Source: a virus. Taken from it: DNA of 30,013 nucleotides. Below the pieces are notes generated by a model. The model worked only from the letters and a program-made list of their open reading frames with translations. It ran no database searches and was not told the origin of the DNA. Position 1 is the first letter of the stretch. The number at the start of each line of letters is the position of its first letter. The position numbers were made by a program, and so were the translations under genes. Positions 1 through 30,013 of the stretch are shown piece after piece. The DNA lies in IMG/VR virus record IMGVR_UViG_3300025151_000194, positions 1-30,013 of that record; one strand, given 5' to 3'.

Positions 1-485
1 AGGAGCATCTTGTTGATTTCCTCAGCGTGGTGCTTACCCATTTCTTCCTTGAGAACACTGCGAATGTCACCAAGACCGTCGTCCTTGTCGTTGAGGAAGA
101 TTGCAACTTCGCTCATGTCGAAGGTGTGTGCAATGGTCTTAGGCTTTGCAGCAATGTGCTGGAAGGTTGGTTTGGTGGTTTCCGGTAGTGTACCGTTCTC
201 CGCAATACCTCCGCCCTTAGCGGAATCAGGTCGTGCGGTTACGACACGCCATCCACTTCGGTCCCAAGGCTTCTTAGGAAGGATGGAGAATGCGTTGAAC
301 TCTTGGTTCAACTGGCTCCAAACCTTTCGTCCGTAGATTGCTTGGTATGTACCAGCAGTTGTGGACAATAGTGGTGCGTCTGCTTTCAAAAGTTCGCTGC
401 CTGAGTAGTGGAAGCCCATGTTTGAGCCTGCACCATAGTAGTAGCGTTCCATGTCGGTTATTGTTCGTAGGTAGTTTCTTGCCAT
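1..485 (-). CDS. Major capsid protein, HK97-fold-like, N-terminal part (3' end outside window)
   Basis: Reading the minus strand from the ATG at 485 gives 161 uninterrupted codons that run off the window. The start has a GGAGTGAT ribosome site eight bases upstream and follows the protease gene by 15 bases. A protein of this size directly after a protease-scaffold gene is the standard position of the capsid protein in HK97-type viruses. Residues 30-36 read SELLKAD, followed by APLLSTTAGTYQAIYGRKVW and a region rich in the short beta strands typical of the N-arm and E-loop. Inference: Lys34/Ala35 is the maturation cut, because the same LLK-(A/S)-D string occurs in the protease and other structural genes. 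The assignment comes from context and general character; the diagnostic C-terminal domain is not in the window. Confidence 0.75.
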   Translation of the reverse strand, partial: MARNYLRTITDMERYYYGAGSNMGFHYSGSELLKADAPLLSTTAGTYQAIYGRKVWSQLNQEFNAFSILPKKPWDRSGWRVVTARPDSAKGGGIAENGTLPETTKPTFQHIAAKPKTIAHTFDMSEVAIFLNDKDDGLGDIRSVLKEEMGKHHAEEINKML

Positions 486-500
486 TCTTCATCACTCCAT

Positions 501-1364
501 TCAGTTGTTAAATACACTCCCTGCGAGGCGGTGTACCTCATCCCAAGACATGTTTGCCATATCCATAGTGGATGGAATTTCAACGTTAGAAACAGGTGCG
601 GACTTTTGGATGGTTGTTCCAGTTGCACCTGATGCAAGGTTATCGATTCGGTCGCTTAGAGCAGCGACTGCCTTTTCGATTGATGCGAGTGGAGCACGAG
701 CATCGAATGCCTGTGCTTGTCGGCTTTCAGCCTCACTGCGCTGTTCCTTGGCGAGTCGGTCAGCGAAGACTTCGCTGAGAGTTCCCTTGAGTTGCTTTTC
801 GATGGAAGCAGCCTTGTAAGCAGCGTATGCTTGTTCAAGGTCAGCAGGGGAAAGGTCCTCAGGGTGCAAGTAGCCCTTTGCAACATCAGCCTTGGAGCCG
901 CTGTTGAGTTTGCCAATTGCGCCAGTGGATGGGTTGCCGCCTTCTTGTGCTCGGCCACGTACTTGGCCTGCAAAGTAGTCAGCACCGTCAATGGAAGATG
1001 GGTTGTCGAAGCCACCGAGTTGTGCCTTCTCAAGTGCATCAAAGTGTGCACGAGCGCCTGCAATATCGACGCCACCCGACTTCAAGGTGTTTTCCATCCA
1101 GTGCAAGTAGTCTTGGGTGATGACATCAGAGTACTCGGATTTTTCCATTTCGCCTTTGTGCTCGGCGCCGTACATCTTTTCGTCTTTGTCTTCATCAGCC
1201 ATTTCTTTGCCTTTGTCTTCATCCTTGTCGTCTTTCTTATCCTTCATGTGCTCTTTCAAGCCTTCGGGCATTTCACCTTTCTCCATAACGTCGAGGCGGG
1301 TGTTGATGCGGTCCAAGACGGACGACAGTTCGCTCATTGTGTTCATGTCTGTACTTTCAGTCAT
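501..1364 (-). CDS. Possible nested in-frame scaffold protein (internal start in the protease gene)
   Basis: Codon 187 of the protease gene is an ATG (1364) preceded by a near-perfect SD sequence, AAGGAGG, at 1373-1379 with eight bases of spacing. That is one of the strongest ribosome sites in the window. It falls exactly where the protease domain ends and the acidic coiled-coil region begins (MTESTDMNTMSELSSVLDRI). The product would be 287 residues, highly charged, with the C-terminal MSWDEVHRLA motif. Known parallel: phage lambda makes its scaffold Nu3 from an in-frame start inside the protease gene C. Caveat: the SD bases also encode Leu-Lys-Glu-Asp of the suspected cleavage motif, so the match could be partly coincidental. 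Confidence 0.5.
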   Translation of the reverse strand: MTESTDMNTMSELSSVLDRINTRLDVMEKGEMPEGLKEHMKDKKDDKDEDKGKEMADEDKDEKMYGAEHKGEMEKSEYSDVITQDYLHWMENTLKSGGVDIAGARAHFDALEKAQLGGFDNPSSIDGADYFAGQVRGRAQEGGNPSTGAIGKLNSGSKADVAKGYLHPEDLSPADLEQAYAAYKAASIEKQLKGTLSEVFADRLAKEQRSEAESRQAQAFDARAPLASIEKAVAALSDRIDNLASGATGTTIQKSAPVSNVEIPSTMDMANMSWDEVHRLAGSVFNN

Positions 1365-1922
1365 TGTTGTGTCCTCCTTCAATATACGGAATGTCGCCTC
1401 CGGGTTTATACCTTTTTCACAAATGGTGACTTCGTGAAGTTCCAGTTTGGAAATCTCGGTGTAATCACCGTGTTCCGAGTCGGCCTTTCGCATTCGCTTG
1501 AATGCTTGTCCACCGATACTGAAACCCCTAAGGGCACCTTTGCGAATTTCATTGGCTACTTCACGAGCCTTTTCGATGTCATCACGTACTTGGATGACAA
1601 CGAAGAGTCCAGCGTCATCAACACCGGACTTCCACAGTCGACCACTGCTGTCAGTGTACTGTGGAATAACTTCTCCAACTTGGATGTTGGAGTGTGCGAG
1701 TTGTACGTTGCGGAATCCGTCCGCCTTCATGAAGTTGTCAAATGCACCCTTGAGTGCACCTGTAGTGATAAGGTCACCTTGTTTGTCGACCATTTCGACG
1801 CTTGCATAGCCTGCAATAACAAGGCCATTGTCGCTCTTGAGGAGCGATATAGTGCCACCGCCTTCAAATCGGGCGGATTGTAGTGGCGATGCCATGACCA
1901 TTGTAGTCCTTACATCTGTCAT
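501..1922 (-). CDS. Prohead maturation protease fused to scaffold-like C-terminal domain
   Basis: Residues about 30-180 match the HK97 prohead protease family (U35/S78). GYASVEMVDKQGD is followed by a candidate catalytic His77 (QLAHSN), Ser135 (LRGFSIGG) and the KLELHEVTI strand at 160-167. Residues 187-473 form a Lys/Asp/Glu-rich, coiled-coil-like region resembling a scaffold, ending in MSWDEVHRLAGSVFNN. LLKSD at 27-31 and ILKED at 180-184 bracket the protease domain, so both could be self-processing sites (inference). The first ATG (1922) has no SD site and lies only 2-3 bases from a TATATA box. Leaderless initiation at codon 8 (1901) or 10 (1895) is more likely. The gene sits between the 1800-codon protein and the capsid gene. 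Confidence 0.88.
   Translation of the reverse strand: MTDVRTTMVMASPLQSARFEGGGTISLLKSDNGLVIAGYASVEMVDKQGDLITTGALKGAFDNFMKADGFRNVQLAHSNIQVGEVIPQYTDSSGRLWKSGVDDAGLFVVIQVRDDIEKAREVANEIRKGALRGFSIGGQAFKRMRKADSEHGDYTEISKLELHEVTICEKGINPEATFRILKEDTTMTESTDMNTMSELSSVLDRINTRLDVMEKGEMPEGLKEHMKDKKDDKDEDKGKEMADEDKDEKMYGAEHKGEMEKSEYSDVITQDYLHWMENTLKSGGVDIAGARAHFDALEKAQLGGFDNPSSIDGADYFAGQVRGRAQEGGNPSTGAIGKLNSGSKADVAKGYLHPEDLSPADLEQAYAAYKAASIEKQLKGTLSEVFADRLAKEQRSEAESRQAQAFDARAPLASIEKAVAALSDRIDNLASGATGTTIQKSAPVSNVEIPSTMDMANMSWDEVHRLAGSVFNN
1373..1379 (-). promoter_or_regulatory. Strong internal ribosome binding site
   Basis: AAGGAGG on the minus strand lies eight bases before an in-frame ATG at 1364 inside the protease gene. 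A GTATATT string lies just upstream. It is the basis for the nested scaffold call. Confidence 0.5.
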
Positions 1923-1924
1923 TC

Positions 1925-1933
1925 TATATAATC
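1925..1933 (-). promoter_or_regulatory. TATA-like promoter for the protease-scaffold/capsid genes
   Basis: The minus strand reads GATTATATA between the stop of the 1800-codon gene and the first protease ATG. Its centre is about 27 bases upstream of protease codon 8 (ATG at 1901), the spacing expected for a leaderless archaeal transcript. The first ATG would then lie upstream of the transcript start. A separate promoter here would let the protease, scaffold and capsid protein be made in higher amounts than the genes upstream. Confidence 0.45.
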
Positions 1934-4900
1934 AGATATGGTAGACAGCCTTATCTTCTGTAAGTTCCAACTTACTATCAACTTCGTCGACGTCCTTCGA
2001 TTCTTCTTCTTCATCCTTCCTGTCACGCTCAATATCACGCACGTCGTAGTCAGGCATGGTTTTTGCATCATCAGGATTGGTTGGACCTGTTGGTGATTGG
2101 ATAGGTGTACCGTAGTCTATACCGAGTCCTTTGGGACCGGATGCGCTCATACCCACTTGACCTACACCACTTTTCGCCAACAGTCGCTCAAGAAGTTCAA
2201 CACCCTTCTTCATGACCTTGTTCTTTTCTTTGTCCCACGTCCCAGTGCCATGAATTTTCTTAGGTGGGATGAGAGGCTTAGCGTCACCCTTGCTTTCGTG
2301 AACCTCAGCCTTGTCCTCTCGTTCTTCTATAGAAAAGTCGCCCTTGAGCATCACACCAGCCACAGGTGACCAAAACGGTCGTTGGCTTTCAGACAAACGA
2401 ATCAGATAGTCATTGTCGGCTACGGGCGTGTGTACAGTCCAATACTGACCACGTGTAGTCGCCTTGTACAGAACATCGCCTGCTTCAAACGATACACGAA
2501 TGTGACGGTCGCTTCTATAGATGTTGAGTGGACTTTGGGTCATGTCAGCCTTTGCTAACATAGCAAGGCTCTCTGTGCTGACCAGTGGTTCACCCTCAGC
2601 CTCACCCTCGATGCGTGGTGCGTGAACGGTGTACACCTTTTGGTTCTCAGATGCTTCACCTTCTGTCACGCTTGTGACGTTGACCTTGACGTAGTCACCG
2701 ACCTCATACTTCTCAGGAGCATTGAACGATGCACCGATGTCCATGTAAATGTCATCGTCAATCTTGACTGCACGGTCGCCCAAGTCCTCACCATGTATGA
2801 TTGGACCTGTGCCGAGTCGATACGTGTACGGTGACTGGCCTCGTCGCTCAAGCACCATGAGTGTGACGTCGTTGCCTTTCTGATACATGACCCACTTGGG
2901 ATGGCGTGCTTCGCCTTTCATGTACGTGGACTTTGCATCACGCAACAAGATACGGTCGCTCTCGATGTTCTTGATGGCGTCAGCCAGTCCGACATCGTCG
3001 GTCAACTTGGTGTCGGATGCGCTTGGGGCTTCGACACCCTCGACGCTTTGTAGCGCACCACGCAACAACTTGATGCGGTCTTGAATCGGTATGTCGTGAA
3101 CCTCCTTGCCATCGAACTCGATGACCTCAAAGATGTACAGTCCACTCTCACGTCGTATAACGTCAACCAAGAAGTCCTTGTCAGATACCTGCTTGAACGC
3201 TTTCTTCTCTTCGTCAGTAAGTGAACCCTTACTTTCGACATCGTCGTCCTTCTTGGTGACGAACATTCGCTCGCCCTCAGGATAGTCGCTAACGACCCAG
3301 TCGCCTGTGAACCCACGCAGGTGTTCAAGGTCATCGACATCAAAGATACGGTGCATCGGTTGCAGCGACGGCAAGCCCTCAGGCATATCCTTGCGGATAT
3401 AATCAGGGTTGGTCAGGGAAGCCAACAATGCAGGTCCGTCCATCTTCGTCGATATGTCCAGTAGGTTGTCACTCAAAGTCGTTTGGGCTTGGTTTGAGCG
3501 TGTAGCGTTCGGCTGTCGTTGAACAGCACGGTCATCGTTATGTGCACCAAAATGACCATGATATTGTTGAGGCAACACCTTCGTTACCGAACCCATCATG
3601 GGCGTGACCAATCGCATTTTCTTTGGAGTTCGTCGTTGTTTGAACGTCATGCGACCATCTCTTATGTCCATGCGGAACGGCACATCATGCATGTGCCCTT
3701 TGTGAGAGCGTAGGCCATCTGAGTTGTAAATTGACATGATGGATGTTTCTGTGTCAGGTCGTGATGCAAAACCAATTGGTTTTGACGTGAGTTCAAATTT
3801 TGTTTTAGCGGCCTCGTGGAATGGGTCATATTCAACTGAGCCGTCGTCAACAACAATACCATGAAGTAAGTTGGTCAATTTGTGCATTTTCTTTTCGTCC
3901 GTCAACTCCCTTCCCTGTAGAACGTGACTAACATTTTTGCCAGTATAATGCGCGTCAAGTTGACGTTTGTTCTGTTGACTCGGTACCTCAATGTTCAAAC
4001 CTCGGTCTGACAATGTCTCAAACATACGTGATACTGACGTAGCCGCAAGCATGTCAGGATGGTTTTTCAAACTGTTTGCTCCTGTTCTTCGACGAGAAGG
4101 ATGTGCGCGTGTCGTTCCCAAATCAAAATTACCCTCCCTGTCGTGAGGATAGTCAAGAAGTCCGTGAAAATCGTCCACTAATGTATCTGAAACTCCCATT
4201 GGCAAACTTGCTATGAGGTCTCGCACTGTAGCAATTCGTATAGGCGTACCTTGCTTGCTGGCCTGAGTTACGATTTTTTGAATCATCCTTCGCTGATAGG
4301 GTGATGCTTCTTCGCCAAACACTCTTTCTGTAGCCTTGTCTACGTTTTCGTTTGGTCCGATTTCGTGAGCATCATCAGTGTCCATGAAGGCTTTGACTTG
4401 GTCTTGCACAGCGTCGTGCCTTGCGTGCGTTTTCTCACGCACCACTCCCGCTGACAATGCTTCTTGTCCGTGAAAATCTTGGTCTTGAGTAGCAAGAATG
4501 TCGTTTGCTGTCTTCATGGCCCACGCCATGACGGTATCAGGCGGTGCCATGGAAAACAAATCAAAACCCTGTTGTTCAGCCTCAGCCAGCACTTGCTTGG
4601 CTACGTTCTCTATTGCATTGATATGACTTCGTACCTTGCTTTGTAGTGTTCTTCCCTTGTCGCTCAAGTGTCTTTGATGTCTTCCCTTGACTGGAGAATA
4701 GTGTTCCTGTTCGATAGCCTCCAAGCGCTCGTGCGCTTCGTTGATTTCGTCTTCTGATACAGGCATACCACGTGCTTGTTGTTCGATAAGTGCGTTGAGT
4801 TCATCTTCGGCCTCGCTATATTCTAACATCCTTGGCCTAAACGTATTCACGTGTGCATTGACCTTACCCTCGGCCAACGCTGCTTCTCGTTCGGCGTCCT

Positions 4901-7334
4901 TGATTCTCTTTTCGTGTTCTTGAGAGGCTAAGTACCACGCCATCGATTCTTCATTCATACCAATTTCAGCGGGTGGCTTTGGCGGATTGCTTCTCAGACT
5001 GCTAAGAAACATGCGCTTCTCGTGTGCGTTCTCGCGTAGCGCTTGAAGTTGTTTCAAATCGTTATCATATTCATCTTGCGTAATCCCCTGCAACATTCCG
5101 AGTTCGTTACGGTCCGCAGCCATCTCTGTATCAGGGTGAATGCTATGAGGATGATGAACATCTTTTTGGAACGAAGGGTTGGCAGGTGGATGTATCGCGC
5201 CAATCATTGCAGACAACTGATGGTGGTGCAAAGCAGCATCTTGGTCACGACGCATCACTCCTGTCTCAGTCGATTTTGGTCCGAATGCATTGCGTGAGCC
5301 GATGGTGTTGACATGCTCATAGCCTTCTGCAACAGCGTTTATCATAGCCTCAGTCATTTTATCCTTCGTAGCCTTATGCTTGGATTCCATCAGTTGATTG
5401 TAATACTTCGGAGAAGTTGTTGTGTCGTGTCGTGTACTGTTGACCTTAGCACCCGAAATTAGACCTACAGTACGCTTGAGGTTGTGCGGATTCAACTGAG
5501 CAGTCAGACCCGTGCTGGGGCTGATTTCAGCAACCTGCTTGGCTTCATACAGCCCCTTCTCGGTTTTACGAAAACGCTTGACCGCTTCCAGTTCCGATTC
5601 AGGCGGACCGAATGGTGCCATTACGTTTTCAACAGCATCGGCAAGACCAATCAGTTCGGGGCGAAACGCCCCTGCATCACCTACTCCAACAATGTCACCG
5701 CCTATGCGTGAACGCTCACCAGTCGTCAAAAACGACATAGCGTCTCCTTCTTCGGGTGAAAAGCGGTGCGCTGCGTGCATGGTGTTCAAACGGGTTGCAT
5801 GCGTCTTACCAAGTCCGCCTCTCCCTAAAAACGGTGTCGAGAAGTGATGGCTGAGTGATTCTTGCTTACCGCCCATGTACGACTCAGGGTGTGCGTTCTT
5901 ACCTTCGATAGCGAGAAACGGCTGTGTGAAAAATTGAATGGCGTTTCGTAGTCGACGACCGTTACCTTTCAGTTTTGTAGCGTCCCTGTGAACACCTACG
6001 AAGTCTTTGACAAGTTCGTCGATGCCCTCCAACGAATCAAGTAAAGCAATCGTACGAGGGTCACCTCGGTTGAGTGAATAGTACGGGTCATCATACCGCA
6101 TAAGTTTCTGACCTGCACGACCCATGTTTGCCATTGCAAACAAGTCGTTCGGTGTGATTTCGGGGGTATCACTTGGCACCAGTTGACCGTTCTTGACTTT
6201 CGCTAAATGCTTCAACTTTTGACCTGTGATGCTCTCGTAGAAATCTTTCAGTCGCTGAAACAATTCTGTACCTTTGAGGTCTTTGTACATCTCAGCGGGA
6301 TTGATGTTATCCTGTGGAGGAGTGTAAAGACGACCCAGTCCGGGTTCACCTGTAGCGTCCACGTCACGTGTGTGGTGTGCGTGGACTGGAGCATAGCGCT
6401 GATGAAAGTTCGCTACGAAACGACCCATAGGTACTTTCATGCCCAAGTCAGGTAAGAAAACAGACGCCTTGTCCTTCTTCATCGAGCCGTGTTCCATCAT
6501 GTGTTCATAGAACGCAATCTTGTCTTTAGGACTGAGCCATTCCAACCCAAAGTAGTAATCCAATTCACCAAGCCCGACAGTGCGGTCTGTTCCTTCGCCT
6601 TTTGTGTCAAAATCTTTCCACGTGTTTTTCGCTTCATCCATGTGTCGTCTTCGCATGGCTTCGTCAAGGTCATTACCTTCACGGCCCAACAATATCTCTT
6701 CTTTGAGTGCCTTTATACCCGCAGGGCTTCCTTCCCAGTTGGCGAAATTCATCTCGTATATTGCATGATTAGATACCCGTTCCTTACCGTACATGGAAGG
6801 TGAGTACAGTGCAGTATCTCCGTGATGTCGATAGTGAGCCTCCTCTTTTCTGTCATGCTCTTGTGCTACACTTTCGACCTCAGGGTCGAGAACATTGTCA
6901 AGAAAATAACGCTCCAACACGTTACTGAACTCAGGATGCGAGTCTTCATCGCCTTCGTCATGGTCACCCCAAAGCGGATTGAAGTCAGGGCTGTGGTAGT
7001 GGTCTTCAAAGAAATGCTCGACTTCTGTACCCTGATGTTCTCGGCTTGGTGGTCGTATCTGTTGGTGAAGCCACTGCGAACCCATGTGCACGATGCTATC
7101 GTGTGCTTTTATGCGCTCAGCAAAAGGTGCACCGCCTTCAAACGATTCAGGCATCGTTTGGGCTGCTCTATCCATACCTTCCGATACCCGCATGTCTGTC
7201 GACGGGTCAAGGATGCCGAGAGATGCAACATCCTCAAAGGTAGGGCTGGGCTGACCTGTTATCGGAAACGGTGACTGAAACGATGGGTCAGCGCCCTCTT
7301 GTTCCTCTCCACCACTGGGATTCGGAATCGTCAC
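1932..7334 (-). CDS. 1800-residue structural protein with degenerate ATP-dependent DNA-ligase-like domain
   Basis: This is the largest gene in the window. It starts at a GTG with a GGTGAT ribosome site five bases upstream. The N-terminal ~1100 residues are His/Asp/Glu-rich and unrecognised, with a charged coiled-coil stretch around 790-920. Residues about 1320-1580 resemble a DNA ligase nucleotidyltransferase plus OB fold: FEVIEFDGKEVHDIPIQDR matches motif IIIa, RILLRDAKSTYMKGEARH resembles motif IV, and PKWVMYQKGND sits where motif V is expected. The motif I position reads SDYPEGER around residue 1349, so the adenylated lysine of KxDGxR is missing and catalysis is unlikely. Residues 1590-1599 read AMLAKADMTQ, resembling the cleavage-like motif. 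The C-terminus is acidic and disordered. Lying between the portal region and the protease, it is probably a virion component. Confidence 0.75.
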   Translation of the reverse strand: MTIPNPSGGEEQEGADPSFQSPFPITGQPSPTFEDVASLGILDPSTDMRVSEGMDRAAQTMPESFEGGAPFAERIKAHDSIVHMGSQWLHQQIRPPSREHQGTEVEHFFEDHYHSPDFNPLWGDHDEGDEDSHPEFSNVLERYFLDNVLDPEVESVAQEHDRKEEAHYRHHGDTALYSPSMYGKERVSNHAIYEMNFANWEGSPAGIKALKEEILLGREGNDLDEAMRRRHMDEAKNTWKDFDTKGEGTDRTVGLGELDYYFGLEWLSPKDKIAFYEHMMEHGSMKKDKASVFLPDLGMKVPMGRFVANFHQRYAPVHAHHTRDVDATGEPGLGRLYTPPQDNINPAEMYKDLKGTELFQRLKDFYESITGQKLKHLAKVKNGQLVPSDTPEITPNDLFAMANMGRAGQKLMRYDDPYYSLNRGDPRTIALLDSLEGIDELVKDFVGVHRDATKLKGNGRRLRNAIQFFTQPFLAIEGKNAHPESYMGGKQESLSHHFSTPFLGRGGLGKTHATRLNTMHAAHRFSPEEGDAMSFLTTGERSRIGGDIVGVGDAGAFRPELIGLADAVENVMAPFGPPESELEAVKRFRKTEKGLYEAKQVAEISPSTGLTAQLNPHNLKRTVGLISGAKVNSTRHDTTTSPKYYNQLMESKHKATKDKMTEAMINAVAEGYEHVNTIGSRNAFGPKSTETGVMRRDQDAALHHHQLSAMIGAIHPPANPSFQKDVHHPHSIHPDTEMAADRNELGMLQGITQDEYDNDLKQLQALRENAHEKRMFLSSLRSNPPKPPAEIGMNEESMAWYLASQEHEKRIKDAEREAALAEGKVNAHVNTFRPRMLEYSEAEDELNALIEQQARGMPVSEDEINEAHERLEAIEQEHYSPVKGRHQRHLSDKGRTLQSKVRSHINAIENVAKQVLAEAEQQGFDLFSMAPPDTVMAWAMKTANDILATQDQDFHGQEALSAGVVREKTHARHDAVQDQVKAFMDTDDAHEIGPNENVDKATERVFGEEASPYQRRMIQKIVTQASKQGTPIRIATVRDLIASLPMGVSDTLVDDFHGLLDYPHDREGNFDLGTTRAHPSRRRTGANSLKNHPDMLAATSVSRMFETLSDRGLNIEVPSQQNKRQLDAHYTGKNVSHVLQGRELTDEKKMHKLTNLLHGIVVDDGSVEYDPFHEAAKTKFELTSKPIGFASRPDTETSIMSIYNSDGLRSHKGHMHDVPFRMDIRDGRMTFKQRRTPKKMRLVTPMMGSVTKVLPQQYHGHFGAHNDDRAVQRQPNATRSNQAQTTLSDNLLDISTKMDGPALLASLTNPDYIRKDMPEGLPSLQPMHRIFDVDDLEHLRGFTGDWVVSDYPEGERMFVTKKDDDVESKGSLTDEEKKAFKQVSDKDFLVDVIRRESGLYIFEVIEFDGKEVHDIPIQDRIKLLRGALQSVEGVEAPSASDTKLTDDVGLADAIKNIESDRILLRDAKSTYMKGEARHPKWVMYQKGNDVTLMVLERRGQSPYTYRLGTGPIIHGEDLGDRAVKIDDDIYMDIGASFNAPEKYEVGDYVKVNVTSVTEGEASENQKVYTVHAPRIEGEAEGEPLVSTESLAMLAKADMTQSPLNIYRSDRHIRVSFEAGDVLYKATTRGQYWTVHTPVADNDYLIRLSESQRPFWSPVAGVMLKGDFSIEEREDKAEVHESKGDAKPLIPPKKIHGTGTWDKEKNKVMKKGVELLERLLAKSGVGQVGMSASGPKGLGIDYGTPIQSPTGPTNPDDAKTMPDYDVRDIERDRKDEEEESKDVDEVDSKLELTEDKAVYHI

Positions 7335-7348
7335 TTAATCACCGCCAT

Positions 7349-7729
7349 TCATTGGCGGTTCATGCGTGCTTCCAACGCTTTCTTGAGCGATTGCGCTTCT
7401 CCGCCGCCGTCCACAAAGTGCCCTGCGAGCGTTGAAAGTGCCGTTGGGTAGTGTGGGTTCTTGTCAAGGACGTCGCTGTTTTCTGAGATAGCGCCCTTGT
7501 TTGTGACATCTTCAACGTCAATCAAGCGTTGGTTGGTTGAGTAGTATTGGTTTTGCACGCCAGTTTCACCGCCGACTTGTACGTGGAACTGAACATCGCC
7601 AAGGGCTGTTCCTTCCTTTTGGTCGAAGGTAATGCCCTGCTCTTTGGCAATCATTCGGCTTTCAAGTTCTTTGGCTGCCTTCAAAAGTTGGTCGACTTTT
7701 GGGCTTCGTGGTTCGTATCGGGGTCGCAT
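7349..7729 (-). CDS. Small structural-operon protein, unknown function
   Basis: 126 residues, with an ATG at 7729 and a GGAGTGAT ribosome site overlapping the stop of the preceding gene. The N-terminus is charged and helical (VDQLLKAAKELESRMIAK). The middle (about 40-75) is probably beta-rich with a Gln/Asn/Tyr-rich turn, and the C-terminus is helical (SLKKALEARMNRQ). I recognise no family. Its position between the coiled-coil protein at 7734 and the giant protein suggests a minor head, connector or decoration role, but the sequence itself does not show which. Confidence 0.7.
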   Translation of the reverse strand: MRPRYEPRSPKVDQLLKAAKELESRMIAKEQGITFDQKEGTALGDVQFHVQVGGETGVQNQYYSTNQRLIDVEDVTNKGAISENSDVLDKNPHYPTALSTLAGHFVDGGGEAQSLKKALEARMNRQ

Positions 7730-7733
7730 GCTA

Positions 7734-8114
7734 TCACTCCATTCCCATGTTGTTTCCTAAGTTGCCTGTGCCCTTTGCTTCTTCGGCAAGGCGATGAATG
7801 TCAGCCCAGTCCATTGCATGGAACTCTTCGTTGCTTGCAGGTAGTGGAATACCACTGGCTGTTTCATCTTTGAGAATATCGTACGCTGCGTCACCACGGA
7901 ATAAGTCAGGCATGACGTCCATTGGTGCGCTGTTGGAGCCGCTTCGGATAAAACCTGCACGCTTCAAGAGCATGGCGGGGTCAGCGACAATTTGCTTGAG
8001 TGCATTGTTTTCGGCTTTGAGAATGCTAAGACTGTTGTCCATGCTTTCCATCTTTGTAATCAAAGCACCCATGAGTTTCTCAGCCGTTCCCTCTTCTACG
8101 ACTTCTTCGCTCAT
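7734..8114 (-). CDS. Coiled-coil protein sharing the scaffold C-terminal motif
   Basis: 126 residues, with a strong GAGGTGATTG ribosome site before the ATG at 8114. Residues about 10-45 form a clear coiled coil (KMESMDNSLSILKAENNALK). The C-terminal region contains MDWADIHRLAEEA, closely matching MSWDEVHRLAGSV at the C-terminus of the protease-scaffold protein, and both end in Asn-rich tails. LLKRAG and ILKDET strings resemble the suspected cleavage motif. Inference: a second scaffold or capsid-binding assembly factor that contacts the capsid protein through the shared WxxxHRLA helix. No family is recognised. Confidence 0.7.
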   Translation of the reverse strand: MSEEVVEEGTAEKLMGALITKMESMDNSLSILKAENNALKQIVADPAMLLKRAGFIRSGSNSAPMDVMPDLFRGDAAYDILKDETASGIPLPASNEEFHAMDWADIHRLAEEAKGTGNLGNNMGME

Positions 8115-8123
8115 TCAATCACC

Positions 8124-8471
8124 TCAAAGGTTCCTGTTGTTTCGACGTTGCATGATAGGTCCACGTCGACTTGTTCGGATTGTACCGGGCAAGACTTGCG
8201 TTGTTGCTTCGTGGACGGTCTGAACGCTGTTGAATTTGCGGACTGGAACGCCACCTGCGTAGATGTCGTTCACGCCTCGTGTTTGTGGCATATCGGCTTT
8301 CAGTAGCGCTTTTGATACGTCTTCTGAAAGGTATTCAGCATACTTGCTTACTTCGTTGATGTGCGAACTTGCCGACACACTGTCGTTATCTTCAATCGCT
8401 TTGAAAAACGCATCAACATGCGAGCGCATTTTGCGAGCCATAGGGTCCATCTTCGTCAGGTCCATACGCAT
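8124..8471 (-). CDS. Small helical structural-operon protein with LLKAD motif
   Basis: 115 residues, directly downstream of the portal gene. The first 60 residues are helical and charged. Residues 55-64 read ALLKADMPQT, nearly the same as ELLKADAP in the capsid protein and LAKADMTQ in the giant protein. The C-terminus is short, basic and Arg/Asn-rich (RRGPIMQRRNNRNL). ATG 8471 was chosen; a second ATG two codons on is possible, and neither has a good SD site. The placement suggests a portal-proximal or scaffold-like virion protein processed at Lys58 (inference). Confidence 0.65.
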   Translation of the reverse strand: MRMDLTKMDPMARKMRSHVDAFFKAIEDNDSVSASSHINEVSKYAEYLSEDVSKALLKADMPQTRGVNDIYAGGVPVRKFNSVQTVHEATTQVLPGTIRTSRRGPIMQRRNNRNL

Positions 8472-8501
8472 CCCATAACCTTCATCGTATTGAATGTTCC
8501 G

Positions 8502-10235
8502 TCACATTCTCCTTATGTTGTTCATGGCTTGACTAAGCGGTGAGCCTTGTGGCCCTCGTTGCTGAACACTTGAAAACGGTGAGCCTGAACCCATGCTCGT
8601 TCGGTTCTGTGGACTGGCAGGTCCACGAGGTGTGCGTATTCCCATTCCCTCTCCTCCGGGTTGTGAAGCAGGCCCCTGTGCTTGTCTCAAGCCTGCACTT
8701 GCCTGACCTGCAAGTGCGCCTGCCAACTGTGGCGGCATATTACGACTTGGTAAGCCGCCGGGCTGTGCCATTGGTTGTGGACCTCCGGGCATTCCACCCA
8801 TCTGAGGCTGACCACCCATACCCGGTTCCATCGGCTTGTAGATGAATCGAATGTCTCGACCACCCTCCTCAATGAGTTCAGGCTTGAATCCGAGTTGTGC
8901 CATACGCTGTGCGATGTTGACCTCCATTTCGTCTCGTCGGAGTCGAGTAACTTCGTCCTCTTCTTCGTTTGGATAAAGCGTCAACTTCCAATCATGGATG
9001 TCCATCTCTTCCATCAATCGCGGGAACAGATGGTCGGTGTACACTTTGTGACCGAACTCAACAGCACGATTGGTAACAAGGATTTGCAAACCTTCGTTGT
9101 TGAGTCCGCCTGATTTACCTGTGTCCATCATAAACACGTTCGATACGCCATAGAACGCTGCAATACGGGTTCGCATTTCGTCACGGACAGCGATATACTG
9201 CATCTCTTCAAGGGTGTCCATGAACTTGACCCAGTTGACACCACCGCGTCCGCTTTGGCTTTCAATACCAATCTTCGGAATGTAGTGAGGGTCACGCTCA
9301 AGTTTTTCGTCAACGCCCTTCCAAAACGACTTCATCGATTCAAGGTTGTCCGTCGTAATTGAAATCAAACCACGTGGAACACGACGCTTACTGTATGCTG
9401 TGTACATGTAGTTGTCCATCGCTGTGAGCGTCATAGCCTGACGCCAAAGTGTTGACACAGGCGATTTACCATACAACTTCGACGGATTGTATTTACTGAC
9501 GTGAATAACTTCACCCTTGAGATAGTATTGTGTCTTCCCTGCACCACCTGTGTTGACGTGGTGCACGTCTTCTAATTCGTGATTGCATATCTCGCAGTTG
9601 TTGTCCGTTTCACTGTAGCCACGCACTTGATTACGATGCAATGGACAGACCTTGTATCGACCGCCACGCACGCCTCGCTTGTCAGCAACGATACGCATGA
9701 AAATGGGGTCGCCACGCAAAATCTCTTTGACACGGTAAAAGGCTACTTCGTTGGTCTCAGGGTCGACGTAGTATTCTTTGACGAGAATTAAGAACGCATC
9801 GTCCATGATGTTGAGGTCGTATTCAATCTCACGCAGCACATCCATGAAGTTCTGTTCCATTGAGTTGCGCTGTTCGACAAGCCATCGACCATACACGGTT
9901 TCGTTGGGGTCAGGGCTACGGACGTCGCCGCCACAATCAGTGCATGTATCAACGTCGTGCTGATATTCCTTTTCACATTCGTTGCACTTCATGTGGAACT
10001 TCTTGTCCCAATAGTAGCCACGTCGGAATATCTCTTGTTGAAGCGTTGAAAGCACCGTTCGGAGAATCAAGTTCTCAGATGCGACTGAATACAATGCAGG
10101 TATAGTGATACCCTGTACAATGACTGGTTCTTGAATACCCGTTGTGTACAACGGCATCTGAGGTTCAGGTGTACGTCGTCGTCGAAATCGGTCGGCTAAA
10201 CGACCGAGGACACCCTTAACACGTTCTTCCGCCAT
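8502..10235 (-). CDS. Portal protein with two zinc-binding insertions
   Basis: 577 residues in the portal position after TerL. Portal-like features are an early SENLILRTVLSTLQQEIFRRG helix, VIHVSKYNPSKLYGKSPVSTLWRQAMTL near the middle, and RDEMRTRIAAFYGVSNVFMM followed by a long helix. Two unusual insertions are visible: CNEC...CTDC (Cys84, 87, 98, 101) and CPLH...CEIC (Cys197, His200, Cys214, Cys217), each able to bind one zinc. The last ~90 residues are Gly/Pro/Gln-rich and disordered. The start ATG overlaps the TAA of the upstream gene (TAATG). The portal forms the dodecameric DNA channel at one capsid vertex and docks the terminase; the zinc sites may stabilise it (inference). Confidence 0.85.
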   Translation of the reverse strand: MAEERVKGVLGRLADRFRRRRTPEPQMPLYTTGIQEPVIVQGITIPALYSVASENLILRTVLSTLQQEIFRRGYYWDKKFHMKCNECEKEYQHDVDTCTDCGGDVRSPDPNETVYGRWLVEQRNSMEQNFMDVLREIEYDLNIMDDAFLILVKEYYVDPETNEVAFYRVKEILRGDPIFMRIVADKRGVRGGRYKVCPLHRNQVRGYSETDNNCEICNHELEDVHHVNTGGAGKTQYYLKGEVIHVSKYNPSKLYGKSPVSTLWRQAMTLTAMDNYMYTAYSKRRVPRGLISITTDNLESMKSFWKGVDEKLERDPHYIPKIGIESQSGRGGVNWVKFMDTLEEMQYIAVRDEMRTRIAAFYGVSNVFMMDTGKSGGLNNEGLQILVTNRAVEFGHKVYTDHLFPRLMEEMDIHDWKLTLYPNEEEDEVTRLRRDEMEVNIAQRMAQLGFKPELIEEGGRDIRFIYKPMEPGMGGQPQMGGMPGGPQPMAQPGGLPSRNMPPQLAGALAGQASAGLRQAQGPASQPGGEGMGIRTPRGPASPQNRTSMGSGSPFSSVQQRGPQGSPLSQAMNNIRRM

Positions 10236-11545
10236 TACAAGTCACTTCCCCAAGAGCGAATGGTATCGGCATCAACACCCCATTCATTTAGTTTCTTTTG
10301 AACTGCGTCAGCATCGTCCTTCCAGTTCTCAAACATAACCAACATACGATACTGCTCCTTTTTCATAGAGTCGCTCTCTTCAAGGAATCGCAATGCGGCC
10401 TTTGCTTGAGTCGACTTCAACTGCAAGTGCGGAAGCACTCCGTTAAGAACTTTCTTCAAATCATCTCGTGAGTGGAAATTGAGGCGATGTGTTGTTCGCT
10501 TGCTGTTCTTCGACATCTTTTCGTCGAGTGAAAGTGTGCCACAGCCAAGCGTTTTCTGCAAACGCTCGCAGTGAATACGTCCCCTGTCTCCAGTGGCTAC
10601 GGCTGATGCACGAACTTCACCACGCTTGGTGATAAAGATTGAACCATCAGCGTCCATGAATCCAGCGGCGTAGGCCCACGGGTCTTTGATAACAAGTCCA
10701 TCACATGAAAGGAGAACATATTCTCCACGTCGGGGTGCTTTGACAATGTCCATCTCCTCGCCAAACATCGAGAGCAACTTGCTCATACGTGTGGCTGACA
10801 GTCGGTTCACGCCCTTTTCGATAAGATTGGCCGTAATGTCACGAGCACCCATGTGCCCTTTGTCTTGCAACTCTTTCTTCGCCAACTCAAGCCAATTCTT
10901 CTGTTCTTTGCTGAGTGTATCGACTTGATGAAGTCCGCTTCGCCACATCTTGCGTGCGTCCTGTCGCTGTTGCATAGCAGTGACCCAAGCGCTTCGTTCC
11001 TCGTCGCCCCAAACATCCTCAAAGTCATCGAGCATCTTGAGGGCTTCGTCGGCTGCTTCCCACATATGACAAGCCCGTAGCAATGTTGATTCTCTTGCCG
11101 TACCAAACGTACGCAACGATTTGAGATTACGGTCGCTTAGACCAAGATTACGAATGGTGTCAGCGTGCTCAGTCGCCCATGGTATCGATGATATGGTTTG
11201 CTCCACTTCTTGAGCCTTGAGAGCACGCACGCTTTTGATAGCGCTGTCGATGTCGACCTTCATGTCCTTCATCTTGCGTCGAGCACGCTTGAGGTCCTTG
11301 ACAACTTCGTCAGCACTCTTACCAAGATACGCATCAAACCACGAGTCACCATTTTCGGGGAACACATGCGTCTCAATCTGTAGGATAGGTTGCTGTGGTG
11401 CAGCCTCTTTTGCGATTTTAACGGCCTTCATCATATCGTCACGAAGTGACGGATGACCCAAAAGCGAAGATGCAATCATGGTCGATTGTTCGTGACCCAT
11501 GTCAAGATGAATGTCTGATTCGCCTACGATAAGTGTCGGCCACAT
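10235..11545 (-). CDS. Helical/wHTH protein fused to a LAGLIDADG endonuclease-like domain
   Basis: ATG 11545 was chosen because GGAGATGAT lies four bases upstream; ATG 11554 is an alternative. The first ~220 residues are mainly charged helix and unrecognised. Residues around 225-280 look like a winged helix (ARDITANLIEKG...SATRMSKLLSMFGEEMD...GEYVLL). Residues about 285-436 carry one LAGLIDADG motif, AAGFMDADGSIFI, followed by the usual strands, TLGCGTLSLDEK, and the conserved end LPHLQLKSTQAKAALRFLEE. The aspartate is kept, so the nuclease could be active as a dimer. The open frame lies in line between TerL and the portal, with no intein splice residues seen. It could be a domesticated structural or DNA-packaging factor, or a mobile endonuclease captured by a virion gene. 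Confidence 0.75.
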   Translation of the reverse strand: MWPTLIVGESDIHLDMGHEQSTMIASSLLGHPSLRDDMMKAVKIAKEAAPQQPILQIETHVFPENGDSWFDAYLGKSADEVVKDLKRARRKMKDMKVDIDSAIKSVRALKAQEVEQTISSIPWATEHADTIRNLGLSDRNLKSLRTFGTARESTLLRACHMWEAADEALKMLDDFEDVWGDEERSAWVTAMQQRQDARKMWRSGLHQVDTLSKEQKNWLELAKKELQDKGHMGARDITANLIEKGVNRLSATRMSKLLSMFGEEMDIVKAPRRGEYVLLSCDGLVIKDPWAYAAGFMDADGSIFITKRGEVRASAVATGDRGRIHCERLQKTLGCGTLSLDEKMSKNSKRTTHRLNFHSRDDLKKVLNGVLPHLQLKSTQAKAALRFLEESDSMKKEQYRMLVMFENWKDDADAVQKKLNEWGVDADTIRSWGSDL

Positions 11546-11546
11546 A

Positions 11547-12311
11547 TCAATCATCTCCGTACGGGTCGTAGTTACCAACACCCGATTGTTCTTCTAAGAT
11601 GCGTTCCCACTCTTCCTTACCGTCATCCTCTTCTTCTTTCTTAGGAGGAGGGGGAGGAGGGCGTCGAACAGCCACACGTCGAGGAGGTCGAACGGTAGGA
11701 GGTTTCTTTGCATCGCCTCCTAACTTCGCCTGTTCACGACGATTGAACTCTGCAAGAACGCTTTCGATTGGAGCGTCAGGGTCTTCAATAGCGGTGGCTT
11801 GTTCAGGCTCTTTACCTTCTCGCCTTTGCTTACGTTCTTGATATTCCCGCTTTTTCTCTTGTCGAATACGCTCTTTCTCATGCTTTTCTTCTTCGGCTCG
11901 ACGCTTTGCTTCTTCGGCATCTTTCTCGGCTTGAACTCGTGTATCGTCCTTTGCTTGTGCTGATTGTTGTCGTTGTTCGCTAAGTTTACGAGACTGTTCC
12001 AAAAATTCTTGACGCTTAAGTTCTTTTTCATGGGTTCGCTTTTTCTTTCGCTCGGCTTCTTTTGTACCACGACCACCCATATAATCTTCCAATTCTTGTT
12101 TAAAGCGCTCAAGACCTCTTTTTAATCCTTCAAGAGACTTAGGCGTGACACCCATTAAGGCATTGACGTAGTCAGAATTTGTTTTGAGTTGATGCTCTTG
12201 TGTTTCTATTTTTCGCTGTTGCCTTTCAATAGCCTGACGCAACTGTTCTTCCTTTGACTGCTTGAGCAGCATCCACGCTACTTCAAACGGGTCAAGCAAC
12301 AAACCAATCAT
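11547..12311 (-). CDS. Tagged coiled-coil protein with poly-proline C-terminal region
   Basis: 254 residues, overlapping the 3' end of TerL. The N-terminus carries the recurring tag as DPFEVAWMLLKQ. A GGAGATGAT ribosome site points to a TTG start at 12302 rather than the ATG at 12311, which would place the tag at residues 3-11 as in the other tagged proteins. Residues about 15-190 are an almost uninterrupted Lys/Glu/Arg/Gln coiled coil. It is followed by PPTVRPPRRVAVRRPPPPPP, then an acidic stretch containing EEWERILEEQ. Possible roles are scaffold, tape-like or internal virion protein; none can be chosen from sequence. Confidence 0.75.
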   Translation of the reverse strand: MIGLLLDPFEVAWMLLKQSKEEQLRQAIERQQRKIETQEHQLKTNSDYVNALMGVTPKSLEGLKRGLERFKQELEDYMGGRGTKEAERKKKRTHEKELKRQEFLEQSRKLSEQRQQSAQAKDDTRVQAEKDAEEAKRRAEEEKHEKERIRQEKKREYQERKQRREGKEPEQATAIEDPDAPIESVLAEFNRREQAKLGGDAKKPPTVRPPRRVAVRRPPPPPPKKEEEDDGKEEWERILEEQSGVGNYDPYGDD

Positions 12312-13791
12312 CTCCTGTCATACGCTGTGCACCCTTGCCGGGTGAATCAAGAAACCACTTGTCAAATCCGGGCAAGTCGTCGTCGAGTAGGATAACACTA
12401 CCACGGAACTCTTTGGTCGCCCAGTTCGCCAACGCAATCGCCATAGCCAAGTCATCGTGCGAACCGACCGATTCTAACTTACCGCTTTTCTTCATACCGA
12501 AGCGACTGAGTTGCTTCTCAAGTTCACGTGTGTACTCTTTACTACGCTCGTTGCCCCAAGGCGTTTTAATTTTGCCTTGCTCAAAGGCCATCAGCAGCGA
12601 CATGAACATACTTTCCTTGCGTTGTCTTGTGGTCATAAATGTTTTGATGGGGATGTCATCTCGCATATCTTGCAATTCGGCAGCAAACATGCGCTGGAAA
12701 TTGTTGCCTTCAAGTTCAATCAAGTCAGGCTGAAACCGATTGTTGATGAGGAGGATGTTGTTTTTCTGTGCTGCGCCACTCAATCCCTTTTGATTGATGA
12801 CGTGAACCATTTGCTTCTCCTCAGAACCGGGTAGTATTCGCAAAATAACCATCGCCGTGTAGTCAGCATTGGAGTCACTGGCAATCGCAGGGTCCCAGCC
12901 AACGAAGTGTTGCCCAAACACGCCTGCGGGATTGCCTTCTTCGTCGAACTCTTGTTCGGCGTGGTCAAGCAACACGAGGTTTTCGTCTCGTGCTTTTTCC
13001 AACAGACTGTGAGGGAACATACTGGAGTTGTCGTGAATCGGCTCACACAGATACTCACGAGCGAATTTGATAGCAGGCATTGACTGTTCACGCATTCGGA
13101 GTGCGTCGAGAGGCCAACGTCCCGGCCACAGCGGTTCGCCGTTCTCCAAGATAGCGGGATAGGTTTCGACTTGGAACGTGTCCTTCTGTTCAAGTTCAGC
13201 GTACAGGTCGTTGTACGAAAACGGTGTACCGACCATCATCATTCGACCCGTGTGGTGAAGAACAGGAAGGAGAACGGTATAGAACCAGTCGGCTGCACGT
13301 TGAAGTTCAGACGCTGTGGTTCCCCACAGGATGTCATCGCACACGACCACGTCCGGGTGGAAACCACGAGTAGCACCACCAACGGACTTTGCCATGATAC
13401 GACTACCGTTAGTGAACTCAAAGTATGATTTTGCCCACGGCTTGCCTGAGGGCTTGAGTGGTTTGAGAATGTCGGCCATGTCGATGTTGCTACGAATGAA
13501 TCGCATGTGCTCAAGCGTCTGTTCAAGCGAGTGACTGAACACCATGATGTGCGTGTTCGGATTGAACGCTGCAATCCATAGAGCATACGACATGAAGAAC
13601 ACAGACTTACCGTGGTCACGGCTCGCTTTGACGCAGTAGTATCGATTCTCGTTCAGACCTTGGTCCCACGCTTCGTGATGGTCGGCGTAGTCAAATCCAA
13701 GAATCTCAGTGAAAAAGAACTTGAACGACTTCTTCGACATCTCCATGTCGATTTCGTCAACGAGTGCCTTGACACCCTCAGCGTCACTCAT
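12292..13791 (-). CDS. terL: Terminase large subunit
   Basis: 499 residues, of normal length for the family. The ATPase domain shows a variant Walker A, KASRDHGKS (residues 55-63), and a Walker B, DVVVCDD (147-153). MMMVGTPFSYND is the coupling region. The nuclease domain begins at FVGWDPAIASDSNADYTAM, with the metal-binding Asp of the RNase H fold, and includes LIELEGNNFQRMF and a late SHDDLAMAIALANWA block. TerL is the motor that pumps DNA through the portal and cuts it to length. The ATG at 13791 overlaps the end of the preceding gene (ATGA type). This is the most secure call in the window. Confidence 0.95.
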   Translation of the reverse strand: MSDAEGVKALVDEIDMEMSKKSFKFFFTEILGFDYADHHEAWDQGLNENRYYCVKASRDHGKSVFFMSYALWIAAFNPNTHIMVFSHSLEQTLEHMRFIRSNIDMADILKPLKPSGKPWAKSYFEFTNGSRIMAKSVGGATRGFHPDVVVCDDILWGTTASELQRAADWFYTVLLPVLHHTGRMMMVGTPFSYNDLYAELEQKDTFQVETYPAILENGEPLWPGRWPLDALRMREQSMPAIKFAREYLCEPIHDNSSMFPHSLLEKARDENLVLLDHAEQEFDEEGNPAGVFGQHFVGWDPAIASDSNADYTAMVILRILPGSEEKQMVHVINQKGLSGAAQKNNILLINNRFQPDLIELEGNNFQRMFAAELQDMRDDIPIKTFMTTRQRKESMFMSLLMAFEQGKIKTPWGNERSKEYTRELEKQLSRFGMKKSGKLESVGSHDDLAMAIALANWATKEFRGSVILLDDDLPGFDKWFLDSPGKGAQRMTGDDWFVA

Positions 13792-14795
13792 TGTCCGCCT
13801 CCCGTGAATGCGTCAAACGCACGCTGTTCATCTTCGTCTGTTTTAAACCGACGTTGTAATCGTGACGGAACCCTTTGCTCTTGCTGTTCTTCGCCTTCGT
13901 CGCCTTGACTTCCCAATTCACTTTGAATAGATTCAGTGTTCATCTGATGGTCCATATTACCTTCATTGGCTAACGTACGATTGACATCAGCGTCTGTACC
14001 CTCACCCGATGCTACGCTACCCGGCGGAGGTGGAAGTGGAGGTGCCTGTGCCTGCTGCTGCTGTGGTGTCTGTATACCAAGACCAGTTAGCAAATTAAGT
14101 GCTGGTTGAAGTCGCGCCGGGTCTACGTTTTCAACTGCCTGCAAAGTAGGTTCTGCATCTCGTTGTCGTTCTTTCATTCGCTGTTTATACTCATCTTTAC
14201 CTTGACGTGCAAGTTCCCGGCCAAGTTGTTCATTGGCAGCCATTTGAGTTTGTTGTGAAAAATTAGCACGGTCAAGTGCTTCTCGTTCCGATTGTTGTAC
14301 AGCATAGTTGTGTGCACGAACACGCGCCATTGGGTTAAGTTGGGCTAAGTCGAAACTACGAAGTCTCAATTTACCATCATCATCTCTTCTTGGGACAGGC
14401 ACATTGAAGCCCTTACCTTGTGCACGCCTTTCTTCCAACTCGGCTGCCCTTTGTTTTGTGTCATCGATACGGCGCTGCTCTCTCATGTCAGCACGTGCTT
14501 GCCGTGTACGGGTTGTTGCCAAGTTAGCAAGTCCTCGACCAAACCTACTCCCTTGCTCAGCACCGCTGATGATGTTGCCTGTAAGTCCGCCGAGGCTTCG
14601 TGACTCGCCTGCAAGTCCGAACGCTGCCCCCGCCAATGCACCCGTCAAGCCTAATACACGGTCTCGTTTTGTTCGACCACGCACTTCTCCGGGCTGTGCA
14701 CGTCCTCCACTACCACCTAACGTGTAGTACCGTTGCAACCCGTCAGGACCCATTTGGTACTGATACATTGCGGACTTAACCAAGACTTTGCCCAT
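13788..14795 (-). CDS. Structural protein with Gly-rich hydrophobic segment, unknown function
   Basis: ATG 14795 was chosen. It overlaps the stop of the preceding gene (TGATG) and follows a strong GGAGGGG ribosome site; the longer frame to 14855 would overlap the upstream gene for no reason. The product is 335 residues. The N-terminus, MGKVLVKSAMYQYQMG, contains VLVKSA, similar to the suspected cleavage motif. Residues about 45-85 are Gly/Ala-rich and partly hydrophobic (VLGLTGALAGAAFGLAG), possibly membrane-active. The middle is an Arg/Gln/Glu coiled coil. The C-terminal third has PPLPPPPG and acidic low-complexity sequence. No family is recognised; it is probably a virion protein by position just before TerL. 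Confidence 0.7.
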   Translation of the reverse strand: MGKVLVKSAMYQYQMGPDGLQRYYTLGGSGGRAQPGEVRGRTKRDRVLGLTGALAGAAFGLAGESRSLGGLTGNIISGAEQGSRFGRGLANLATTRTRQARADMREQRRIDDTKQRAAELEERRAQGKGFNVPVPRRDDDGKLRLRSFDLAQLNPMARVRAHNYAVQQSEREALDRANFSQQTQMAANEQLGRELARQGKDEYKQRMKERQRDAEPTLQAVENVDPARLQPALNLLTGLGIQTPQQQQAQAPPLPPPPGSVASGEGTDADVNRTLANEGNMDHQMNTESIQSELGSQGDEGEEQQEQRVPSRLQRRFKTDEDEQRAFDAFTGGGQ

Positions 14796-16792
14796 CAAAC
14801 CCCTCCGTTGAAGGTAACCTTGACGACCTTGACGACCTGTGGACTGACGTTCCACTCTTTAGCGATACGGTGCCAGTCTCCACGTGAGTGCAACAGTCCG
14901 TGAACGTCCATCGACGTTATGCCCAAGTCTTTGGCGAATAAGCCGACTGACTGAATTGAATTGAGTTGAATAGGATTGTGAGGGAGCATCTTAAGGATTG
15001 TAGCATCTTGCTTAGCGTCCTCCAGTTGGATGTGCTCCATGGCTTCTGTGATTTCAGCCACCTGTGCCTTTTGAAAATCGGTCAATCGCATTTGACCCTG
15101 AGGCAACTCTTCCATCGGAGGTGCCTCAGCCATAGGCTCCGGTGTAAGAACAGGCATTTCAGTTTGTTGCCCCGCACGAGCCTGAGCAGCGGTCATGTTC
15201 GGATGTGCTGTATCATCATGTATATGCGCCTCGGCATACCGAGGAACGACTGTTGTATAACCACGACGCATGTGTTCTTCGCCCAACGGTTCAAAGGCTA
15301 AGTGACCTTCCGGTAGGTCAGGAATTCCCATCTTCTCTTTCAACTGACCGAATTTGTCTCGACCCAACGCCTGTAGTTCATCACTACGTGTGTGTTTATC
15401 ATGTATGTAATCATGGGATGCAAATCGTTGCTTTATCATCTCTTCAACTTCTTCGGGCGGGTAGCCTTCGGCTACCAATTGTTGCGCTATGTATCGTGGT
15501 ATAGCCAACAAGTGTCGTGAATGTTTGTGTCCATCACGAGAATGAATTGAGTTGAGTATGTTTTGGTATTCTTTCGATTGCATGTCGATGCCGAGGTCAT
15601 TACCTATCGCATTCAGAATGTTTCCGGGCATTGAGTTTTTGCGGCTTTCAGCAAACGCAAAGTGCGTTTTTGGCATGCGGAGCAAATGATATGCTTCTTC
15701 GTCGGTGACTTCGATGTCATGCTCAGCAAATTTTTCCTTAATCGTCTCCGCTGTCAAGTTACCTTGCTTTGTGCCGACGGTATCAAACATAGCCTGCGGA
15801 GCAAAATCAAGACCTTGAAGCGAGTGAAAGTCTGTAATCGGGCGCTCATGACCCGCTTCAAAACGTTCATGCCGTCCACGGTCATGAGCCACTTTGTGAA
15901 ACGTCAAGTGTTCAAGATGTATCACTGGGTTGTTGAGGTACGTTTCCTTGCCGCCTCCAAAAGAATCTTGAGAAAACTGAATCATTTGGTCAAACGCTTT
16001 TGCAATTTCGGGGTCGTTGATGTCGACATTGAAAGCAGGGTTTTGCATCATGTCAACGATACGTCTGAAATAATTCTTGACAGGGTCTTGCATTTCTTCA
16101 TGCATGTGATTGACGCCTGAGTCGATAAAGTTACCTTGGTCGGAGTGTTCAGACAAAACGTTACCCTTGTTGAGAGCATAGTTGATGATTGGATTTTGAA
16201 CACCGTCATCCGATGTTCCGCTACCCCTTGTCATACGCATAGCACCTCCACTGTCTTTGTCAAAAGTGCCAACAGTGTTACGACGCCATTCAACGCTGTC
16301 AACACCGGGCAAAAGGTGCGTTGCATCTTCGCCATGGACGTCAGCATGCTTTGCGTTGAATGCGTCGATAGCAGGCGTCATGACCATCTGTTTGACGATT
16401 TCCTCGGCCTTACCTTGACTAAATCCTAAAATCTTACGCGCGTATTTTGCCAAGTCGTAAATCATGTAGTCCATAGGGTGAAACGTGTGTGGGCGCTCGG
16501 CAAGTTTTCCATCTCTGTGAGGGTTGGATGGGTCGTAATCATTTTGCCACAGGAGTTCCTTTGAGTCGTGGTCAAAGCCAAACGGCGGGTGATGTGCAGG
16601 GACATCGCCTTCAAACTGGTGATACCATGGGTGGTCAGATTCGTGCGTGCGAATAGCCTCTTCGGGGTACCATTCAGACCACGCATCGCCGTTCCTACCG
16701 CTTGCCCGACCATGCTTGAGTCGATACGCTTTGAGAATCTCCGTCGGTTCGGGTTCAGGAAAAAGAATATGTCGGGGTGTGTACTTGAACAT
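14795..16792 (-). CDS. Large His-rich structural protein, unknown function
   Basis: 665 residues, starting at ATG 16792, which overlaps the TGA of the upstream gene with GGGAGAGTGG just before it. The sequence is unusually rich in His, Asp, Gln and Met, much like the N-terminal two-thirds of the 1800-residue protein, suggesting the two belong to a related class of virion proteins. The C-terminal ~60 residues look like a helix-turn-helix: KDLGITSMDVHGLLHSRGDW, then HRIAKEWNVSPQVVKVVKV. A DNA-contact role at packaging is possible (inference). I recognise no catalytic motif. It shares the operon with TerL and the putative small terminase. Confidence 0.7.
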   Translation of the reverse strand: MFKYTPRHILFPEPEPTEILKAYRLKHGRASGRNGDAWSEWYPEEAIRTHESDHPWYHQFEGDVPAHHPPFGFDHDSKELLWQNDYDPSNPHRDGKLAERPHTFHPMDYMIYDLAKYARKILGFSQGKAEEIVKQMVMTPAIDAFNAKHADVHGEDATHLLPGVDSVEWRRNTVGTFDKDSGGAMRMTRGSGTSDDGVQNPIINYALNKGNVLSEHSDQGNFIDSGVNHMHEEMQDPVKNYFRRIVDMMQNPAFNVDINDPEIAKAFDQMIQFSQDSFGGGKETYLNNPVIHLEHLTFHKVAHDRGRHERFEAGHERPITDFHSLQGLDFAPQAMFDTVGTKQGNLTAETIKEKFAEHDIEVTDEEAYHLLRMPKTHFAFAESRKNSMPGNILNAIGNDLGIDMQSKEYQNILNSIHSRDGHKHSRHLLAIPRYIAQQLVAEGYPPEEVEEMIKQRFASHDYIHDKHTRSDELQALGRDKFGQLKEKMGIPDLPEGHLAFEPLGEEHMRRGYTTVVPRYAEAHIHDDTAHPNMTAAQARAGQQTEMPVLTPEPMAEAPPMEELPQGQMRLTDFQKAQVAEITEAMEHIQLEDAKQDATILKMLPHNPIQLNSIQSVGLFAKDLGITSMDVHGLLHSRGDWHRIAKEWNVSPQVVKVVKVTFNGGV

Positions 16793-17931
16793 CAACCCAC
16801 TCTCCCGCTACCACGTGCTGCAAAGACGTGACCGGGCATACCTGATGATGACATCTCGTCGGAATCAGTGCTATCAGTTCCGCCTTGCGGGTTCGTTGTT
16901 TCTCCTCGATGGCCTGCCTCTTTGTTCTTCTTGCTACCACGAGAAAGAGGTGCTTTCTTCATTCGGTCTTGTCGTTCGACGATTTTCTTCAAGTCACGAA
17001 TCATTCGTCGGAGTTGTGAGATGTGAAGATAGTCCTTTGCTGACTTGAGCAACATGTTCATTTCTTGAAGTTCTGACTTCTTGGTTTCGCCTGCAAGTCG
17101 AGGAATCCTACCTGAACCCATGAATCCGGGCTTCGTAGGCGTACGTTGCTCGATGTTGTGAGGCTGATGAGGCATAGAAATATTGCCCATAAGGGCACGC
17201 TGATGTCGTTGGCCGAGTTGTTGTCGATACTTTGCAGGGAACAATCGCAATGGTTGCTTGGTCGAAAGACCCAAGTGACCCATCTCAACAGCGAGTGGCG
17301 ATTCAGTCTGACCACCATGTTCTGTACGTGGGCTGAGTGTACGTGCCTGTCGACTACTTCGCAATGACGTGGCTAAATCAGGTCGGCGTCCACCGGGTGG
17401 ACCATCGTACTTTGGTTGTTGCCACGGTTTGTTTTGCTTCGGCTTTATGTTTTTCAAACTACTCTTCATCAACGTCGACCAAGCGTCGTCCATCGGCTCA
17501 CCTGTAGCAACCAGTGGTCGGTAGCCTCCCATGACACCGTTTGTCTGTGCACCAAGTGCTTGAGACAAATCAGGTCCGCCTGTACCAAGTGCGCCTGCCA
17601 TAGCCGACATGTCAGATGCCATAGCGTCTTGTTCAGGATTGTACATGTTGGGGTTTTCCTCTTCTTGTTGAGGTTCTTCCATTCCACCCATCATCGGGTC
17701 TTCGTCAGGCTTGTCGACGGTGATTTGAAGATGTGGTGTATCACCGACTGTTTTGGTTTCTTCACGTCGACGCATCTTCTCATCACGTCGGCGCTCTTGT
17801 TCTTCGGCATCACCTGCACCATGCCTGTATGAATCCTCGTCATCGGATGCATACATACGACTTGATTCTGAGCGAGGAGCATACATACGGGTATCAGAGC
17901 CACGTCCCATTCCTCCGAATCCACTTGGCAT
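16792..17931 (-). CDS. Disordered virion-type protein with internal tag motif
   Basis: 379 residues, with a GGGGAGGTGGA ribosome site before ATG 17931 and a TGATG overlap with the upstream gene. Most of the chain is low complexity: acidic and Arg-rich at the start, Met/Gln/Gly-rich to about residue 140, basic Gly/Pro/Arg-rich after 160. In the middle, residues 144-158 read GEPMDDAWSTLMKSS, a variant of the recurring tag and like GEPMDLAFRLLK in the 718-residue protein. A helical segment (MNMLLKSAKDYLHISQLRRMIRDL) lies near 280-310 and contains LLKSA. Function unknown; probably an internal or head-associated protein. Confidence 0.7.
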   Translation of the reverse strand: MPSGFGGMGRGSDTRMYAPRSESSRMYASDDEDSYRHGAGDAEEQERRRDEKMRRREETKTVGDTPHLQITVDKPDEDPMMGGMEEPQQEEENPNMYNPEQDAMASDMSAMAGALGTGGPDLSQALGAQTNGVMGGYRPLVATGEPMDDAWSTLMKSSLKNIKPKQNKPWQQPKYDGPPGGRRPDLATSLRSSRQARTLSPRTEHGGQTESPLAVEMGHLGLSTKQPLRLFPAKYRQQLGQRHQRALMGNISMPHQPHNIEQRTPTKPGFMGSGRIPRLAGETKKSELQEMNMLLKSAKDYLHISQLRRMIRDLKKIVERQDRMKKAPLSRGSKKNKEAGHRGETTNPQGGTDSTDSDEMSSSGMPGHVFAARGSGRVG

Positions 17932-18632
17932 CAGTCCACCTCCCCTTCATCAATCACATCAAGAACGTCAGAATCACCACGAAGGAGTGCTTCACGCACT
18001 CGCATCCATGTTTCGGGACTCTCCTTCGCCATTTCAACTTTGAGGATATTGATGGTATTGGTCACAGTCTTTTCCTCAGGCTGTGCCCATTGAGATTGGA
18101 ATGCCATGAGGTCTTTGATGGACTCACGAATCTCTTTGTTGAGGCGTACCATGTCACCGATAGCGTTGTCATCGTGAATACTGACCTCATCCATGTATCG
18201 GGTCAACTTCTCGTTCAACTTTTCTGTGTTGCTTCGGATGACTCCGAGTTCTTCACCGACCTTGATTGACACGATTGCTGTTGAAGAACGACGTACAAGT
18301 GGCTGGAAGTGTTCTTTCATGTGCCGATACACGGCATCTTCTGAACAATCGACCTCGTTTGCTATCTCTTCTGTGGTCATACCCTCGTCAAAGTAGGCAA
18401 CTTCGTACAATCCTCGGTTGTCCGAGGTGCATATTGGACATCGATAGTTGGAACCAGTGACGTTTTCGCCTGCATGGTTTCGCATATGACGCTCAGCCGT
18501 GTTGGTTCTCCACCCTTTGTCACGGTCCAGTACACGCATATCGACAATACCTGAGGCTATCTGTTCCTCAAGTTCATCACGGTTGTCGTCTTGACAAAAA
18601 GCACATGACAATTTAGTCTGACGACCCCCCAT
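17931..18632 (-). CDS. Putative small terminase / DNA-binding protein with tandem zinc-HTH modules
   Basis: 233 residues, first gene of the morphogenesis operon, where small terminases usually sit. Two consecutive modules have the same layout: Cys10-x2-Cys13 ... His49-x3-His53, and Cys65-x2-Cys68 ... His104-x3-His108. Both contain DNR just after the cysteines and end in RHM(R/K)xH. The second includes a clear HTH, MTTEEIANEVDCSEDAVYRHMKEH. Residues 115-205 are long helices likely to oligomerise, and the C-terminus is acidic, as in small terminases, which recognise viral DNA and recruit TerL. A transcription regulator is the main alternative. The gene diverges from the + strand gene at 18694. 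Confidence 0.6.
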   Translation of the reverse strand: MGGRQTKLSCAFCQDDNRDELEEQIASGIVDMRVLDRDKGWRTNTAERHMRNHAGENVTGSNYRCPICTSDNRGLYEVAYFDEGMTTEEIANEVDCSEDAVYRHMKEHFQPLVRRSSTAIVSIKVGEELGVIRSNTEKLNEKLTRYMDEVSIHDDNAIGDMVRLNKEIRESIKDLMAFQSQWAQPEEKTVTNTINILKVEMAKESPETWMRVREALLRGDSDVLDVIDEGEVD

Positions 18633-18693
18633 GCGTTAGGGCAGGCAACCGCCAACGATAAGGTTTTATCAAAGATAGTGAGGAAAACAACAC
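18633..18693. promoter_or_regulatory. Divergent promoter region between the two transcription directions
   Basis: This 61-base gap separates the two divergent genes. For the + strand, TTTTATCAAA at 18664-18673 is centred about 26 bases before the ATG at 18694, the spacing for a leaderless archaeal transcript. For the minus strand, CCTTATCGT around 18655-18663 is similarly centred about 26 bases from the ATG at 18632, and there is no SD there. The boxes almost touch, so factor binding on one side may exclude the other (inference). Confidence 0.45.
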
Positions 18694-18972
18694 ATGGGTC
18701 GCATTCGTCCAGCAGGTGTTCGTGTATTGGGCGTACCTATGAACAAAGATACTGCTGTTTCGCTTGCAAAAGCAGCACGGGACGTCGTTTTAAGGCGAAA
18801 TGTACCCCCTGAAATCAAGGAAAAACGGCTTAAAATGTGCCAAAAATGCCCTCATTGGACGGGTTCACGGTGCAAAAAATGCGGTTGTCAGATGAAAATC
18901 AAGGCCAGTTTGTCCTCTTCTGAGTGCCCAATCGGGCATTGGGGACGCTATACTGCTGAAATGCGAGAATAA
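18694..18972 (+). CDS. Cys-rich zinc-ribbon-type protein (only + strand gene)
   Basis: 92 residues. Cysteines at 49, 52, 60, 63, 65 and 78 form CQKCPHW...CKKCGCQMKIKASL...CPIGHW. I recall this pattern from small viral Cys-rich proteins of unknown function in marine phages, where the spacing CxxCxxW-x-CxxCGC-x-CP-W is kept. The first 45 residues are basic and helical. It is the only gene on the + strand, starts without a good SD and has its own TATA-like box. Its last 25 bases overlap the end of the converging membrane-protein gene. It may act in nucleic-acid binding or metal-dependent regulation; this is not shown by sequence. Confidence 0.75.
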   Translation: MGRIRPAGVRVLGVPMNKDTAVSLAKAARDVVLRRNVPPEIKEKRLKMCQKCPHWTGSRCKKCGCQMKIKASLSSSECPIGHWGRYTAEMRE

Positions 18973-19199
18973 ATCGCACTTGCGAGAAGAACTCCGGTCA
19001 TTAATGACCCCATGAGCCATGCAATTGTGTCACTTCCAAGCGAATCGTTCTTCAAAATAAGCAACATTGTGACAGTTACGATGATGGTCAGTATCTGAAC
19101 CATGACCATATCGACAATAACGGACTTCTTTGGAGCGAAAATATCGCTCGTTGTCATTGCGAACCCTTGTGAAAAGGGCATTCTTGGTCCTCTATCCAT
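18948..19199 (-). CDS. Small two-helix membrane protein (holin-like size)
   Basis: 83 residues from ATG 19199, chosen because GGAGG lies eight bases upstream; the longer frame would begin with TTG. Two hydrophobic segments are evident: residues about 26-48 (VIVDMVMVQILTIIVTVTMLLIL) and about 57-77 (TIAWLMGSLMTGVLLASAIY), with a short polar loop. Size and layout resemble holins, but many viral membrane proteins look like this and no lysin gene is next to it. It overlaps the end of the convergent + strand gene by 25 bases. Confidence 0.7.
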   Translation of the reverse strand: MDRGPRMPFSQGFAMTTSDIFAPKKSVIVDMVMVQILTIIVTVTMLLILKNDSLGSDTIAWLMGSLMTGVLLASAIYSRISAV

Positions 19200-19200
19200 C

Positions 19201-19824
19201 TTATCGGCCTCCAATCATGTTACGGGTAAACGAGCCGATGCCTCCACCGACCTTTTGCATGAATCCTTCGTCAGCCATAGCAGCATGAAGTGCGCTTCCC
19301 ATCATGGATTGTTGAGATACAGCAAGGATTTGCTGTTGTTCCATCTGTGCTTTGTCAATATCCTGTTGACTTTTGCCCACCATAGCGTTGAATTGGCTTG
19401 TAATGTTCTCGGCACTCATGGTTTGTAAGTTCGATGGCAGTGATTGTGGGTCCATCTTTAGCGTGCCATCGTCTTCATTAAGGGTAAACGATGCATTTCG
19501 TAGGATTTCAAGCAGTGAATAGGTAACGATGTCGTTCAACATCTGTATGAGCATAGGCATTTTCTGACTGACAACAAACCTATCAACCGGTGACTGGCTT
19601 TTAAGCATAGCAAGTAGTATTTCAGCCTCACTTGGGGGTGTCATAGGTTGTTGCATGTACTGTGGATTGATACCCGCACCTTGCATAAAACCGCCTGCCA
19701 TTGGGTTTTGTGCCCAACCGCTCTGCTGTTGGTATGCATTTTGCTGGGCGAAGCCATTTTGTTGCGGTACGCCCAAATTGAGTGCACCGTTTTGTTGCTC
19801 ATTCCCTCCGCCGAATAATCCCAT
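19201..19824 (-). CDS. Gln/Asn-rich N-terminal protein, unknown function
   Basis: 207 residues, with AGGTGA six bases before ATG 19824. The first 65 residues are Gln/Asn/Gly/Met-rich and probably disordered. The rest is helical: SEAEILLAMLKSQSPVDR, a hydrophobic helix at about 85-110 (MPMLIQMLNDIVTYSLLEIL), and a Gln-rich helix at 140-175. AMLKS weakly resembles the recurring LK motif. It is followed immediately by the small membrane protein, with two bases less than a full gap, and preceded by a Gln-rich-ended protein, suggesting one transcript. Function unknown; plausibly virion-associated. Confidence 0.65.
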   Translation of the reverse strand: MGLFGGGNEQQNGALNLGVPQQNGFAQQNAYQQQSGWAQNPMAGGFMQGAGINPQYMQQPMTPPSEAEILLAMLKSQSPVDRFVVSQKMPMLIQMLNDIVTYSLLEILRNASFTLNEDDGTLKMDPQSLPSNLQTMSAENITSQFNAMVGKSQQDIDKAQMEQQQILAVSQQSMMGSALHAAMADEGFMQKVGGGIGSFTRNMIGGR

Positions 19825-19832
19825 GTGTTCAC

Positions 19833-20807
19833 CTACTGCTGTGGAAGCGTATATTGTTGCTGAGGCACGTTCTGTTCTTGAACTTGTTGCCGTTCAGCCT
19901 GTTCGATGCCTAAAGAACCAACAGCATCGCTAATTCCAACGTCGGTTGGAATCATATTGAGTTCATCATGGAAGTATCGAAGGTCAAAATACACGGCTGT
20001 AATGTCGTTCATGCCGTTGTTTGGATTTTTGTAGTGTGTGATGGTGATACCTGCGTGTCGTTTGGAATCCTTTTCCAACTCGACAAAGAATGGTTCATAC
20101 TTCATAAGGAATTCAGGCGTGTTGTTTTTCTTTTTCAAGACTGAAATGGGTACAGCGACGGTACTTACGCCTTTCTTGACCATCTCACGCATACCGCCCT
20201 TCGTTTTGAGTCGTTCTTTTTCATTCTCGCCTTCCCACTTTGTTAGCAAATGATACAAATGTAGGTGCTCAGGACAGTATGTTCCCCGCATGAGTCGACC
20301 GTCTGTTACATTCTCACGAGCGATGAAGGCTGTGGGTTCACCTGTAACTGGGTTTTGCCAGTACAAATCCCACAGACTTTCACCTGTCGCCTCGTCTGTA
20401 ATTTTCGCATAGAGGTTATCGTACTGAATCAACTTCTGACAGTCGCATCCGTCAACCACACACGCACCTGCGCTTTTGTTGTAGCGATACTTGAATCCCG
20501 CCCATCGTAGCGGGTTGAAAATTGAACGCTTGGACGGCTTGAGCAGCGCTCGTGCCTGCTTAATATCCTTCTTGCGTGCTTTGCGAGGGTCAGGATGTCG
20601 ACTTGGATAAAAATTGACTTTGGGAACTTCGATGTTGTTGCGTGCGCCTGCTGCACGCATGGATTGTTGTGCACTTTGCATCTCAATCAACTGCTCATGT
20701 GATGGGTTTCCTTGATGGCTGAGTGCCTTCATTTCAGCAGGGTTCATTGCTTGAAGATTACCGTTGGTTGATGTGCCACGAAAACGTCCACTGAAGTCAA
20801 ACACCAC
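19833..20807 (-). CDS. Protein with putative zinc site, unknown function
   Basis: 324 residues, starting with GTG (20807 or 20804) behind GGGAGAGG; 20804 has the better spacing. Residues about 110-190 contain CVVDGCDC and YCPEHLHLYH, a possible zinc-binding set. A region of alternating strands and helices follows (VAVPISVLKKKNNTPEFLMKY, then HAGITITHYKNPNNGMNDITAVYFDLRYF). The C-terminus is Gln-rich. The first 90 residues are disordered and basic. It lies between the GTPase and the Gln-rich protein in the same orientation. I do not recognise the family. Confidence 0.65.
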   Translation of the reverse strand: MVFDFSGRFRGTSTNGNLQAMNPAEMKALSHQGNPSHEQLIEMQSAQQSMRAAGARNNIEVPKVNFYPSRHPDPRKARKKDIKQARALLKPSKRSIFNPLRWAGFKYRYNKSAGACVVDGCDCQKLIQYDNLYAKITDEATGESLWDLYWQNPVTGEPTAFIARENVTDGRLMRGTYCPEHLHLYHLLTKWEGENEKERLKTKGGMREMVKKGVSTVAVPISVLKKKNNTPEFLMKYEPFFVELEKDSKRHAGITITHYKNPNNGMNDITAVYFDLRYFHDELNMIPTDVGISDAVGSLGIEQAERQQVQEQNVPQQQYTLPQQ

Positions 20808-20855
20808 TACCTCTCCCCCTAATCACCTGTTAGCATACTATTTCAAAAGCCTTCC

Positions 20856-21548
20856 CTATGAGGAAAGTAAGTCAATCATCGTGTTTTCAACGTTCCATCC
20901 GATGCGTGTTGCCATCATCGAGCGCATGGTTGGTACGCCTGCTTTCTGCAATCGCACGAGGTCTTCTCGGAACGGGTCGAAAATCTTGTGCTCACCCAAC
21001 CGCTGCTGTTGCCAAAGCACATTTGCTTGGTCATCCCACCACTGGTCGGCTTTGTTTGCAACGAGTAAAATCATCTTTGGACAATACTTCTTACCACGCA
21101 ATCGAGAACGTAGGTTTCTGTATCGATACTGTCGATGAATAAGTGCATCACACAGGAATTTGAATCCGCCTACTGCTTGGAGTGCAGGTTCTCCTCCCAT
21201 TCGCACACGATGGTCAAACATGAAAACGACTGCCTCCACGTTTCGATTCACCATGTCGTCAATCCAAAGGTTCCAGTAGCGTTCTTCGCCACCCATGTCC
21301 GAAGAATGGACAACACGTCGCTCACCTTTCCACCGTACCCGCTTACGCGTAGCACGGGGCAACAGATACTTGCCGAGTATTTTCGTGTGGGATGTCCTGT
21401 TTTCGACAGGTATGTCCTCCATTTCTCCGGGTGTCGTCAGATACTTGTCGAGTGTTGTCTTACCGACCATGCTTGGCCCATAGATACCAACACGTCGTGG
21501 AACCCAGTAGTGATACAACTCTCGTGCGAACACAAGTCCGCCGACCAT
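20856..21548 (-). CDS. Ras/Arf-like small GTPase
   Basis: ATG 21548 was chosen; the longer frame to 21719 would lie inside the upstream gene. The 230 residues carry all main G motifs: G1 GPSMVGKTT (24-32), G3 DMGGEERYW (84-92), G4 NKAD (165-168) and a G5-like MMATRIGWN (212-219), with a threonine-containing G2 region near 50-55. Order and spacing fit Ras-superfamily GTPases of the Arf/MglA type. The DxGG with a following Glu at the Gln position is notable. The N-terminal ~18 residues are partly hydrophobic and may associate with membrane. The preceding gene makes a one-helix membrane protein, so the pair may act together. The role in a virus is unknown; intrusion into host membrane or cytoskeletal switching is conceivable. 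Confidence 0.85.
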   Translation of the reverse strand: MVGGLVFARELYHYWVPRRVGIYGPSMVGKTTLDKYLTTPGEMEDIPVENRTSHTKILGKYLLPRATRKRVRWKGERRVVHSSDMGGEERYWNLWIDDMVNRNVEAVVFMFDHRVRMGGEPALQAVGGFKFLCDALIHRQYRYRNLRSRLRGKKYCPKMILLVANKADQWWDDQANVLWQQQRLGEHKIFDPFREDLVRLQKAGVPTMRSMMATRIGWNVENTMIDLLSS

Positions 21549-21568
21549 TGCTGAGCCTGCTGCCGCAC

Positions 21569-21817
21569 TCAATCGAACCAACCACCCAGCCAATTCGACA
21601 ACTTCTCGCCAAACCACTGTGCAGTTGTGTCCCAAAGACTCCAGTCGCTGTGAAACTCGATTGCGCTCACGGTGAGTGCTGAGGCGATTGAAAATACGAC
21701 GGTCTTGAGCCAACCCCATGCTCGTTCGTATGCGGTATCAACCGTGTTGGCGATGTGCATAGCACGAAGTGTAGCCTCAGTGCTGTCATCGGTCGGCGTT
21801 TTGAAAATACGACCCAT
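21569..21817 (-). CDS. Small membrane protein preceding the GTPase
   Basis: 82 residues, with GAGGTGACC before ATG 21817. Residues 35-55 form one hydrophobic segment (GWLKTVVFSIASALTVSAI), followed by an amphipathic Trp-rich C-terminus (WSLWDTTAQWFGEKLSNWLGGWFD). Just before the membrane segment, AYERAWGWLK (29-38) fits the recurring tag pattern, though this could be chance in a Trp-rich helix. It ends about 20 bases before the GTPase start, so the two are probably co-translated. Confidence 0.7.
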   Translation of the reverse strand: MGRIFKTPTDDSTEATLRAMHIANTVDTAYERAWGWLKTVVFSIASALTVSAIEFHSDWSLWDTTAQWFGEKLSNWLGGWFD

Positions 21818-21828
21818 ACGGGGTCACC

Positions 21829-22389
21829 TCACTTTTTGTTTTTGAACGTGCCGTCAGGATTACGCTCACGCTTTGCCTTCTCTTTCTTCTCTTCACCAAA
21901 CGTCACGCCGAGTCCGAGTGGTTCGTCGACGGTGGCTTCGTGCTTAGGTTCAGGATTAAAGTCGGCTGTTGATTCTTCAAACATGTTTGCTTGATACATT
22001 GGTGGCATCTTACCGGGGTTTTGTTCCATCCATCGTAGTTCAGCCTCAAGTTGTGCTTCTTGCATACGCAATTCCATGTCTTGTCGTCGTCGCTCAAACG
22101 TTTCTTCCATGCCACGATAACGCATACGTCGCTCACGCTCCATGGTTGCACTACGTGCCTTTTCGTCCATACCTTGTTGGAAAAACATCTTGAAAATGTA
22201 GTATGCAATACCTTGTACAAAGAAAGCACCCATGGCATACGTGAAGCCGTTGAGTGATGATGTTTCTAAGTCAATCCACATATCAGCGTCAAAAATACCG
22301 ACAGCCAAGCCGACGGTCGCTGATTGCATCAAGATTAGTCCGAGTAGTCGAATTTCGCTTTGGTCCATTGCATTTGTCTGAGAACTCAT
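21829..22389 (-). CDS. Membrane protein with cytoplasmic coiled coil
   Basis: ATG 22389 was chosen, with AGAGGG six bases upstream; the longer frame begins with TTG. The 186-residue product has two hydrophobic segments (about 13-30 and 43-60), then a strongly charged coiled coil (about 62-120, ERERRMRYRGMEETFERRRQ) and a basic, disordered tail ending in NPDGTFKNKK. It is the first gene after a hairpin and a TATA-like box, so it may begin a separate transcript that includes the next membrane protein and the GTPase. Function unknown. Confidence 0.7.
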   Translation of the reverse strand: MSSQTNAMDQSEIRLLGLILMQSATVGLAVGIFDADMWIDLETSSLNGFTYAMGAFFVQGIAYYIFKMFFQQGMDEKARSATMERERRMRYRGMEETFERRRQDMELRMQEAQLEAELRWMEQNPGKMPPMYQANMFEESTADFNPEPKHEATVDEPLGLGVTFGEEKKEKAKRERNPDGTFKNKK

Positions 22390-22423
22390 AGTGTCCCTCT
22401 CATAGTGTCCTAATTGCAACGCA

Positions 22424-22433
22424 TTGATAAAAT
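22424..22433 (-). promoter_or_regulatory. TATA-like promoter for the membrane-protein/GTPase genes
   Basis: ATTTTATCAA on the minus strand is nearly identical to the + strand box at 18664. A start site about 26 bases downstream would give a leader of roughly 13 bases containing AGAGGG before ATG 22389. Two copies of GGGACACTATGA/GGACACTATGA lie in the leader region. Confidence 0.4.
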
Positions 22434-22443
22434 GTTCTGAGGT

Positions 22444-22474
22444 GGACTGAGAGAAGAGGGACGACTCTCAGTCC
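22444..22474 (-). terminator. Perfect 10-bp hairpin at the end of the 22468 gene
   Basis: GGACTGAGAG (22444-22453) pairs exactly with CTCTCAGTCC (22465-22474), leaving an 11-base loop. The right arm contains the stop codon of the gene ending at 22468, and a TATA-like box follows within 20 bases. It is probably a transcript-end or RNA-processing structure separating two transcripts. No clear poly-U tract follows, so intrinsic termination in the bacterial sense is not shown. Confidence 0.45.
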
Positions 22475-23511
22475 TTGGAATCTCGCTTTCCGTCCGTCGA
22501 AGGACCGGGTCCAGCGTTCTTGGAACCAATGACAATCACCATGCCGTGTGCTGGTTTCTTGCCTTTCTTGTCGTCGGCCTTCTTTTTCTCGTCGCACTTG
22601 CAGTCTTTGCCGCACTTTGGACAGTCGGCTTTTGCTGTGGCACAGTGCATTTTGTCGAGGTCTTCAAGCGTCTTGCGAAGCATTTCGTTGCCGTCGTAGT
22701 GTGTAAATGTCATTGTCTCACCTTTTTGTTTGAATGTGCCTGAACCGCCCTGTTGCCAAATCTGTTCTCGTCCCGTCTGACCGACTCCTACGTTTTGAAG
22801 ATTTTGGTTGCCTGCCGACGGGTCGCCTGCGAGACTGAACTGTCCTTGCTGCTGTTGGCCTCCGCCCATACCGCTACCTGAGGGTGCTGCTGCACCGCCT
22901 CCGCCCACAGACATGTTGCCAAGAGCGTCAGCAATTTGCTTGCCTGCGTAAGCGATGCCACCTCCGACTGCAAGCGGCGTCAGTATACTACGTTGCTTGG
23001 GCGCCTTTGCTGCTTTTGGTGCATACCTTGCTACTCTTGCATTTGCTTGCTGCATAGCCGTGCGTGCTGCACCGACCTGTGACGGAGGGAGTGTTGAAGT
23101 TGATGGACCGAACACATAGCCGATTTCAGGGTTACGGGACTGTGCTAATGCACGACTTTGTTGGGCTGACATACGAGCATGCTTTGCACCTGCTTCCGCT
23201 GCTTCTTTTTGTGCCGCTGCGTACTTACCTGCACGTCGACGTGCCAGTACTTTGCCGCCAACCTTGCCGCCTAACTTCAAGCCGCCCAACGGGAGGACAC
23301 CTTCTCCAAATCCCGTTGCGAGTTGCAAAGCCGTGCTTCCAAGAGAATTGTCTCCCTCAGCCAACTCCCTGCCGGTAATTGGATTTGTGACCTTGTTGTC
23401 TCGTACATTCTTTATGCCTCGATAAGCGCCGTAAGCCAACATCGCTGGCAATAAAATCTTACGAACTTCCTCCTCAGGCTTGAGGACTGAGAAGGCTGCA
23501 TCAATCGGCAT
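22468..23511 (-). CDS. Tagged Gly/Ala-rich protein with C-terminal Cys cluster
   Basis: ATG 23511 was chosen (MPIDAAFSVLKPEEE); GGAAGGTGAT lies upstream, and this places the tag at residues 2-11 as in the other tagged proteins. The 347-residue product has hydrophobic Gly/Ala stretches (about 17-27, 60-85 and 170-195) that may interact with membrane. Much of the rest is Gln/Gly low-complexity sequence. A metal-binding-like cluster, CATAKADCPKCGKDCKCDE, lies near residue 295-315. The tail is basic and Gly-rich. Inference: an internal virion protein that might act on the membrane or DNA at entry. No family is recognised. Confidence 0.7.
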   Translation of the reverse strand: MPIDAAFSVLKPEEEVRKILLPAMLAYGAYRGIKNVRDNKVTNPITGRELAEGDNSLGSTALQLATGFGEGVLPLGGLKLGGKVGGKVLARRRAGKYAAAQKEAAEAGAKHARMSAQQSRALAQSRNPEIGYVFGPSTSTLPPSQVGAARTAMQQANARVARYAPKAAKAPKQRSILTPLAVGGGIAYAGKQIADALGNMSVGGGGAAAPSGSGMGGGQQQQGQFSLAGDPSAGNQNLQNVGVGQTGREQIWQQGGSGTFKQKGETMTFTHYDGNEMLRKTLEDLDKMHCATAKADCPKCGKDCKCDEKKKADDKKGKKPAHGMVIVIGSKNAGPGPSTDGKRDSKD

Positions 23512-23707
23512 AGACAAACATATCACCTTCCTCTACCATCGTTCTGTACTTCTTACGCATGAATGTAAAGTATTCCTGAGCCTCAATCAAGTCAACGATG
23601 AGTTCAGGGTGTTCGTCAACATGCTCCTCAAGCATGTCCACGCACTTTTCGATTTGACATAGCATGTAGTCATACGCAGTGACGACCCAATGTGGTAACA
23701 TACTCAT
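23501..23707 (-). CDS. Small acidic helical protein
   Basis: 68 residues from ATG 23707, chosen for the AAGGAG ribosome site and the ATGA overlap with the preceding gene; the longer frame would sit inside that gene. The sequence is helical and acidic (CQIEKCVDMLEEHVDEHPELIVDLIEAQEYF) and ends EEGDMFVYAD. Its stop overlaps the start of the tagged 347-residue protein by 11 bases. Function unknown. Confidence 0.65.
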   Translation of the reverse strand: MSMLPHWVVTAYDYMLCQIEKCVDMLEEHVDEHPELIVDLIEAQEYFTFMRKKYRTMVEEGDMFVYAD

Positions 23708-25860
23708 CGCTTCTCCTTGCTCTTGCAGTGTGCTCGGCACGAAAAGCCTTTGGGAGCGTTGCAGTTGCAATGCGACATGTCTCGCTTGAGCAACCTGAAC
23801 GCCAAGTCCATAGGCTCGCCTGTGTGAATATCTTGGAACTCATCAGAAAACTGACCACTATCGCCCATTGATGGAAAACTTTGTTTGTATCGTTCTCTTA
23901 AATGGTCATAATGAGGGCTTGTCATCATTTGCATAAGTTGATATTCTCCCTGTTGTTCTAAGTCGTCCTCGTATTCTTCATCACTTGGATATTCTTCACG
24001 AGAAGGCATATTCATTTCAGCCAACTTATACGCTTCATCCTGTAAAGCCGTCATCATGCCTAATTGCCGACGAATTGCCTCTTCGCTATCGTTTTTAAGC
24101 AATCTGAACGCCAAGTCCATAGGTTCGCCTGTTGTGAAGTACGTGTCTTCGTTGAAAGGCATACCACGGAATGTTGGGACTCTTGCCATTGCTCGACTGT
24201 AATATCCAGCAGGTTTGTCATCCACCTTTGTTCCGTGAGGACTGACGAGTTCTGTTTGTACACCCGGCATTTGATACACTTCGGCATGAAACATCCCATC
24301 GCCTTCCATGTCGTCTTCATCATCTACGTCACGAGAAAGGCGAGCCATTTGCTTAGGGTCAGCAATTTGAAACTGTTGACCGAACACTACAGGGCGAGGA
24401 TTGGGTAACGGGAATAGAGCATTCTCACCTGCTACCGTAGGTTCAACGGCTGTTGAATGACCCAAAGGTGTATCGAAAATATGTCGTGAACTTATACCGG
24501 GATGTACCGAAGGGTCTTTGCGTGCACGTTCCATTGCTTCAAACTGTTTCATTTTTACAGGAACTTTTCGATGCATCGACATAAACGTATCAACAACTGG
24601 GTCAGGTGTTTCTTCATCAAACGCTTCAAACGGTTCTTCTTGCTTGATAACAGGCTCAGGTATTATAACAGGCTCAGGTATTGGATTGCCTGCTTCGTCG
24701 AATCGCATTCGCTCTAAGGATGACTGTTGCTCAAGAAGTTGCTGACGTTGCTTTTCTGTATCGTCAAGAATTTTGCTTTCTGCCTTGTCCCTTCTCTTTT
24801 TCGCCTCTTGGTATCTTGCCCTTTCTGCATCCACCACTGTGTCAGCACTTTCGTTAATCAAATTGGATAATCTTGTAGGGAAATTGACCTTAACCGCACG
24901 ACTTAGTGGTCGACTATACAATTGCATCAACTCTTCACCAACTGCTTGCAAATCTTTCTGTTGCCGTTGTTGTGCAGTATCAGGTAGTGGTAGTGTTTCG
25001 CCACCACCTGTTCGGAACCCCGGTCGAACGAGCGCAAATGGTCTTCGCGGCTCGCCCTGCACACTTCGGGGAGTTTGTTTCAAGTTTTTTCCTCGTCGAA
25101 ATTTGCTCGGAGGTCCAACATCAACAGGTATCGTGCTGGCTTTGCGCCCTTTTGAACGAGGAGAAGCAAAATCCATCACTTGACCCGTGCTCAATGCCTC
25201 TTCCAAATCTCGCTCATCTTTCTCATCAGCCTCTTCGTTTGCCCGTACTCTTTGTCGGTTTCTTTTTGCTTCAGGATAAGTGCGGACATACACCCCTTTT
25301 GCTCCTCCTCGCGTGTATTGTGGTTGCAACTTTCTTTCTTGCATACGCATGTGCGCCATAGGCAAATGCTCAGCGCTTGTACGAACATCCTTTTCATTGA
25401 TTGGCTTTAACTCTCCTTCATCACCAACTACCTGTCGCCCTTCTTTGAGCGCTTGTCTAAGTTTTCGTCGAGTGTCGTAGTCTGAATAACGATACTTGGC
25501 TTTACTTGGATTTTTGACAGGTGGTCTCCGCTTTCGCTTCGTAGGTATGCGTATTTTGCCACGGCCTTTGAGAACATTTACTCCTTTGACAATCGTCGGC
25601 TTACCACCTACGCCTTGTTTCTTGCTTCGCTTACGCTTGGTCGCTGCACGCTTTTGACCTGACGTCATTGAGCCACTGGTCTTGGGCGTCTTGCTACTAA
25701 CCTTAACCGAAGGTCGACACTTTGGATAGCCCTTGCTTGAGGTTTTTGCTTTACTTCGACCGCACGGAGGATGCTTACCATCCTTGTTACGGCGTGAAAC
25801 GTCGACCCACTTTTCTTTGAACCATCGGTTCAAGTTTTTGCGGACGAAGACTTTGCTCAT
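23704..25860 (-). CDS. 718-residue basic protein with two internal tag copies
   Basis: ATG 25860 was chosen (ATGA overlap, GGGGAAG upstream). The N-terminus (about 1-90) reads KWVDVSRRNKDGKHPPCGRSK, then KGYPKCRPS and KTSGSMTSGQKRAATKRKR. I recall similar short Cys-containing basic domains in marine viral proteins (DUF5872-like); this is memory, not a search. Residues 90-250 are very basic, 250-570 mostly disordered with helical parts. TGEPMDLAFRLLK occurs twice, with its Lys at residues 589 and 692. The last copy is followed only by a short Cys/Lys tail (HCNCNAPKGFSCRAHCKS). Inference: a nucleic-acid-binding internal virion protein, possibly cut at LLK-(N/R)-D. Confidence 0.75.
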   Translation of the reverse strand: MSKVFVRKNLNRWFKEKWVDVSRRNKDGKHPPCGRSKAKTSSKGYPKCRPSVKVSSKTPKTSGSMTSGQKRAATKRKRSKKQGVGGKPTIVKGVNVLKGRGKIRIPTKRKRRPPVKNPSKAKYRYSDYDTRRKLRQALKEGRQVVGDEGELKPINEKDVRTSAEHLPMAHMRMQERKLQPQYTRGGAKGVYVRTYPEAKRNRQRVRANEEADEKDERDLEEALSTGQVMDFASPRSKGRKASTIPVDVGPPSKFRRGKNLKQTPRSVQGEPRRPFALVRPGFRTGGGETLPLPDTAQQRQQKDLQAVGEELMQLYSRPLSRAVKVNFPTRLSNLINESADTVVDAERARYQEAKKRRDKAESKILDDTEKQRQQLLEQQSSLERMRFDEAGNPIPEPVIIPEPVIKQEEPFEAFDEETPDPVVDTFMSMHRKVPVKMKQFEAMERARKDPSVHPGISSRHIFDTPLGHSTAVEPTVAGENALFPLPNPRPVVFGQQFQIADPKQMARLSRDVDDEDDMEGDGMFHAEVYQMPGVQTELVSPHGTKVDDKPAGYYSRAMARVPTFRGMPFNEDTYFTTGEPMDLAFRLLKNDSEEAIRRQLGMMTALQDEAYKLAEMNMPSREEYPSDEEYEDDLEQQGEYQLMQMMTSPHYDHLRERYKQSFPSMGDSGQFSDEFQDIHTGEPMDLAFRLLKRDMSHCNCNAPKGFSCRAHCKSKEKR
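23790..23823 (-). repeat. Direct repeat, copy 1 (encodes the C-terminal tag)
   Basis: 34 bases that match 24099-24132 with two differences. Both copies are in frame and encode GEPMDLAFRLL, 309 bases apart within the 718-residue gene. The near identity at DNA level suggests recent duplication or conversion of the tag. Confidence 0.8.
24099..24132 (-). repeat. Direct repeat, copy 2 (encodes the internal tag)
   Basis: Partner of the repeat at 23790-23823; only two of 34 bases differ, both at silent positions. Confidence 0.8.
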
Positions 25861-26063
25861 TTCTTCCCCGCCCATGCATCGCACACGTGGTCAGCACGGC
25901 ACGTAAAGTCGTACCACTCACAATAACCCGTCATCGGGTCGTCTGTTTTCGACGAATCCCAAGCCTTGCAATTGCCGCACTTTTGCGGACCTGTTGCCTT
26001 TCGATAATTCGGAGCATCCTCTTTGCCCTTGATAATAGCCCACGCTGCTTCAAGAGGGTTCAT
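25857..26063 (-). CDS. Tagged Cys-rich mini-protein
   Basis: 68 residues, with GGGAGGGAAG before ATG 26063. The N-terminal MNPLEAAWAIIKGK is a full tag. It is joined to a compact Cys domain: Cys29, 32, 48, 55 and 61 in KCGNCKAWDSS...GYCEWYDFTC...VCDAWAG. The pattern recalls small iron-sulfur or zinc-binding proteins seen in marine viruses, including HiPIP-like domains; the metal cannot be decided. It lies between two very basic proteins and overlaps the 718-residue gene by four bases. It is a clear example of tag plus unrelated domain. Confidence 0.75.
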   Translation of the reverse strand: MNPLEAAWAIIKGKEDAPNYRKATGPQKCGNCKAWDSSKTDDPMTGYCEWYDFTCRADHVCDAWAGKK

Positions 26064-26521
26064 TTTTTCTTCCCTCCCTTCTTCTTACCTCGGAACTTAC
26101 CTCGACAGTATTGAACTGCCCATCCGTTAGCGTAAGCCGAAGGATAGACTTTGAATTTGCGCTTGGCTGCCGCTTTACCTGCTGGGCATAACTTCTTTTC
26201 CAACACGTCGATGGCTGCATGCATACCTGTACAGTGCTCGCAATCACACGACTTTTGCACGGGTCGTAGTGTCCCTTTGTCCTTGAAGTGACGTGCACGG
26301 TTGTCATGCTCGTCCTCGATTGTCAATTTGTTACCCTGTGTGTGACTGATGTCTCGATGACTACCGTCACCGTACATGCCACGTTTGCGACGTTCTTGAT
26401 TCAACTCTTCACGATACTTAACTCGCTTTGGTGAAGATTCGTACTTGGTGTCGTACTCAATCTTGTGACGCTTAGCCTCAGGTGATTGAATACGCTTGAC
26501 CAAGACTGTCAACAGTTCCAC
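26060..26521 (-). CDS. Basic protein with YPSAYAN motif
   Basis: 153 residues. The frame starts with GTG 26521, but AGAGGTGG favours TTG 26512, giving MTVLVKRIQSPEAKR, whose VLVKR recalls the LK motif. The middle is charged with CDCEHC (zinc-like). The C-terminal part reads KAAAKRKFKVYPSAYANGWAVQYCRGKFRGKKKGGKKK. I recall the KRKFxVYPSAYAN-WA-x-C-KG string from many marine viral proteins with no known function. The charge suggests DNA or RNA binding. It overlaps the 26063 gene by four bases and belongs to a run of three basic or Cys-rich proteins. Confidence 0.75.
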   Translation of the reverse strand: MELLTVLVKRIQSPEAKRHKIEYDTKYESSPKRVKYREELNQERRKRGMYGDGSHRDISHTQGNKLTIEDEHDNRARHFKDKGTLRPVQKSCDCEHCTGMHAAIDVLEKKLCPAGKAAAKRKFKVYPSAYANGWAVQYCRGKFRGKKKGGKKK

Positions 26522-26823
26522 CTCTTGAGGGCTGCACCTTTTGGCGTCAATTTACCTTTCTTACTTGTAGGCCCTTTGACGCCAGCCATACGTGCACAGA
26601 ACGACTTTCGTCGCTTGGCCTTTTTGCCACCCGGCTTGAGTTTGCTTGGCTTCGTCGTAACAGGTGGCTTGAGGTTTGCACCTGTCTTGCGCTTGGCCGC
26701 TGCACGACCTTTGGCGTTCAGTCCGCCTTTTTTGTGATGTTTATTCGGATTGTACCCGTGAAACGGCTTGGACTTCTTCTTTGCTTTGAGAATGTCCCAA
26801 GCCACTTCAAAAGCGTCCGCCAT
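26509..26823 (-). CDS. Tagged basic protein (KRRKSFCARM family-like)
   Basis: ATG 26823 was chosen because it places the tag at the N-terminus (MADAFEVAWDILKAKK); the longer frame overlaps the upstream zinc-ribbon gene. The 104 residues continue with GLNAKGRAAAKRKTGANLKPPV, then PGGKKAKRRKSFCARMAGVKG and a C-terminal ALKRWNC. I recall this conserved block from marine viral proteins (a DUF6321-like family); this is memory only. Very high Lys/Arg content suggests a nucleic-acid-binding internal protein. No SD site precedes the start, so leaderless or coupled translation is possible. Confidence 0.75.
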   Translation of the reverse strand: MADAFEVAWDILKAKKKSKPFHGYNPNKHHKKGGLNAKGRAAAKRKTGANLKPPVTTKPSKLKPGGKKAKRRKSFCARMAGVKGPTSKKGKLTPKGAALKRWNC

Positions 26824-26849
26824 GTGGTGTGACAGAAAGCCACATGATT

Positions 26850-26990
26850 TTATTGTTTCCACATGCATTCGCAGGCGGGGCAGTGCCAAGCAAAACCTTC
26901 TTGCTTGTTCTGACCCTTGGTTTTAATGTACAATCGTTGAGTAGGGCGGGTCAAACAGTCAGGACATGCGGGGCTTCGACTGCGACCCAT
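26850..26990 (-). CDS. 46-residue zinc-ribbon protein
   Basis: Translated by hand: ATG 26990 to TAA at 26850, with no interruption. MGRSRSPACPDC opens a ribbon with Cys9, 12, 37, 40 and 42 (CPDC ... WHCPACECMWKQ), a standard two-knuckle zinc ribbon. A TATA-like box (TTAAATATA) about 23 bases upstream and no SD support a leaderless transcript. Such proteins often bind DNA or RNA or basal transcription factors; nothing more specific is visible. It lies 28 bases after the HMG-CoA lyase stop. Confidence 0.7.
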   Translation of the reverse strand: MGRSRSPACPDCLTRPTQRLYIKTKGQNKQEGFAWHCPACECMWKQ

Positions 26991-27008
26991 GAATAGCGAT
27001 TAGTGTCC

Positions 27009-27017
27009 TATATTTAA
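27009..27017 (-). promoter_or_regulatory. TATA-like promoter of the zinc-ribbon gene
   Basis: TTAAATATA on the minus strand is centred about 23 bases before ATG 26990, with no ribosome site between. It is followed by GGACACTA, the same string found in the leader of the gene at 22389. Confidence 0.5.
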
Positions 27018-27018
27018 T

Positions 27019-27858
27019 CTAAGCGATGGTCGGCTGTGCTTGAAGGGCTTTGACCTTGTCCGCCCACACAAGTGCACCTTGCAAATCGTCAACGGTCAAA
27101 CCGACGTCGAAGGCATGGTCGTTCAAGTACTGAACCAAACGTTCAGTAGCGAGGTTGCCACCGCTACCTTCAACGAACGGACAGCCTCCCAATCCCCCGA
27201 TACTGGAATCGAATTGCGTGATACCTGCAAAAATACCATACTTGACTCGCTCAAGTGCTTTGTTCTCTTCTCCTTCGCTGTGGTGAAGATGCAAAGCGGA
27301 AGTAAGTGAATACTCACGTGCATAGTCGGCTGCAATTTCAATCTCTTCACGTGTTGCTCTGCCGACAGTGTCTGCAAAAACAACGGTTGAGCCGAGCATT
27401 GAAGCGTCACGCACGCATTGTTTGAGTAAATATGGTGCAATTTCACCCGAATATGGGCTGCCAAACGCCATTGAAATGTAAACACGTACGTTTTCTTTGG
27501 GAATTCCTTGAAGCATGTTCTTGAACATGTATACCAATTCCGTACGTGTACGTCCCATGTTGTTGATGTTGAACGTCTCGCAGGGTGAAAACACCACGTT
27601 GAACAGTTTAACGCCCGCTGCCAGCGCTCGTTCCATGCCTTTTGGGTTCATAACCAGTGCTGCACCATAAGCGTGCACATCCTCGGCATCAGCCATCTGT
27701 GGCACACGCTTTGGGTGCACGAACGAAACCTCTTCGATGTGTTCGATACCTGATTTGTAGAGTTCTGAAATCATTCGACGTTTGACGTCTGTAGGTACGA
27801 ACACAGGTAAATTTTGCAATCCGTCCCGTGGTCCTACTTCATAAACTGTCAAGCGCAT
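27019..27858 (-). CDS. mvaB: Hydroxymethylglutaryl-CoA lyase
   Basis: 279 residues, slightly shorter than the usual ~300. HMG-CoA lyase splits HMG-CoA into acetoacetate and acetyl-CoA. The family signatures are intact: EVGPRDGLQN with Arg11 and Asp12, FADTVGRA (161-168), metal ligands in HLHH (His190, His192), the GGLGGCPF loop with catalytic Cys226, and GNLATE with Asn235. The TIM-barrel strands run through the whole length, so the gene appears complete. It has its own TATA-like box. In archaea HMG-CoA is the entry to the mevalonate route for membrane lipids, so a viral copy could divert it, or salvage acetyl-CoA (inference). A related acyl-CoA lyase with another substrate is possible. Confidence 0.9.
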   Translation of the reverse strand: MRLTVYEVGPRDGLQNLPVFVPTDVKRRMISELYKSGIEHIEEVSFVHPKRVPQMADAEDVHAYGAALVMNPKGMERALAAGVKLFNVVFSPCETFNINNMGRTRTELVYMFKNMLQGIPKENVRVYISMAFGSPYSGEIAPYLLKQCVRDASMLGSTVVFADTVGRATREEIEIAADYAREYSLTSALHLHHSEGEENKALERVKYGIFAGITQFDSSIGGLGGCPFVEGSGGNLATERLVQYLNDHAFDVGLTVDDLQGALVWADKVKALQAQPTIA

Positions 27859-27879
27859 GTTCGCCTCACAAGCATTCGC

Positions 27880-27888
27880 TATACTTAA
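27880..27888 (-). promoter_or_regulatory. TATA-like promoter of the HMG-CoA lyase gene
   Basis: TTAAGTATA on the minus strand is centred 26 bases before ATG 27858, the textbook archaeal distance for a leaderless transcript. GTGAGG six bases before the ATG could also serve as a weak ribosome site. I see no gene in the 156 bases between 27858 and 28015. Confidence 0.5.
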
Positions 27889-28014
27889 CGATAGAGGTGG
27901 ATGGGCGAGGGTTGGAAAGAAGAAAGGAACCCTGAGAGGTGGTTATCCTTGACATTGAAGCCCAAGAAGGAAAAAACCAACCCTCACCCGATAAGTCTGA
28001 TTCAGGCGATTTAC

Positions 28015-28188
28015 TTAATCCTTTTGTATGAAAGCGGAATTTCGCAAGCCACCGATGCAGTCTTGCTGAACTTCTTCCTCAGTGATGAGGATTGTTTTGT
28101 CACGCAAGTCTTCTGTGATGAACCATGTTGTCAAGAATCCCACTACAAAAGCAATGAATGCAATTATCAAGTATTCTGCCCAACTCAT
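28015..28188 (-). CDS. 57-residue single-pass membrane protein
   Basis: Translated by hand from ATG 28188 to TAA 28015, with no interruption. It starts two bases after the stop of the preceding tagged gene, whose end (GGTGTAAAC) can act as a ribosome site. Residues about 5-23 are hydrophobic (EYLIIAFIAFVVGFLTTWF), followed by an acidic soluble tail (ITEDLRDKTILITEEEVQQ). Close spacing indicates co-transcription with the gene upstream. Function unknown; a membrane or lysis accessory is possible. Confidence 0.65.
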   Translation of the reverse strand: MSWAEYLIIAFIAFVVGFLTTWFITEDLRDKTILITEEEVQQDCIGGLRNSAFIQKD

Positions 28189-28190
28189 GT

Positions 28191-28496
28191 TTACACCAGT
28201 TCTCGTCCAAGGTTTTCAGGCGTCATACCCTCAGGTGCACCCATGTTACCACCGTATTCTTGTCGGCCTGCTTGTTGCTCCATGGTTGGTATTCGAGGTG
28301 CTGGTCCTTGACCTTGCATGAAGCGTTTAAGTTCTTGTTTGATTCGGTCAGCGTGTGCCTTCATTGGCCCAGTTGAGTCGCCATATTGATTGACAAAATC
28401 ACGAGCAGCCTCAATCGGCGCTAAAGCACGCATCTCGTTTGGCCCACGAGGGATTGATTTGAGAATCAACCATACGTGTTCAAAAGGAGCGTCCAT
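28191..28496 (-). CDS. Tagged small helical protein
   Basis: 101 residues. The N-terminus MDAPFEHVWLILKSIPRG is the recurring tag with Val before the Trp. After it come helices (IEAARDFVNQYG, MKAHADRIKQELKRFMQGQG) and a Gly/Met/Pro-rich tail. No family is recognised. The ATG at 28496 has no SD; TTTTTACC centred about 26 bases upstream could be a weak promoter box. It belongs to a row of consecutive tagged genes from 28191 to beyond 30013. Confidence 0.7.
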   Translation of the reverse strand: MDAPFEHVWLILKSIPRGPNEMRALAPIEAARDFVNQYGDSTGPMKAHADRIKQELKRFMQGQGPAPRIPTMEQQAGRQEYGGNMGAPEGMTPENLGRELV

Positions 28497-28536
28497 AACG
28501 AGTCCAAGGGGTCATAGGTAAAAATCCTATTGGAAC

Positions 28537-28986
28537 TTATGCACCAAGATATGTACCTTGTTCCATATCAACCAAGCCTTCTTGACCCATCTTGTCCCAA
28601 AACGGCACTGACCTATCGAGCATTTCATGGGGGATGAGGTTGACAGGTCCACCATGTGCTTCTTGTAAGTCGTTTTTCAACTCAGTCAAACCCTGACGCC
28701 CAAGTCCACGTTCTCGCATCTCTTGACTTACAGCAAACGTGTCGATAGCATAGTTGTTGTCGCCTAAGTGAATAAGCCCTGCGCGTGCATTTTTATCCTT
28801 CGACTCAAAGAAATGACTGTATTTTCTCTTCAACCCCTCGTAATCGGTGAAACCTTGAAAGCCCAGTTCAGGTTTTCGTAGTTTTGGAAAGTTAAACGCA
28901 TCGCTGTAACCAACATCTGATATGGTGTCTTCCTGAAATAGTGGGGCCTTGATGATAGCCCAAGCCACATCAAAGGGGGTTGTCAT
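28537..28986 (-). CDS. Tagged GNAT-like acetyltransferase
   Basis: 149 residues. MTTPFDVAWAIIKAP is the tag. Residues about 60-149 look like a GNAT fold: a strand YAIDTFAVS, then SQEMRERGLGRQGLTEL, matching motif A with the (R/Q)-x-x-G-x-(G/A) acetyl-CoA loop. Next come NLIPHEMLDRSVPFWDKMGQEGLVD, with the usual late FWxKxGF-like helix and strand. GNAT enzymes transfer acetyl from acetyl-CoA to amines or protein N-termini and lysines; the target is unknown. If the tag is a virion signal, this would be an enzyme carried in the particle (inference). The domain is short, so activity is uncertain. Confidence 0.7.
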   Translation of the reverse strand: MTTPFDVAWAIIKAPLFQEDTISDVGYSDAFNFPKLRKPELGFQGFTDYEGLKRKYSHFFESKDKNARAGLIHLGDNNYAIDTFAVSQEMRERGLGRQGLTELKNDLQEAHGGPVNLIPHEMLDRSVPFWDKMGQEGLVDMEQGTYLGA

Positions 28987-28998
28987 ACGCCATCACAT

Positions 28999-29232
28999 CT
29001 ATTTTTGTGGCCCTATTGGGGAAAATCCGCCTTGCATCATCTGTTCAATGTACGCACGAATGGCAGCCTTTTGCTCAGCCATCTGTGGGTCAAGCATTTC
29101 GCCTTGTTCAGCATCGTTTCGCTGTCGGTCCATTTCACGCTTCGTCCTGTTGGTTTGTGTTGAACGTGCAGGTCCGTCTTCCGGCGGGACAAGTGATTTC
29201 AGTATGCCCCATGCTGTATCGATTGGTTGCAT
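28999..29232 (-). CDS. Tagged small charged protein
   Basis: 77 residues, with AGGAGATGA before ATG 29232. MQPIDTAWGILKSLVPPEDG is a canonical tag. The rest is a charged helix (TKREMDRQRNDAEQ, MAEQKAAIRAYIEQMMQGG) with a Gly/Pro/Gln tail. No domain is recognised. The SD overlaps the stop of the preceding tagged gene, so the two are translationally coupled. Confidence 0.7.
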   Translation of the reverse strand: MQPIDTAWGILKSLVPPEDGPARSTQTNRTKREMDRQRNDAEQGEMLDPQMAEQKAAIRAYIEQMMQGGFSPIGPQK

Positions 29233-29236
29233 CTGT

Positions 29237-30013
29237 TCATCTCCTTGTCATGTAAGCCTGTCGGTTTGGTGCTCTTTCGGACTCACTGAATAAATTGCCC
29301 CCATCGGCCATCGCACGCCAGTTGACAATGTCGATTGGGGCTATAGGCTCATTACTGTCGGGGCTAATGTCATCACGCATCATGTCAGCGTGCGCTAACT
29401 GTGCGCCCAAGTGTTCCATCTGTGACGGGTCGGGCATCGAAGCATCGCCTGCTTCTTCGATTGATAGCGGTACACCGGGTATTGGTGCAGGTCGTTGACC
29501 GATGCGGTGCATGAGTTTCATACGCTCTTGCATGAGATTCCTGAGTTGCAAGTTCGTACGTGGGTCTATTCCCGCAGCGTTCATCTGTGCAATTTCGTAA
29601 TTCATATCTTGAAGACGTTGTTCAAGGAATTGCCGATTCGGGTCGCCGACTCCCGGCGTACTGACTGGTGTAGGCGCATTGATTCTCCTATACTCGGCTT
29701 CCTCATCGGGGAAGATGGCCTCGTTGTATTCTTGCATCATACCCCCAAATTCACCCCGTCCACCTGTTTGCTTTGGATTGACGATGATGTTGCCGAAGTC
29801 GTCCGTAATCGGTTGGTTCATTGGCGAAAGTGGCGTCATCATGTCAACTGGTGGTTCCTGTTCGTCCATGAAATTGGGTCGACCATAGAACTCAGGTCGC
29901 ATGGTGCCTGACATACGAGGCACACCGCCTGTGCGAGCAGCCATCTCTAAATCTTCACGTGACAGTTCCTTGAGGATTGACCAAGCGGAGTCAATCGGAG
30001 CGTCGGATGAGCG
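29237..30013 (-). CDS. Tagged disordered protein (5' end outside window)
   Basis: The frame is open to the window edge; no ATG lies in the 23 codons before Met at 29944, and these codons encode SDAPIDSAWSILKEL, a full tag. The start must therefore lie just upstream of 30013. The visible 258 codons are rich in Met, Pro, Gly, Asn and Glu, with a helix about LEQRLQDMNYEIAQMNAAG and RNLMQERMKLMHRIG. Near the C-terminus, APIDIVNWRAMADGG weakly echoes the tag. Function unknown; grouped with the tagged proteins downstream. Confidence 0.7.
   Translation of the reverse strand, partial: RSSDAPIDSAWSILKELSREDLEMAARTGGVPRMSGTMRPEFYGRPNFMDEQEPPVDMMTPLSPMNQPITDDFGNIIVNPKQTGGRGEFGGMMQEYNEAIFPDEEAEYRRINAPTPVSTPGVGDPNRQFLEQRLQDMNYEIAQMNAAGIDPRTNLQLRNLMQERMKLMHRIGQRPAPIPGVPLSIEEAGDASMPDPSQMEHLGAQLAHADMMRDDISPDSNEPIAPIDIVNWRAMADGGNLFSESERAPNRQAYMTRR

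Follow-up and report, generated by a model that had tools for sequence, protein, structure and literature searches.

Encapsulins and bacterial microcompartments, which are not viral, fill their protein shells with unrelated cargo by means of short peptides that mostly stay uncut. Among viruses, phage T4 has a capsid-targeting sequence (CTS), carried by the internal proteins IPI-IPIII and by Alt and cut by gp21 (PMC9026906, PMC9958956); residues 4 and 7 of the CTS serve targeting and residues 8 and 10 processing, with L/I-X-E as the gp21 cleavage motif; Alt, which is injected, acts as an ADP-ribosyltransferase (PMC9026906). HK97 matures by a cut at K103/S104 (PMC10275583); ejection proteins of the giant phages SPN3US and phiKZ are cleaved after A-X-E (PMC5694885); and polyvalent proteins, known from phages and conjugative elements, are characterized as late-encoded, predicted packaged host-conflict enzymes including ART, ParB-like, and other types (PMC5512222). 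Magrovirus (Poseidoniales virus) clade 1 is a ~100-kb tailed archaeal virus with PolB and a thermosome (PMC5332604). Here we follow a recurring ten-residue tag first noticed in one window, the whole 30,013-nt stretch formed by positions 1-30,013 of IMG/VR record IMGVR_UViG_3300025151_000194. The tag most likely loads proteins into the assembling head and is then removed, as the other signal is in T4.

The tag in the window

The motifs listed in the original prediction were all recovered in frame at the genes named, and all of them read from the minus (coding) strand (Table 1). A strict pattern gives 10 copies in 9 genes, with a mean of 0.002 in shuffled proteins; tolerating the extra residue of PMDDAWSTLMK brings in gene 16792-17931, for a window count of 11 copies in 10 genes; and a loose pattern, the AYERAWGWLK match included, raises the count to 12 copies across 11 genes, against a shuffle mean of 0.01, with every strict and loose match on the coding strand. 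The original prediction had allowed that the motif might be no commoner than in shuffled sequences, but the 11 copies stand against about 0.01, and chance origin is ruled out by the shuffles together with scrambled-order motif and reverse-pattern controls. AYERAWGWLK, previously listed as a looser copy (YERAWGWLK) in the 21569-21817 membrane protein, is kept in orthologues but lies mid-protein and is probably no tag; we set it aside. N-terminal placement had been claimed for eight genes and is clear for seven; the eighth, 29237-30013, extends past the window edge, and its PIDSAWSILK is internal in one relative (G004), where it lies at residue 202 and the protein is a 466-aa fusion, but at residue 4 in another (G001).

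Tagged genes are often small and neighbor each other. The tag of gene 11547-12311 is kept in G001 and G004; orthologues of gene 16792-17931 carry 1-3 copies each; the module of gene 26509-26823 stands behind an internal tag in G021; and the G001 orthologue of gene 22468-23511 has an extra upstream domain, so that the tag is a junction there. In this last gene the tag Lys is followed, atypically, by Pro (K/P, the slash marking the proposed cut here and below), and the orthologues in G013 and G021 end the tag in SVLE rather than LK; both observations speak against a cleavage reading. Internal copies have a longer lead-in, typically [TS]GEPM[DE]xA[WF]. Among relatives, a single protein can carry up to three copies, and some copies lie only 2-12 residues short of the C-terminus, where a propeptide role is less obvious.

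Table 1. Tags and candidate cleavage sites in the window
Feature	Position	Strand	Gene and context
PFEVAWMLLK tag	12261..12290	-	residue 8, gene 11547-12311 (coiled-coil, Pro-rich basic protein)
TGE-PMDDAWSTLMK internal tag	17464..17496	-	residue 146, gene 16792-17931
PIDAAFSVLK tag	23479..23508	-	start of gene 22468-23511
TGE-PMDLAFRLLK internal tag, copy 1	24094..24123	-	gene 23704-25875
TGE-PMDLAFRLLK internal tag, copy 2	23785..23814	-	gene 23704-25875, ahead of Cys-rich C-terminal module
PLEAAWAIIK tag	26028..26057	-	residue 3, gene 25857-26063 (Cys mini-domain)
AFEVAWDILK tag	26785..26814	-	residue 4, gene 26509-26823 (basic protein)
PFEHVWLILK tag	28458..28487	-	residue 4, gene 28191-28496
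PFDVAWAIIK tag	28948..28977	-	residue 4, gene 28537-28986 (GNAT domain, Pfam E 2e-5)
PIDTAWGILK tag	29197..29226	-	residue 3, gene 28999-29232
PIDSAWSILK tag	29969..29998	-	gene 29237-30013, truncated by window end
S78 prohead protease with fused scaffold-like region	501..1901	-	Pfam PF04586, E 2.2e-11
Protease Lys22	1836..1838	-	candidate N-terminal self-cleavage, SLLK/S
Protease Lys175	1377..1379	-	candidate cut between catalytic domain and scaffold, FRILK/ED
Protease-scaffold Lys433	603..605	-	candidate cut, TIQK/S
Major capsid protein Lys34	384..386	-	candidate maturation cut, SELLK/AD
Candidate site, gene 8124-8471	8298..8300	-	conserved ALLK/AD, AITK/S, EIFK/S
Candidate site, gene 7734-8114 (scaffold-like)	7869..7871	-	conserved DILK/D, MIIK/G
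N-terminal site, gene 14795-16795	16730..16732	-	conserved EILK/A

One virus clade, many cargoes

The tag recurs throughout a clade of ~100-kb viruses with thermosome and PolB, which are viruses of uncultured marine archaea; G004, for example, encodes PolB, a group II chaperonin, and an AAA clamp-loader-like ATPase. A DNA pattern scan matched at least 120 viral stretches, whereas the same pattern gave 3 matches in about 85,000 prokaryote genomes (GTDB), which rules out a host-derived motif. The clade major capsid protein (MCP) is present in 36 of the 45 tagged contigs and the clade PolB in 8 of the 9 remaining; five phage contigs with a lone match (L095, L098, L116, L123, and L154) have neither, and we therefore take their matches as chance. 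A terminase search of the MCP-less tagged contigs came back empty, and one among named phages (INPHARED) returned distant bacterial phages only, with no close match. Related genomes might, as the original prediction had conceded, have lacked the motif on orthologous proteins; it is kept on them, within this one clade. Across 12 long contigs, tagged genes lie on the MCP strand in 94 of 97 cases, compared with 532 of 1263 other genes (Fisher 1e-29), and one of the three opposite-strand genes is a weak match; the tag is thus restricted almost entirely to late genes.

The same ten-residue tag sits on well over 100 unrelated late proteins: 355 distinct tagged N-termini form 155 clusters unrelated in sequence. 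Pfam leaves the greater part of the cargo unmatched; its matches include GNAT, HD, PARP/ART-like, ART-PolyVal, and others, and in one cargo family the fold is that of an ADP-ribosyltransferase (AF2 model and Foldseek). A ParB-like identity for one cluster was dropped as weak (Pfam E 0.03-0.09, with nothing relevant among PDB sequences). Of the segments behind internal tags, 38 of 69 are homologous to N-terminally tagged cargo, the homology mostly beginning 1-2 residues past the tag; the tag travels as a unit together with its module. A late-gene motif of one clade that moves with its module supports the earlier reading as a targeting signal. A purely N-terminal view of it does not hold, as internal and C-terminal copies are common.

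Two halves of the tag and candidate cleavage sites

Within the tag, Trp carries 6.4 bits and Lys 4.5 bits, while the residue after the Lys carries 0.69 bits (Ala 31%) and positions beyond at most 0.23. P3 is L, V, I, F, or M in about 95% of tags, though left unconstrained in the DNA pattern; P1' is A, S, or G in about half, looser than at the scaffold sites; and a helix-capping residue, such as Ser, Thr, or Asn, often stands ahead of the tag. We consider it reasonably probable that the tag is a two-part capsid-targeting propeptide, with [P/A]-[FIML]-[DE]-x-A-[WF] as docking helix and [LVIF]-L-K as protease site.

The S78 protease, which we propose from sequence comparison to cut behind the tag Lys, is encoded next to the MCP and portal (PF04860) genes and matches head maturation protease in PHROGs. 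The candidate sites in it, for which an AF2 model was made, and in other late proteins are conserved as follows: i) Lys22 of the protease is Lys in 27/27, with L/I/V at P3 and S/G/A at P1', in a variable stretch, and AF2 segment 1-24 is low-confidence; ii) Lys175 is Lys in 27/27, and a low-confidence AF2 segment begins at 176; iii) Lys433 is Lys in 27/27, with I/L/F at P3 and S/A at P1', in a variable linker whose AF2 segment 425-438 is low-confidence; iv) an N-terminal [LI]LK/[AS]D occurs in 26/26 MCPs; and v) the site in gene 14795-16795 is Lys in 12/12, with hydrophobic P3 and small P1', so that its N-terminus is a possible short propeptide.

Relative to expectation, [LIV][LI]K reaches 1.55-2.15x in late untagged genes and 0.70-1.23 in early genes (12 genomes each, which are related, so that their tests are not independent). 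In mature cargo it falls to 0.48, and [LIV][LI]R is likewise low at 0.53, so that the depletion is partly not Lys-specific. A global test of conserved hydrophobic-x-Lys/small columns gave no separation between late (17/155) and early (5/61) conserved Lys. This test and a stricter one for invariant Lys standing alone were too small or lacked late/early separation, and we count both against the propeptide reading. Recruitment into the procapsid and a cut behind the Lys, as originally suggested, each find comparative lines in their favor and are to that extent partly supported.

Proposed mechanism and alternatives

Our inferences cover packaging, cleavage, and injection as well as helix docking, its partner, and what the cargo does; they run as follows. 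The first six tag residues would form a short amphipathic helix docking on a clade-specific partner in the procapsid core or shell, and the last three a site at which the viral S78 prohead protease cuts; cargo made late, as single proteins or tag-module-tag-module fusions, would be loaded into the procapsid; a cut behind the Lys would undock each module; and the freed modules would exit with the DNA at infection and then act on the host. We are evenly divided on the full claim, that this cleavable address tag serves virion loading of more than 150 fast-changing effector families, ART-fold enzymes included, for delivery with the genome, Lys cleavage freeing the parts.

The tag might instead be an uncut docking helix for another late structure, such as the tail, portal vertex, an adhesin, or the lysis/exit apparatus. 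One tagged gene in G004 follows a giant 5294-aa late protein, and the C-terminal motif positions and the K/P of gene 22468 also fit; but we think this unlikely, because it leaves unaccounted for the near-absolute Lys and the single-residue preference behind it, the hydrophobic-x-Lys/small sites in protease, scaffold, and MCP, and the depletion of the cleavage pattern in mature cargo. Conversely, an extended protease recognition site without targeting, serving to process a polyprotein or to take off an inhibitory prosequence, would suit the separation of modules by internal copies and the agreement of Lys and hydrophobic P3 with the candidate protease sites. It is quite improbable: the P-F-D-x-A-W half is strongly conserved, yet scaffold and MCP sites lack it, so that the protease needs no such half, and a tag at residue 3-4 has nothing upstream to separate.

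Less probable again is that the tag is a short linear motif aimed at the host, with an archaeal ribosome, chaperonin, or transcription factor as its target. The virus does carry host-type machinery, including the group II chaperonin, but the tag is near-absent from prokaryote genomes, is bound to late genes and tied to one capsid/polymerase clade, and a host partner would not account for the sharp stop at the Lys. That tagged genes are frequently small and adjacent might suggest an N-terminus shared by common descent (duplication and divergence) or a nucleotide-level translation signal, an explanation we find scarcely credible. Paralogous N-termini are ruled out by the 155 unrelated clusters, several distinct folds, and internal copies; a codon or translation signal is ruled out by 326 distinct tag DNAs that use all four Pro, six Leu, and both Lys codons, a free synonymous choice that places selection at the protein level.

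Were capsid targeting by the tag correct, a one-line signature would flag the probable virion-delivered protein arsenal of uncultured marine archaeal viruses; hundreds of small unannotated genes could be tested for a part in host takeover or counter-defence; prohead protease specificity would be predictable; a short packaging tag would be usable for loading proteins into an archaeal-virus capsid; and T4-like capsid targeting would be no T4 peculiarity but a strategy pursued with another sequence in archaeal viruses.

Comparison with known systems

The original prediction could name no known system in which this exact tag is described, and the literature searched here agrees, although a T4 tag of like working is described. 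HK97 shares an S78-family prohead protease and, as proposed here, a Lys/small cut and an N-terminal MCP cut; its scaffold lies inside the MCP, whereas the protease here has a scaffold-like region fused to it. We know of no cargo tag in HK97. As in SPN3US and phiKZ, many proteins would be head-packaged and several processed by the prohead protease at short motifs, but there several propeptides exceed 100 residues, and the part of that report available to us mentions no shared ten-residue tag (PMC5694885). Polyvalent proteins may resemble the tagged cargo, most of it without a Pfam match, in their multidomain late fusions and in the ART-PolyVal Pfam matches seen here; the accessible portion of their description includes no common address tag (PMC5512222), whereas the modules here usually bring their own.

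Set by eye against the T4 internal-protein propeptide, the tag profile has no alignable identity and a different P1, with Lys proposed here in place of Glu, and we therefore do not file it as a CTS homologue. It differs further in that its cargo families are many times more numerous, that fusions carry it internally and repeatedly, and that its bearers are archaeal viruses known from metagenomes only. The likeness to the T4 CTS lies in the design: about ten N-terminal residues common to otherwise dissimilar late proteins; the build proposed for the tag, in which a targeting half precedes a processing half governed by P3 and P1; and cargo with the ADP-ribosyltransferase fold, as in Alt.

A short tag shared by late proteins of one virus clade

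All of the motifs listed in the original prediction were found at the window genes named for them, in frame and on the coding strand, and their excess over shuffled sequence proved large: a strict pattern for the ten-residue motif (the tag) matches 10 times in the window versus a shuffle mean of 0.002 and, with an 11-residue variant in gene 16792-17931, gives 11 copies in 10 genes, while six full-length relatives carry 5 to 12 tags per genome versus 0.2 to 0.4 in shuffles. Six further relatives have 4 to 9 tagged genes each; one of these is G089, whose major capsid protein (MCP) is among the most distant. The motif observation is confirmed and greatly extended.

In viral contigs, the DNA scan pattern M-x-P-[FILMV]-[DE]-x-A-W-x-x-[hydrophobic]-K matched at least 120 stretches, and a slightly tighter pattern found 3 matches in about 85,000 prokaryote genomes. 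The clade's MCP is present in 36 of 45 tagged contigs tested and its PolB in 8 of the 9 remaining; five single-match contigs have neither. The tag belongs to a single virus clade. Tagged genes lie on the MCP strand (54/55 and 40/42 in two genome sets, together 94/97; other genes, 532/1263; adjacent genes are not independent in these counts), and tags are all but absent from the early half of these genomes.

Virus and window layout

The window, from a tailed virus, is a single late operon on the minus strand, running from the MCP through an S78 prohead protease fused to a scaffold-like region (protease-scaffold), an 1800-residue protein, small core genes, portal, and terminase to more late genes up to 30013. 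Its relatives are marine IMG/VR contigs of up to about 110 kb. One of these, G004 (103 kb, repeated ends, terminase at 97% to that of the window), encodes a group II chaperonin, a family-B DNA polymerase, and an AAA clamp-loader-like ATPase, a set that agrees with a clade of Marine Group II viruses described as having thermosomes (PMC5332604). By gene content, this puts the virus, putatively, with the magroviruses.

Selected features of the window
Feature	Position	Strand	Remark
MCP	3-485	minus	incomplete, window edge
S78 protease with fused scaffold-like region	501-1901	minus	
1800-residue late protein	1932-7334		
Portal	8502-10235	minus	
Protein with an HNH-endonuclease-like region	10235-11554		between terminase and portal; PHROG 5046, E 1e-11
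Terminase	12292-13791	minus	
HMGL-like (HMG-CoA lyase-type) enzyme gene	27019-27858		untagged
GNAT cargo	28537-28986		Pfam

Despite its HNH-like region, the gene between terminase and portal is fixed and conserved in the full relatives compared. Both the protease-scaffold (MSWDEVHRLAG; 519-551, minus) and the scaffold-like gene 7734-8114 (MDWADIHRLAEEA; 7776-7814, minus) terminate in a second shared motif, M-x-W-x-[DE]-[VI]-H-x-L-A, which is kept in most relatives and probably serves both as a contact to the capsid or portal.

Tag anatomy, modularity, and cargo

Weighted by cargo cluster, the tag profile reads P or A; F, I, M, or L; D or E; x; A; W; x; L, V, I, or F; L; K; and one biased residue (Ala in 31%; Ser, Glu, Gln, Asn, Asp, and Gly common; Pro, Lys, Thr, and hydrophobics rare), past which information falls to background. 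The invariance of A, W, and K is partly imposed by the DNA scan pattern, that of hydrophobic position 8 is not, and where genomes were scanned with [KR] permitted at the tag end, Lys was found in 27/27 N-terminal tags. Synonymous codons are used freely within the tag, and selection therefore acts on the protein. The tag's layout suggests a docking helix in the first half and a protease site in the second.

Internal copies are frequent: G075 51813-54695 has three, and G004 63183-64583 has two tag-like motifs, the first at its start and the other at residue 202. Homology to N-terminally tagged proteins (cargo) was seen for 38 of 69 distinct segments that come after internal tags, a few of the 38 being artefacts with a Met just upstream of the internal tag; most begin at residue 1-2 past the tag in either context. 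For example, the AKKKSKPFHGYNPNKH module follows an N-terminal tag in window gene 26509-26823 and an internal one in contig G021; for the SPEALRHK module the preceding tag is internal in G044 and N-terminal in G025. At window 26060-26521, a SPEAKRHK module follows a degenerate tag-like lead, MELLTVLVK↓R (the arrow marks a proposed cut), with true tags in other genomes.

The 355 unique N-terminally tagged proteins fall into 155 clusters with no detectable similarity past the tag, and the few Pfam matches are to GNAT, HD, PARP/ART-PolyVal, and DUFs. In a structure model of the second-largest cluster (pLDDT 80) an N-terminal helix spanning residues 3-18 includes the tag, and the top PDB matches are all of ADP-ribosyltransferase fold (KptA, Arr, PARPs, ART toxins; best E 3e-3). 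The HMGL-like gene lies among the clustered tagged genes of the window and is kept in several relatives.

Proposed cleavage after Lys

In the protease-scaffold, Lys22, within an otherwise variable N-terminus (P3 L/I/V, P1' S/G/A), and Lys433, in a variable linker (P3 I/L/F, P1' S/A), are invariant, each fitting in 27/27 orthologues; Lys342 fits in about 25/27, and Lys175 ends the catalytic domain. Low-confidence segments of its AF2 model (1-24, 176-192, 224-259, 295-344, and 425-438; mean pLDDT only 62) contain or adjoin all four. The MCP has [LI]LK↓[AS]D in 26/26, and similar sites occur in genes 7734, 8124, and 14795. In each of 12 genomes the untagged late proteins have an excess of [LIV][LI]K (1.55-2.15) and the early proteins do not (0.70-1.23); in cargo past the tag it is under-represented (0.48). 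Lys at P1 is reasonable because HK97 is cut at K103/S104 (PMC10275583). Against cleavage, in a few tags Lys is missing or directly followed by Pro, and late proteins are not clearly richer than early ones in conserved hydrophobic-x-Lys↓small columns.

Window gene 13788-14855 has an apparent start, MGKVLVK↓SAMY (MSKILVK↓ASPQ in G004), like a seven-residue propeptide with the proposed pattern. The 1800-residue protein has a conserved LAK↓AD or LTK↓S site and, near its C-terminus, a weak ATP-dependent DNA ligase domain (Pfam E 4e-4).

Mechanism and comparison with known systems

That the shared tag is a targeting signal, as originally proposed, is well supported by comparison. The first half would form a helix docking in the procapsid, most likely the destination, and the end would be a prohead protease site at which the protease most likely removes the tag. 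A search of largely open-access journal papers found no description of the tag. On the cargo side, the closest match is to the polyvalent proteins (PMC5512222). In phage T4, ten residues of the internal proteins are enough for packaging, with targeting mainly by residues 4 and 7 and processing by 8 and 10; gp21 cleaves at L/I-X-E, and the cargo includes Alt, an injected ADP-ribosyltransferase (PMC9026906, PMC9958956). Although the tag is not a member of the T4 system by sequence or P1 residue, that system, with the same two-half design of targeting and processing as we propose here, is functionally the closest known.

Follow-up and report, generated by a model that had tools for sequence, protein, structure and literature searches.

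The 30,013-nt stretch of viral DNA analyzed here (the window) contains an intact gene for a protein with the catalytic residues and the predicted fold of HMG-CoA lyases. The gene is under purifying selection, recurs in viral contigs that also encode PolB and a chaperonin, and is linked to a gene for a membrane microprotein. We favor, with some reserve, the reading that this magrovirus-specific branch of the family cleaves HMG-CoA or a close 3-hydroxy-acyl-CoA of the host, with the microprotein as its partner, and so diverts isoprenoid carbon. The elements concerned are the following:

27019..27858, minus strand: HMG-CoA-lyase-like enzyme (DRE-TIM metallolyase) of 279 amino acids, with an HLHHSEG loop at residues 190-196.
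27859..28014, minus strand: gap of 156 nt between the microprotein and lyase genes, containing TTAAGTATAG; a 4-nt ATGA overlap is found instead in 39 relatives.
28015..28188, minus strand: membrane microprotein of 57 amino acids, MSWAEYLIIAFIAFVVGFLTTWFITEDLRDKTILITEEEVQQDCIGGLRNSAFIQKD, studied by script search, alignment, AlphaFold, dN/dS (0.11-0.15) and co-occurrence.

The lyase gene is an intact open reading frame of 279 codons on the minus strand (27858-27019) with zero internal stops. Its product matches the Pfam family HMGL-like (PF00682) over residues 4-259 (E = 7e-18; 65.4 bits vs. a cut-off of 29), and a phmmer search of the PDB returned HMG-CoA lyases only, with 1ydo as the top match (E = 6e-43). 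The earlier note, which reported a complete HMG-CoA lyase gene at this position, was correct in that the gene is intact. The dN/dS values of the gene are 0.045-0.063 in the close trio consisting of the window and its two nearest relatives, L002 and L003, and 0.02-0.10 among other close viral pairs, which indicates strong purifying selection.

In an AlphaFold model (pLDDT 93.6), for which related sequences from viruses and bacteria were aligned, the protein clearly adopts the fold of HMG-CoA lyases. When this model was compared with PDB structures, all eight HMG-CoA lyase entries ranked first (Z 33.8-36.3), with rmsd values of 1.9-2.2 over 263-270 residues and 30-34% identity, followed by aldolase-dehydrogenases (Z ~27) and isopropylmalate and homocitrate synthases (Z ~26 or less). 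The predicted structure is a TIM barrel with D12, H190, H192, and N235 as metal ligands and R11 as a catalytic residue. It shares with the cellular HMG-CoA lyases (1ydn, 1ydo, 2cw6, 2ftp, and 6nds; identity 30-34%, Z 34-36) this barrel, the D/HxH/N ligands, the catalytic Arg and Cys, and a GGLGGCPF-type Cys loop. The only good match to the lyase in a library of viral structures was the HMGL-like protein A0A1V0SKU2 of Klosneuvirus KNV1, which has the same fold (TM 0.88; 30% identity) but belongs to a giant virus of eukaryotes with no close relation to the virus studied here.

Residues R11, D12, Q15, E42, Y127, S129, D163, T164, H190, H192, C226, and N235 are invariant in all 61 viral copies. 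If the residues are numbered as in the human enzyme, by a correspondence taken from the alignment of the PDB search and from the enzyme literature, the catalytic set (R11, D12, E42, D163, H190, H192, C226, and N235 in the window protein) consists of Arg41, Asp42, Glu72, Asp204, His233, His235, Cys266, and Asn275, and all eight are identical in the 61 viral copies. Outside this set, some positions differ from the cellular enzymes. In an alignment whose HxH columns were set by anchoring on ALHxH, the HxHDTxG motif reads HxHH in 61/61 viral copies, whereas HxHDT is present in 79 of 80 bacterial sequences, the latter being the 80 best matches of one scan with two peptide patterns. The stretch between HxH and the following conserved Asp comprises 26-27 positions in nearly all viral copies vs. 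24 in the bacterial ones, i.e., a loop extended by 2-3 residues. The position of human Ser201 is occupied by Val in all 61 viral copies and by Ser or Ala in 78/80 bacterial ones, that of human Glu279 is not a Glu in 14 of the 61 viral copies, and, compared with the cellular enzymes, the variable loop after residue 62 is shorter. Hence, the earlier statement that all signature residues are present applies to the six residues named there (Arg11, Asp12, His190, His192, Cys226, and Asn235), but not to the HxHDTxG motif or to Ser201. The altered active-site loop of the magrovirus lyase appears to be a new observation. Judging from the alignment, the changed loop, the substitution of Ser201, and the variation at Glu279 may give the viral lyase a different substrate or different kinetics.

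That the enzyme acts on HMG-CoA, as had been assumed, is suggested by its lyase fold and active-site chemistry, but the window protein scores below the curated cut-off of the NCBIfam model for HMG-CoA lyase, NF004283 (204.8 vs. 246 bits). Because this cut-off is missed and the HDT sequence is replaced, HMG-CoA is a substrate that we can only infer. The protein could also, in line with one of the refuting outcomes named in the earlier note, be a DRE-TIM lyase for another 3-hydroxy-acyl-CoA, or catalyze a reverse condensation, with the HxHH loop and Val201 as marks of a new specificity. The loop sequence and length, the missed cut-off, and the presence of HxHH, HxHK, or HxHE in more divergent viral classes are all consistent with this view. 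However, the metal-holding and catalytic residues are unchanged, and no other DRE-TIM enzyme is structurally as near as the HMG-CoA lyases; we consider such a different specificity unlikely.

Relatives of the lyase with 51-95% identity were found in IMG/VR at 60 viral loci, on about 60 contigs. One of them, L003, lies on a 103-kb contig (record G002) from another metagenome; its lyase is 91% identical to that of the window, and the local gene order is the same, i.e., a tagged 105-aa protein (the tag is described below), the microprotein, the lyase, and then a DUF6321 protein. Since the window is a single, linear 30-kb record, an assembly chimera, or bacterial DNA contaminating a viral contig, could have been imagined, but the gene and its surroundings recur in L003, about 60 viral contigs carry it, and the best bacterial identity is only about 40%. 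These explanations, the first of which had been named as a possible refutation, are extremely improbable and were ruled out on the basis of the number of contigs and the conserved local order. The lyase gene recurs among viral genes in separate viral contigs and is under selection, which are two of the features by which an auxiliary metabolic gene is recognized.

The virus itself can be placed by the features used for Magrovirales, i.e., PolB together with other replication genes, a genome of 80-110 kb, and an archaeal-type portal, terminase, and prohead protease. The latter three proteins of the window are of the type found in archaeal tailed viruses. The portal is 28-29% identical to those of the haloarchaeal tailed viruses HVTV-1 and HCTV-5 of the Druskaviridae, but no lyase was found in any of the records of these viruses. 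The window is a 30-kb fragment without PolB or a replication region, which is present in its nearest long relative, L003/G002 (103 kb). PolB was detected in 23 of the 42 records tested, including every record of at least 77 kb, and a chaperonin in 18/18 long viral records. Since near-complete relatives contain both, the window derives from a magrovirus-type archaeal tailed virus, in agreement with how magroviruses are portrayed in the literature, and the earlier description of the genome as archaeal-virus-like is supported. YSH_150918 of the Aoguangviridae is similar, at the level of annotation, in having HMG-CoA lyase, PolB, a chaperonin, and HK97-type head genes. According to published accounts, magroviruses abound throughout the surface ocean; they are tailed viruses assigned to Poseidoniales, a host assignment taken from the literature (PMC10160649; PMC10768690).

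In a quick tree of viral and bacterial sequences, all viral lyases grouped on one side with a branch support of 100, and the bacterial relatives, the only ones returned by the genome scan, were at most about 40% identical. Distances between lyases correlate with those between portals (r = 0.64, p = 0.0002 when the two close relatives of the window are included; r = 0.49, p = 0.014 when they are left out), which suggests, but does not prove, that the lyase has mostly been retained vertically in these viruses. A lyase is encoded in 18 of 33 records selected by their portal alone, and in eight of the ten such records of at least 90 kb, one of the eight being a fragment at a contig end. Moreover, HMG-CoA lyase was already listed among the auxiliary metabolic genes of magroviruses and placed in leucine degradation (Xu et al., 2023; PMC10160649), and the ICTV profile of the Aoguangviridae mentions it as a host-metabolism function of YSH_150918 (PMC10768690). 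Thus, contrary to the earlier proposal, the gene is not unusual in this virus group, and its mere observation is not new. Both publications give the annotation only; no reference to the altered motif, to the microprotein, or to its overlap with the lyase gene was found in them.

Annotated phage records yielded only three HMG-CoA lyase matches, at 33% identity. The records CAKLQH020000001.1 and CAKLQF020000001.1, designated "Acinetobacter phage MD-2021a", contain an HMG-CoA lyase gene beside genes for a CoA-transferase, a transporter, and a catalase, and this is probably bacterial DNA within the record. Divergent HMGL-like classes are also found in magroviruses (L236-L243, in records G063, G051, G057, G061, G059, G050, G054, and G052). 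The microprotein is absent there, and the sequences after HxH are of the types HHG..GRM, HKPS, and HEPQ. For L238, one TAA was reported inside the matched stretch, yet an open frame of 293 codons spans the match.

The microprotein was overlooked in the earlier reading of the window; with 57 aa, it is below the 60-aa limit of the list of open reading frames. It is encoded 156 nt upstream of the lyase gene on the same strand. In 44/61 loci, the gene directly upstream of the lyase, on the same strand, encodes a microprotein of 43-58 aa that combines a single hydrophobic helix with a tail following the pattern EELxEMCxxGLRRGxQ (C..GLR motif). At 39 of the 61 loci, its stop codon and the start codon of the lyase share the 4-nt ATGA overlap, which is present in 18 of 29 representatives with <88% identity; in the window and in four relatives, a spacer of 100-275 nt lies between the two genes. 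AlphaFold predicts a confident membrane helix at residues 3-24 and a less certain C-terminal helix at residues 37-53, and dN/dS values of 0.05-0.17 point to purifying selection. At 17/61 loci, no microprotein could be recognized, so the lyase has no strict requirement for it. The two most divergent class-A viruses, L058 and L059, contain a different single-helix membrane protein of 47-48 aa (MLPDPVEVTGLPLWVLCVILGLISFFVTLYWP...) ~360 nt upstream of the lyase, which is perhaps an analog of the microprotein.

A profile of the microprotein was searched against 45 whole viral records, many of which are fragmentary. All 14 matches were in records with the window-type class of lyase, i.e., in 14/22 viruses with this lyase vs. 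0/23 without it (Fisher p = 2e-6, uncorrected for relatedness). Of the latter, 15 had no detected lyase, and eight had other or only partial lyases; when these eight are excluded, the association has a Fisher p of 7e-5, again among related, non-independent viruses. The lyase-linked membrane microprotein appears to be a new finding. It had zero significant family matches in Pfam and PHROGs. Two of 20 microproteins weakly matched a holin family (E 0.057-0.088, under the cut-off), and three of 20 resembled an Rz-like spanin at an insignificant level (E 0.31 at best). Together with the resemblance of a short single-helix protein before an enzyme gene to a lysis cassette, and with the 100-275 nt that separate the genes in the window and four relatives, these matches would fit a microprotein that is holin-like or another membrane protein, encoded by a late gene that merely stays adjacent to an unrelated lyase gene. 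We regard this as possible but rather doubtful, since the confinement of the microprotein to viruses with the window-type lyase argues against a general lysis gene, for which a wider spread would be expected. The simplest reading is that the microprotein would be a partner or membrane anchor of the lyase.

The earlier note had also assigned the lyase gene its own TATA-like promoter, which is doubtful. The upstream sequence TTAAGTATAG of the window, however, reads TTAAGTACAG in both nearest relatives, L002 and L003, and, as the start of the lyase gene overlaps the preceding stop in 39/61 loci, a separate promoter does not characterize the family. The proposed connection via acetyl-CoA with a nearby GNAT-like protein is not supported either:

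28537-28986, minus strand: GNAT-like protein, with a marginal Pfam match (2e-5).

Besides the weakness of this match, the protein is absent from the corresponding place in L003, near which an unrelated protein is encoded. The lyase and microprotein genes have the same orientation in the window as those for terminase, portal, and prohead protease, all being on the minus strand, and this shared orientation suggests that the pair is expressed late.

Archaea make HMG-CoA for the mevalonate pathway, which leads to isoprenoid lipids. Neither HMG-CoA reductase and HMG-CoA synthase nor thiolase and enoyl-CoA hydratase were found in any of 17 long viral records; therefore, the virus would contribute a single step and act on a substrate made by the host. 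In the mechanism that we favor, magroviruses have long held a virus-specific branch of HMG-CoA lyase, which is typically translated together with the microprotein and most likely converts HMG-CoA, or a close 3-hydroxy-acyl-CoA, of the host into acetyl-CoA and acetoacetate. The coupling to a membrane microprotein suggests an enzyme with a membrane partner, and, since HMG-CoA leads into the mevalonate pathway, carbon would likely be diverted during infection from isoprenoid membrane lipids to acetyl-CoA. A more far-reaching version, in which a late module with the lyase held at the membrane by the microprotein destroys HMG-CoA and so weakens the archaeal membrane to aid lysis or release, seems quite improbable to us; such a module would correspond, in archaea, to the phage proteins by which the synthesis of cell-wall precursors is blocked, an analogy to which we attach as little weight.

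Alternatively, the lyase could boost catabolism by completing the breakdown of leucine, or a related compound, in the host, thus converting degraded protein into acetyl-CoA and acetoacetate for energy or biosynthesis. The published annotation as leucine degradation (PMC10160649) agrees with this, as does the capacity of Marine Group II archaea to degrade proteins and fatty acids, some of them having branched-chain amino acid transporters (PMC6336850). However, the enoyl-CoA hydratase and thiolase families are among those lacking from the 17 viruses, and we give this explanation a rather low probability. No mention of HMG-CoA lyase was found in two genome papers on Marine Group II, one of them being that cited above (PMC6336850).

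Lyase-bearing viruses have other recurrent features. A nine-residue tag, [FM][DE]xAWxxLK, is found in many unrelated proteins; small proteins carry it N-terminally (M..PFDxAWxILK), and elsewhere it lies within the sequence, following "GEPM". It has 219 matches in the 3369 open reading frames of 61 loci, vs. 1.3 expected from shuffled proteins, and occurs in 45/61 loci, including L003, L004, L005, L012, L032, and L058, among others. It was never found on the HMG-CoA lyase itself at any of these loci. The tagged open reading frames of the window are:

11547-12311, minus strand: tagged protein.
16792-17931, minus strand: tagged protein; a looser match, spotted by eye.
22468-23526, minus strand: tagged protein.
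23704-25884, minus strand: tagged protein.
25857-26063, minus strand: tagged protein.
26509-26889, minus strand: tagged protein.
28191-28496, minus strand: tagged protein.
28537-28986, minus strand: tagged protein (GNAT-like, see above).
28999-29232, minus strand: tagged protein.

The tag could be a signal for virion targeting, cargo, or processing, and it may be more novel than the lyase finding itself. Among the structural genes, a protein with small-GTPase-like motifs (GPSMVGKTT, SDMGGEERYW, and NKAD) is encoded at 20856-21719 on the minus strand and is conserved in L003 (15217-16005); it had no Pfam or PHROG matches. A protein of 1800 aa (1932-7334, minus strand), encoded beside the portal and prohead protease, has a weak match to ATP-dependent DNA ligase at residues 1353-1481 (E = 4e-4, under the cut-off). 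Finally, the product of 10235-11581 (minus strand), located between terminase and portal, resembles homing/HNH endonucleases in its C-terminal part (match of residues 302-410 to phrog_5046).

Among the "auxiliary" genes of magroviruses, the lyase represents a distinct, selected viral branch of its family. The label "HMG-CoA lyase" for an enzyme with an altered active-site loop should be used with caution. With the linked microprotein, what had been a one-line annotation becomes a two-protein system open to testing, which could explain how these viruses handle a host with an isoprenoid membrane.
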